Source: Lathyrus oleraceus
Lineage: Eukaryota > Streptophyta > Magnoliopsida > Fabales > Fabaceae
Direction of reading: 5' to 3'
Assembly: GCF_024323335.1 (NCBI RefSeq)
Contig: NC_066581.1
Coordinates: forward strand, 343,916,399-343,980,398
Length of the DNA: 64,000 nucleotides
Shown: positions 1 through 64,000 of the stretch, piece by piece
Layout: each line of letters begins with the position of its first letter
Position numbering within the stretch: the first letter of the stretch is position 1
Position numbers and translations under genes: made by a program
The notes under the pieces: generated by a model
What the model saw: only the letters and a program-made list of their open reading frames with translations
The model's database searches: none
Told to the model about the DNA's origin: nothing

Positions 1-435
1 CATAAGGCTTAGGTTTCTAATAATGAAAACAAGTATTAGATGTTTGCACAAAGATTTTGGCTTGGGTCAGAGTGGAAAGAAGAAGAAGAAGGGCTAGAGT
101 CCTAAACATGTAAGAGGTAAGGAATAAGAAACAAAACCACAATGGAGTTCCTCTCTTGAGATCATAATGATGATCCAAGTAGCTCCTATCCTTTGGAATA
201 AGCAATCACATAAGCACGAACTCAAGCAATCATCAGTCAAATGAACTCTTGGAAAGACTCCTCAATGTATCTTGGATCTCTCTCTCTTAGAGGCTCATGG
301 TAATGGCTCCTCAAGTTTGAATCAAGATGAAATCCCTAGCACAAGAACACAAACATCAAAAGGTTCTATTTACAAATCAAAGAATGGACAAGAGAGAGTT
401 TAGAATATGGTCCTTTCAATGTTCATCTTCAAGCT

Positions 436-519
436 TTAAGCATTCTAAAGGTATGAGGCCTAGTTGCTCTTTGACATTTAAGCATTCTAAAGGCATGAGG
501 CCTAGTTGCTCTTCAAACT
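436..519 (-). repeat. 42-bp tandem duplication in LTR
   Basis: Two adjacent 42-bp copies start at TTAAGCATTCTAAAGG (436 and 478) and differ by about one base. The same duplication occurs at 20667-20750 and, inverted, in each of the first three 1.1-kb copies of the element B LTR. It therefore predates the split of these LTRs. No function is visible. Confidence 0.85.
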
Positions 520-2043
520 CCATTAGCTTAGGTAAAGTCCTAAGATCTAAGTCCATTTTGTCCAATTCTTTGCATTTGGTAAACAACAATCAAAACAAAA
601 CACAAGCACAAAAGTATATACACAATTATGTGCTCAAGTGAGCAAAAGGCAAATGGTATTAACATAAACATGTGCTCAAGTGAGCAAAGGGAAAAGCAAA
701 TGGATAATATGTGAAAGAATAATAAATTGCATTAAAAGTAAAGAGTAAAAAAGTAAATGTTAATTGTTAATGGTTAGTGTTAGTAGTTAGTGTGCCATAA
801 GGCAAATTTAGCGCTATGTTAAGCAATCGTAATTGAACTTATGTAGAAGTCACAACTATCTGAGGCCGGTCAATAATAATGTAGGCAACAACACAAGTTA
901 GAAGTCTTGATTAGTGAACCAAGTTCCAACAACTTGCCATGCCAAAAAGAAGAAGAGAATTGATCTTGTATTGGTTTAAGTCTTTTGCATAATTTAGGAA
1001 ACAACCTATCCTTAATGCAAAGCCATTCACTTGATCAATTGATCAAGATGAATTAGATTTGAATCAAGGAAGGTTAAGTCTCCCTAATCAATGCTAACTT
1101 ATCAACCTTCAACTCATTGATCAAAAAAGAAAAAGAAGAAGAAGAAGAAAGAGATGAATAATAGAAAAGGAAAAAGGAAAGAATAAAGTGCATAAGGTGA
1201 AATAAAATGTACCAATCCATGTGTGTTAAGCAAATGAAATTGAGAGTCAAAGTCAAACAATGAGAAATCAGAAATGAGATGAAGATTGGAGGTCAAACAA
1301 TAAGCAAAATATTTTTGGTATTTTTAATATTAAAATAAACTTGAATTAAAAATAAAAGAAAGGTCAAACTTCAAAATCACTTCAAATCAACCTTGAAAGG
1401 TCCAAGTGATTTATACTGAGTTCAATAAGGTCAAACAAAGTTTGACAAAAAATTTCAGCATTTTTAAAAGTCAGAAACTATTTTTAATCAATTAAAAATG
1501 AATAAAAATAACCTAATTGAACTAAAATCTCAAATAAATCCCAAATCTATTAAAAAATTGATGAGAATATTTTTCATAGATTCATCATCATTCAAATAGG
1601 TTAGGAAAATATTTTTTTGTATTTTTTGAATATCAAAAACTATTTAAAATAAATTAAAAATAACAAGAAAAGAGAAAATTCACAAAAAATATCAAATGAC
1701 AAAATAAAAAATATTAAAAATCAAAATTAGAAACTAGAATTTATTTGGAGAAGAATGCAATTGGTCCCATATTTTTTGGAATTAAAATGAAGAAGATATG
1801 AATTTTTAAAAATAGTGGAAATAAAAGAAATTAAAACAGAAATTAGAAAATAAGAAAAATCAGGAAGCGTTAGATGTGGTTTCATTAATTGACGTGGCGC
1901 ATCTAATGGTCCAGAGGCGCGCGCTCACCATGAGTCCAAGTCAACAGCACCACACACAACATTATAACAAGTCATAACAATGGAAGGCCATGATTCAATC
2001 TGGAAATCATCATCAACGACCTAGATTCAAACTGGAAAGATGG

Positions 2044-2063
2044 ACGGTGGTGTACACCACCGT
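2044..2063. other. Perfect 20-bp palindrome P2 in LTR leader
   Basis: ACGGTGGTGTACACCACCGT is self-complementary over all 20 bases. It lies about 560 nt downstream of the LTR TATA box in element orientation, so it should be transcribed. The equivalent site in element B (42945-42966) has a different sequence but is again an inverted repeat. It could fold as an RNA hairpin or mediate RNA-RNA pairing; that role is inferred. Confidence 0.8.
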
Positions 2064-2150
2064 GTTCTCCGGCGAGCTCCGACGAGCTCCAGAAATTGCA
2101 GGTTTCAAAAACTTAACCAAAATACACTATCCATACATTATTGGAAAGCT

Positions 2151-2170
2151 GGGATGATGTACATCATCCC
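2151..2170. other. Perfect 20-bp palindrome P1 in LTR leader
   Basis: GGGATGATGTACATCATCCC is a perfect palindrome. Its far end is 450 nt downstream of the TATA box and 107 nt upstream of palindrome P2. Element B has GGGGTGATGTACATCACCCC at the matching place, with paired changes that keep the symmetry. Confidence 0.82.
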
Positions 2171-2610
2171 TGTACCACTCAATTCCACTCTAGATCTCTA
2201 TATTGAGAGAAATTAGAGATGAAAATTTTGTGGTGTTCAAGTGAACTTCATGGATTTCAACAATTAAGTACTCAAAACAATTGCCTCTATAAAGAGGACT
2301 TCAGCCAACACAATATCCAAGCAAATAGATCAATAAATGGTGAGTTTCGAAGAAAAAACCAGTTGAAGAACAACCTTGGATTCTGGAGATTTGAGCTTGC
2401 TTTCTTGCTTCCTTTGACCAAACAGAAGAACAATGGAGTGTGAGAGAGAGGTCTAGGAACTTTAGATCTAAAAATTCAACCTGATTTAGTTGAATTTCAG
2501 ATCTGAGAAATTGAAGAAAATTGGAATAGTTCCTTTAGGTGTGGCTCGGTTTTCAGTTCAGCAGCATTTCAGGTTGATTCATGGATGAAATTTGAATGGA
2601 GTGAGGCTCT

Positions 2611-2620
2611 TATTTATAGA
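2611..2620 (-). promoter_or_regulatory. TATA box of element A 3' LTR
   Basis: TCTATAAATA on the minus strand lies about 1.5 kb from the LTR start. Matching TATA boxes sit at the same LTR position in the other LTRs (22763-22772, 42390-42398, 63051-63059). Transcription would start about 30 nt further on, near 2580-2590, marking the U3/R border. This is inferred from the motif and its conserved position. Confidence 0.7.
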
Positions 2621-4134
2621 TGGAAAGGCAAGGTAAGTGTGATCAAAGCCGTGTGCATGGAATTGGATATTCATTGCATGGGCTTGCATGATCATTCAAA
2701 AGGCCCAAATTCAATGACAAATGTACTCTGAAGCATAATTGAGCTAAAATGGTCGTGGAATTGGCAATGCACAAGCTTGTATAATGAGTTTCAACATGTT
2801 ATGCATAATCATGCCTAAAACTTCTCCTCTTCGAAAATGCCATTTGCCAAATCCAAACATGAGCATGTGAGTAATGGTTGGAAAGGTTTTGATGTAAGGA
2901 ACAATTGTTATGTTGGGCACAAATCCATTTGAAGTGTGGAAATTTGTGAAATTGGAGTTTAAAGTGCAAGGTGCAAAACATGTAAAGGCAAAGTTTCTAA
3001 ATTTGGCCAATGTTCAAGCCCCTCTGTTTTGATGATGCAAACTTCAAATGAAAAATCCTCCAACATCAAAGTTGTATATCTTTTCAAGACAATCAAAATG
3101 GACTTAAATGTTGCATCATTTGGATTTTTGATGAAAGAGTTATGGGCACTTGAATTTGGACTTTTTGGCCTTTCAATGCATTTGGTCCAAAGTGACCTAT
3201 AATGTCTTGCATTATCACATGTATTTCCTTTGAGATTTTGAAATTTTGTTCAAAATAACATTTTAAGTAGACATCTTAAGCTTTCCAATGCATTTTATCC
3301 CACCTCAAAATCATAAAAAATGAATGAGTTATGTCCTTAGGAAGTTGACCCAAAATTAGGGTTTTAGTCAAAATGACCTATAATGTCTTGGAATGGGAGA
3401 TGACCTTCCATGATTCAAATAAATTTTTGATGAACATAAAAATTGTTTATATTGTCCTTAAGAATATTTTTGCTTTAGGGATCATATCCATTAGACCAAC
3501 ACATAAAACGTTAGGTCTCAGTGCATTTCAAAATAATAAGATGAATTGACTGATTAACTTCTCAAGTCCATGACTCATATCTTGATGAATTGATGATTGA
3601 GGACACTCAAATAAGTTCAAATATGAATGAAATGATGAGTTAAAGAAATTCCCTTGATTGTATTTGATCATGGGCTGAGGTTGCTTCAAGAGCAAGGCAT
3701 TGTGGTGCACATATGAATTAGGGTTTCTTTGGGGAACAAACCTCAAACCCTTTGACTTGCTTTGATCAAAATGATGAATTCAGATGCCAGGGAAGCACAT
3801 TTGATGGAGGGGAGCTTTGGGAACTATTATGATGCTTGCTTTCATCTTCTCTTGGCCATACCTTTGTACTTATGATCTCCTAGAGGCTTTTCACCTTGTG
3901 ATTGCTCAAGCTACAAACAAAAGATGTTAGTGACATATTTTTGTGCTTTTGGTTAGTAAACAAAATAAGAAAAGCAAATGATATACAATTCAAGCATGCT
4001 AGGTGATCTCAAACCACTCACAAGAGGTCCTACCCAAAGGTAAAGGGAACCAAGATGCTTATGATCCTTGAGGCTTTGCAAATGCAATGTAATGATGCCA
4101 TGAGGGCTCTTAGGGTCAAAATTGGGGTCTTACA

Positions 4135-4147
4135 GATGCCCCTATTT
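4135..4147 (-). promoter_or_regulatory. Polypurine tract of element A
   Basis: AAATAGGGGCATC on the minus strand directly precedes the TGTAAG start of the 3' LTR. The AGGGG core is the expected plus-strand primer for reverse transcription. Element B has a diverged version with no G run at the same place (61521-61534). Confidence 0.75.
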
Positions 4148-6722
4148 AAGGTCATTCTAGCCGGAGGAGTGAAGGTTAAAATCTTCGTTTCGACGAGGTA
4201 GAATGGGCTTAAATAATAACAAAGAGACAAATTTTGGTCCCTAAGAGACCTCATGATGCAGATATATGCATGCAAATGGTAAAACTCTGTGGGGATATGC
4301 GTCCACAATGGCAAAGACCAGGAGGAAATCGACAATTCCTTATGAATAATTCATTCTATGGGGCAGAGACTCTACCGGGGAGTAAAGGGATGAAAACGCA
4401 TGAGCAGGTCAGACTTGAAACTTGCTGAGAGACACGGAGAGAATTCATGAAATAAATCAATGGAAAGACTCGAGCTGACTCGAAGATGCACGTATTGGGG
4501 AATATGCCAATACAGCAAAGTTATCCGTAACAGATACCTTAGATAAAAATCCGGACTCAGGTGGGGATGTCCACTAAGGACTCAGTTGAGGAAAAAACAA
4601 ATGAGGTATTACCGGTTACTGGGTAATAAGCTCAAAAAGAGATCATGTGATCCCACCGGCATCAGGGTGAGGGAAAAACATGCTCCGGGAGAATGAATAT
4701 CTAAGACCGGTATAAGGGTGAGAGATATCAAACATCCAAAACGTCTGAGGAAGACCTAAAAGGTATATTTCGACTCAGGGATTCTGACTCCACAGGGGAC
4801 AAAAAGTCATAATAGGGAGCAAAAGGAGGGAACACCAGGGATGTCGGTTATTGGGCATATAATAGGTGACCAACTAAAACGTGAATTGGGGAATATTCCC
4901 AAGACACTCATCATCCAAAAGAGGGCTAAAAGCAAACTCGATAATGGGATGGACATTCGATTCCCAAAAAGGGATACGAATCTTACTCAACTGGGGAAGA
5001 ACAAAAGGCTTCGACCAAAGAGTGCATGAGATATATTATCTATTACCGTCAGAACGTAGATAATATACTCGCATGGAAGATTATCCACAACTGGCTACTG
5101 GGTTAATAAAGGATAAATCGACCGAGAGAGAAAGGCATCGGGATACCGAAACTAGGTATATAATGATGACCATTCAAGGGGAGCAACAAACATTACCGGC
5201 AATCGGTATATGAAAGATGACTTGCTGGGGATAAACTGCCTAATCGGAGCAATTATCCAAAAGAATGAGGGAATATCAACACCGAATATTGGATAATGAT
5301 AACCGTCAATGAGGGGATTACATGTACTGGATACTGGATAGAAAACCACTGAAGAGTAACCGTCATCGATTAGGATGAACAAAAGGTTAACTCTGCAGGG
5401 GGATGAAATAGGGTTTAACACTACCAGTATAAAGGTAGAAAACCACAGACTCCGCCGGGGATAAGATGAATGATTACTAATTACTGAGCAATTATTCATT
5501 TATACCACAGTGAAGCGCAGAAAATATTCACAAAAGGCCAATCTAGGATCAACCTAAAGAGGCAAGCTGAATCAAAACTCGTCCCAATGAGGATATAACT
5601 CAATAGGGAAACCCCTCCCAATATATGTTGGGAAGGAACAAAAACAACCATCATCCACGAGGATATAACTCGGTGGGGAATATGGAAGGAGAGATAATCA
5701 TTTTCTGCTTAAGGGGCTGACTCTACATGGGGAGATCAGACACCGACATCTGCTTGGGACATGTATTACCCACTAGCAGGGGATAACAAACAAAGATATA
5801 TGGCAAAGAATGCAATCATGAATATCTGAATGTTTGAAAACTATATGCACGCATGCATGGTTTATGTATGATGAATGCTGACAAACAGACATTTCTAACA
5901 CAAACAGCTCCAAAGGATAAGTACACAAACATCCGGTACTACATCTCAAGAGAGAAAGCCAGGTTCACCGGAAAGTATCCAATCTGATGAGGGTAAGTGA
6001 TGCAGGGGAATGAACATCAGTCATTCTAGCTGGGGGCAGGAGTTATTGCACAGATAAAATCCGCCGCATAAGCAACTCTATTGGGGAACCAATTCGAGGA
6101 GGTGGGGGAATCTGTGGGGAACAAACACCAAATACCGTACCACCAAAGGTCACATCTGCTGAGGGGGAAAGAAGGATGAATGTCTTACCACACACTCTGC
6201 TTGGTAGAAAAACCACAAAAGGACCCGGTAGGAAGGGGATACAAACATGCCAGGAATATGAACAACAGTCTTACCCGGTTGGGGATCATACCATCCTTGG
6301 GAGAGCACTGAAGATCTCTTAAGTATCCTTATGTCATTGTGAACGTTCATTTTGTTTAAAAACAAATTTATGAAAAATTCGATTATTTAAAACAATGATA
6401 CTTTTTTTTCAATGAAAACATGCAAAACCTTTGTTGGATAGAAATAAATAAGAGTGAAAATAATTGGATAAAGGCTCAAATTTATTTGATGGGTTGGTAG
6501 TTTGCGAATGGCAAGACTCCATAGATCTTTACAAATTGGAAATTGGTGATATATATTGGAAAAGGGCTACATTGAACATAATGACCATTTCTCCACCAAT
6601 TCTGAATCCGATGTATTTGAAGCTTTGGTTGATGACGAATGAGCAAGAATCTCTGACGGATGACAACTGTAGAACAAAGTCTTGCCAAGGTGCAGTTACT
6701 TGCCAAATCCCTAATTTTTGCC

Positions 6723-6869
6723 TAGATTGCCCCAGGATGAGGTACTCAATCTATCGGGATACATATTTTTTTTTATGTCTCTAACTTTTGCCTGGATCGC
6801 CCTTTCGGGTTTTCAATCCATCGAGACGCTCATTTTTGCCTAAGCCGCCCTTTCGGATTTTCAACTTAG
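6723..6869 (-). repeat. Three consecutive stem-loop repeats after pol stop (element A)
   Basis: Three degenerate ~50-60-nt repeats follow the pol stop in element orientation. Each has an outer stem closed by different bases: CTAAG/CTTAG (6840-6869), TGGAT/ATCCA (6793-6820) and TAGATT/AATCTA (6723-6753). The second encloses an inner CCC-GAAA-GGG hairpin and the first a shorter CC-GAAA-GG version. Each repeat is followed by AGGCAAAA. Stem sequences differ between repeats but stay complementary, which suggests a folded RNA. Element B keeps all three at 58702-58854. Confidence 0.75.
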
Positions 6870-6889
6870 CGAGCTATTTTGTTTTCATT

Positions 6890-8169
6890 TTAGGCGAAGT
6901 ATTTCTTGACTGCATCTGAATTCACAGGACGAGTGAAATCCTCCCCATCCATAGTTGTAAGTATCAAAGCACCGCCTGAAAAGGCTCTTTTAACAACATA
7001 TGGACCTTCATAGTTTGGAGTCCACTTGCCCCTGGAATCGGGCGCGAAAGACAAGACTTTCTTCAGCACAAGGTCACCCTCTCGGAAAACACGAGGCTTG
7101 ACCTTCTTGTCAAAAGCTTTCTTCATCCTTTGCTGATATAATTGACCATGGCACATGGCAATCAATCTCTTTTCTTCTATCAAATTCAGCTGGTCATAAC
7201 GACTTTGAACCCATTCAGCATCAATCAACTTGGCTTCTATCAAGACTCTCATTGATGGGATCTCCACCTCTACTGGGAGTACAACCTCCATACCATAAAC
7301 AAGAGAGAAGGGGTTGCCCCTGTTGAAGTGCGGACAGATGTACGAAATCTGTGTAAAGCAAATGGCAGCATCTCATGCCAATCTTTATACGTGACAACCA
7401 TCTTCTGGATAATCTTCTTGAAATTCTTATTAGCAGCTTCAACAGCCCCATTCATCTTGGGTCTGTAAGGGGATGAATTATGATGCGCAATCTTGAACTC
7501 ACTACACAACTCTTTCATCATCTTGATTCTTGATAAACTTAACGACCACCTTCCTGGTCACATTAGCATATGATGCCGCTTCAACCCACTTGGTGAAGTA
7601 ATCAATTGCTACGAGAATAAATCTGTGTCCATTGGACGCTCTTGGCTCTATCATGCCAATCATGTCGATTCCCCACATGGAGAAGGGCCATGGCGATGAA
7701 ATTATATTCAGAAGTGTCGGGGGAATATGAATCTTATCCGCATAAATCTGACACTTATGGCATTTCTTTACGTATTTGCAGCAGTCAGACTCCATTGTCA
7801 GGCAATAGTAGCCTGCTCTCAACATCTTTCTGGCCATGGCATGTCCATTGGAATGAGTACCAAATGAACCCTCATGGACCTCAGTCATTAATAGGTCTGC
7901 TTCGTGTCTATCCACGCATCTGAGTAGCACCATGTCAAAATTTCTCTTGTAAAGCACATCACCATTGAGGTAGAAACTTCCTGATAATCTCCTCAGAGTT
8001 TTCCTATCCTTCACAGATGCCCCAGGCGGGTAAGACTGGTTCTGAAGGAAACACTTGATATCATAATAGCATGGCTTATCATCCTTCACTTCCTCTACTG
8101 CAAATACATGGGCTGGTTTATCCAAGCGCATCATAGTGATATTGGGGACTTCATTCCAATATTTCGCCA
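6890..8169 (-). pseudogene. Integrase domain of element A, broken
   Basis: This is the C-terminal part of Pol, which would join element cDNA to host DNA. The N-terminal zinc-binding region is visible (HEGSFGTHSNGH, then CCKYVKKCHKC). The core starts with WGIDMIG, which carries the first catalytic Asp, and continues through DYFTKWVEAASYA. A 65-nt deletion at about 7526 relative to element B, flanked by CAA microhomology, removes the segment with the second catalytic Asp (TDNGSN) and shifts the frame. The catalytic Glu region (KMNGAVEAANKN) survives in another frame. A further 1-nt loss near 7305 shifts the frame again before the C-terminal tail, which ends KKYFA at 6893. The integrase would be inactive. 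No chromodomain is visible. Confidence 0.9.
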
Positions 8170-8736
8170 CAATCATCGAAGCAAGCGTAGCAAGAGCATC
8201 TGCCATCCGATTCTCATCTCGAGGAATATGATGGAAGTCCACCTCAGTGAAGAAAGTTGAAATCCTCCTCGCATAATCCCTATATGGAATGAGGCCGGGC
8301 TGATTCGTCTCTCATTCACCCTTAATCTGATTAACAACGAGGGCCGAATCACCATATACATAAAGATACTTGATCCTAAGATCAATGCACTCCTCCAATC
8401 CCATAATGCAGGCCTCATATTCAGCCATATTATTCATGCATTTGAAAGTTAGCCTTGCTGTAAAAGGAATGTGTGTGCCCTGAGGAGTAATAATCGCTGC
8501 CCCAATACCATTTCCATATTGATTTACAGCGCCATCAAACACCATACTCCAACGGGAACCAGGCTCTGGCCCTTCATCGAGCGTAGGCTCATTGCAGTCT
8601 TTCATTTTCAAATACAAAATCTCCTCATCTGGGAAGTCATACTGAACTGACTGATAATCCTCAATCGGCTGATGTGCCAAGTGGTCAGCCAAAATACTAC
8701 CTTTAATAGCCTTCTGAGCTCGATACTCAATATCCT
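8170..8736 (-). pseudogene. Second (archaeal-type) RNase H domain of element A
   Basis: A second RNase H fold lies between the gypsy-type RNase H and integrase, as known for Tat/Ogre elements that gained an archaeal-type RNase H. Visible active-site blocks are WSMVFDGAVN (Asp), MAEYEACIMG (Glu), VYGDSALVV (Asp) and NRMADALATLA (Asp). The frame continues from the upstream domain. A TAT-to-TAG stop is at 8735-8737, just before it, and a TGG-to-TGA stop at 8312-8314 lies inside it; element B reads TAT and TGG at these codons. It would degrade the RNA strand of the RNA-DNA hybrid and probably help form primers. Confidence 0.85.
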
Positions 8737-9280
8737 ACTCAGATAACAACATCTGCCAACGGGCAATCCTCCCTGTTAAAGCAGGCTTCTCGAAGTTATA
8801 CTTGATTGGATCCATTATGGATATCAACCAAGTCGTATGATTTAACATATACTGGCGTAGGCGCTTAGCAGCCCAAGCCAAAGCACAACATGTTTTCTCA
8901 AGGATTGGGTATCGAGACCCACAATCAGTGAACTTCTTGCTCAAGTAGTAAATAGAATATTCTTTCTTTCCTAATTCGTCTTGCTGACCAAGGACACAAC
9001 CCATTGAGTCTTTAAGAACAGTTAGATACATAATCAATGGTCTTTCTTCCACGGCCGGAGACAGGATCGGAGGCTCAGACAAATACTCTTTAATACTGTC
9101 GAAAGCTTTCTGGCAATCCTCGGTCCAATCATGGGACTGATCTTTCCGGAGGAGCTTGAATATCGACGCACATGTGGTAGTCATGTGGGATATGAATCTG
9201 GAAATATAATTCAAGCGGCCAAGAAAACCTCGGACTTGCTTCTCAGTTTTGGGCGCAAGCATCTCTTGTATTGCTTTGAC
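8737..9280 (-). pseudogene. Gypsy-type RNase H / connection domain of element A
   Basis: This follows reverse transcriptase in the same frame after a TAG stop at 9281-9283 (AAG in element B). It holds the Ty3/gypsy linker (GFLGRLNYISRFISHM) and a degenerate RNase H of the gypsy type: LIMYLTVLKDSMGCVLGQ, then YYLSKKFTDCGSRY and EKTCCALAWAAKRLRQYM. In the VLKDSMG block the usual catalytic Asp context is altered, which fits loss of activity in the original domain after the second RNase H was acquired. It ends at the TAG stop at 8735-8737. Confidence 0.85.
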
Positions 9281-10283
9281 CTATGCAGGATCAACCTCAA
9301 TACCTCTTTCACTGATGATAAAGCCCAATAACTTGCCGGAACGGACTCCAAATGTACACTTGTTGGGATTTAGACGGAGCTTATACTTTCTCAAACGCTG
9401 AAAAAACTTCAACAAGTGCTCTACATGCTCAACTTCCGTTCTTGATTTAGCGATCATATCGTCAACATATACCTCGATCTCCTTGTGCATCAAATCATGA
9501 AACAAGGTGGTCATAGCTCGTTGATACGTGGCTCCGGCGTTCTTCAAACCGAAGGGCATCACTCGATAATAGAATGTTCCCCAAGGTGTGATGAATGTTG
9601 TCTTCTCCATATCCTCGGGTGCCATCTTAATCTGATTATATCTGGAAAATCCATCCATAAATGAGAAGACATTGAATTTAGCTGTATTATCTACCAACAT
9701 ATCAATGTGTGGTAGAGGGAAATCATCTTTCGGACTAGCTTTATTCAAGTCTCTATAGTCCACACACATCCGGACTTTTTCGTCTTTCTTAGGCAAGGGC
9801 ACAATATTGGCCACCCATTGAGGATATGTAGAAGTCACCAGAAACCCCGCATCAATTTGCTTTTGAACTTCCTCTTTGATCTTTACTACCATATCAGGAT
9901 GAGTTCTTCTGAGCTTCTGCTTCACAGGCACGCACTCAGGCTTCAAAGGTAAGAAATGTTGCACAATATTTGTATCTAGACCAGGCATGTCTTCATATGA
10001 CCAGGCAAAGACATCAAGATATTCTCGTAGCAATTTAATCAACCCCTTCTTAACAGATTCTTCCAGGAGTGCCCCAATCTTCACTTCTCGCACACAATCT
10101 TCAGACCCCAAGTTGACTGTTTCCAGATTCTCAAGATGTGGCTGAATGATCTTCTCTTCCTGCTCAAGTAGACGAGTAATTTCGTCAGGAATCTCTTCAA
10201 CATCATCTTCTTCCGCTTCAAATAGAGGGAATTCAAAGTTGGGAGATGGTGTTGGGTCATTATGTTCAATGGGTTTGATCAAC
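9281..10283 (-). CDS. Reverse transcriptase domain of element A (second exon start)
   Basis: This copies element RNA into DNA. The segment opens directly after the intron acceptor; the first bases complete the AAG codon left by the protease exon, so no start codon is needed. It is open for about 333 residues. Recognisable blocks are YPQWVANIVPLPKKD, RMCVDYRDLNKASPKDDFPLP, FMDGFSRYNQIKM (first catalytic Asp), TPWGTFYYRVMPFGLKNAGA and EVYVDDMIAKS with the YVDD motif at 9458-9469. The active-site residues look intact, unlike element B. The frame stops at TAG 9281-9283, where B reads AAG. Confidence 0.93.
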
Positions 10284-10545
10284 CTGCATAATGATTTTGG
10301 ATATGAAAGCTTTAGAATTCAAACAAGGCAAATCATTATGCAGATGAAAAGATTGATTTTATTCTTATTTTTGAGGTTTTATGTGATCACCAATTTCATG
10401 CAAAAACGAAAAGGGAAAATAATTGGAAAAACAAACATTTAACATGAATTTATTGAATGAAAACATCATTGTATTTATGCGCCAACAATGTCATCACTCC
10501 TCCTTTTGGCATGGGAGAAGAGTCTTTAAACACAACGAACATTAC
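10284..10545 (-). other. Ogre-type intron between protease and reverse transcriptase (element A)
   Basis: The protease frame meets a stop within GTAATG, a good 5' splice site, at 10545. The acceptor ATGCAG ends at 10284. Removing 262 nt joins AA to G and restores one frame into reverse transcriptase. Element B has the same junctions (54956-55220). An intron at this place is established for Ogre elements; splicing of this copy is inferred. Confidence 0.85.
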
Positions 10546-12077
10546 TTTGACTTATGGATAACTGTTGGAATATCCACAGCGACCCAATTATTGCAGATCC
10601 CCCCAGGGATGACGAAGTTGCCAGAATCCTCTTCGTCCTCTTCCAAGATGGCAGTGGCTTCCTCGTCTTGATTGGTGTGGATGAAACCTCCACTCTTGAA
10701 TAGCCCTTGCGTGTTAGAAACCCCAGATGAATAACCTATGCCAGCCCGGGACTTGTTGTCTTCTAGCTCAATCATTTTCCCTAATCCAGCGGTTGCACCA
10801 CACTCAATGGCCAACTTTGCATCTTTGTAGGAAGCAAATGAAAGAGTTCTCTTCTCAATAGGTTCAGCAATAGATAAAGCTTGGAAAGGAGTTCCAACTT
10901 CATCCTCAGCATCTATATATGAGAAGAAAGACAAATGGCTAACCAGGAGAGCCTTTTCTCCCCCTACCACCACCAGCTTCCTATTCTTCACAAATTTCAG
11001 TTTCTGGTGTAGGGTGGATGTCACGGCGCCTGCCTCGTGAATCCATGGTCTGCCTAGGAGACAACTATACGATGGGTGAATATCCATAACCTGGAAGGTA
11101 ATCTGGAAATCACTTGGTCCGATTTTGACTGGGAGATCAACCTCACCAATCACAGTTTTGCGAGACCCATCGAAAGCCTTCACAACTAATCCACTCTGCC
11201 TCATGGGAGGCCCTTGATATGATAGCTTCGTAAGAGTGGTTTTTGGCAATACATTCAATGATGACCTAGTGTCCACCAGTACATTGGACATGGCGTCGTC
11301 TTTGCAACCCATATATATATGCAATGCCAAGTTGTGGTCTCTTCCCTCCTCGGGGAGATTAGAGTCACAAAAACTCAAGTTGTTACAAGCAGTAATATTT
11401 GCAACAATGCTATCGAATTGTTCTATCGTGACATCGTGATCCACATATGCCACATCCAACACCTTCTGCAGAGCCTCTCGGTGTGGTTCTGAATTCAAAA
11501 GCAATGATAACACAGATATTTTGGATGGCGTTTGTAGAAGCTGGTCTACAACGTTGTACTCGCTTCTCTTGATGAGCCTCAACATCTCATCACAGTCTTC
11601 TTTCGTGCTGCCACTCGGGCCAGCAGAAGCAGGAGTTCTCAACGTAGAGGAGGGCTTAACAGCAAGTGTCGGATTCGGGGCGCTCACAGCATTCCCAATC
11701 GGGCGTTCAACAGAATCAGCATCAACACTTCCTCGAGCGTCAGCTTGAGGCTTTGGGGGTGCTGAAAATACACGACCACTACGGGTCAAACCGCTAACGT
11801 CAACAATATTTACAACAGATGAAGAAGGCAAGGACACCTCTTTCCCATTTTCCACTGCTAGAGCATTGTAGCGATAGGGGACCTCCTTTTCAGAAGAGTA
11901 TGGTACTGGTCCGGCCGGTTTAATGATGAGAGCAGGAGAAGCCTTCTGCTTGCTACCATCATACTTGATGACAACAGGCTCGGGTATCCGGAACACCGGG
12001 GAAATCACATTGACCTCATCAACATCTTCGTCAACATTTTTGTTTTGAAGGATCTCAATAACTCCTTCATCCAGCAT
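10546..12077 (-). CDS. Protease region of element A
   Basis: This open frame of about 510 residues begins at the ATG six bases after the gag TAA stop (MLDEGVIEILQ). Its first 200 residues form a low-complexity linker rich in Pro, Ser and Ala. A retroviral-type aspartic protease follows, from about IYMGCKDD. The active site reads LVDTRSSLNVLP: the invariant Gly of D-T/S-G is Arg (AGG, 11265-11267), where element B has Gly. The protease should therefore be inactive. The conserved block SYSCLLGRPWIHEAGAV follows. The frame ends at the intron donor, with the nominal stop at 10542-10544 inside the intron. Confidence 0.88.
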
Positions 12078-12080
12078 TTC

Positions 12081-13861
12081 TTAAACATCTTTGCGTACCT
12101 GGCGACAACCTCTTTGATTAACAAAACAGACTCGGCATCTATCATGGTCATGCTCATAATGACTATAATCACATAGAAAACGATGCATCTCGACAGAGAT
12201 TGTCGAATATGACTGACGTATTTGACTTTATATTTGTCAGGGCAACCCTGGACCATGTTGACAGATTTCCCATGCTCGGGCAATGGGTTCTTCTTCACGT
12301 TAGGACTTACATCCTCGAAACACAGAATGCCACACCTCACAAGGTCTTGAACTTTGGTCTTCAAAGGGTAGCAATTCTCCACGTCATGGCCGGGAGCACC
12401 AAAATGGTAAACACAGTGTAATTCGGGCTTATACCACCACTGGGGGTTAGTAGGCATAGCCGGTGGGTCTCGCGGAGTAATCAACTTCCTCTCTATCAAA
12501 GAGGGATATAACTCTGCATACGTCATCGGAATAGGATCGAAGGTAACCCTTTTCCTCTCGTGACTTGTGCTGGTTTGATTACTGTTTCGAGGCTGATAGG
12601 CCTGCTGTTGCGGATGGTGCTGTTGTTGTTGATATTGCGGACGTGGTTGTTGCTGATTGTTGTTATGTTGCTGGTACTCCTGATTATCTCTGAAGACAGG
12701 TGCTATATGAGCCACCTGGTGCTGGTTACCGGCGGGACGCGCGGTCTTCCTCCTCACAGAGGGTCTTCTTGGTTTCATATGGGAGGTCACAGCATGTGCC
12801 TCTCCATCTTTCTTTTTCACAAACGCCCCATAACGTTTGGCAGAAGAGCCTTCTTCTCTTGTCAGACGCCTTTCCCTAACCCCTTCTTTTAGACGCATCC
12901 CCATATTCACCATCTCGGTGAAGTCAGAAGGAGCGCTAGCAATCATCCGCTCATAATAAAAGGAACTCAAGGTCTTCAAAAAGATCTTAGTCATCTCTTT
13001 CTCTTCTAGCGGGGGTACAATCTGTGCTACTACCTCTCGCCACCTCTGGGCGTATTCTTTCAATGTTTCTTTGTCCTTTTGGGACATGGCCCTCAATTGA
13101 TCCCTATCGGGAGCCATATCCACATTGTATTTATATTGCTTAACGAAGGCCTCACCAAGATCGTTGAAGGATCGGGTGTTCACACTGTCTAAACCCATGT
13201 ACCAACGTAGAGCAGCACCGAACAAACTGTCCTGAAAGTAGTGGATGAGCAGTTGGTCATTGTCGGTCTGAGTCGACATTTTCCGGGCATACATGACCAG
13301 GTGGCTGAGAGGGAAAGTATTTCCCTTGTATTTTTCAAAGTCAGGGACCTTGAATTTCACAAGGATCTTCACATTAGGAACCAAGCAGAGTTCGGCAGCA
13401 GACTTGCTGAAAAGATCCTTTCCTCTGAGAGTTTTCAATTCCTTGCGAAGCTCAAGAAATTGATCGTTCATAGCGTCCATCTTCTCATAGACATCTGGGC
13501 CCTCGGACGGCTCAGAATGATAGATGGTGTCGTCTACTCTGGGCAGAGTATGCACGACAGGAGGAGGAACAGCAAGGACCGGGCTAGATGTCGTCATAGA
13601 AGCAAAGGTGGGAGCAAGACCCTCGGGTATGAAATTGGGAGGCATCCCCCACGGGAATCCGGTTGGCATGGCCGTTGGAGCAAAGTGTGCACTAGCTGCG
13701 GGCACCGTCGAGGAGACAATCTCAGAGATGACTGTCCTCTGGGGAGGAGTTGAAGGTGTCGGAGAAGACTGGCTCTAGGCAGCCATGAATGACTCCATCA
13801 AGGCACTTAATCTGGCCACTTCTTCTTTCAGCTCGCGGTTCTCTTGTTCCAAATGATCCAT
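12081..13861 (-). pseudogene. gag of element A, with one nonsense and one frameshift
   Basis: Gag is the structural protein of the virus-like particle. The chosen start is the ATG at 13859-13861, which opens a short coiled coil (MDHLEQENRELKEEVARL); the frame is also open upstream through YYTRAN, so the true start may be earlier or on a separate exon. A CAG-to-TAG stop is at 13775-13777. The capsid-like core contains KFKVPDFEKYKGN and LIHYFQDSLFGAALRWYMGL. A Gln/Asn-rich stretch near 12600-12680 follows, then a zinc-knuckle-like CVYHFGAPGHDVENC (second Cys is His). One G is missing near 12194, shifting the frame. In the correct frame gag ends at TAA 12081-12083. Confidence 0.88.
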
Positions 13862-14192
13862 CAGTCTTGAAATGTTGGCTCTGGTGTAGTACCGGTGAGT
13901 CAGCCTGTCTTCAAAATAAATGAAGAACACAGAGTTACACCACAGGACAAGAAGCCGGGAACAAAACCTGCTTATGCACATGATGCATGCAATGCTTGTG
14001 CACATGATTTCTTTCTTTTTATTTCAAAAGAACTTTAGGGTTCTATTTGCAAAGTTTGGAACTATTAAACATTTACCACATATGGAAATATCTCATCAAA
14101 TAATATCTGGAAAGATTTCTACACTAAAGAAGTACAGTTTTAGTAACCAAATATAATACAAGAGAGAAGGGAAATAAACATCTTATGGATCT
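13862..14192 (-). other. Spacer between ORF1 and gag (element A)
   Basis: About 330 nt separate the ORF1 stop from the first ATG of the gag coiled coil. The part nearest gag is open in the gag frame and conserved in element B (THRYYTRAN), which suggests extra N-terminal coding sequence or an exon end. The rest is AT-rich and resembles B at 51367-51686. I see no separate gene. Confidence 0.5.
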
Positions 14193-15644
14193 CTAGAAGC
14201 AATCATCTAAAGCTCGGGATACAGGAAGATAAGATGCACGAAGCCTCTTCATCTCCCTCTCGTAGGCTGCCTCCATATTTGCCTTCTCCTTGGCGAGTCG
14301 ATCGTACTTCCTTTTCCAAAACTTGGAAGACTGAGGAAGTAGAGAGGTCCATGCATCATCAGGATCATCAATAACCTGATGTTCGAGGAACTCTATCAAA
14401 GCATCCTTCTCCTTGATCTGCTGAAGCAACTCCTCCCTTTCACGGATCCAAGCATGTGATCGGTCTTCGTCTCTCAACTCCTCTACTCCTTGGTCAGGGA
14501 GGGTTGAAGGCCCAGCCATAACCAAAGGTGTAGGTCTTGGATACTTGTAAGGCATGAGATACTCAGACGCTCTCTTCCTAACCCAAGCAGTGTAAGGCTC
14601 CATAGCAACATAATTCTTAGGACCCAACTCTTTCCTTCCTTTCCTATGAATCTTGCGCCAAGCGCGGACCATTCTGCCCTTCAAGTTTTGGGGATCTTTA
14701 CCCTCCTGAAAGAACACACCCTCTAACAGAATGTTATTAGGTTTATCCTTTAGGGGGAACCCAAGCTGACGACGTGCTAAAATGGGGTTGTAGTTAATCC
14801 CACCGCATGTACCAAGAAGAGGTACATTGGAGAATTCACCACAAGAGTCGATAATCTACACACCATCATACACACGGTTGTACCAATAGATATCATCATT
14901 AGTGAGAGACATAAGTCTCGTGGACCACCGTAGACATCCTTTGTTCTCCTTGAAGGCGACCGTCTGCGGTAAGTGAGAAATAAACCACATATACAACAGA
15001 GGCAAACAACACACAATGGCGCCACCACCCTTTGCATTCCTCATATGCAAAGAAAAATAAGTGTCACCCAACAGAGTAGGAACGGGATTAAGAGTAGAGA
15101 AAATCCTAATAGCGTTCACATCCACAAACTTGTCGATGTTGGGGAATAACACTAACTCATAGATGAGAAGTACAAATATGGCCTCAAAGGCGTCCTCACT
15201 CATGGCCTTCCCATACATAATAGCTTGAACAATGAGGAACTCAGAAGGGAGACCTTGAATTCCACCTTTGGTAGTCATATGAGCACTAACCAGAGATTCA
15301 TCTATATGCAACATGTCTGCTATCTTTTGAGGAGTGGGAATACTTCCCAAGCTACTGAACGGTAACTGGTCTAGAATCGGTATACCCACAAGATAAGCAT
15401 ACTCCTCAAGTGTAGGCAGAAGCTGGAAATCCGGAAATGTGAAGCAACGGTACAAGGGATCATAAAACTGCACCAAAACACTCATCAATCCTTCGTCCAC
15501 CTGAGTAGTCAGAAGAGAAAGAAGCTTCCCAAAACGAGCCTTGAAACCCAAGGGATCTAGTACATAGGATGTCAGATTCCTTAACTCTTTCAAATCTGGT
15601 TGTCTGAAACTGTACTTCTTTGTATTCCTTCTTTGTCTTTCCAT
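14193..15644 (-). pseudogene. ORF1 of element A (Ogre ORF1-type protein, one amber stop)
   Basis: This ORF upstream of gag, on the element strand, is typical of Ogre elements; its function is not established. It starts at MERQRRNTKKYSFRQ and spans 484 codons including the terminator. A single TAG at 14856-14858 interrupts it, where element B has CAG. The body has a conserved globular look (LGFKARFGKLLSLL, FYDPLYRCFTFPDFQLLPTLEEY, FLIVQAIMYGKAM, GDTYFSLHMRNAKGGGAIVCC). This resembles plant transposon proteins grouped as DUF7745 or plant mobile domain relatives; that assignment is from memory. The C-terminal third is charged and helical (WIREREELLQQIKEKDALIEF), probably coiled coil. The last residues are SRALDDCF. 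Confidence 0.82.
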
Positions 15645-16544
15645 GTCTGAAAATTTGCAAATAGACCTCTTAAGTTCCTTGAAAATTTTCTTCATTATTG
15701 ATGATATGGATGCAAATGGGTGCATGAATGCATGAATGCAACAATCACACTCAAGGATCAAGCAAAGCACACCAAACAAAGGTCATGGGATGGATCATAT
15801 CATCCTTAATATCAATCATCCATTTTGGTGGATTATGGTTTACACCTTATCAACACCCAAGTTCCATTGATATTAAGGATACCTGAACAGATCAACCACG
15901 AATCAAGGGTTTGTTGCGAGTCACGAGCATGGAGTCTCGGTTAAGAACCACCCAAAGGGAGTGTACTAGGGTTTAAACCTGCCAAACATGTTCTACAAGA
16001 GGTTCCCATAGTCATCATCCTATCTTTCGGATATTATCGGAGAAACGACTACTCGTATTCCAAAAATATTCTCAAGAGAGACTCTTATGAGTGTAGTATC
16101 GCGTAACTATCGTATCAAATCTTACATTTGAACGACTTTCACACTACATCCTAAGAATAGGCCAAGATGGGCTTGGTAAACTAAGGTCCTTGGCTTCTAA
16201 GGTCTATATTGGAAAGAGTAATGTCTAACCACAACTACTTGTGTGACATTATTGATCCTAACATGACCTCCACCAAGTGAATGGACTTGCAAGTCAACTT
16301 GCTAAGGAATAACTCCACACAAGTCAACAAGATTACGCCATTCTCCTATCCTAAGTGCACTTGAGTCTGGGTATAGAACTCATCTCACAAAAGATCACCA
16401 AGCATACAAGGAATTAATATTCAAGCAATTCAATCATTACGTACAATACAGTAATCCCAAATTGCACAAAAATATGTCACAAAACAATACAATACAATAC
16501 AACAAGTATGAAAAGTAGGCAAAACCCACTAGGACAAACACATT
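15645..16544 (-). other. 5' leader of element A
   Basis: About 900 nt lie between the primer binding site and ORF1. It contains no convincing gene and is colinear with the leader of element B (49070-49973), for example around the motif GGTTTAAACC near 15970. A short TACAA-rich run lies at 16487-16505. Packaging signals would be expected here, but I cannot point to one. Confidence 0.75.
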
Positions 16545-16562
16545 TCCCCAGCAGAGTCGCCA
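16545..16562 (-). promoter_or_regulatory. Primer binding site of element A
   Basis: TGGCGACTCTGCTGGGGA on the minus strand lies six bases inside the 5' LTR terminus (GCTACA then GAAAAG). An 18-nt match starting TGG is typical for a tRNA 3' end, and Ogre elements are reported to use tRNA-Arg; I could not align the tRNA here. Element B has the identical 18 bases at 49052-49069. Confidence 0.9.
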
Positions 16563-16568
16563 CTTTTC

Positions 16569-19489
16569 TGTAGCGGGGTATTCGTTACCATTAGAGATAT
16601 TGACTAAATCCAAGGTAAATCATACAAGTCGAGTCACTATAGCGGGGTATTCGTTACCATTAGAGATATTGACTAAATCCAAGGTAAATCATACAAGTCG
16701 AGTCACTGTAGCGGGGTATTCGTTACCATTGGAGATATTGACTAAATCCAAGATAAACCATACAAGTCGAGTCGCCACCGCACTTCTATTTATCCAAAGG
16801 AATGGTTAGAAAGCGAACAAAAACCTAATAGTTTCAACAAAAACTAATAAAAGAAACGGAGATCTGGGTAAGGGGGTTGGTTATGCAATGGGAAGGTGTT
16901 AGGCACCCAAAACATCCTAGGTACTCCTAGGGAGCCCTTTTCATACTTGTTGTAAGGTAGTTTGTCTTGTGAAAATTTTATTTGTGCAAACATGATTGAA
17001 GAGATGAGAAGAGAATGTACAAGTTATTTACATTTTGTGTTTGGATGGATAAACCCATTGCCTACGTACCATCTTATAAAAAGATTAGGATCAAAACCTC
17101 ATAGTTCGGGGTAAAAATCTCAAAACAAATTGGTGAATTGATTGGTCCAAAAGCCTTAAGGTCTTTTGTTATCAAAGGGAGAAAACTCAACCTAAAACCA
17201 CAAATCCACCATGTGAGGATAACTTCAACATGCTAGTGAGGGGTTAACCCTATAATAAGCATGGAAGACTCATTGTCTATCACTAAGGATATAGGTGAGT
17301 ATGACATCTACCACAAGGATAACTCAAACCTAATAGCTAAGGGTTATGGAAAATTTTGATTAAGAAAGTGGCCATTGGAACCACAAAAGGGAAATTTGAA
17401 TGGGTTATATTTACCAATTAGAAGTATACAAAAGTATTCAAAGTTGACTTAAAGATTCAATTCAAAATGAGTGTTATGAGAAGAAAGTTTGAAAATCAAA
17501 AGCATAAGGCTTAGGTTTCTAATGTTGAAAACAAAGGTTAAATGTTTGCACAAAAAGGGTTTTGGCTTGGGTTAGAGTGGAGAGATGAAGAAGAAGGGCT
17601 AAGTCCTAAGGAAAACAAAAAGATGAGGGATAAGAAATGAAACCACACTAGGAGTTCCTCTCTTGAGATCATATCGATGATCCAAGTAGATCCCATCCTT
17701 TGGAATAAGCAAGCACAAAGTATAAGCAATCAAACAAGTCTCATAAGAGATCCTCAATGTATCTTGTATCTTCCACTTGGATGAACATGGTAATGATCCT
17801 CCAATTAAGCTCAAATGGAAACTCCTAGTTCAAGAGCACACACATCAAAAGTTCCAAGGGGTAGAACACTCTCCTAACCAGAGACCAGGGAAACAACAAA
17901 CTAATAGGGAGATTAAGACTCGAGCCTAATAGTTGTCATGCAATCGACATCCCTAAGTTGAGGTCTCTAACAAGAAATTAACTCACAAGTAAACAAACAC
18001 CTTGAAATGAAGACCTCTGAAACCGCGATCTCTCAAGCTCTACTACTCCAGATCAACCTCCTTGAACTTCCTTTGAAGCTTTGTGCAAAAAGAAATGGCT
18101 GAATTCACTTGAATATGCTTCAAGTTCCAAATCCGATCCACATGATATTGCTCTTGAACTGCTCAAAATCTTGATGAATTGCACCAAACAATGGATGATT
18201 CTTGATCAGTGAAGCATGAGGATCAAGAATATACAAGGATCTTTGAGGTTTGTGTGAAGAAAAATGCAAATCGAAGAGAGAGAAAATTGAGAGAGTTCTT
18301 GAATTTTGATCTGAAATTGTTTTTTATGGCAGTTATGATTAAGGTTTTGGTACTTATAATCCTTGCTAATAACAATGCTAATCCTCTTTTCCATTTACTA
18401 ATCATGATTAGTGAGATATGAAGCAACTTGACAAAATGCAAAATGAGCTCACATGCCCATAATACACGTGTTCAGCGTCATGCTAGGGCTTCAATTCACT
18501 CAAGAACAACCAAGGGTCAGGATTTGAGGATTATTTTGCTTACATCTCAAGCCAAAAATGAATGGTGAAGATTTACTTCAAAATGAACATGTGTGAAATA
18601 ATGAACATTTGACCATGATTCCTTTGCACGATTGAGCCAAATGATGTTACTTTGAGATGCCTTGAACATGAGAAGCACTTTGCAAAAAAAAAATGAACCA
18701 ATTTGAAGCATTACATCAAAAGTTATGCCATTTTGAATTTCCATGCACACTTTGTGATCGAATGACCATAACTTCTCAACCATTCATCATATGGACATGA
18801 ATTAGGACTTTTTGGAAAGGGGAGACAAAAATCTACAACTTTCATGTTCACCACAAATCCATTTGAAACTTCTTTTACATTGACAAGTCAAGTTGAAAGT
18901 GGACCAAAACTTGCCAAATTTGGAAACTTTGAATTATAGGTCATTTTCCATTTTTAGTAACTTTTGCCATGACCTTTGAATCTTCAAGATGGATGTTTAT
19001 AATGATGAATAGACCCCATTTGAACATGATTGAGGTGTCTCAACTCATTTCCCCACCTCATAGCCCTCAGTTGACTGCACAGTTGACTTTTGGTCCTCTA
19101 CTAGTTGGTGAAATTGAGCCTCTACCACTTGGTGAAATTGCTTCAAAATGAAACCCTAGCTCATGTAAGCTCCTTATAATAATCATGTGATCCTCATCCC
19201 AAGAAAATACCTCATCTTTTGCACAACTGATCTTCTTGAAGCTCTTGACCTGGTGATTGCTTAAGCTACAAACAAAAGATGTTAGTGACATATTTTTGTG
19301 CTTTTGGTTAGTAAATAAAACAAGAAAAGCAATGATATACAATTCAAGCATGCTTGGTGATCTCAAACCACTCACAAGAGATCCCTACCCAAAGGGAAAG
19401 GGAGCCAAGATGTTCAATGATCCTTAAGGCTATGCAATGCAATGTTATGATGCCATGAGGGATCTTAGGGACAAAATTGGGTTCTTACA
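16569..19489 (-). repeat. LTR1-type LTR, complete from TGTAAGAACCC to GCTACA
   Basis: This 2.92-kb LTR has clean TG...CA ends. It shares its outer ~100 bp and the terminal kilobase near the primer binding site with LTR2, but its middle (about 17850-19000) is different. I did not find the two 20-bp leader palindromes in it. The end near the PBS carries a 69-bp triplication. Confidence 0.75.
16572..16778 (-). repeat. 69-bp tandem triplication at the LTR end
   Basis: Three units of 69 bp (16572-16640, 16641-16709, 16710-16778) each begin AGCGGGGTATTCGTTACC. The first two end in GAGTCAC and the last in GAGTCGCCAC, the same ten bases as the PBS edge at 16554-16563. Element B has one unit (about 48980-49045). 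Confidence 0.93.
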
Positions 19490-22206
19490 GTCACCACCGC
19501 ACTTCTATTTATCCAAAGGAATGGTTAGAAAGCGAACAAAAACCTAAAAGTTTTATCGAATCAAAAACTAGTAAAAGAGAGTCAGAGATCTGGGTAAGGG
19601 GGTTGGTTATGCAATGGGAAGGTGTTAGGCACCCAAAACATCCTAGGTACTCCTAGGGAACCCTTTTCATACTTGTGGTAAGGTTGTTATTTTTTTTGTG
19701 AAAATTTGTTTGTGCAAACATGATTGAAGAGATGAGAAGAGAATATACAAGTTATTTACATTTTTGTGTTTGGATGGACAAACCCATTGCCTATGTACCA
19801 TCTTAAAAAAGATTAGGATCAAAACCTCGTAGTTCGGGGTAAAAATCTCAAAATGAGTTGGTGAATTGATTGGCCCAAAAGCCTTAAGGTCTTTTATTAT
19901 CCAAGGGAGAAAACTCAACCTAAAAACCACAAATCCACCATGTGAGGATAGCTTCAACATGCTAGTGAGGGGTTAACCCTATAATAAGCATGGAAGACTC
20001 ATTGTCCATCACTAAGGATATAGGTGAGTATTACATCTACCACAAAGATAACTCAAACCTAATAGCTAAAGGGTTTGAAAAAGTTTTGATTAGAAAGTGG
20101 TCATTGAAACCACAAAAAGACATTTGAATGGGTTATATTTACCAATTAGAAATATATACAAAATGGTCAAAGTTGATTTAAAGATTCAATTCAAAATAAG
20201 TGTTATGAAAATAAAGTTTGAAAATCAAAAGCATAAGGCTTAGGTTTCTAATGTTGAAAACAAGTATTAGATATTTGCACAAAGATTTTGGCTTGGGTCA
20301 GAGTGGAGAGAAGAAGAAGAAGGGCTAGAGTCCTAAGCATGTAAGAGGTAAGGAATAAGAAACAAAACCACAATGGAGTTCCTCTCTTGAGATCATATTG
20401 ATGATCCAAGTAGCTCCTATCCTTTGGAATAAGCAATCACATAAGCATGAACTCAAGCAATCATCAGTCAAATGAACTCTTGGAAAGACTCCTCAATGTA
20501 TCTTCGATCTCTCTCTCTTAGAGGCTCATGGTAATGGCTCCTCAAGTTTGAATCAAGATGAAATCCCTAGCACAAGAACACACACATCAAAAGGTTCTAT
20601 TTACAAATCAAAGAATGGACAAGAGAGAGTTTAGAATATGGTCCTTTCAATGTTCATCTTCAAGCTTTAAGCATTCTAAAAGCATGAGGCCTAGTTGCTC
20701 TTTGACATTTAAGCATTCTAAAGGCATGAGGCCTAGTTGCTCTTCAAACTCCATTAGCTTAGGTAAAGTCCTAAGATCTAAGTCCATTTTGTCCAATTCT
20801 TTGCATTTGGTTCACAACAATCAAAACAAAACACAAGCACAAAAGTATATACACAATTATGTGCTCAAGTAAGCAAAAGGCAAATGTCATTAACATAAAC
20901 ATGTGCTCAAGTGAGCAAAGGGAAAAGAAAATGTATAATATGTGCAAGAATAGTAAATTGCATTAAAAGTAAAGAGCAAAAAAGTAAATGTTAATTGTTA
21001 ATGGTTAGTGTTAGTAGTTAGTGTGCCATAAGGCAAATTTAGCGCTATGTTAAGCAATCGTAATTGGACTTATGTAGAAGTCACAACTATCTGAGGCCGG
21101 TCAATAATAATGTAGGCAACAACACAAGTTAGAAGTCTTGATTAGTGAACCAAGTTCCAACAGCTTGCCATGCCAAAAAGAAGAAGAGAATTGATCTTGT
21201 ATTGGTTTAAGTCTTTTGCATAATTTAGGAAACAACCTATCCTTAATGCAAAGCCATTCACTTGATCAATTGATCAAGATGAATTAGATTTGAATCAAGG
21301 AAGGTTAAGTCTCCCTAATCAATGCTAACTTATCAACCTTCAACTCATTGATCAAAAAAGAAAAAGAAGAAGAAGAAGAAAGAGATGAATAATGGAAAAG
21401 GAAAAAGGAAAGAATAAAGTGCATAAGGTGAAATAAAATGTATCAATCCATGTGTGTTGACCAAATGACATTGAGAGTCAAAGTCAAACAATGAGAAATC
21501 AGAAATGAGATGAAGATTGGAGGTCAAACAATAAGCAAAATATTTTTGGTATTTTTAATATTAAAATAAACTTGAATTAAAAATAAAAGAAAGGTCAAAC
21601 TTCAAAATCACTTCAAATCAACCTTGAAAGGTCCAAGTGATTTATCCTGATTTCAATAAGGTCAAACAAAGTTTGACAAAAAATTTCAGCATTTTTAAAA
21701 GTCAGAAACTATTTTTAATCAATTAAAAATGAATAAAAATAACCTAATTGAACTAAAATCTCAAATAAATCACAAATCAGTTAAAAAATTGATGAGAATA
21801 TTTTTCATAGATTCATCATCATTCAAATAGGTTAGGAAAATATTTTTTGTATTTTTTGAATATCAAAAACTATTTAAAATGAATTAAAAATAACCAGAAA
21901 AGAGAAAATTCACAAAAAATACCAAATCACAAAATAAAAAATATTAAAAATCAAAATTAGAAACTACAATTTATTTGGAGAAGAATGCAATTGGTCCCAT
22001 CAGAAATTAGAAAATAAGAAAAATCAGGAAGCGTTAGATGTGGTTTCATTAATTGACGTGGCACATCTAATGGTCCAGAGGCGCGCGCTCACCATGAGTC
22101 CAAGTCAACAGCACCACACACAACATTAAAACAAGTCATAACAATGGAAGCCATGATTCAATCTGGAAATCATCATCAACGACCTAGATTCAAACTGGAA
22201 AGGTGG

Positions 22207-22226
22207 ACGGTGGTGTACACCACCGT
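22207..22226. other. Palindrome P2 in the LTR2-type copy
   Basis: This is identical to the 20-bp palindrome at 2044-2063 although the flanking DNA differs by indels. Confidence 0.8.
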
Positions 22227-22303
22227 CTTCTCCGGCGAGGTCCAGAAATTGCAGGTTTAAAAAACTTAACCAAAATACACGATCCATACATCATTGGAAA
22301 GCT

Positions 22304-22323
22304 GGGATGATGTACATCATCCA
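22304..22323. other. Palindrome P1 in the LTR2-type copy
   Basis: GGATGATGTACATCATCC (22305-22322) is perfect; the outermost base pair is lost by a C-to-A change at 22323. It is 449 nt from the TATA box, the same spacing as in the other LTRs. Confidence 0.78.
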
Positions 22324-22762
22324 TGTACCACTCAATTCCACTCTAGATCTCTATATTGAGAGAAATCAGAGATGAAAATTCTGTGGTATTCAAGTGAACT
22401 TCATGGATTTCAACAATTAAGTACTCAAAATAATTGCCTCTATGAAGAGGACTTCAGCCAACACAATATCCAAGCAAATAGATCAATAAATGGTGAGTTT
22501 CGAAGAAAAAACCAGTTGAAGAACAACCTTGGATTCTGGAGATTTGAGCTTGCTGTCTTGCTTCCTTTGACCAAACAGAAGAACAATGGAGTGTGAGAGA
22601 GAGGTCTAGGAACTTTAGATCTAGAAATTCAACCTGATTTAGTTGAATTTCAAATCTGAGAAATTGAAGAAAATTGGAATAGTTCCTTTAGGTGTGGCTC
22701 GGTTTTTAGTTCAGCAGCATTTCAGGTTGATTCATGGATGAAATTTGAATGGAGTGAGGCTC

Positions 22763-22772
22763 TTATTTATAT
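22763..22772 (-). promoter_or_regulatory. TATA box of the LTR2-type copy in the 5' LTR
   Basis: TATATAAATA on the minus strand is at the same LTR position as 2611-2620. This copy would drive element A transcription toward lower coordinates. Confidence 0.65.
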
Positions 22773-24284
22773 ATGGAAAGGCAAGGTAAGTGTGATCAAA
22801 GCCGTGTGCATGGAATTGGATATTCATTGCATGGGCTTGCATGATCATTCAAAAGGCCCAAATTCAATGCCAAATGCACTCTGAAGCATAACTGAGCTAA
22901 AATGGTCGTGGAATTGGCAATGCACAAGCTTGTATAATGAGTTTCAACATGTTATGCATAATCATGCCTAAAACTTTTCCTATTCGAAAATGCCATTTGC
23001 AAAATCCAAACATGAGCATGTGAGTAATGGTTGGAAAGGTTTTGATGTAAGGAACAATTATTATGTTAGGAACAAATCCATTTGAAGTGTGCAAATTGGT
23101 GAAATTGAGTTTAAAGTGCAAGGTGCAAAACATGTAAAGGCAAAGTTTCTAAATTTGGCCAATGTTCAAGCCCCTCTGTTTTGATGATACAAACTTCAAA
23201 TGAAAAAACATCCAACATCAAAGTTGTAGATCTTTTCAAGACAATCAAAATGGACTTATATTTTGCATCATTTGGAATTTTGATGAAAGCGTTATGCGCA
23301 CTTGAAGTTGGACTTTTTTGCCTTTCAATGCATTGGGCCAAAGTGACCTATAATGTCTTGCATTATCACATGTATTCCCTTTGAGATTTTGAAATTTTGT
23401 TCAACATAACATTTGAAGTAGATATATTAATCTTTCCAATGCATTTGATCCCACCTCAAAATCACAAAAAATGAATGAGTTATGTTCTTGGGAAGTTGAC
23501 CCAAAATTAGGGTTTCAGTCAAAATGACCTATAATGTCTTGGAATGGGAGATGACCTTCCAAGCTTCAAATAATTTTTTTTGAACATAAAAATTGTTCAT
23601 ATTGTCCTTAAGGACATTTTTGCTTTAGGGATCATCTCCATTAGACCAACACATAAAAAGTTAGGTCTTAGTGCATTTCAAAATAATCAGATGAATTGAC
23701 TGATCAATTTCTCAAATCCATGACTCATATCTTGATGAATTGATGATTGAGGACACTCAAATAAGTTAAAATATGCATGAAATGATGAGTTAAAGAACTT
23801 CCCTTGATTGTATTTGATGATGGGCTGAGGTTGCTTCAAGAGCAAGGCATTGTGGTGCACAGATGAATTAGGGTTTCTTTGGGGAACAAACCTCAAACCC
23901 TTTTACTTGCTTTGATCAAAATGATGAATTCAGATGCCAAGGAAGCACATTTGATGGAGGGGAGCTTTGGGAACTATTACCATGCTTCCTTTCATCTTCT
24001 CTTGGCCATACCTTTGTACTTATGATCTCATAGAGACTTTTGACCTTGTGATTGCTCAAGCTACAAACAAAAGATGTTAGTGACATGTTTTTATGCTTTT
24101 GGTTAGTAAACAAAATAAGAAAATAAAATGATATACAATTCAAGCATGCTAGGTGATCTCAAACCACTCACCAGATATCCTACCCAAAGGTAAAGGGAAC
24201 CAAGATGCTTGTGATCCTTGAGTCTTTGCAAATGCAATGTTATGATGCCATGAGGGCTCTTAGGGTCAAAATTGGGGTCTTACA

Positions 24285-25411
24285 ATAGTATGAGTAACTA
24301 CCCCCCCCCCTCCCAAGGGAGTCATACATATATAAGAGGAGTCAATATGCATATGGAATGACCAAAATATGAAAAATCCCACATTTTTCCTATTTAGCCA
24401 AAATAAATGTTTATTTCCAAAGCTTTGACGACTTTTAAGTACAGATAACGTGTTTTGAAGGCTTGAGAACTATAGAAATCGTGGTGGATTAAAGATTTCA
24501 TGAACTTTAGTGATTGAAGACCTCTTTTCTTCCATTAATTTGTAATTTCTACACTTTATGTTTTTCTTTTCTTTTATAGTATGAGTAGCTAACCCCCCCC
24601 CCCCCCCCCCCCCCCCGCCTCCCCAAGGAGTCATACACATATATGAGGAGGCCATAAGCGTATGGAATGACCCAGATATGAAAAATCCCACATTTATCCT
24701 ATTTATCCAAAAAAAAATGTGAATTTCCAAAGGTTGGACGAATTTTTAGTACAAAGAACATGTTTAGAAGGTTGGAGAACTAAAGAACTCGTGGTGGATC
24801 AATGAATGCATGAACTTTAGTGATTGAAGACCTCTTTTCTTCCATTAATTTGTAATTTCTACACTTCCTGTTTTGCTTTTCTTTAATAGTATCAATAGCT
24901 AACCCCCCATCACCCCCCCCCCCCCCACACACATATTCCAGCATACGGGTATCACCAGAAAGGGGGAAAAATGATGCCTCTGCTCATCCGCGTATGGGAT
25001 GGCCCGTACGCGTTTGAGGCCATCCATCCAAGGGCCTGCTACGCAGACCAACACTTTACACGTATGACTCTAGTTGGGCCATACGCCCTACCCTGAGCCA
25101 TACGCATATGAGGTAGTACAAAAAGAAGCCATACGTGTATGACGTAGTACAAAAGGGAGTCATACACATATACGAGGAGGCCATATGCGTATGGAGTGAC
25201 CCGAATATAAATAATCCCACATTTTTCCTATTTAGCCAAAAAAATGTAAATTTCCAAAGGTTAGATGACTTTTGAGTACAAAGAACGTGTTTTGAAGGCT
25301 GGAGAACTGAAGAACTTATGGTGAATCAAGGATTTCATGAACTTTAGTGATTGAAGACCTCTTTTCTTCCATTAATTTGTAATTTCTATACTTTCTGTTT
25401 TGCTTTTCTTT
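24285..25411. repeat. Satellite segment duplicated at 26242-27346
   Basis: Three consecutive units (short, short, long) share private variants with 26242-27346, such as the TATATAAGAGGAGTCAATATG phrase and the unusual AAATAAATGTTTATTTCC. This indicates a block duplication with an offset of about 1957 bp. Confidence 0.75.
24593..24616. repeat. Homopolymer run of 24 C
   Basis: This is one of the longest of the C tracts found in nearly every unit; a 24-base run also lies at 35647-35670. The minus strand is a pure G run with potential for quadruplex formation. Lengths of such runs are unreliable in sequencing. Confidence 0.85.
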
Positions 25412-28400
25412 AATAGTATGAGTAACTAACCCCCCCACCTCCCCCCAAGGGGCTCATACACATATACAAGGAGGCGATATGCGTAGTGAATGACTCAGAT
25501 ATAAAAAATCCCCCATTTTTCCTATTTAACAAAAAAAATGTGATTTTCCAAAGGTTGGACGACTTTGGAATATAGAGAACGTGTTTTGAAGGATGGAGAA
25601 CTGAAGAACTCGTGGTGGATCAAGGCTTTCATGAACTTTAGTGATTGAAGACCTCTTTTCTTCCATTAATTTGAAAATTTTACACTTTCTGTTTTGCTTT
25701 TCTTTAATAATATGAGTAACTAACCCCTTCACCCCTCACACACACACATTCCAGCATACGCATATCACCAGAAAAGGGGAAAAATTGAAGCCTCTGCTCA
25801 TCCGCTTATGGGATGACCCGTAGGCGTGTGAGGCCATCCAGCGAAGGCCCTCCTACGCAGACCAACACCTTACACGTATGACTCTAGTTGGGCCATACGC
25901 CCTACCCTGATCAATACGCGTATGAGGGATACGCGTATGAGGTAGTACAAAAAGGAGCCATACGTGTATGAGGTAGTACAAAAGGGAGTCATACACATAT
26001 ACGAGGAGGCCATATGCGTATGGAATGACCCGGATATAAAAAATCCCACATTTTTCCTATTTAGCCAAAAAATGTGAATTTCCAAAGGTTGGATGACTTT
26101 TGAGTACAGAGAATGTGTTTTAAAGGTTAGAGGACTGAAGAACTCGTGGTGGATCAAGGATTTCATGAACTTTAGTGATTGAAGACCTTTTTTTTTCCAT
26201 AAATTTTTAATTTATACACTTTCTGTTTTTCTTTTCTATAATAGTATGAGTAGCTACCTCACCCCCCTCCCAAGGGATCATACATATATAAGAGGAGTCA
26301 ATATGCATATGGAATGACCAAAATATGAAAAATCCCACATTTTTCCTATTTAGCCAAAATAAATGTTTATTTCCAAAGTTTTGACGACTTTTAAGTACAG
26401 ATAACGTGTTTTGAAGGCTTGAGAACTGTAAAACTCGTGGTGGATTAAAGATTTCATGAACTTTAGTGATCGAAGACCTCTTTTCTTCCATTAATTTGAA
26501 ATTTTTACACTTTATGTTTTTCTTTTCTTTTATAGTATGAGTAGCTAACCCCCCACTCCCCCTCCCCAAGGGAGTCATACACATATATGAGGAGGCCATA
26601 AGCGTATGGAATGACCCGGATATGAAAAATCCCATATTTGTCCTATTTAGCCACAAAAAAAGGGGAATTTCCAAAGCTTGGACGACTTTTTAGTACAAAG
26701 AACATGTTTTGAAGGTTGGAGAACTGAAGAACTCGTGGTGGATCAATGATTGCATGAAGTTTAGTGATTGAAGACCCCTTTTCTTCCATTAATTTGTAAT
26801 TTCTACACTTTCTGTTTTGCTTTTCTCTTATAGTATCAGTAGCTAACCCCCATCACCCCCCCCACACACATTCCAGCATACGGGTATCACCAGAAAGGGG
26901 GAAAATTGATGCCTCTGCTCATCCGCGTATGGGATGGCCCGTACGCGTTTGAGGCCATCCATCCAAGGGCCTCCTACGCAGACCAACACTTTACACGTAT
27001 GACTGTAGTTGGGCCATACGCCCTACCCTGAGCCATACACATATGAGGTAGTACAAAAATAAGCCATACGTGTATGACGTAGTACAAAAGGGAGTCATAC
27101 ACATATACGAGGAGGCGATATGCGTATGGAATGACCCGGATATGAAAAAGCCCACACTTTTCCTATTTAGCCAAAAAAATGTGAATTTCCGAAGGTTGGA
27201 TGACTTTTAAGTACAGAGAACGTGTTTTTAAGGCTGGAGAACTGAAGAACTCGTGGTGAATCATGGATTTCATGAACTTTAGTGATTGAAGACCTCTTTT
27301 CTTCCATTAATTTGTAATTTCTATACTATTGGTTTTGCTTTTCTTTAATAATATGAGTAGCTACCCCCCTCCCCCCCACACCCACACACATTCCAGCATA
27401 CTCGTATCAACAGAAAGGGGGAAAATTTTATGCCTCTGCTCATCCGCGTATGGGATGGCCCGTACACGGATGAGGCCATCCAGCGAAGGCCCTCCTACAC
27501 AGGGCAACAACTTACACGTATGACTCTAGGTGGCCCATACGCCCGACCCTGATCCATACGCGTATGAGGTAGTACAAAAAGGGGCCATACATATATGAGG
27601 TAGTACAAAAGGGAGTCATACACATATACGAGGAGGCCATATGCGTATGGAATTACCCAGATATGAAAAAGCCCACATTTTTCCTATTTAGCCAAAAGAA
27701 ATTGAAATTCCAAAGGTTGGATGACTTTTGAGTACAAAGAACGTGTTTTGAAGGCTGGAGAACTCAAGAACTCGTAGTGGATCAAGGATTTCATGAATTT
27801 TAGTGATTGAAGACCTCTTTTCTTCCATTAATTTGTAATTTCTATACTTTCTGTTTTTCTTTTCTATAAGAGTATGAGTAGCTACCCCCCCCCCCCCCCC
27901 CCCCCGCCCTACAACGGAGTCATACACATATCCGAGGAGACCATATGCATATGAAATGACCCAGATATGAAAAAGCCCATATTTATCCTATTTAGCCAAA
28001 AAAATCTGAATTTTGAAAGGTTGAACGAGTTTTGAGTACAGAGAACGTGTTTTGAAGGCTGGAGAACTGAAGAACTCCTGGTGGATCAAGGATTTCATGA
28101 ACTTTAGTGATTGAAGACCTCTTTTCTTCCATTAATTTGTAATTTCTACACTTTCTGTTTTGCTTTTCTTTAATAGTATCTGTAGCTAACCCCCCATCAC
28201 CCCGCACACACACATTCCTGCATACGGGTATCACCAGAAAGGGGGCAAAATTCATGCCTCTGCTCATCCGCGTATGGCATGGCCCGTACACGTTTGAGGC
28301 CATCCATCCAAGGGCCTCCTACGCAAACCAACACTTTACACGTATGACTCTAGTTAGGCCATACGCAATACCCTGAGCCATACGCATATGAGTTAATACA

Positions 28401-29382
28401 AAAAGAAGCCATACGTGTATGACGTAGTACAAAAGGGAGTCATATACATATACGAGGAGGCCATATGCGTATGGAATGACCCGTATATGAAAAAGCCCAC
28501 ATTTTTCCTATTTAGCCAAAAAAATGTGAATTTCCAAATGTTGGATGACTTTTGAGTATAGAGAACGTGTTTTGAAGGCTGGAAAACTGAAGAAATCGTG
28601 GTGGATCAAGGATTTCATGAACTTTAGTGATTGAAGACCTCTTTTCTTCCATTAATTTGTAATTTCTATTCTTTCTGTTTTTCTTTTCTATAATAGTATG
28701 AGTAGCTACCCCCCCCCCACACACACACACACACAAGGGAGTCATACACATATCCGAGAAGCCAATATGCGTATGGAATGACCCGGATATGAAAAATCCC
28801 ACATTTTTCCTATTTTGCCCAAAAAATATAAATTTCCAAAGGTTGGACGACTTTTGAGTACATAGAACATGTTTTGAAGGCTTGAAAACTGTAGAACTCG
28901 TGATGGATCAAGGATTTCATGAACTTTAGTGATTGAACACCTCTTTTCTTCCATTAATTTGAAATTTCTACACGTTCTATTTTTCTTTTCTTTAATAGTA
29001 TGAGTAGCTAAGCCCCCTCCCCTCAGGGAGTCATACACATATACAAGAAGGCCATATGCGTATGGAATAACTAGGATATTAAAAATACCACATTTTTCCC
29101 ATTTAATAAAAAAAATGTGAATTTCCAAAGGTTGGACGACTTATGAGTACAAAGAACGTGTTTTGAAGGCTGGAGAACTGAAGAACTCGTTGTGAATCAA
29201 GGCTTTCTCGAACTTTAGTGATTGAAGACCTCTTTTCTTCCATTAATTTGTAATTTCTATACTATTTGTTTTGCTTTTCTTTAATAATATGAGTAGCTAA
29301 CCCCCCCCCCCCCACACACACACACACACATTCAAGCATACATGTATCAATAGAAAGGGGGCAAAATTCATGCCTCTACTCA

Positions 29383-29490
29383 GTGTAGGGCGTATGGCCC
29401 AACTAGAGTCGTACGTGTAAGGTGTTCGCCTGCATAGGAGGGCCTTCGCTGGATGGCCTCATACGTGTATGGGCCATCCCATACGCGGAT
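29383..29490. repeat. Micro-inversion inside a long satellite unit
   Basis: Between GCCTCTACTCA and TGATAGTA, about 108 bp run in reverse complement relative to all other long units. GGGCGTATGGCCCAACTAG appears where others read the complement, and CATACGCGGATG closes the segment. The breakpoints fall at TCA/TGA, which are complementary. Confidence 0.88.
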
Positions 29491-32394
29491 GATAGTAAAA
29501 AAGGAGCCATACGTATATGAGGTAGTACAAAAGGGAGTCATACACATATACGAGGAGGCCATATGCATATAGAATTACCCAAATATGAAAAAACCAACAT
29601 TTTTCCTATTTAGTCAAAACAAATTGAATTTCCAAAGGTTGGATGACTTTTGAGTACATAGAACATGTTTCGAATGCTGGAGAATTGAAGAACTCGTGGT
29701 GGATCAAGGATTTCCTAGGCTTTAGTGATTGATGACCTATTTTCTTCCATTAATTTGTAATTTCTATACTTTCTACTTTTCTATTCTTTAATAGTATAAG
29801 TAGCTCACCCCCGCCCCCCACAAGGGAGTCATACACATATACGAGGAGGCCATATGCGTATGGAATGACCCGGATATGAAAAATCCCACATTTTTCCTAT
29901 TTAGCCAAAAAAAATGTGAATTTCTAAAGGTTGGACGAGTTTTGAGTATAAAGAATGTGTTTTGAAGGTTGGAGAACTGAAGAACTCGTGTTGGATCAAT
30001 GATTTCATGAACTTTAGTGATTGAAAACCTCTTTTCTTCCATTAATTTGTATTTTTTACACTTTCTGTTTTGCTTTTCTTTAATAGTATCAGTAGATAAC
30101 CATCCATCACCCCCCCCATACACACATTCCAGCATACGGGTATCACCAGAAGGGGAAAAAATTCATGCCTCTGCTCATCCGCGTATGGGATGGCTCATAC
30201 GCGTATGAGGCCATCCATCCAAGGCGCTCCTACACAGACCAACACTTTACCTGTATGAGTCTAGTTGGGCCATACGCCCTACCCTGAGCCATACCCATAT
30301 GAGGTAGTACAAAAAGGAGTCATACATGTATGACATAGTACAAAAGTGAGTCATACACATATACAAGGAGGCCATATGCGTATAAAATGACCCGGATATG
30401 AAAAAGCCCACATTTTTCCTATTTACCCAAAAAAAGTATGAATTTCCAAAGGTTGGATGTTTTTTGAGTACAGAGAACGTGTTTTGAAGGCTGGAGAACT
30501 GAAGAAATCGTGGTGGATCAAGGATTTCATGAACTTTAGTGATTGAAGACCTCTTTTCTTCCATTAATTTGTAATTTCTATACTTTCTGTTTTTCTTTTC
30601 TATAATAGTATGAGTAGCTAACCCCCCCTCCCCCACAAGGGAATCATACACATATCCGAAGAGGCCATATGCGTATGGAATGACTCAGATATGAAAAATC
30701 CCACATTTTTCCTATTTAGCCAAAAAAAAAGTCAAATTCCAAAGGTTGGAGGACTTTAGAGTACAGACAATGTGTTTTGAAGGCTTGAGAACTGTAGAAC
30801 TTGTGGTGGATCAAGGATTTCATGAACTTTAGCGATTGAACACCTTTTTTCTTCCATTAATTTGAAATTTCTACAGTTTCTGTTTTTCTTTTCTTTAATT
30901 GTATAAGTAGCTACCCCCCCTCCCCCCCAAGGGAGTCATACACATATACAAGAAGGCCATATGCGTATGGAATGACTCGGATATGAAAAATCCCACAATT
31001 TTCCCATTTAGCCAAAAAATGTGAATTTCCAAAGGTTCGACGACTTTTGAGTATAAAGAACATGTTTTGAAGGCTGGAGAACTGAAGAACTTGTGGTGGA
31101 TCAAGGCTTTCTTGAACTTTAGTGATTGAAGACCTCTTTTCTTCCATTAATTTGTAATTTCTATACTTTCTGTTTTTCTTTTCTATAATAGTATGAGTAG
31201 CTACCCCGCGCTACAAGGGAGTTATACACATATCCGAGAAGGCCATATGCGTAAGGAATGACCCGGATATGAAAAATCCCACATTTTTCATATTTAGCCA
31301 AAAAAATGTGAATTTCCAAAGGTTGGATGACTTTTGAGTACTTAGAACATGTTTTGAAGGCTTGAGAACTGTAGAACTCGTGGTGGATCAAGGCTTTCAT
31401 GAACTTTAGTGATTAAAGACCTCTTTTCTTCCCTTAATTTGTAATTTTTACACTATTTTTTTTACTTTTCTTTAATAATATGAGTAGCTAACTCCCCTCC
31501 CCCCCCCCACACACACACATTCCAGCATACGCGTATCAACAGAAAGGGGGAAAATTCATGGCTCTGCTCATCAGCGTATGGGATGGCCCATACACGTATG
31601 AGGCCATCCAGCGAATACCCTCATACGCAGACCAACACCTTACACGTATGACTCTAATTGGGCCATACGCCCTACCCTGAGCCATACGCGTTTGAGGTAG
31701 TACAAAAAGGAGCCATACGTGTATGAGTTAGTACAAAAGCGACCATATGCATATGGAATGACCTGGTTGAACGACTTTTGAGTATAGAGAACGTGTTTTG
31801 AAGGCTGGAAAACTGAAGAACTCGTGGTGGATCAAGGATTTTATGAACTTTAGTGATTGAAGACCTCTTTTCTTTAATAGTATCTGTAGCTAACCCCCCA
31901 TCACACCCACACACACACATTCCAACATACGGGTATCACCAGAAAGGGGGGAAAATTCATGCCTCTGCTCATCCGCGTATGGGATGGCCCGTACGCGTAT
32001 GAGGACATCTATCCTAGGCCCTCCTACGCAGACCAACACTTTACCCGTATGACTCTAGTTGGGCCATACACCCTACCCTGAGCCATACCCATATTAGGTA
32101 GTACAAAAAGAAGTCATACATGTATGACATAGTACAAAAGGGAGTCATACACATACGAGGAGGCCATATGCGTATGGTATGACTCGGATATGAAAAAACC
32201 CACATTTTTCCTATTTACCCAAAAAAAATGTGAATTTCCAAAGGTTGGATGACTTTTGAGTATAGAGAACGTGTTTTGAAGGCTGGAAAACTGAAGAAAT
32301 CGTGGTGGATCAAGGATTTCATGAACTTTAGTGATTGAAGACCTCTTTTCTTCCATTAATTTGTAATTTCTATTCTTTCTGTTTTTCTTTTCTA

Positions 32395-34558
32395 TAATAG
32401 TATGAGTAGCTACCCCCCCCCCCCCCCCCCCACACACACATAAGGGAGTCATACACATATCCGAGAAGCCAATATGCGTATGGAATGACCCGGATATGAA
32501 AATCCCACATTTTTCCTATTTAGCCCAAAAAATATAAATTTCCAAAGGTTGGACGACTTTTGAGTACATAGAACATGTTTTGAAGGCTTGAAAACTGTAG
32601 AACTCGTGATGGATCAAGGATTTCATGAACTTTAGTGATTGAACACCTCTTTTCTTCCATTAATTTGAAATTTCTACACGTTCTATTTTTCTTTTCTTTA
32701 ATAGTATGAGTAGCTAAGCCCCCTCCCCCCAGGGAGTCATACACATATACAAGAAGGCCATATGCGTAAGGAATGACTAGGATATGAAAAATCCCACATT
32801 TTTCCCATTTAATAAAAAAAATGTGAATTTCCAAAGGTTGGACGACTTATGAGTACAAAGAACGTGTTTTGAAGGCTGGAGAACTGAAGAACTCGTTGTG
32901 AATCAAGGCTTTTATGAACTTTAGTGATTGAAGAGCTCTTTTCTTCCGTTAATTTGTAATTTTTACACTATTTGTTTTACTTTTCTTTAATAATATGAGT
33001 AGCTAACCCCCCCCCCCCTGGTCACATACACACACACACATTCCAGCCCACGGGTATCACTAGAAAGGGTGAAAAAATCATACGCGTATGGGATGGTCTG
33101 TCTCATATGAGGCCATGCAACGAAGATCCTCATACGCAGACCAACACCTTACACGTATGACTCTAGTTGGGCCATACGCCCTACCCTGATCCATACACGT
33201 ATGAGGTAGTACAAAAGGGAGTCACACAAATAAACGAGGAGGCCATATGCGTATTGAATTACCTGGATATGAAAAAGCCCACATTTTTCCTATTTAGCTA
33301 AAACAAATTGAATTTCCAAAGGTTGGACAACTTTTGAGTACATAGAATGTGTTTTCAAGGCTGAAGAACTCGTCGTGGATTAAGGATTTCATGAACTTTA
33401 GTGATTGAAGACCTCTTTTTTTCCATTAATTTGTAATTTCTACACTTTCTATTTTTCTTTTCATTAATAGTACGAGTAACTTACCCCCCCCCACAAGGGT
33501 GTTATAGACATATACGAGGAAGCCATATGCGTATGGAATGACCCGAATATGAAAAATACCGTATTTTTCCTATTTAGCCAAAAAAATGTGAATTTCCAAA
33601 GGTTGGACGAAGTTTGAGTATACAGAACGTGTGTTGAAGGATGGAGAACTGAAGAACTCGTGGTGGATCAAGGATTTGTATGAACTTTAGTGATTGAAGA
33701 CCGCTTTTCTTCCATTAATTTGTAATTTCTACACTTTCTGTTTTGCTTTTCTTTAATTGTATGAGTAGCTACCCCCCTCCCCCCAAGGTAGTCATACACA
33801 TATACGATGAGGCCATATGCGTATGGAATAAACCGGATATGAAAAATCCCACATTTTTCCTATTTAGCCAAGAAATGTGAATTTCCAAAGGTTGGACGAC
33901 TTTTGAGTACAGAGAACGTGTTTTGAAGGTTGAAGAACTGAAGAACTCGTGGTGGAACAACGATTTCATGAAATTTAGTGATTGGAAACCTCTTTTCTTC
34001 CATTAATTTGTAATTTCTACACTTTCTGTTTTTCTTTTCTTTAATAGTATGAATAGCTACCCCCGCCCCACACACACACATTCTAGCATACATGTATCAC
34101 CAGACAGGGGGAAAAATTCATGCGTCTGCTCATCAGCGTATGGGATGGCCCGTACGCGTAAGAGTCCATCCAGCCAAGGCCATCCTACAAAGACCAACAC
34201 CTTACACGTATGAGTCTAGTTGGGCCATACGCCCTACCCAGAGCCATACGCATTTGAGGTAGTACAAAAAGGAGCCATACGTCTATGAGTTATTACAAAA
34301 GGGAATCATACACATATCCGAGGAGACAATATGCATATGGAATGACCCGGAAATGAAGGAGCCCACATTTTTCCTATTTAGACAAAAAAAAATGTGAATT
34401 TCCAAAGGTTGGACGACTTTTGATTACATAGAACGTGTTTTGAAGGCTGGAGAACTGAACAAATCGTGGTGGATCAAGGATTTCATGAACTTTAGTGATT
34501 GAATACCTCTTTTCTTCCATTAATTTGTAATTTCTATTCTTTCTGTTTTTCTTTTCTA
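32395..34558. repeat. Higher-order satellite repeat, copy 1 (six units)
   Basis: Six units in the order short-short-long-short-short-long recur almost unchanged at 34559-36736. The offset is 2163-2177 bp, the variation lying mostly in C-run length. For example, the 104-codon minus-strand frame at 32520-32834 is identical to 34684-34998. Confidence 0.9.
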
Positions 34559-36736
34559 TAATAGTATGAGTAGCTACCCCCCCCCCCCCCCCCCCACACA
34601 CACACAAGGGAGTCATACACATATCCGAGAAGCCAATATGCGTATGGAATGACCCGGATATGAAAATCCCACATTTTTCCTATTTAGCCCAAAAAATATA
34701 AATTTCCAAAGGTTGGACGACTTTTGAGTACATAGAACATGTTTTGAAGGCTTGAAAACTGTAGAACTCGTGATGGATCAAGGATTTCATGAACTTTAGT
34801 GATTGAACACCTCTTTTCTTCCATTAATTTGAAATTTCTACACGTTCTATTTTTCTTTTCTTTAATAGTATGAGTAGCTAAGCCCCCTCCCCCCAGGGAG
34901 TCATACACATATACAAGAAGGCCATATGCGTAAGGAATGACTAGGATATGAAAAATCCCACATTTTTCCCATTTAATAAAAAAAATGTGAATTTCCAAAG
35001 GTTGGACGACTTATGAGTACAAAGAACGTGTTTTGAAGGCTGGAGAACTGAAGAACTCGTTGTGAATCAAGGCTTTTATGAACTTTAGTGATTGAAGAGC
35101 TTTTTTCTTCCGTTAATTTGTAATTTTTACACTATTTGTTTTACTTTTCTTTAATAATATGAGTAGCTAACCCCCCCCCCCCCGGTCACATACACACACA
35201 CACATTCCAGCCTACGCGTATCACTAGAAAGGGTGAAAAAATCATATGCGTATGGGATGGCCTGTCTCATATGAGGCCATGCAACGAAGATCCTCATACG
35301 CAGACCAACACCTTACACGTATGACTCTAGTTGGGCCATACGCCCTACCCTGATCCATACACGTATGAGGTAGTACAAAAGGGAGTCACACAAATAAACG
35401 AGGAGGTCATATGCGTATTGAATTACCTGGATATGAAAAAGCCCACATTTTTCCTATTTAGCTAAAACAAATTGAATTTCCAAAGGTTGGACAACTTTTG
35501 AGTACATAGAATGTGTTTTCAAGGCTGAAGAACTCGTCGTGGATTAAGGATTTCATGAACTTTAGTGATTGAAGACCTCTTTTTTCCATTAATTTGTAAT
35601 TTCTACACTTTCTATTTTTCTTTTCATTAATAGTACGAGTAACTTACCCCCCCCCCCCCCCCCCCCCCCCACAAGGGTGTTATACACATATACGAGGAGG
35701 CCATATGCATATGGAATGACCCGAATATGAAAAATACCATATTTTTCCTATTTAGCCAAAAAAATGTGAATTTCCAAAGGTTGGACGAAGTTTGAGTATA
35801 CAGAACGTGTGTTGAAGGATGGAGAACTGAAGAACTCGTGGTGGATCAAGGATTTGTATGAACTTTAGTGATTGAAGACCGCTTTTCTTCCATTAATTTG
35901 TAATTTCTACACTTTCTGTTTTGCTTTTCTTTAATTGTATGAGTAGCTACCCCCTCCCCCCAAGGTAGTCATACACATATACGATGAGGCCATATGCGTA
36001 TGGAATAAACCGGATATGAAAAATCCCACATTTTTCCTATTTAGCCAAGAAATGTGAATTTCCAAAGGTTGGACGACTTTTGAGTACAGAGAACGTGTTT
36101 TGAAGGTTGAAGAACTGAAGAACTCGTGGTGGAACAACGATTTCATGAAATTTAGTGTTTGGAAACCTCTTTTCTTCCATTAATTTGTAATTTCTACACT
36201 TTCTGTTTTTCTTTTCTTTAATAGTATGAATAGCTACCCCCGCCCCACACACACACATTCTAGCATACATGTATCACCAGACAGGGGGAAAAATTCATGC
36301 GTCTGCTCATCAGCGTATGGGATGGCCCGTACGCGTATGAGTCCATCCAGCCAAGGCCATCCTACGCAGACCAACACCTTACACGTATGAGTCTAGTTGG
36401 GCCATACGCCCTACCCAGAGCCATACGCATTTGAGGTAGTACAAAAAGGAGCCATACGTGTATGAGTTATTACAAAAGGGAATCATACACATATCCGAGG
36501 AGACAATATGCATATGGAATGACCCGGAAATGAAGAAGCCCACATTTTTCCTATTTAGACAAAAAAAATGTGAATTTCCAAAGGTTGGACGACTTTTGAT
36601 TACATAGAACGTGTTTTGAAGGCTGGAGAACTGAAGAACTCATGGTGGATCAAGGATTTCATGAACTTTAGTGATTGAACACCTCTTTTCTTCCATTAAT
36701 TTGTAATTTTTATACTTTCTGTTTTTCTTTTCTTGA
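34559..36736. repeat. Higher-order satellite repeat, copy 2 (six units)
   Basis: This near-identical copy of 32395-34558 shares private variants such as GTACGAGTAACTTACC and GGTCACATACAC. A more diverged set with the same unit order and spacing lies at 38090-40295. Confidence 0.9.
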
Positions 36737-38089
36737 ATAGTATGAGTAGCTACCCCCCCCCCCCCCAAGGGAGTGATACACATATACGAGGAGGCTATAT
36801 GCGTATGGAATGACCCGAATATGAAAAAGCCCACATTTTTCCAATTTACCCAAAAAAATGTGAATTTCCAAAGGTTTGACGACTTTTGAGTACAAAGAAC
36901 GTGTTTTGAAGGTTTGAGAACTGAAGAACTCGTGGTGGATCAAGGATTTCATGAACTTTAGTGATTCAAGACCTATTTTCTTCCATTAATTTATAATTTC
37001 TACACTTTATATTTTTATTTTCTTTAATAGTATGAGTAGCTACCCCCCCCCCCCCCCCCCCCCAAGGGAGTCATACACATATACGAGGAGGCCATATATG
37101 CGTATGGAATGACCCGGACATGAAAAATCTTACATTTTTCCTATTTAGCCAAAAAAATGTGAATTTCCAAAGGTCGGATGACTTTTGAGTACAGAGAACG
37201 TGTTTTGAACGATGAAGAACTGAAGAGTTCGTGGTGGATCAAGGATTTCATTAACTTTACTGATTGAAGTCCTCTTTTCTTCCATTAATTTCTAATTTCT
37301 ACACTTTCTGCTTTTTTTTCTTTAATAGAATGAGTGGCTACCCTCCCCCCCCCCCCCCAAGGTAGTCATACACATATATGCGTATGGAATGACCCGGATA
37401 TGAAAAATCCCACATTTTTCCTATTTAGCCAAAAAAATGTGAATTTCCAAAGGTTGGACGACTTTAAGGTACAAAGGACGTGTTTTGAAGGCTGGAGAAT
37501 TGAAGAACTCGTGGTGTATCAAAGATTTCATGAACATTAGTGATTGAAGACCTCTTTTCTTCCATTTATTTGTAATTTCTACACTTTCTCTTTCGCTTTT
37601 CTATAGTAGTATGACTAGCTACCCCCCTCCCCCCCACACACACCTTCCAGCATACACGTATCACCAGAAAGGGGAAAAATTTCATGCCTCTGCTCATCCG
37701 CGTATGGGATGGCCCGTACCCGTATGAGGCCATCCATGCAAGGCCCTCCTACGCAGACCAACACTTTACCCGTATGACTCATGTTGGGCCATACGCCCTA
37801 CCATGAGCCATAAGTGTATGAGGTAGTACAAATGGGAGTCATACACATATACGAGGAGGCCATATGCGTATGGAATGACCCGGATATAAAAAAGCCCACA
37901 CTTTTCCTATTTACCCAAAAAAATGTGAATTTCCAAAGGTTGGATGACTTTTGAGTATAGAGAACGTGTTTTGAAGGCTAGAGAACTGAAGAAATCGTGG
38001 TGGATCAAGGATTTCATGAACTTTAGTGATTGAAGACCTCTTTTCTTCCATTAATTTGTAATTTCTATACTTTCTATTTTTCTTTTCTT

Positions 38090-40295
38090 TAATAGTATAA
38101 GTAGCTACCCTCCCCCCCCCCCCCCCACACACACACAAGGGAGTCATACACATATCCTAGGAGGCCGTATGCATATGGAATGACCCGGATATGAAAAATC
38201 CAACATTTTTCCTATTTAACCAAAAAAATGTGAATTTCCAAAGATTGGACGACTTTTGAGTACATAGAACATGTTTTGAAGGCTTGAGAACTGCAGAACT
38301 CGTGGTGGATCAAGGATTTCAGGAACTTTTGTTATTGAAGACCTCTTTTCTTCCATTAATTTGAAATTTCTACACGTTCTATTTTTCTTTTCTTTAATAG
38401 TATGGGTAGCAAACCCCTCCCCCCCAAGGGAGTTAGTCACATATACAAGAAGACCATATGCGTATGGAATGACTCGGATATGAAAAATCCCACATTTTTC
38501 CCATTTTACCAAAAAAATGTGAATTTCCAAAGGTTGGATGATTTATGAGTACAAAGAACGTGTTTTGAAGGCAGGATAACTGAAGAACTCGTGGTGGATC
38601 AAGGCTTTCATGAACTTTAGTGATTGAAGACCTCTTTTCTTCCCTTAATTTGTAATTTTTACACTATGTGTTTTACTTTTCTTTAATAATATGAGTAGCT
38701 AACCCCCCCCCCCCCCCTCACACACACACACATTCCAGCATACGCGTATCACCAGAAAGGGTGAAAAATTCATGCATATGCTCATTCGCGTATGGGATAG
38801 CCCGTCACATATGAGGCCATGCAGCGAATACCCTCATACGCAGGCCAACACCTTACACGTATGACTCTAGTTGGGCCATACGCCCTACCCTGATCCATAG
38901 ACGTATGAGGTAGTACAAAAGGGAGTCACACACATATACGAGGAGGCCATATGCGTATTGAATTACCCGAATATGAAAAAGCCCACATTTTTCCTATTTA
39001 GCCAAAACAAATTGAATTTCTAAAGGTTGGAAAACTTTTGAGTACATAGAATGTGTTTTGAAGGCTGAAGAACTCGTCGTGGATTAAGGATTTCATGAAC
39101 TTTAGTGATCGAAGACCTCTTTTTTTCTATTAATTTGTAATTTCTACACTTTCTACTTTTCTTTTCATTAATAGTATGAGAAACTTACCCCCTCCCCCCC
39201 ACCCCCCACAAGGGTGTTATACACATATACGAGGAGGCCATATGCATATGGAATGACCCGAATATGAAAAATACCACATTTTTCCTATTTAGCCAAAAAA
39301 ATGTGAATTTCCAAAGGTTGCACGAATTTTGAGTATAGAGAAAGTGTGTTGAAGGATGGAGAACTGAAAAACTCGTGGTGGATCAAGGATTTGTATGAAC
39401 TTTAGTGATTGAAAACCGCTTTTCTTCCATTAATTTCTAAGTTTTTATACTTTCTGTTTTTTTCTTTAATAGTGTGAGTAGCTACCCCCCCCCCCCCCCC
39501 AAGGTAGTCATACATATATACGAGGAGGCTATATACGTATGGAATGACCCGGATATGAAAAATCTCACTTTTTTCCTATTTTGCCAAAAAAATGTGAATT
39601 TCCAAAGGTTGGATGACTTTTGAGTACAAAGAACATGTTTTGAAGGCTAGAGAACTGAAGAACTCATGGTGGATCAAAGATTTCATGAACTTTAGTGATT
39701 GAAAATCTCTTTTCTTCCATTAATTTGTAATTTCTACACTTTCTGTTTTGCTTTTCCTTAATTGTATGAGTAGCTACCCCCCCCCCCCCCCCCCCACACA
39801 CACACACATACACACATTTCAGCATACACGTATCATCAGAAAGGGGGTAAAATTCATGCCTCTGCTCCTCTGTGTATGGGATGGCCTGTACGCGTATGAG
39901 GCCATCCAGCCAAGGCCCTCCTACACAGACTAACACCTTACACGTATGACTCTTTTTGGGCCATATGCCCTACCCTGAGCCATACGCGTTTGAGGTAGTA
40001 CAAAAAGGAGCCATACGTGTATGTGGTATTACAAAAGGGATTCATACACATATACGAGGCGACCATATGCATATGGAACGACGCGGATATGAAAAAGCGC
40101 ACATTTTTCCTATTTAGCCAAAAAAAAGTGAATTTCAAAAAGTTGGAGGACTTTTCAGTATAGAGAATGTGTTTTGAAGGCTGGAGAACTGAAGAACTCA
40201 TTGTGGATCAAGGATTTTGTGAACTTTAGTGATTAAAGACCTCTTTTCTTCCATTAATTTGTAATTTCTACACTTTCTGTTTTTCTTTTCTTTAA
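38090..40295. repeat. Higher-order satellite repeat, diverged copy 3
   Basis: The unit lengths (307, 287, 486, 297, 294, 535) parallel the two upstream six-unit blocks, and variants such as the GAAACTTACC box recur. Sequence identity is visibly lower, so this is an older relative. Confidence 0.7.
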
Positions 40296-42389
40296 TAGTA
40301 TGACTAGCTAACCCCCCCCCCCCCCCCAAGGTAGTCATACACATATACGATGAGGCCATATGCGTATGGAATAACCCGGATATGAAAAATCCCATATTTT
40401 TCCTATTTAGCCAAAAAAATGTGAATTTCCAAAGGTTGGACGACTTTTGAGTATAGAGAACGTGTTTTGAAGGATGAAGAACTAAAGAACTCGTAGTGGA
40501 TCAAAGATTTCATTAAATTTAGTGATTGAAAACCTCTTTTCTTCCATTAATTTGTAATTTCTACACTTTCTGTTTTACTTTTCTTTAATAGTATGAATAG
40601 CTACCCCCCCCCCCCCCCCACACACACACACACACATTCTAGCATACACTTATCACCATATAGGGGGGAAAATTCATGCCTCTGGTCATCCGCGTATGGG
40701 ATGGCCTGTACGCGTATGAGTCCATCCAGCCAAGGCCCTCCTACGCAGACCAACACCTTACACGTGGTGGATCAAGGATTTCATGAACTTTAGTGATTGA
40801 AGACCTCTTTTCTTCTATTAATTTGTAATTTCTACACTTTCTGTTTTTCTTTTCTTGAATAGTGTGAGTAGCTAGCTGTAAGACCTCAATTTTGGCCCTA
40901 AGATCCCTCATGACATCATAACATTGCATTTGCAAGCCTCAAGGATCATAAGCATCTTGGTTCCCTTTGCCTTTGGGTGGGACCTCTTGTGAGTAGTTTG
41001 AGATCACCAAGCATGCTTGAATTATGTATCATTTCTTTTCTCATTTTTTTTACTAACCAATAGCACTAAAATATGTCAGTAACATCTTTTGTTTGTAACT
41101 TGAGCAATCACAAGGTCAAAAAGCTTCTAGGTGATCCTTTGTGTAATGATATGGCCAAGAGAAGATGAAGGCAAGCATGGAAATGGTTCCCAAAGCTCTA
41201 ATCCATAAAATATGCCTCCCTAGTATCTCAATTCATCATTTTGATCAAAGCAAGTCAAAGGATTTGAGGTTTGTCTCTCAAAGAAAACCTAATTCATCTG
41301 TGTACCAAGTGTGCCTTGCCAATGAAGCAACCTCAGCCCATGATCAAAAACAATCAAGGGAAGTTCTTTAATTCATCATTTCATACATATTTGAACTTAT
41401 TTGAGTGTCCTCAATCATCAATTCATCAAGATATGGGTTGTGGACTTGAGAAGTTGATCAGTCAATTCATCTAACTATCTTGAAATATGCTGAGACCTAA
41501 CTTTCTATGTGTTGGTATAATGGAGATGATACCAAAAGAAAATGTTCTTAAGGAAAATATGAACAACTTTCATTTTCATAAAAAATTGATTTGAAGCTTG
41601 GAAGGTCATCTCCCATTCCAAAACATTATAGGTCATTTTGATTGAAACCCTAATTTTGGGTCAACTTCCCAAGGACATAACTCATGCATTGTCTATGATT
41701 TTGAGGTGGGATCAAATGAATTGGAAAGCTTATTATGTCTAATTAAAATGTTATGTTGAACAAAATTTCAAAATATCAAAGGAAATACATGTGATAGTGC
41801 AAAACATTATAGGTCACTTTGGACCAATGCATTGAAAGGCAAAAAAGTCCGACTTCAAGTGCCCATAACTTCTTCATAAAAAATCTAAATGATGCAAAAT
41901 CTTATTCCATATTGATTGTCTTGAAAAGATATACAACTTTGATGTTGGAGGTTTTTTCATTTGAGGCTTGAATCACCAATACAAAAGGGCTTGAAGTTGG
42001 TTCAATTTGACAAAATTCTCAAAGGCATGTTTTACACTATGAACTTCATGGCCTGTTTTCATAAATTTACACACTTCAAATGAGTTTTTGCTCAACATAA
42101 CATTTGTTCCTTATGTCAAGACCTTTCCAACCATTACCCACATGCTTGTGTTTGGATTTTCTAAAAGGGACTTTCGAAGACTTGAAGTTTTATGACCAAT
42201 TATGCATAACATGGTGAAACTTCATATGCAAGCAATTGGAGTGCAAACCACACATCCAAACCTTCTCCAAATCATTTCAGCATCCATTTGAATTGGCTTT
42301 TGGGCCCTCCATGCGCCTGTACAGGCCCATGCATGGAGGCCTTCAATTTTCATGCACACGAAATTCACCTTGCTTGCATCAGGTTTTGC

Positions 42390-42398
42390 TATAAATAG
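42390..42398 (+). promoter_or_regulatory. TATA box of element B 5' LTR
   Basis: TATAAATAG in the context GCTATAAATAGAGG is a strong plant TATA motif. It matches position and context in the 3' LTR (63051-63059). Transcription probably starts near 42420-42430. Confidence 0.78.
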
Positions 42399-42837
42399 AG
42401 GTGCATACCTCCATCATAAACCAACCTGAAGGCACCTGATATGCTGCACAATTGAATCCCTAACCATACCTAAAGGAACTAGTTTACACTTTCTTCAAAA
42501 TTCAGATCTAAAATTCAATTGCATTTGGTTGAATTTTCAGATCTAAAGTTCCTAAACCTCCATTATCTAATCCATAGAACTTATGTTTGGCAAAAGGAAG
42601 CAAGGAAGGTAGCTCAAATCTTCACAATCCAAAGGTATGGTTCAACTGGTTTTTTCTTCGAATCTCTTTGTTCCATGATCTATTTTCCTGGCCAATGTGT
42701 TTTCTGAAGTCCTCACTTGAGAGGCAAGCCAGTGGTGGTTTTGATTTTGTGTTTTAATGAACTGCAATTTATGTACCTGAATCTTCCAGCTCAGATTTCT
42801 TATTCCATAGAAAGTTTGAGTATAATTCAAGGTTACA

Positions 42838-42857
42838 GGGGTGATGTACATCACCCC
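42838..42857. other. Palindrome P1 in element B LTR leader
   Basis: GGGGTGATGTACATCACCCC is a perfect 20-bp palindrome 448 nt after the TATA box. Compared with element A, one base pair is changed on both arms (A-T to G-C), preserving symmetry. Confidence 0.82.
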
Positions 42858-42944
42858 AACTTCATTTTGGTGTGTGGATCGTTAGTTTTGGTTGAGTTTG
42901 GAGGACCTGCAACTCTGGCCGGAGCTTGTATGCTCGCCGGAGAA

Positions 42945-42966
42945 GACGGTGGCGCTGGCCACCGTC
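42945..42966 (+). other. Inverted repeat P2 in element B LTR leader
   Basis: GACGGTGGC and GCCACCGTC flank the four bases GCTG, giving a 9-bp stem 107 nt after P1. Element A has the perfect palindrome P2 here. In the 3' LTR of B (63287-63308) two C-to-T changes would leave G-U pairs in RNA. Confidence 0.8.
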
Positions 42967-43848
42967 CACCATGCCAGATTGAATCTGGACCATTGGATGC
43001 ATCTCCCATGTTTTAATCTCAGCCATGCGTTTGGATTACTTGCTTTAATGCCAGGTGTGACGCGTTTGACTTGGACTCACCATGAGCGCGCATCTCCATT
43101 TTATTTTCTTTTATCCCATTTATTTTCAAAAATTCATAACTTCTTCATTTTAATTTCAAAAAATATGGGACCAATTGCATTATTTCTCTTTTTAATTCTA
43201 GTTTCTAAAAATGATTTTTAATATTTTTTATTTCATCATTTGATATTTTTTATGAATTTTCTCTTTTTTGGCTATTTTTAATTCATTTTAAATATTTTTT
43301 GATATTCAAAAAATACAAAAATATTTTCTCAACCTATTTGAATGATGATGGATCTATGAAAAATATTCTCATCAATTTTTTAATTGATTTGAGATTTATT
43401 TGAGATTTTAGTTCAATTAGGTTATTTTTATTCATTTTTAATTGATTAAAAATAGTTTCTGACTTTTAAAAATGCTAAAAAAAATTGTCAAACTTTGTTT
43501 GACCTTGTTGAGCTTAGGATAAATCACTTGGACTTTTCAAAGTTGATTTGAGGTGATTTTGAAGTTTGACATTTCTTTAATATTTTAATTCAAGTTTATT
43601 TTTAAATATTAAAAATGCCAAAAATATTTTGTTCATTTCTTGACTTCCAATCTTCATCTTATTTATGTTTTTGATTGTTTGACCATGATCCTCAATGTCA
43701 TTAGTCAACACTTGTTGATTGATACATTCTATTTCATTTAATATCCTTTATTCTTTTCATTTCCATTTCCATTATTCATCTCCTTCTTCTTCTTCTTTCT
43801 TTTTGATCAATGAGTTAAAGGTTGATAAGTTAGCATTGATTAGGGAGG

Positions 43849-46800
43849 CTTAATCTTCATTGATTCAAATCTAATTCATCTTGATCAATTGATCAAGTGA
43901 ATGGCTTTGCATTAAGGATAGGTTGCTTTGTAAATCATGCAAAAGGCTTAAACCAATACAAGATCAATTTTCTTCCTCGTTTTTGGCATGGCAAGTTGTT
44001 GGAACTTGGTTCACTAATCAAGACTTCTAACTTGTGTTGTTGCCTACATTATTATTGACCGGCCTCAGATAGTTGTGACTTCTACATAAGTTCAATTACG
44101 ATTGCTTAACATAGCGCTAAATTTTCCTTATGGCACACTAACTACTAACACTAACCATTAACAATTAACATTTACTTTTTTACTCTTTACTTTTAATGCA
44201 ATTTACTATTCTTTCACATATTATCCATTTGCTTTTCCCTTTGCTCACTTGAGAACATGTTTATGTTAATACCATTTGCCTTTTGCTCACTTGAGCACAT
44301 AATTGTGTATATACTTTTGTGCTTGTGTTTTGTTTTGATTGTTGTGAACCAAATGCAAAGAATTGGACAAAATGGACTTAGATCTTAGGACTTTACCTAA
44401 GCTAATGGAGTTTGAAGAGCAACTAGGCCTCATGCCTTTAGAATGCTTAAATGTCAAAGAGCAACTAGGCCTCATACCTTTAGAATGCTTAAAGCTTGAA
44501 GATGAACATTGAAAGGACCATATTCTAAACTCTCTCTTGTCCATTCTTTGATTTGTAAATAGAACCTTTTGATGTTTGTGTTCTTGTGCTAGGGATTTCA
44601 TCTTGATTCAAACTTGAGGAGCCATTACCATGAGCCTCTAAGAGAGAGAGATCCAAGATACATTGAGGAGTCTTTCCAAGAGTGCATTTGACTGATGATT
44701 GCTTCAGTTCATGCTTATGTGATTGCTTATTCCAAAGGATAGGAGCTACTTGGATCATCATTATGATCTCAAGAAAGGAACTCCATTGTGGTTTTGTTTC
44801 TTATTCCTTACCTCTTACATGTTTAGGACTCTAGCCCTTCTTCTTCTTCTCTCCACTCTGACCCAAGCCAAAATCTTTGTGCAAACATCTAATACTTGTT
44901 TTCATTATTAGAAACCTAAGCCTTATGCTTTTGATTTTCAAACTTTATTTTCATAACACTTAACCTTCCTTGATTCAAATCTAATTCATCTTGATCAATT
45001 GATCAAGTGAATGGCTTTGCATTAAGGATAGGTTGTTTTGTAAATCATGCAAAAGGCTTAAACGAATACAAGATCAATTTTCTTCCTCGTTTTTGGCATG
45101 GCAAGTTGTTGGAACTTGGTTCACTAATCAAGACTTCTAACTTGTGTTGTTGCCTACATTATTATTGACTGGCCTCAGATAGTTGTGACTTCTACATAAG
45201 TTCAATTACGATTGCTTAACATAGCGCTAAATTTTCCTTATGGCACACTAACTACTAACACTAACCATTAACAATTAACATTTACTTTTTTACTCTTTAC
45301 TTTTAATGCAATTTACTATTCTTTCACATATTATCCATTTGCTTTTCCCTTTGCTCACTTGAGAACATGTTTATGTTAATACCATTTGCCTTTTGCTCAC
45401 TTGAGCACATAATTGTGTATATACTTTTGTGCTTGTGTTTTGTTTTGATTGTTGTGAACCAAATGCAAAGAATTGGACAAAATGGACTTAGATCTTAGGA
45501 CTTTACCTAAGCTAATGGAGTTTGAAGAGCAACTAGGCCTCATGCCTTTAGAATGCTTAAATGTCAAAGAGCAACTAGGCCTCATACCTTTAGAATGCTT
45601 AAAGCTTGAAGATGAACATTGAAAGGACCATATTCTAAACTCTCTCTTGTCCATTCTTTGATTTGTAAATAGAACCTTTTGATGTTTGTGTTCTTGTGCT
45701 AGGGATTTCATCTTGATTCAAACTTGAGGAGCCATTACCATGAGCCTCTAAGAGAGAGAGATCCAAGATACATTGAGGAGTCTTTCCAAGAGTGCATTTG
45801 ACTGATGATTGCTTCAGTTCATGCTTATGTGATTGCTTATTCCAAAGGATAGGAGCTACTTGGATCATCATTATGATCTCAAGAAAGGAACTCCATTGTG
45901 GTTTTGTTTCTTATTCCTTACCTCTTACATGTTTAGGACTCTAGCCCTTCTTCTTCTTCTCTCCACTCTGACCCAAGCCAAAATCTTTGTGCAAACATCT
46001 AATACTTGTTTTCATTATTAGAAACCTAAGCCTTATGCTTTTGATTTTCAAACTTTATTTTCATAACACTTAACCTTCCTTGATTCAAATCTAATTCATC
46101 TTGATCAATTGATCAAGTGAATGGCTTTGCATTAAGGATAGGTTGTTTTGTAAATCATGCAAAAGGCTTAAACGAATACAAGATCAATTTTCTTCCTCGT
46201 TTTTGGCATGGCAAGTTGTTGGAACTTGGTTCACTAATCAAGACTTCTAACTTGTGTTGTTGCCTACATTATTATTGACTGGCCTCAGATAGTTGTGACT
46301 TCTACATAAGTTCAATTACGATTGCTTAACATAGCGCTAAATTTTCCTTATGGCACACTAACTACTAACACTAACCATTAACAATTAACATTTACTTTTT
46401 TACTCTTTACTTTTAATGCAATTTACTATTCTTTCACATATTATCCATTTGCTTTTCCCTTTGCTCACTTGAGAACATGTTTATGTTAATACCATTTGCC
46501 TTTTGCTCACTTGAGCACATAATTGTGTATATACTTTTGTGCTTGTGTTTTGTTTTGATTGTTGTGAACCAAATGCAAAGAATTGGACAAAATGGACTTA
46601 GATCTTAGGACTTTACCTAAGCTAATGGAGTTTGAAGAGCAACTAGGCCTCATGCCTTTAGAATGCTTAAATGTCAAAGAGCAACTAGGCCTCATACCTT
46701 TAGAATGCTTAAAGCTTGAAGATGAACATTGAAAGGACCATATTCTAAACTCTCTCTTGTCCATTCTTTGATTTGTAAATAGAACCTTTTGATGTTTGTG

Positions 46801-48281
46801 TTCTTGTGCTAGGGATTTCATCTTGATTCAAACTTGAGGAGCCATTACCATGAGCCTCTAAGAGAGAGAGATCCAAGATACATTGAGGAGTCTTTCCAAG
46901 AGTGCATTTGACTGATGATTGCTTCAGTTCATGCTTATGTGATTGCTTATTCCAAAGGATAGGAGCTACTTGGATCATCATTATGATCTCAAGAAAGGAA
47001 CTCCATTGTGGTTTTGTTTCTTATTCCTTACCTCTTACATGTTTAGGACTCTAGCCCTTCTTCTTCTTCTCTCCACTCTGACCCAAGCCAAAATCTTTGT
47101 GCAAACATCTAATACTTGTTTTCATTATTAGAAACCTAAGCCTTATGCTTTTGATTTTCAAACTTTATTTTCATAACACTTAACCTTCCTTGATTCAAAT
47201 CTAATTCATCTTGATCAATTGATCAAGTGAATGGCTTTGCATTAAGGATAGGTTGTTTCCTAAATTATGCAAAAGACTTAAACCAATACAAGATCAATTC
47301 TCTTCTTCTTTTTGGCATGGCAAGTTGTTGGAACTTGGTTCACTAATCAAGACTTCTAACTTGTGTTGTTGCCTACATTATTATTGACCGGCCTTAGATA
47401 GTTGTGACTTCTACATAAGTCCAATTACGATTGCTTAACATAGCGCTAAATTTGCCTTATGGCACACTAACTACTAACATTAACCATTAACCATTAACAT
47501 TTATTTTTTGCACTTTACTTTTATGCAATTTACTATTCTTGTACATATTATTATTTTGCTTTTTCCTTTGCTCATTTGAGCACATGTTTATGTTAATACC
47601 ATTTGCCTTTTGCTCAGTTGAGCACATATAATTGTGTATATATCATTTGTGCTTGTGTTTTGATTGTTGTTGACCATAATGCAAAGAATTGGACAAAATG
47701 GACTTAGACTTTAGGACTTTCCCTATGAAAATTAGGATTCAAAGAGAAACTAGGCATTGGGCCTTTAGAGTGCTATAAAAGTCAAAGAGCAACTAGGCAT
47801 TGGGCCTTTAGAATGCTTAATGTTGAAAGATGATCTTGAAATGACCAATTTCTAAACTCTACTTGTTCATTCCTTGCTTGTTTGCTAGAACCTTTTAATG
47901 TCTGTGTTCTTGTGCTAGGGATTCCAACTTGATCCATTGAGGAACCATTGCCATGAGCCTCTAAGAGAGAGGAATCTAAGATACATTGAGGAGCTTTCCA
48001 ATAGTTCATTTAATTGTTGATTGTTTGAGTTTATTCTTATGTGATTGCTTATTCCAAAGTATGTGAGCTACTTGGATCATCAATATGATATCAAGAGAGG
48101 AACTCGATTTGTGGTATTGTTTCTTTTCCCTTACCTCTTGTATGTTTAGGATTTAGCCATTCTTCTTCTTCCCTCTACTCTATCCCAAGCCAAAAACTTT
48201 TGTGCAAACATTCAACACTTCTTTTCAAACATTAGAAACCTAAGCCTTATGCTTTTGATTCTCAAACTATCTTTTCATAAC
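43849..48281 (+). repeat. Four tandem copies of a ~1.1-kb LTR segment
   Basis: Copies are 43849-44957, 44958-46067, 46068-47177 and 47178-48281. The period is exactly 1110 bp between copies 2, 3 and 4. Copies 2 and 3 look identical; copy 1 differs only at a few sites near its start; copy 4 starts like them but diverges after about 47260. Junctions share ACTTA microhomology (CATAACACTTA joined to ACTTAACCTTCC). Element A LTRs have a single copy. The open frames of 104, 78 and 62 codons in each copy are simply repeated with it. Confidence 0.93.
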
Positions 48282-49051
48282 ACTTATTTTGAATGAACTT
48301 TTAAACCAACTTTGACCTTATTTTTGTAAATACTTTTCATTGGTAAATATAACCCCTTCAAATGTCTTTTGTGGTTTTAATGGCGACTTCCTTAATCAAA
48401 CTTTTCATAACCTTTAGCTATTAGGTTTGAGTTATACTTGTGGTAGATGTAATACTCACCTATATCCTTAATGATGGACAATGAGTCTTCCATGCTTATT
48501 ATAGGGTTAACCCCTCACTAGCATGTTGAAGCTATCCTCACATGGTGGATTTGTAGTTTTTAGGTTGAGTTCTCTCCCTTGGATAACAAAAGACCTTAAG
48601 GCTTTTTGACCAATCAATCCACCAACTCATTTTGAGATTTTTACCCCGAACTACGAGGTTTTGATCCTAATCTTTTTTAAGATGGTACGTAGGCAATGGG
48701 TTTATCCATCCAAACACAAAATGTAAATAACTTGTATATTCTCTTCTCATCTCTTCAATCATGTTTGCACAAATAATTTTTCACAAAATACCAACCTTAC
48801 AACAAATGTGAAAAGGGCTCCCTAGGAGAACCTAGGATGTTTTGGGTGCTTAAAACCTTCCCATTGCATAACCAACCCCCTTACCCAGATCTCTGTTTCT
48901 TTTATTAGTTTTTGTTGAAACTTTTAGGTTTTTGTTCGCTTTCTAACCACTCCTTTGGATAAATAGAAGTGCGGTGGCGACTCGACTTGTATGGATTACC
49001 TTAGATTTAGTCAATATCTCTAATGGTAATGAATACCCCGCTACAGAAAAG

Positions 49052-49069
49052 TGGCGACTCTGCTGGGGA
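49052..49069 (+). promoter_or_regulatory. Primer binding site of element B
   Basis: TGGCGACTCTGCTGGGGA is identical to element A. A partial copy of its first part, GTGGCGACTC, lies inside the LTR at 48974-48983, 77 nt upstream of the same ten bases at 49051-49060. Confidence 0.9.
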
Positions 49070-49973
49070 CAAAGATAGATTGCCTAGTGAGTTTAGCCTA
49101 CTTTTCACATTGTGTTGTAGTGTATTGTATATTGTTTGGTGACATATTTCTGTGCAATTTGGGATTACTGTATTGTATGTAATGATTGAATTGCTTGAAT
49201 ATTAACTCCTTGTATGCTTGGTGATCTTTGTGAGATGAGTTCTATACCCGAACTCGAGTGCACTTAGGATAGGAGAATGGCATAGTCTTGTTGACTTGTG
49301 TGGAGTTATTCCTTAGCAAGTTGACTTGCAAGTCCATTCACTTGGTGGAGGTCATGTTGGGATCAATAATGTCACACAAGTAGTTGTGGTTAGACATTAC
49401 GCTTTCCAATATGGACCTTAGAAGCCAAGAACCTTAGTTTACCAAGCCCATCTTGGCCTATTCTTAGGATGTAGTGCGAAAGTCGTTCAAGTGTAAGATT
49501 TGATACGATTGTTACGCGATACTACGCTCATAAGAGTCTCTCTTGAGAATATTTTTTGGAATACGAGTAGTCGTTCCTCTGATAATATTCGAAAGATGGG
49601 ATGATGACTATGGGAACCTCTTGTAGAACATGTTTGGCAGGTTAAACCCTAGTACACTCCCTTTGGGTGGTTCTAAATCGAGGCTCCATGCTCGTGACTT
49701 GCAACAAACCCGTGATTCGTGGTTGATCCATTCATGTATTCTTAATATCAATGGAACTTAGGTGTTGATAAGGTGAAACCATAATCCACCAAAATGGATG
49801 ATTGATATTAAGGATAATATGATCCATCCCATGACCTTTGTTTGTTGTTCTTTACTTGATCCTTGAGTGTGATTGTTGCATTCATGCATTCATGCACCCA
49901 TTTGTATCCATAACATCAAAATAACAAGAAAATTTTCAAGGAACTTAAGAGGTCTACTTGCAAATTTTCAGAC
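49070..49973 (+). other. 5' leader of element B
   Basis: About 900 nt between PBS and ORF1 are colinear with 15645-16544 of element A. I see no gene here. Confidence 0.75.
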
Positions 49974-51366
49974 ATGGAAAGACAAAGAAGAAATACAAAG
50001 AAGTACAGCTTAAGACAACCAGATTTGAAAGAGCTAAAGAATTTGACATCCTATGTACTAGATCCCTTGGGTTTCAAGGCTCGTTTTGGGAAGCTTCTTC
50101 CTCTTCTGACTACTCAAGTGGATGAAGGATTGATGAGTGTATTGGTGCAGTTTTATGATCCCTTGTACCGCTGCTTCACATTTCCGGATTTCCAGCTCTT
50201 ACCCACGCTAGAGGAGTATGCCTATCTTGTGGGCATACCTATTCTAGACCAGTTGCCGTTCAGTGGCTTAGAGAGTGTTCCTACTTCTCAAGAGATAGCT
50301 GACATGCTTCATATAGATGAATCTCTGGTTGGTGCTCATATGACTACCAAAGGTGGAATTCAAGGTCTCCCTTCTGAGTTCCTCATTGCTCAAGCTACTA
50401 TGTATGGGAAGGCCATGAGTGAGGACGCCTTTGAGGCCATATTTGTACTTCTCATCTATGGATTGGTGTTATTCCCCAACATCGACATATTTGTGGATGT
50501 GAACGCTATTAGGATTTTCTCTACTCTTAATCCTGTTCCGACTCTGTTGGGTGACACTTATTTTTCTTTGCATATGAGGAATGCAAAGGGTGGTGGTGCC
50601 ATTGTGTGCTGTTTGGCTCTGTTGTATAAGTGGTTTATTTCTCACTTACCGCAGACGGTCGCCTTCAAGGAGAACAAGGGATGTCTACGGTGGTCCACGA
50701 GACTTATGTCTCTCACTAATGGTGATATCTTTTGGTATAACCGTGTGTATGATGGTGTGCAGATTATCGACTCTTGTGGTGAATTCTCCAATGTACCCCT
50801 TCTTGGTACATGTGGTGGGATTAACTACAACCCTAAAGGATGTGTTCTTTCAGGAGGGTAAAGATCCCCAAGGCTTAAAGGGCAGGATGGTCCGCACTTG
50901 GCGCAAGATTCATAGGAAAGGAAGAAAGGAGTTAGGTCCTAAGAATTGTGTCGCTTTGGAGCCTTACACTACTTGGGTTAAGAGGGGAGCTTCTGAGTAC
51001 CTCATGCCTTACGAGTATCCGAGACCTACACCTTTGGTTATGGCTGGGCCTTCAACCCTCCCTGACCAAGGAGTAGAGGAGTTGAGAGACGAAGACCGTT
51101 CACGTGCTTGGATCCGTGAACGAGAAGAGTTGCTTCAGCAGATCAAGGAAAAGGATGCTTTGATTGAGTTTCTCGAGCATCAGGTTATTGATGATCCTAA
51201 TGATGCATGGACTTCTCTACTTCCTCAGTCTTCTAGGTTTTGGAAGAGGAAGTACGATCGACTCGCCAAGGAGAAGGCAGATATGGAGGTAGCCTATGAG
51301 GAGGAGGTGAAGAGGCTTCGTGCATCTTATCTTCCCGTGTTCCGAGCTTTAGATGACTGTTTTTAG
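49974..51366 (+). pseudogene. ORF1 of element B, frameshifted by a 59-nt deletion
   Basis: This is the same protein family as 14193-15644. The first part is open from MERQRRNTKKYSLRQ to a stop at 50859-50861 and reads through the CAG codon that is TAG in A. Near 50835-50845 a net 59 nt are missing relative to A, beginning after GGINYNP. This shifts the frame; the C-terminal part continues in another frame from about 50845 (VFFQEGKDPQGLKGRM) to RALDDCF at 51363. The lengths agree exactly: 1393 plus 59 equals the 1452 nt of A. The function of Ogre ORF1 is unknown. Confidence 0.85.
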
Positions 51367-51686
51367 GGATCCATAGGATGAATATCTTCCTTTTTTTCTT
51401 GTATTTGGTTACCAATGTTGTACTTCTTTGGTGTAAAAAATATATATTTTCTAGATATTATTGATAATATGTGATAAAAATGTAATATTTCCCAAAATTT
51501 GCAAGTAGAACTCTAAAGTTCCTCTGAAATAAAAAACAAATCATATGCACAAGCATTGCATGCATCATGTGCATAAGCAGGTTTTGCTCCAGGCTTCTTG
51601 TCCTATGGTCTAACTCTGTGTTCTTCATTTATTTCAAAGATAAGCTGACCCATCGGTACTACACCAGAGCCAACTCTTCGAGACTG
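51367..51686 (+). other. Spacer between ORF1 and gag (element B)
   Basis: This 320-nt AT-rich spacer matches 13862-14192. The last part is open in the gag frame (KLTHRYYTRANSSR) and may code for the true Gag N-terminus. ATTTCAAAG near 51640 could be a splice acceptor, but nothing proves it. Confidence 0.5.
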
Positions 51687-53450
51687 ATGGATCATTTGGA
51701 ACAAGAGAACCGCGAGCTGAAGGAGGAAGTAGCCAGATTGACTACCCTGATGGAGTCATTCTTGGCCGCTCAGAGTCAGTCTTCTCCAACACCTGCAACT
51801 CCTCCCTAGAGGACGGTCATCTCTGAGATCGTAACTTCTACTGTGCCTGCCGCAATAGCTCACTTTGCACCATCTATGCCAGCCGGGTTCCCTTGGGGAA
51901 TGCCCGCCAACTTTGTGCCAGAGGGTTTTTCTCCGACTCTTGCTTCTTTTCCAGCATCTAGCCCGGTCCTTTCAGTGCCACCTCCTGTCGTGCACACTCT
52001 ACCAAGGGTTGAAGATACCATCTATCATTTTGAGCCATCTGAGGGCCTAGACGTTTATGAGAAGATGGATGACATGAAAGATCAATTCCTTGAGCTTCGC
52101 AAGGAACTGAAGACTTTGAGGGGGAAAGACCTCTTTGGTAAGAGTGTTGCTGAGTTGTGCCTTGTGCCCAACGTGAAGATTCCTATTAAATTCAAAGTGC
52201 CTGACTTTGAGAAGTATAAGGGAAACACATGCCCTCTCAGTCATCTTGTGATGTACGCTCGCAAGATGTCGACACAAACTGATAATGATCAACTACTCAT
52301 CCACTATTTCCAGGACAGTCTGTCCGGTGCCGCTCTCCGATGGTACATGGGTCTGGAAAGTTCTAACATCCGCTCTTTCAACGATCCTGGTGAGGCCTTC
52401 GTCAAGCAATATAAATATAATATGGATATGGCTCCTGATAGGGACTAGTTGAGGGCGATGTCCCAGAAATATAAAGAGACCTTCAAAGAATACGCCCAGA
52501 GGTGGCGCGAATTGGCAGCTTAGATAGTGCCACCACTAGAGGAGAAAGACATGACCAAGATCTTCTTGAAGACCTTGAGCTCGTTTTACTACGAGAGGAT
52601 GATAGCCAGTGCTCCCTCAGACTTCACCGAGGTGGTGAATATGGGGATGAGACTGGAAGAGGGGGTCCGTGAAGGATGTTTGACTCGAGAGGAAGGCTCT
52701 TCAGCAAAGAGATATGGAAGCTTTGCAAAGAAGAAGGAGGGAGAGGCACATGCTGTATCTTCCCCCGTCAAGAGAAGACCCTCTGTGAAAAGGAAGATTG
52801 CTCGCCCAGTCGATAACCAGCATCAGGTGGCTCATATAGCACCTGTTTTCAGGGATGCTCGGCATTATCAACAACAACCACAATCTCAGCAATATCAGCA
52901 ACAACAACAGTGTCCACAACAGCAGGCCTACCAGCCTCGAAATAACAACAACAATGCCAACACCAACTATGAGAGGAAGAGGGTCACCTTTGATCCAATT
53001 CTAATGACTTATGCTGAACTCTATCCATCTCTGATTGGTAGAAAGTTAATCACTCCGTGAGACCCTCCCGTTGTACCTGCTAACCCCCAGTGGTGGTACA
53101 AGCCTGAACTTCATTGCGTGTATCATTCCGGTGCTCCTGGACATGACGTGGAGAATTGTTATCCCCTGAAGACCAAGGTGCAAGATCTTGTGAGAAGCTG
53201 GATTTTGTTTTTTGAGGACGTAGGTCCGAATGTGAAGAAGAACCCATTGCCCGAGCATGGGAAGTCTGTTAATATGGTCCAGGGCTGCCCTGGCAAGTAC
53301 AAAGTTAAATATGTCAGCCATATCTAACAATCGCTGGTTGAGATGCATCGCTTGCTGTATGATTATAGCCATTATGAGCACGACCACGATAGATGTCGAG
53401 TATGCTCTGTTAATCAAAGAGGGTGTCTCCAGGTGCGCAGAGATGTTTAA
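51687..53450 (+). pseudogene. gag of element B, five premature stops
   Basis: The frame runs from the coiled-coil ATG at 51687 to the family TAA at 53448-53450 without a frameshift. Premature stops are TAG 51807, TAG 52446, TAG 52521, TGA 53058 and TAA 53325; element A codes Gln or Arg at each. Domain order matches A: N-terminal coiled coil, Pro/Ser linker, capsid-like core (KFKVPDFEKYKGN, HYFQDSLSGAALRWYMGL), a second helical part (KTLSSFYYERMIASAPSDF), a Gln/Asn-rich stretch at 52860-52970, and a zinc-knuckle-like YHSGAPGHDVENC. A His- and Cys-rich segment (HYEHDHDRCRVC) lies near the C-terminus. Confidence 0.88.
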
Positions 53451-53453
53451 GAC

Positions 53454-54955
53454 ATGTTGGACGAAGGAGTCATTGAGATCCTTCAAAACATAAATGTTGG
53501 CGAAGACGCTGTTGCCTGAGCCTGTTGTCATCAAATATGATGGTAGCAAGCAGAAGGTCTCTCCTGCTCTGACTATCAAGCCAGCTGGCCCTGTACCGTA
53601 CTCTTCTGAAAAGGCGGTTCCTTATCGCTACAATGCTGTAGCAATGGAAAATGGGAAAGAGGTGTCCCTGCCCTCTTCTTCTGTCGTTAATATTGCTAAC
53701 GTCAGCGGTCTGACCCATAGTGGTCGCGTATTTTCAGCACCGTTGAAGCCTCAAGCTAATGCTCGAGGAAGTGTTGATACTGGTTTTTTCGAACGCCCGA
53801 TTGGGAATGCTGTGACCACACCGAACCCGACACTTGTTGTTAAACCCTCCTCTACATTGAGAACTCCTGCTTCAGTTGGCCCGAGTGGCAATGCGAAAGA
53901 AGATTATGATGAGATGCTGAGGCTCATCAAAAGAAGCGAGTACAACGTTGTAGACCAGCTGCTACAAACGCCATCCAAAATATCCGTGTTATCATTACTA
54001 TTGAATTCAGAACCACACCGAGAAGCTCTGCAGAAGGTGTTGGACGTGGCGTACGTGGATCACGATGTCACGATAGAGCAGTTTGATAGCATTGTTGCAA
54101 ACACCACCGCTTGTAACAATTTGAGTTTTTGTGACACTGATCTCCCCGATGAGGGAAGAGACCACAACTTGGCATTATATATATATCTATGAGCTGCAAA
54201 GATGATTCCATGTCCAATGTGTTGGTGGACATTGGGTCATCGTTGAATGTATTGCCGAAGACCACTCTCATGAAGTTGTCATATCAAGGGCCTCCCATGA
54301 GGCAGAGTGGAGTAGTTGTGAAGGCTTTCGATGGGTCTCGCAAAACTGTGATTGGAGAGGTTGATCTCCCAGTCAAAATCGGACCAAGTGATTTCCAGAT
54401 TACCTTCCAGGTTATGGATATTCACCCATCGTATAATTGTCTCTTAGGCAGACCATGGATTCACGAGGCTGGTGCCGTGACATCCACCTTACACCAGAAA
54501 CTGAAATTTGTAAAGAACAAGAAGTTGGTGGTGGTAGGGGGAGAAAAGGCTCTCCTGGTTAGCCATTTGTCTTCCTTCTCATATATAGATGCTGAGGATG
54601 AAGTTGGAACTCTCTTCCAAGCTTTATCTATTGCTGAACCTGTTGAGAAGAGAACTCATTCATTTGCCTCCTATAAAGATGCAAAGTTGGTCATTGAGCA
54701 TGGCGCAACTGCTGGTTTGGGGAAAATGATTGAGCTGGAAGACAACAAGTCCCGGGCTGGCATAGGCTATTCTTCTGGGGTCTTCAACAAGCAAAGATTG
54801 TTCAAGAGTGGAGGATTTTTCCACACTGGTCAAGATGAAGAGGCTGCTGCCATTTTGGAAGAAGATGAAGAGGATTCTGGCAATTTCATTATCCCTGGAG
54901 GGATCTACAATAATTGGGTCGCTGTGGATATTCCGACAGTTATCCATAAGTCAAA
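53454..54955 (+). pseudogene. Protease region of element B
   Basis: It begins at ATG 53454, three bases after the gag TAA. A net loss of about 32 nt near 53490 and a 2-nt gain in a TA run near 54180 each shift the frame. The aspartic protease core keeps an acceptable active site, LVDIGSSLNVLP (Gly codon 54234-54236), while element A has Arg there. NCLLGRPWIHEAGAV follows. The exon ends at AA before the GTAATG donor; the apparent stop at 54957 lies in the intron. Confidence 0.86.
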
Positions 54956-55220
54956 GTAATGTTCATTGTGTTTGAAAACCCTTCTCCCATGCCAAAAGGA
55001 GAAGTGATGACATTGTCAGCGCATAAATACAATGATGTTTTCATTCAATAAACTCATATTAAATGTTTGTTTTTCCAATTATTTTCCCTTTTCTCTTTTT
55101 TCATGAAATTGGTGATCACATAAAACCCTAAATAAGAATAAAATCAATCTTTTCATCTGCATAGTGATTTGCCTTGCTTGAATTCTAAAAGCTTCTTTTA
55201 TATCCAAAATCATTATGCAG
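54956..55220 (+). other. Ogre-type intron between protease and reverse transcriptase (element B)
   Basis: The donor GTAATG at 54956 and acceptor ATGCAG ending at 55220 define 265 nt. Splicing joins AA to G, making AAG, and the frame then runs directly into the reverse transcriptase exon. The same sites and phase are present in A. The intron is AT-rich with a T-rich acceptor side. Confidence 0.86.
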
Positions 55221-56220
55221 GTTAATCAAACCCATTGAACATAATGATCTGACACCATCTCCCAACTTTGAATTCCCTGTATTTGAGGCAGAAGAAGATG
55301 ATGTTGAAGAGATTCCTGACGAGATTACCCGTCTACTTGAGCATGAAGAGAAGATCATTCAGCCGCATCTTGAGAATCTGGAAACAGTCAACTTGGGGTC
55401 TGAGGATTGTGTGCGAGAAGTGAAGATTGGGGCACTCCTGGAAGAATCTGTTAAGCAGGGGTTGATTGAATTGCTACAAGAATATGTTAACGTCTTTGCC
55501 TGGTCATATAAAGACATGCCTGGTCTGGATACTTATATCGTGCAACATTTCCTACCTTTGAAGCCTGAGTGCATGCCTGTCAAGTAGAAGCTCAGAAGAA
55601 CTCATCCCGATATGGTAGTAAAAATCAAGGAGGAAGTTCAGAAGCAAATTGATGCGGGGTTTCTGGTGACTTCTACATATCCTCAATGGGTGGCCAATAT
55701 TGTGCCCGTGCCTAAGAAAGATGGAAAAGTCCGAATGTGTGTGGACTATAGAGACTTGAATAAAGCTAGCCCGAAAGATGATTTTCCCCTACCACATATT
55801 GATATGTTGGTAGACAATACAGCTAAAATCAAGGTCTTCTCGTTTATGGACGGATTTTCCAGATATAATCAGATTAAAATGGCACCCGAAAATATGGAGA
55901 AGACAACATTCATCACACCTTGGGGAACATTCTGTTATCGAGTGATGCCCTTCGGTTTGAAGAACGCCGGAGCCACGTATCAACGAGCTATGACTGCCTT
56001 GTTTCATGATATGATGCATAAGGAGATCGAGGTATATGTCAATGATATGATTGCTAAGTCGAGAACGGAGGGGGAACATGTAGAACACCTGTTGAAGCTT
56101 TTTCAGCGTCTGAGGAAGTACAAGCTTCGTCTGAATCCTAACAAGTGTACATTTGGACTCCGTTCTGGCAAGTTATTGGGCTTCATTGTCAGCGAGAGAG
56201 GTATTGAGGTTGATCCTGCA
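55221..56220 (+). pseudogene. Reverse transcriptase domain of element B, YVND active site
   Basis: This is the counterpart of 9281-10283. A TAG at 55585-55587 (CAG in A) interrupts the N-terminal linker. The core reads YPQWVANIVPVPKKD, RMCVDYRDLNKASPKDD, FMDGFSRYNQIKM and TPWGTFCYRVMPFGLKNAGA. The catalytic motif is YVND instead of YVDD (AAT at 56041-56043, a G-to-A change), which should abolish polymerase activity. The frame continues past 56220 into RNase H. Confidence 0.92.
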
Positions 56221-56762
56221 AAGGTCAAAGCAATACAAGAGATGCTTGCGCCCAAAACTGAGAAGCAAGTTTGAGGTTTTCTTGGTCGCTTGAATTATAT
56301 TTCCAGATTTATATTACACATGACTGCCACACGTGCACCAATATTCAAGCTTCTCCAGAAAGATCAATCTCATGATTGGACCGAGGGTTGCCAAAAGGCT
56401 TTTGATAACATTAAAGAATATTTGTCTAAACCTCCGATCTTGTCTTCGCCTGTTGAAGGGAGACCATTGATTATGTATCTGACTGTTCTTTAAGACTCAA
56501 TGGGTTGTGTCCTTGGTCAACAGGACGAATCAGGGAAGAAAGAGTATGCCATCTACTATTTGAGTAAGAAGTTTACTGATTGCGAGTCTCGATACTCAAT
56601 GCTTGAGAAAACATGTTGTGCTTTGGCTTGGGCTGCTAAGCGCTTACGCCAGTATATGTTGAATCATACAACTTGGTTGATATCAAAATGGATCCGATCA
56701 AGTATATCTTCGAGAAGCCTGCTTTAACAGGGAGGATTGCCCATTGGCAGATGTTGTTATCT
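56221..56762 (+). pseudogene. Gypsy-type RNase H / connection domain of element B
   Basis: This is homologous to 8737-9280. Stops are TGA at 56272-56274 (CGA in A) and TAA at 56491-56493 (AAA in A). One base is missing near 56687 (after WLIS), so the end (YIFEKPALTGRIAHWQMLLSE) is in another frame. MYLTVL, GCVLGQQDESGKKE and YYLSKKFTDCESRY are recognisable. Confidence 0.84.
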
Positions 56763-57333
56763 GAGTATGATATTGAGTATCGGGCGCAGAGGGCCATTAA
56801 AGGTAGTATTTTGGAAGATGACTTGGCACATCAACCGATCGAAGATTATCAGTCAGTTCAGTTTGACTTCCCAGATGAAGAGATTCTATATTTGAAAATG
56901 AAGGATTGTGATGAGCCTACGCTTGATGAAGGGCCAGAACCTGGTTCCAGATGGAGTATGGTGTTTGATGGCGCTATAAATCAATATGGAAATGGTATTG
57001 GGGCAGTGATTATTACTCCTCAGGGCACACATGTTCCTTTTACAACAAGGCTAACTTTCAAATGCACGAATAATATGGCTGAGTATGAGGCCTGTATCAT
57101 GGGATATGGAGGAATGTATTGATCTTAGGATCAAGCATCTTGATGTTTATGGTGATTCGGCCCTCGTTGTTAATCAGATTAAGGGTGAATGGGAAACGAA
57201 TCAGTCTGGCCTCATTCCATATAGGGATTATGCGAGGAGGATTTCAACGTTCTTTACTGAGGTTGATTTCCATCATATTCCTCGAGATGAGAATCGGATG
57301 GCAGATGCTCTTGCTACGCTTGCTTCAATGATT
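56763..57333 (+). pseudogene. Second (archaeal-type) RNase H domain of element B
   Basis: The active-site blocks WSMVFDGAIN, MAEYEACIMG, VYGDSALVV and NRMADALATLA match element A. One extra base near 57104 (GGATATGG against GGATTGG in A) shifts the frame between the Glu and second Asp blocks. The rest is undamaged, and the TGG that is TGA in A at 8314 is kept here. Confidence 0.85.
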
Positions 57334-58680
57334 GTGGTAAGACTTTGGAATGAAGTCCCCAATATCACTGTGATGCGCTTGGATAGACCAGCTCATGTGT
57401 TTGCAGTTGAAGAAGTGAAAGATGATAAACCATGGTATTATGACATCAAGTTTTTCCTTCAGAACCAAATTTACCCGCCTGGGGCATCTGTGAAAGATAA
57501 GAAGACTCTTAGGAGATTATCAGGCAGTTTCTACCTCAATGGTGATGTGCTTTATAAGAGAAATTTTGACATGGTGCTGCTCAGATGCGTGGATAGACAC
57601 GAAGCAGACCTGTTGATAACTGAGGTCCATGAGGGTTCATTCGGTACACATTCCAATGGACATTCCATGGCTAGAAAGATGTTGAGAGCAGGCTACTATT
57701 GGCTGACAATGGAGTCTGACTGCTGCAAATATGTGAAGAAATGCCATAAGTGTCAAATTTATGCGGATAAGATTCATATTCCTCCGACACTTCTGAATGT
57801 GATTTCATCACCATGACCTTTCTCTATGTGGGGAATTGACATGATTGGCATGATAGAGCCAAAAGTGTCCAATGGACACAGATTTATTCTCGTAGCAATT
57901 GATTACTTCACTAAGTGGGTTGAAGCGGCATCATATGCGAACGTGACCAGGCAGGTGGTTGTGAAGTTTATCAAGAACCAACTCATATGCCGATACGGTG
58001 TGCCAGATAAGATCATTACTGATAATGGATCTAATCTGAACAACAAGATGATGAAAGAGCTGTGTAGTGAGTTCAAGATCGCACATCATAATTCTTCTCC
58101 TTACAGACCCAAGATGAATGGGGTTGTTGAAGCTGCTAATAAGAACATCAAGAAGATTATACAGAAGATGGTCGTTACGTACAAGGATTGGCACGAGATG
58201 CTGCCATTTGCTTTACATGGATATCGTACATCTGTCCGCACTTCAACAGGGGCAACCCCTTTTTCTCTTGTTTATGGCATGGAGGCTGTGCTCCCAGTAG
58301 AGGTGGAGATCCCATCAATGAGAGTCTTGATGGAAGCCAAGTTGACTGATGCTGAATGGGTTCAGAGTCGTTATGACCAGTTGAATTTGATAGAAGAGAA
58401 GAGATTGACTACCATGTGCCATGGTCAGTTATATCAGCAAAGGATGAAGAAAGCCTTTGATAAGAAGGTTAAGTCTCATGTGTTCTGAGAAGGTGACCTT
58501 GTGCTCAAGAAGGTCTTGTCTTTCGCGCCCGATTCCAGGGGCAAGTGGACTCTAAACTATGAAGGTCCATATGTTGTTAAGAGAGCCTTTTCAGGCGGTG
58601 CATTGATACTTACAACTATAGATGGGGAGGATTTCACTCGTCCCGTGAATTCAGATGCAATCAAGAAATACTTCGCCTAA
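57334..58680 (+). pseudogene. Integrase domain of element B, two stops, catalytic triad present
   Basis: This covers the full integrase to the pol terminator TAA at 58678-58680. The zinc-binding region (HEGSFGTHSNGH, CCKYVKKCHKC) is followed by the core with all three acidic sites: WGIDMIG, IITDNGSNLNNK and MNGVVEAANKN. The 65 nt deleted in A correspond to 57979-58043. The stops are TGA 57814-57816 (TGG in A) and TGA 58486-58488 (CGA in A); the frame is otherwise continuous. The C-terminal tail (GDLVLKKVLSFAPDSRGKW) is typical of gypsy integrases. Confidence 0.9.
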
Positions 58681-58701
58681 AAATAAAAATAGAACAGCTC
58701 G

Positions 58702-58854
58702 CTAAGTTGAAAACCTGAAAGGGCGGCTTAGGCAAAAATGAGCGTCTTGGTGGATTGAAAACCCAAAAGGGCGATCCAGGCAAAAGTTAGAGACATAAAA
58801 AATTTGAACATATGTATCCCGCTAGATTGAGTACCTCACCCTGGGGCAATTTAG
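58702..58854 (+). repeat. Three consecutive stem-loop repeats after pol stop (element B)
   Basis: The stems are CTAAG/CTTAG (58702-58706 with 58727-58731), TGGAT/ATCCA (58751-58755 with 58774-58778, inner CCC-AAAA-GGG) and CTAGATT/AATTTAG (58822-58828 with 58848-58854, one G-U pair). Element A has the same three stems. The first starts 22 nt after the pol stop. Confidence 0.75.
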
Positions 58855-61520
58855 GCAGAAATTAGGGATTTGACAAGTAACTGCATCCTGACAAGACTTT
58901 GTTCTACAACTGTCATCCGTCAGAGATTCTTGTTCATTCATCATCAACCAAAGCTTCAAATACATCGGATTCAGAATTGGTGGAGAAATGGTCATTATGT
59001 TCAATGTAGCCCTTTTCCAATATATATCACCAATTTCAAATTTATAAAGATCTATGAAGTCTTACCATTTGCAGACTACCATTCCATCAAATAAATTTGA
59101 GCATTTATCCAATTATTTGCACTCTTATTTGTTTTTATTCAACAAATGTTTTGCATGTTTTAATTGAACAAAATATCATTGTTTTAAATAATCAAATTTT
59201 TCATAATTTGTTTTTTAAACAAAGTGAACATTCACAATGATGAAGGGATACTGGGAAGGTCTTTAGTGCTCTCTCAAGGATGGTAAGATTCTCGACAGGG
59301 TAAGACATTTGTTCAAATTCCTGGCATGTTTGTGACCTCTTCCTCCAGAGCCTTTTGTGGTTTTTCTCCCAAGTAGAGTGTTTGGTAGGATTATTCATCC
59401 ATTCTTCCGTCAACAGAGTGGTGATCCCTCCTCCTCAGCAGATGTGATCTTTGGAAGCTTCTGGTTCTTGGTTGTTCCCCCCGGAGATCCATCCTCCTCT
59501 TTGATAACTTCCCCGATAGAATTGCTTCTACGTCGGAGTTCATCTGTGCAACGACTTTGCCCCCAGTTGGAATGATTGATGCTCATTCCCCCGCAGAGAT
59601 CTTTGTGGTCTTGGCTTTCTCTCTTGAGATGTAGTACCGGATGTTTGTGTACTTATTCTTTGGACCTGTTTGTGTTAGAAATGTCTGTTTTGTTAGCATG
59701 CACCATACATAAACCACGCATGTGTGCATATAATTTTCAAACATTCAGATATTCATGTTGCATCCTTTGCCATATATCTTTGTTTGTTATCTCTTGCTAG
59801 TGGGTAATATGCTTCCCCAAGCAGATGTTTGTGTTTGATCTCTTCATGTAGAGTCAGCCCCATAAGCAGAAAGTGTTTATCCTTCCCTCCATATTCCCCA
59901 CCGAGGTATGTCCTCGTGGATGATGGTTGTTTCTATTCCCTCCCAATGTGTATATTGGAATGGAATTCCCCATTGAGTTATAACCTCATAGGGACAAATC
60001 TTGATTCATCGTGCCTCTCTAGTTTGATCCTAGATTGGCTTCTTGTGACTTTTCCTGCACTCCCCTGTGGTAGATGAATGATTACTCAGTAGCCAGTAAT
60101 TATCCATCTTTTCCCTGTTGGAGTCTGTGGTCTTCTACCCTTATACCGGTAGTTGTAAACCCTATTTCCTCCCCTTGCGGAACTAACCTTTTGCTCATTT
60201 TAATCGATGATGGTTACTTTTCTGTGGTTTTCTACCCAGTATCCGGTAGATATAATCCCCTCCTTGACGGTTATCTTTATCCAATATTCGGTATTGATAT
60301 TCCTTCACCCCTTTTTTTGAGCATATCTCTCAATAACCGGTGATATATCTCTTGGATAATGGCTCTGATAAAGCAATTTATCCCCAGCGAGTCATCTCTC
60401 ATTTACCCTTTTGTTGATAATGATTATTTCTCCCATGGATTGGTCATCATTATGTACCTAGTTCTCGGTATCCCGATGTCCTTTCTCTTCGGTCGATTTA
60501 TCCTTTATTAACCCAGTAACCGGTTGTGGATAGTCTTCCATGCGAGTATGTTATCTACGTTATGACGCTAATAGATAATATATCTCATGCACTCTTTGGT
60601 CGAAGCTTTTGTTCTTCCCCAATCGAGGAAGATTCGTATCCCTTTTTATTGGAATCGAATGTCCATCCTAAAATCAAGTTTGCTTTTAAGCCCTCTTTTG
60701 GATGATGAGTGTCTTGGTAATATATCCCAATTCACGCTTTGGTTGGTCACCTATTATATGCCCATTAACTGGTATCCCTGGTGTTCCTTCCTCCTTGCTC
60801 CCTATTATGACTTTTTGTCCCTTGCGGAGTCAGATTTTCTTGAGCTGAAGTATACCTTTCTAGGTCTTCCTCAGATGATTTCGGATGTTTGATATCTCTC
60901 ACCTTTATACCGGTCTTAGATATTCATTCTTCCCGAGCATGTTGTTCTATCACCCTTATACCGGTGTTCAGATCACATGTCTCTTTGAGATTATTACCCA
61001 GTAACCGGTAATACCTCATCCCGTTGCTTCCCCAAAGGAGTTTTGTTTGGGTGTTTTCCCAGCAAGGTCCCTTAGTGGATTCTCCCAGCCCTAGTCCGGA
61101 TTTTTATCCGAAGTATCCGTTATGGATAAGTTTTTGCTGTATTGGCATATTCCCCAATACATGCATCTCTGAGTCAGCTCGAGCCTTTCCATGGATTTAT
61201 TTCATGGAATTCCTTCGTGTCTCTCCGCAAGTTTCAAGTCGTGACCTGCTCACACATTTTTATCCCTTTACTCCCCAGTAAAGACCCCAGAGTCTCTATC
61301 CCATTTATGAGTGTGTTACTCCAGTGGATTTTCAATTGTTTCTGTTTTCTTTCTTTCTTTGTGGACACATCCCCCCCACAGAGTATTACCATTGACATAC
61401 ATACATATGCATCATGAGGTCTCTTAGGGACCAAAATTCGTCTCTTTGGTATTATTTAAGCCCACTCTACCTCGTCGAGACGAAGATTTTAACCTTCACT
61501 TCTCCGGCTAGAATGACCTT

Positions 61521-61534
61521 AAATAGTAGCTAAC
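61521..61534 (+). promoter_or_regulatory. Diverged polypurine-tract position of element B
   Basis: AAATAGTAGCTAAC precedes the TGTAAG of the 3' LTR. The AAATAG start matches element A, but the GGGG core is replaced by TAGCTAAC, which resembles the AGTAGCTAAC box of the satellite. It may not work as a plus-strand primer. Confidence 0.5.
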
Positions 61535-64000
61535 TGTAAGACCCCAATTTTGGCCCTAAGATCCCTCATGACATCATAACATTGCATTTGCAAGCCTCAA
61601 GGATCATAAGCATCTTGGTTCCCTTTGCCTTTGGGTGGGACCTCTTATGAGTAGTTTGAGATCACCAAGCATGCTTGAATTATGTATCATTGCTTTTCTC
61701 ATTTTGTTTACTAACCAAAAGCACAAAAATATGTCCCTAACATATTTTGTTTGTAGCTTGAGCAATCACAAGGTCAAAAAGCTTCTAGGTGATCCTTTGT
61801 GTAATGATATGGCCAAGAGAAGATGAAGGCAAGAATGGAAATGGTTCCCAAATCTCTCATCCATCAAATATGCCTCCCTAGTATCTCAATTCATCATTTT
61901 TATCAAAGCAAGTCAAAGGATTTGAGGTTTGTCTCTCAAAGAAAACCTAATTCATATGTGTACCAAGTGTGCCTTGCCAATGAAGCAACCTCGGCCCATG
62001 GTCAAAAACAATCAAGGGTAGTTCTCTAATTCATCATTTCATACATATTTGAACTTATTTGAGTGTCCTCAATCATCAATTCATCAAGATATGGGTTGTG
62101 GACTTGAGAAGTTGATCAGTTAATTCATCTGACTATCTTGAAATGTGTTGAGACCTAACTTTCTATGTGTTGGTAAAATAGAGATGATCCCAAAAGCAAA
62201 CATTTTCTTAAGGACAATATGAACAACTTTCATGTTCATAAAAAATTGATTTGAAGCTTGGAAGGTCATCTCCCATTCCAAAACATTATAGGTCATTTTG
62301 ACTGAAACCCTAATTTTGGGTCAACTTCCCAAGGACATAACTCATGCATTGTTTATGATTTTGAGTCGGGATCAAATGAATTGGAAAGCCTATTATGTCT
62401 ACTTCAAATGTTATGTTTAACAAAATTTCAAAGTCTCAAAGGAAATACATGTGATAATGCAAAACATTATAGGTCACTTTGGACCAAATGCATTGAAAGG
62501 CAAAAAAGTCCAACTTAAAGTGCCCATAACTTCTTCTTAAAAAATTCAAATGATGCACAATTTAATTCCATCTTGATTATCTTGAAAATATCTACAACTT
62601 TGATGTTGTAGGTTTTTTCATTTGAGGCTTGAATCATCAAAACAGAAGGGCTTGAAGTTGGTTCAATTTGACAAAATTCTCAAAGGCATGTTTTACACTA
62701 TGAACTTCATGGCCTGTTTTCATAAATTTCCACACTTCAAATGAGTTTTTGCTCAATATAACATTTGTTCCTTATGTCAAGGCCTTTCCAACCATTACCC
62801 ACATGCTTGTGTTTGGATTTTCTAAAAGGGACTTTCGAAGACTTGAAGTTTTATGACCAATTATGCATAACATGGTGAAACTTCATATGCAAGCAATTGG
62901 AGTGCAAACCACACGTCCAAACCTTCTCCAAATCATTTCAGCATCCATTTGCATTGGCTTTTGGGCCCTCCATGCGCCTGTACAGGCCCATGCATGAAGG
63001 CCTTCAATTTTCATGCACATGAAATTCACCTTGCTTGCATCAGGTTTTGCTATAAATAGAGGTGCATACCTCCATCATAAACCAACCTGAAGGCGCCTGA
63101 TATGCTGCATAATTGAATCCCTAACCATACCTAAAGGAACTAGTTTACATTTTCTTCAAAATTCAGATCTAAAATTCAATTGCATTTGGTTGAATTTTCA
63201 ATTGCATTTTGGTGTATGGATCGTGAGTTTTGGTTGAGTTTGGAGGACCTGCAACTCTGGCCGGAGCTTGTATGCTCGCCGGAGAAGACGGTGGCGCTGG
63301 CCATTGTCCACCATGCCAGATTGAATCTGGACCATTGGATGCATCTCCCACGTTTTAATCTCAGCCATGTGTTTGGATTACTTGCTTTAATGCCAGGTGT
63401 GACGCGTTTGACTTGGACTCACCATGAGCGTGCATCTCACATCCGTCTGATCAGCCACGTCAATTAATGAGGCTTGATCAGATGCCTGTGGTTTTTCTGA
63501 TTTTTTTAAATTCCATTTTATTTTCTTTTATCCAATTTATTTTCAAAAATTCATAACTTCTTCATTTTAATTCCAAAAAATATGGGACCAATTGCATTAT
63601 TTCTCTTTTTAATTCTAGTTTCTAAAAATGATTTTTAATATTTTTTATTTCATCATTTGATATTTTTTGTGAATTTTCTCTTTTCTGGCTATTTTTAATT
63701 CATTTTAAATAGTTTTTGATATTCAAAAAATACAAAAATATTTTCTCAACCTATTTGAATGATGATGGATCTATGAAAAATATTCTCATCAATTTTTGAA
63801 TTGATTTGAGATTTATTTGAGATTTTAGTTCAATTAGGTTATTTTTATTCATTTTTAATTGATTAAAAATAGTTTCTGACTTTTAAAAATGCTGAAATTT
63901 TTTGTCAAACTTTGTTTGACCTTGTTGAACTTAGGATAAATCACTTGGACTTTTCAAAGTTGATTTGAAGTGATTTTGAAGTTTGACCTTTCTTTAATAT
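61535..64000 (+). repeat. 3' LTR of element B (partial)
   Basis: It starts TGTAAGACCCC at 61535 and aligns with the 5' LTR from 40877. Two indels stand out: about 320 bp (5' LTR 42539-42861, including palindrome P1) are missing here near 63200, and about 80 bp present here near 63440-63510 are missing from the 5' LTR near 43096. The TATA box is at 63051-63059, and inverted repeat P2 is kept at 63287-63308 with two C-to-T changes. The LTR continues beyond the window. Confidence 0.9.
63051..63059 (+). promoter_or_regulatory. TATA box of element B 3' LTR
   Basis: TATAAATAG lies in the same context as 42390-42398. From a 3' LTR it could drive transcription into the DNA right of the window. Confidence 0.7.

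What the first reader, a model, noticed from the sequence alone, without database searches (positions are those of the whole stretch)
16569..49045. Two Ogre elements head to head, with LTR ends at nearly the same phase of a satellite
The LTR of A ends at 24284 directly before ATAGTATGAGTAACTA, and the LTR of B starts at 40877 directly after TAGTGTGAGTAGCTAGC. Both contacts fall within the same ~18-bp box of a 290-520 bp unit, just before the C run. Independent random insertions would be unlikely to share this phase. Possibilities are target preference for this box, growth of the array from an LTR-flanking seed, or recombination that used LTR ends as boundaries.
Basis: partly seen in the sequence, partly recalled or inferred. 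Interest (0 to 1): 0.75.

Follow-up and report, generated by a model that had tools for sequence, protein, structure and literature searches.

The report
Retrotransposons landing in one satellite box
In one tandem-repeat array of a large plant genome, all four giant Ogre-type retrotransposons found in it landed separately in the same roughly 20-letter stretch of the repeat unit, which looks like a real landing-site preference only partly explained by the known short target motif.

Summary
A (minus strand) and B (plus) are Ogre-type elements whose 5' LTRs face each other across a satellite block, with contacts at 24284/24285 and 40876/40877. The array continues outside A and B: 43 kb in six blocks, and all 111 matches of a genome search lie there (40 of 281 candidates scored). 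Four Ogre-type insertions split it, A, B, C and D, all within one 23-bp stretch of the ~374-bp unit. TSDs: ATAGT (A), CTAAC (C), CTAAC inferred (B), C-run (D). Joined flanks give continuous satellite, so the elements entered an existing array; growth from an LTR seed and joins at LTR ends are rejected. Four centres within 18 bp has probability 3.4e-4 under uniform insertion, 4.2e-4 after weighting by a motif from 65 other Ogre insertions. That motif is already published for plant LTR elements. CTAAC is its best phase in the unit and ~4.5-fold enriched genome-wide, so the motif partly explains B and C, but A and D poorly. A structural or chromatin hotspot between a T-rich tract and the C-run is the likeliest remainder, untested; n=4. 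B also has satellite-like letters in place of its PPT, seen in 0 of 43 other inner ends.

The parts
24285..40876 (+). Satellite block between A and B: 45 units, mostly ~290-310 or ~470-540 bp; one of six blocks (43 kb in all) of an array spanning C3:343852927-343996857
1..24284 (-). Ogre-type element A (outer end of its 3' LTR lies outside the window at -804); flanked by TSD ATAGT
16569..24284 (-). 5' LTR of A, interrupted by a nested LTR insert
16707..19489 (-). Nested LTR insert (read as a solo LTR) inside the 5' LTR of A; TSD GTCAC at 16702-16706 and 19490-19494
40877..64000 (+). Ogre-type element B (3' LTR ends outside the window at 70863); left flank CTAGC, right flank CTAATAAC, original TSD CTAAC inferred
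40877..49045 (+). 5' LTR of B with three near-identical 1110-bp tandem copies and a fourth diverged one
24285..24300 (+). Box copy at the right side of A: ATAGTATGAGTAACTA; its first 5 bases are the TSD of A
40859..40876 (+). Box copy at the left side of B: ATAGTGTGAGTAGCTAGC; its last 5 bases are the left flank copy of the TSD of B
61525..61534 (+). Satellite-like letters AGTAGCTAAC directly before the 3' LTR of B, in place of the usual PPT

Best explanation
An existing satellite array was hit by at least four independent Ogre-type retrotransposons. Each integrated through its integrase with a ~5-bp target duplication, and all landed in one short box at the junction between successive satellite units (ATAGTATGAGTAGCTAAC and the first bases of the C-run). 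Two things combine. (1) The weak, roughly palindromic 5-bp target motif of plant LTR-element integrases (first base not T, last base not A), for which CTAAC in the box is the best phase of the unit. (2) An additional local hotspot, because the motif alone does not reproduce the clustering. I infer that (2) lies in DNA shape or chromatin: the box is a mixed-sequence island between a T-rich pyrimidine tract and a C-run (that such tracts are stiff and disfavour nucleosomes is recalled, not tested). Shown: satellite on both sides, TSDs of A and C, distinct elements, clustering, motif. Inferred: the structural cause, the original TSD of B, the TSD of D, and D being a solo LTR.
For: Junctions of A, B, C, D. 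Satellite on both sides and continuous empty sites (B, D; A, C). LTR identity within elements 94.9-96.7% (A, B, C), against 71-90% between A, B and D outside local 91-98% patches, and only partial ~69-76% matches for C: separate insertions. P(4 within 18 bp) 3.4e-4 uniform, 4.2e-4 motif-weighted; for C and D alone 0.005, or 0.0076 with a more generous window. Target motif from 65 flanks: first base T in 4, last base A in 2, agreeing with PMC6911290 section 8. CTAAC precedes 168 of 70,434 LTR starts, ~4.5 times background (using the 42-of-107 PPT share). 53 of 57 CTAAC in the array lie in the box. One CACTA-like insert in the same array sits about 100 bp before the next box.
Against: Only four insertions, two of which prompted the idea. 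The 18-bp span was measured after seeing the data, and the C-and-D test window (centres 2-20) was stretched past the A-B span (2-15) to hold D. The TSD of B is imperfect; the TSD of D lies in a C-run, so its place is approximate, and its last LTR base is missing or changed. ATAGT is only at the 62nd and CCCCC at the 80th percentile of the motif, so the hotspot for A and D rests on position alone. Runs of 4 or more C or G near the 65 sampled insertions are not clearly enriched (4 in the last 12 bp; 1, 1, 4 and 2 in the next four stretches), against a general preference for C-runs, although CCCCC itself is ~3 times background (44 of 70,434). The satellite was found at one locus only (partial scoring), so phase could not be plotted elsewhere. 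The structural cause was not tested.
Confidence: 0.72

Rival explanations
1. Independent insertions, and the shared phase is explained by the known weak 5-bp motif plus chance; no special hotspot.
For: CTAAC is the best motif phase of the unit, C uses it and B probably did; n is only four; the published motif is general.
Against: Motif weighting raises the share of the box from 5.0% to only 7.1%, and four within 18 bp stays at 4.2e-4.
Confidence: 0.22
2. The array grew outward from a seed beside an LTR, so its ends keep the LTR contact phase.
For: The right end of the array (80459) also ends in the box, and the unit junction is the box plus C-run.
Against: Satellite flanks each of the four elements on both sides; joined flanks match ordinary units across the joint; A and C have exact TSDs; the elements belong to different LTR groups.
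Confidence: 0.02
3. Junctions made by recombination using LTR ends as boundaries (ectopic recombination, inversion between A and B, or segmental copies of one insertion).
For: A and B are inverted and share 97-98% patches; B carries satellite-like letters before its 3' LTR.
Against: A and C have identical TSDs on both sides; the main satellite orientation is the same in all six blocks; outside the patches, within-element LTR identity exceeds between-element identity.
Confidence: 0.02
4. Assembly artefact at C-runs.
For: C-runs up to 27 bp are hard to assemble; D ends in one.
Against: Exact TSDs for A and C, and unit continuity across all four joints.
Confidence: 0.02

Closest known systems
L1-CS LINE insertions into CUS-TR24 satellite of Cuscuta europaea (PMC8091179, passages read)
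   Same: [quoted passage not shown] simple-sequence arrays also arise within the monomer
   Different: Non-LTR element with endonuclease-like target words and very many copies; here LTR elements with an integrase, four insertions, one array
Ogre elements inserted in expanded Ogre-derived satellites of Lathyrus sativus (PMC7004042, passages and Discussion read)
   Same: Ogre elements in both orientations inside satellite arrays of a legume
   Different: No insertion phase in the parts read; those satellites come from Ogre 3' UTRs, while the scored matches here show no Ogre-internal copies of this one
General target motif of plant LTR retrotransposons (PMC6911290, abstract, passages and section 8 read)
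   Same: 5-bp TSD with first base not T and last base not A; reproduced here in 65 Ogre flanks
   Different: Describes a weak motif over many genomes, not clustering in one box of a tandem unit
ATHILA in Arabidopsis centromere satellites (only as cited in passages of PMC12477314; original not held)
   Same: A Ty3/gypsy lineage entering satellite arrays
   Different: Targeting of centromere arrays or their chromatin; phase data not seen by me

Membership tests
Ogre (Ty3/gypsy, Tat lineage) | Extra ORF before gag (found as DUF7745; its role as Ogre ORF1 is recalled) | tested here: met
   A and B, C; not sought in D
Ogre (Ty3/gypsy, Tat lineage) | gag - RT - RNase H - integrase order, Ty3/gypsy type | tested here: met
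   A: gag, RVT_1, RVT_3, Integrase_H2C2; B: RVT_1, RVT_3, Integrase_H2C2, no gag hit in the ORFs scanned; C: gag, RVT_1, RNase H, integrase not scanned
Ogre (Ty3/gypsy, Tat lineage) | PBS TGGCGACTCTGCTGGGGA next to the 5' LTR (assignment to tRNA-Arg recalled) | tested here: met
   A 16545-16564 minus, B 49050-49069 plus, C -52169; absent in D, read as a solo LTR
Ogre (Ty3/gypsy, Tat lineage) | Additional archaeal-type RNase H and RT-based placement in the Ogre clade | not tested
   No tree built; the name Ogre rests on the rows above and, for D, on LTR similarity
Integrase-mediated insertion | Target duplication of ~5 bp | tested here: met
   A ATAGT, C CTAAC exact; nested LTR GTCAC, neighbour element F GGTAG
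Integrase-mediated insertion | Target duplication for B and D | tested here: inconclusive
   B CTAGC / CTAATAAC; D inside a C-run
Satellite derived from an Ogre 3' UTR (Lathyrus type) | Short arrays of the same unit inside Ogre copies elsewhere | tested here: inconclusive
   All 111 matches lie at this locus, but only 40 of 281 candidates were scored

The most novel reading that the evidence does not exclude
The junction box of this satellite is a true integration hotspot for several Ogre lineages, set by local DNA shape or chromatin between a T-tract and a C-run. Tandem arrays can thus act as repeated landing pads, and insertion phase along a unit becomes a readout of what plant Ty3/gypsy integrases see.
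Probability: 0.5. Interest if true: 0.62.

Novelty: new variant of a known kind. Interest (0 to 1): 0.5.

Why it matters
A tandem array offers the same target over a hundred times (115 boxes here), so insertion phase separates local sequence preference from regional effects. If the hotspot is real, LTR-element integrases have sharper local preference than the known 5-bp motif, in a group (Ogre) that is abundant in large legume genomes. It also gives a simple way to measure this in other arrays.

Tried and rejected
Array growth from an LTR seed: rejected by satellite on both sides and continuous empty sites. One insertion copied with the array: rejected by LTR divergence. B's satellite-like PPT as a subfamily variant: first I counted 0 of 42, but that sort used the PPT letters themselves. 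Repeated with a signature further upstream, 43 of 111 sampled LTR starts are inner ends and 0 of 43 have it. AGTAGCTARC plus LTR start occurs exactly at only three places in the genome, all at this locus; nine one-mismatch places elsewhere were not inspected. C-runs as a general Ogre target: not clearly supported. Literature on LTR elements sharing one phase of a satellite: the listings (no paper) showed none that I recognised, and one case for LINEs (PMC8091179); most listed papers were not opened. The 2023 ATHILA paper was not held. In PMC10027222 (pea centromere 6) I saw three passages only, none on insertion phase. Could not be run: counts of ATAGT and of the control CAATC before LTR starts. 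In one search the joint of A was mis-cut (no spanning match) and the right edge of C was taken wrongly; both were redone.

Full report
What was checked. The two contacts are exactly as described: LTR A ends at 24284 before ATAGTATGAGTAACTA and LTR B begins at 40877 after ATAGTGTGAGTAGCTAGC. The box has 46 matches in the window at up to 3 mismatches, all between A and B. Self-comparison shows A as 1-24284 with its second LTR cut by the window edge, and B as 40877-64000 likewise. Pfam finds DUF7745, gag, RT, RNase H and integrase pieces on the minus strand in A; in B it finds DUF7745, RT, RNase H and integrase pieces on the plus strand. PBS motifs lie at 16545-16564 (minus) and 49050-49069 (plus). 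So the 5' LTRs face each other.

The neighbourhood. The window is C3:343916399-343980398 of a 3.795-Gb assembly; seven large contigs and these elements suggest pea or a close relative (inference). I read 140 kb around it. In window coordinates the satellite continues at -63471..-56885, -33958..-23975, -6401..-799, 70868..72723 and 78051..80459, in the same main orientation; short pieces of ~110 bp also match inverted. That is 43,019 bases with 115 boxes, mean unit 374 bp. Unit lengths are 71 of 109 at 270-320 bp, 35 of 109 at 470-540 bp and 3 others. A genome search with a 232-bp unit piece gave 111 matches, all in this locus, with 40 of 281 candidates scored.

Four insertions. C (plus, -56885..-33958) reads GTAGCTAAC|TGTAAG on the left and CCGCTACA|CTAACCCCCC on the right, so TSD CTAAC. 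D (plus, -23975..-6391) reads GTAGCTAACCCCCC|TGTAAG and CCCGCTAC|CCCCC. A (minus, -804..24284) reads AATAGT|TGTAGCGGG and TTACA|ATAGTATG, so TSD ATAGT. B (plus, 40877..70863) reads GTAGCTAGC|TGTAAG and CCGCTACA|CTAATAACCCC. D has no PBS. It is LTR sequence broken by a copia-type element and a further stretch, so I read it as a solo LTR. C has DUF7745, gag, RT and RNase H. Joined flanks match the satellite across the joint: 73 spanning matches for A and 39 for C, 73 each for B and D; the flanks' own source blocks were in the searched set.

Independence. LTR pairs are 95.2% (A), 95.5-96.7% (B, main pieces) and 94.9% (C) identical. Between elements, A and B are 79-90% with patches of 91-98%. D is 71-77% to A and B over its long 5' pieces and 77-85% over shorter ones. 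C matches A, B and D only locally, at 69-76% (a few pieces under 100 bp are closer). The elements are therefore not copies of one insertion.

Is it chance? Target centres relative to the box start are 2 (A), 15 (B, C) and about 20 (D). Drawing four sites at random from the array gives a span of 18 or less with probability 3.4e-4 (3.0e-4 and 3.8e-4). To ask how much the integrase motif explains, I took 111 LTR starts from elsewhere in the genome (coordinates; letters). I dropped 4: three with a changed LTR start and one near-duplicate. Of the rest, 42 are inner ends with a PPT and 65 have genomic flanks. The flanks have T first in 4 of 65 and A last in 2 of 65; 59 of 65 fit both rules. This is the motif published for plant LTR elements (PMC6911290 section 8). 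Weighted by it, the box holds 7.1% of insertion weight instead of 5.0%, its CTAAC phase is the best of the whole unit, and four within 18 bp still has probability 4.2e-4. C and D alone give 0.005 for centres 2-20, and 0.0076 for the wider -5 to 22; the first window was drawn to hold D. The queries return best matches, so the 111 are not a random sample.

A whole-genome pattern count supports the motif: TGTAAGACCYYAATTTTG occurs 70,434 times, CTAAC directly before it 168 times, C and the inner end of B included, and CCCCC 44 times, D included. With the sampled PPT share (42 of 107) and local background these are about 4.5 and 3.1 times expectation. The background comes from 161 kb near the window, so these are rough. 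ATAGT and a control 5-mer could not be counted.

Likely mechanism. Integration by the usual integrase route into an existing array, with the 5-bp motif making CTAAC attractive and a further local factor focusing insertions on the box. The box is a mixed-sequence island between a pyrimidine-rich, T-rich tract and the C-run; I infer DNA shape or nucleosome exclusion, without a direct test. The box is also where units join: the right end of the array stops in it (80459). The CACTA-like insert E (72724 to about 78051) sits about 100 bp before the next box at 78152, so not every mobile element shares the phase; that is one control only.

A side trace. Before the 3' LTR, A has AAATAGGGGCATC and C AAATAGGGGCAGC; B has AAATAGTAGCTAAC. 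Of 111 sampled LTR starts, 43 are inner ends by an upstream signature that does not use the PPT letters; B also fits that signature, and 0 of the 43 have satellite-like letters. The 19-base word AGTAGCTARC plus LTR start is exact at only three places in the genome: left of C, left of B, and here. The simplest reading is conversion of the 3' LTR of B by a satellite-flanked 5' LTR, copying a few bases beyond the LTR. If the donor was B's own 5' LTR, it preserves the original CTAAC of B, now CTAGC. This is inference.

Known and new. Retrotransposons landing at preferred places in a satellite monomer are known for LINEs in Cuscuta (PMC8091179, passages), and Ogre elements inside legume satellites are known (PMC7004042, passages and Discussion). 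I saw no report of LTR elements sharing one phase of a satellite in the listings; most listed papers were not opened. It is a new variant of a known kind, resting on four insertions.

Noticed in passing
61515-61545: B has satellite-like AGTAGCTAAC before its 3' LTR instead of the usual PPT; likely LTR-to-LTR conversion reaching beyond the LTR edge
   Followed up: partly
43849-47182: Three near-identical 1110-bp copies in the 5' LTR of B, 97-98% like the LTRs of A although the first ~2.2 kb of B's 5' LTR and A's 3' LTR differ by ~21%: mosaic or converted LTRs
   Followed up: partly
16707-19489: Nested LTR insert, 87-91% like the LTR of A over its matching ends, inside the 5' LTR of A, TSD GTCAC; 69-bp LTR-end repeats beside it
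   Followed up: yes
80459 (L017) and -63471 (L009): The array ends on the right inside the box (GTAGCTAA|GGGGTGTCCC) and begins on the left just after the C-run position, so the box plus C-run is the unit junction; the left flank holds satellite-like TACGCGTATGAGG letters
   Followed up: partly
72724 to about 78051 (L016-L017): CACTA-like insert (CACTACGCC...GGCGTAGTC, possible TSD AAA) at another phase of the unit
   Followed up: partly
L014:2112-6827: copia-type element nested in D
   Followed up: partly
91761-108911 (L018, L019, L022): Ogre-type element beside the array with LTRs 98.4-99.3% identical, TSD GGTAG
   Followed up: partly
satellite array: Two unit size classes (~300 and ~500 bp) and short inverted pieces of ~110 bp
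   Followed up: no
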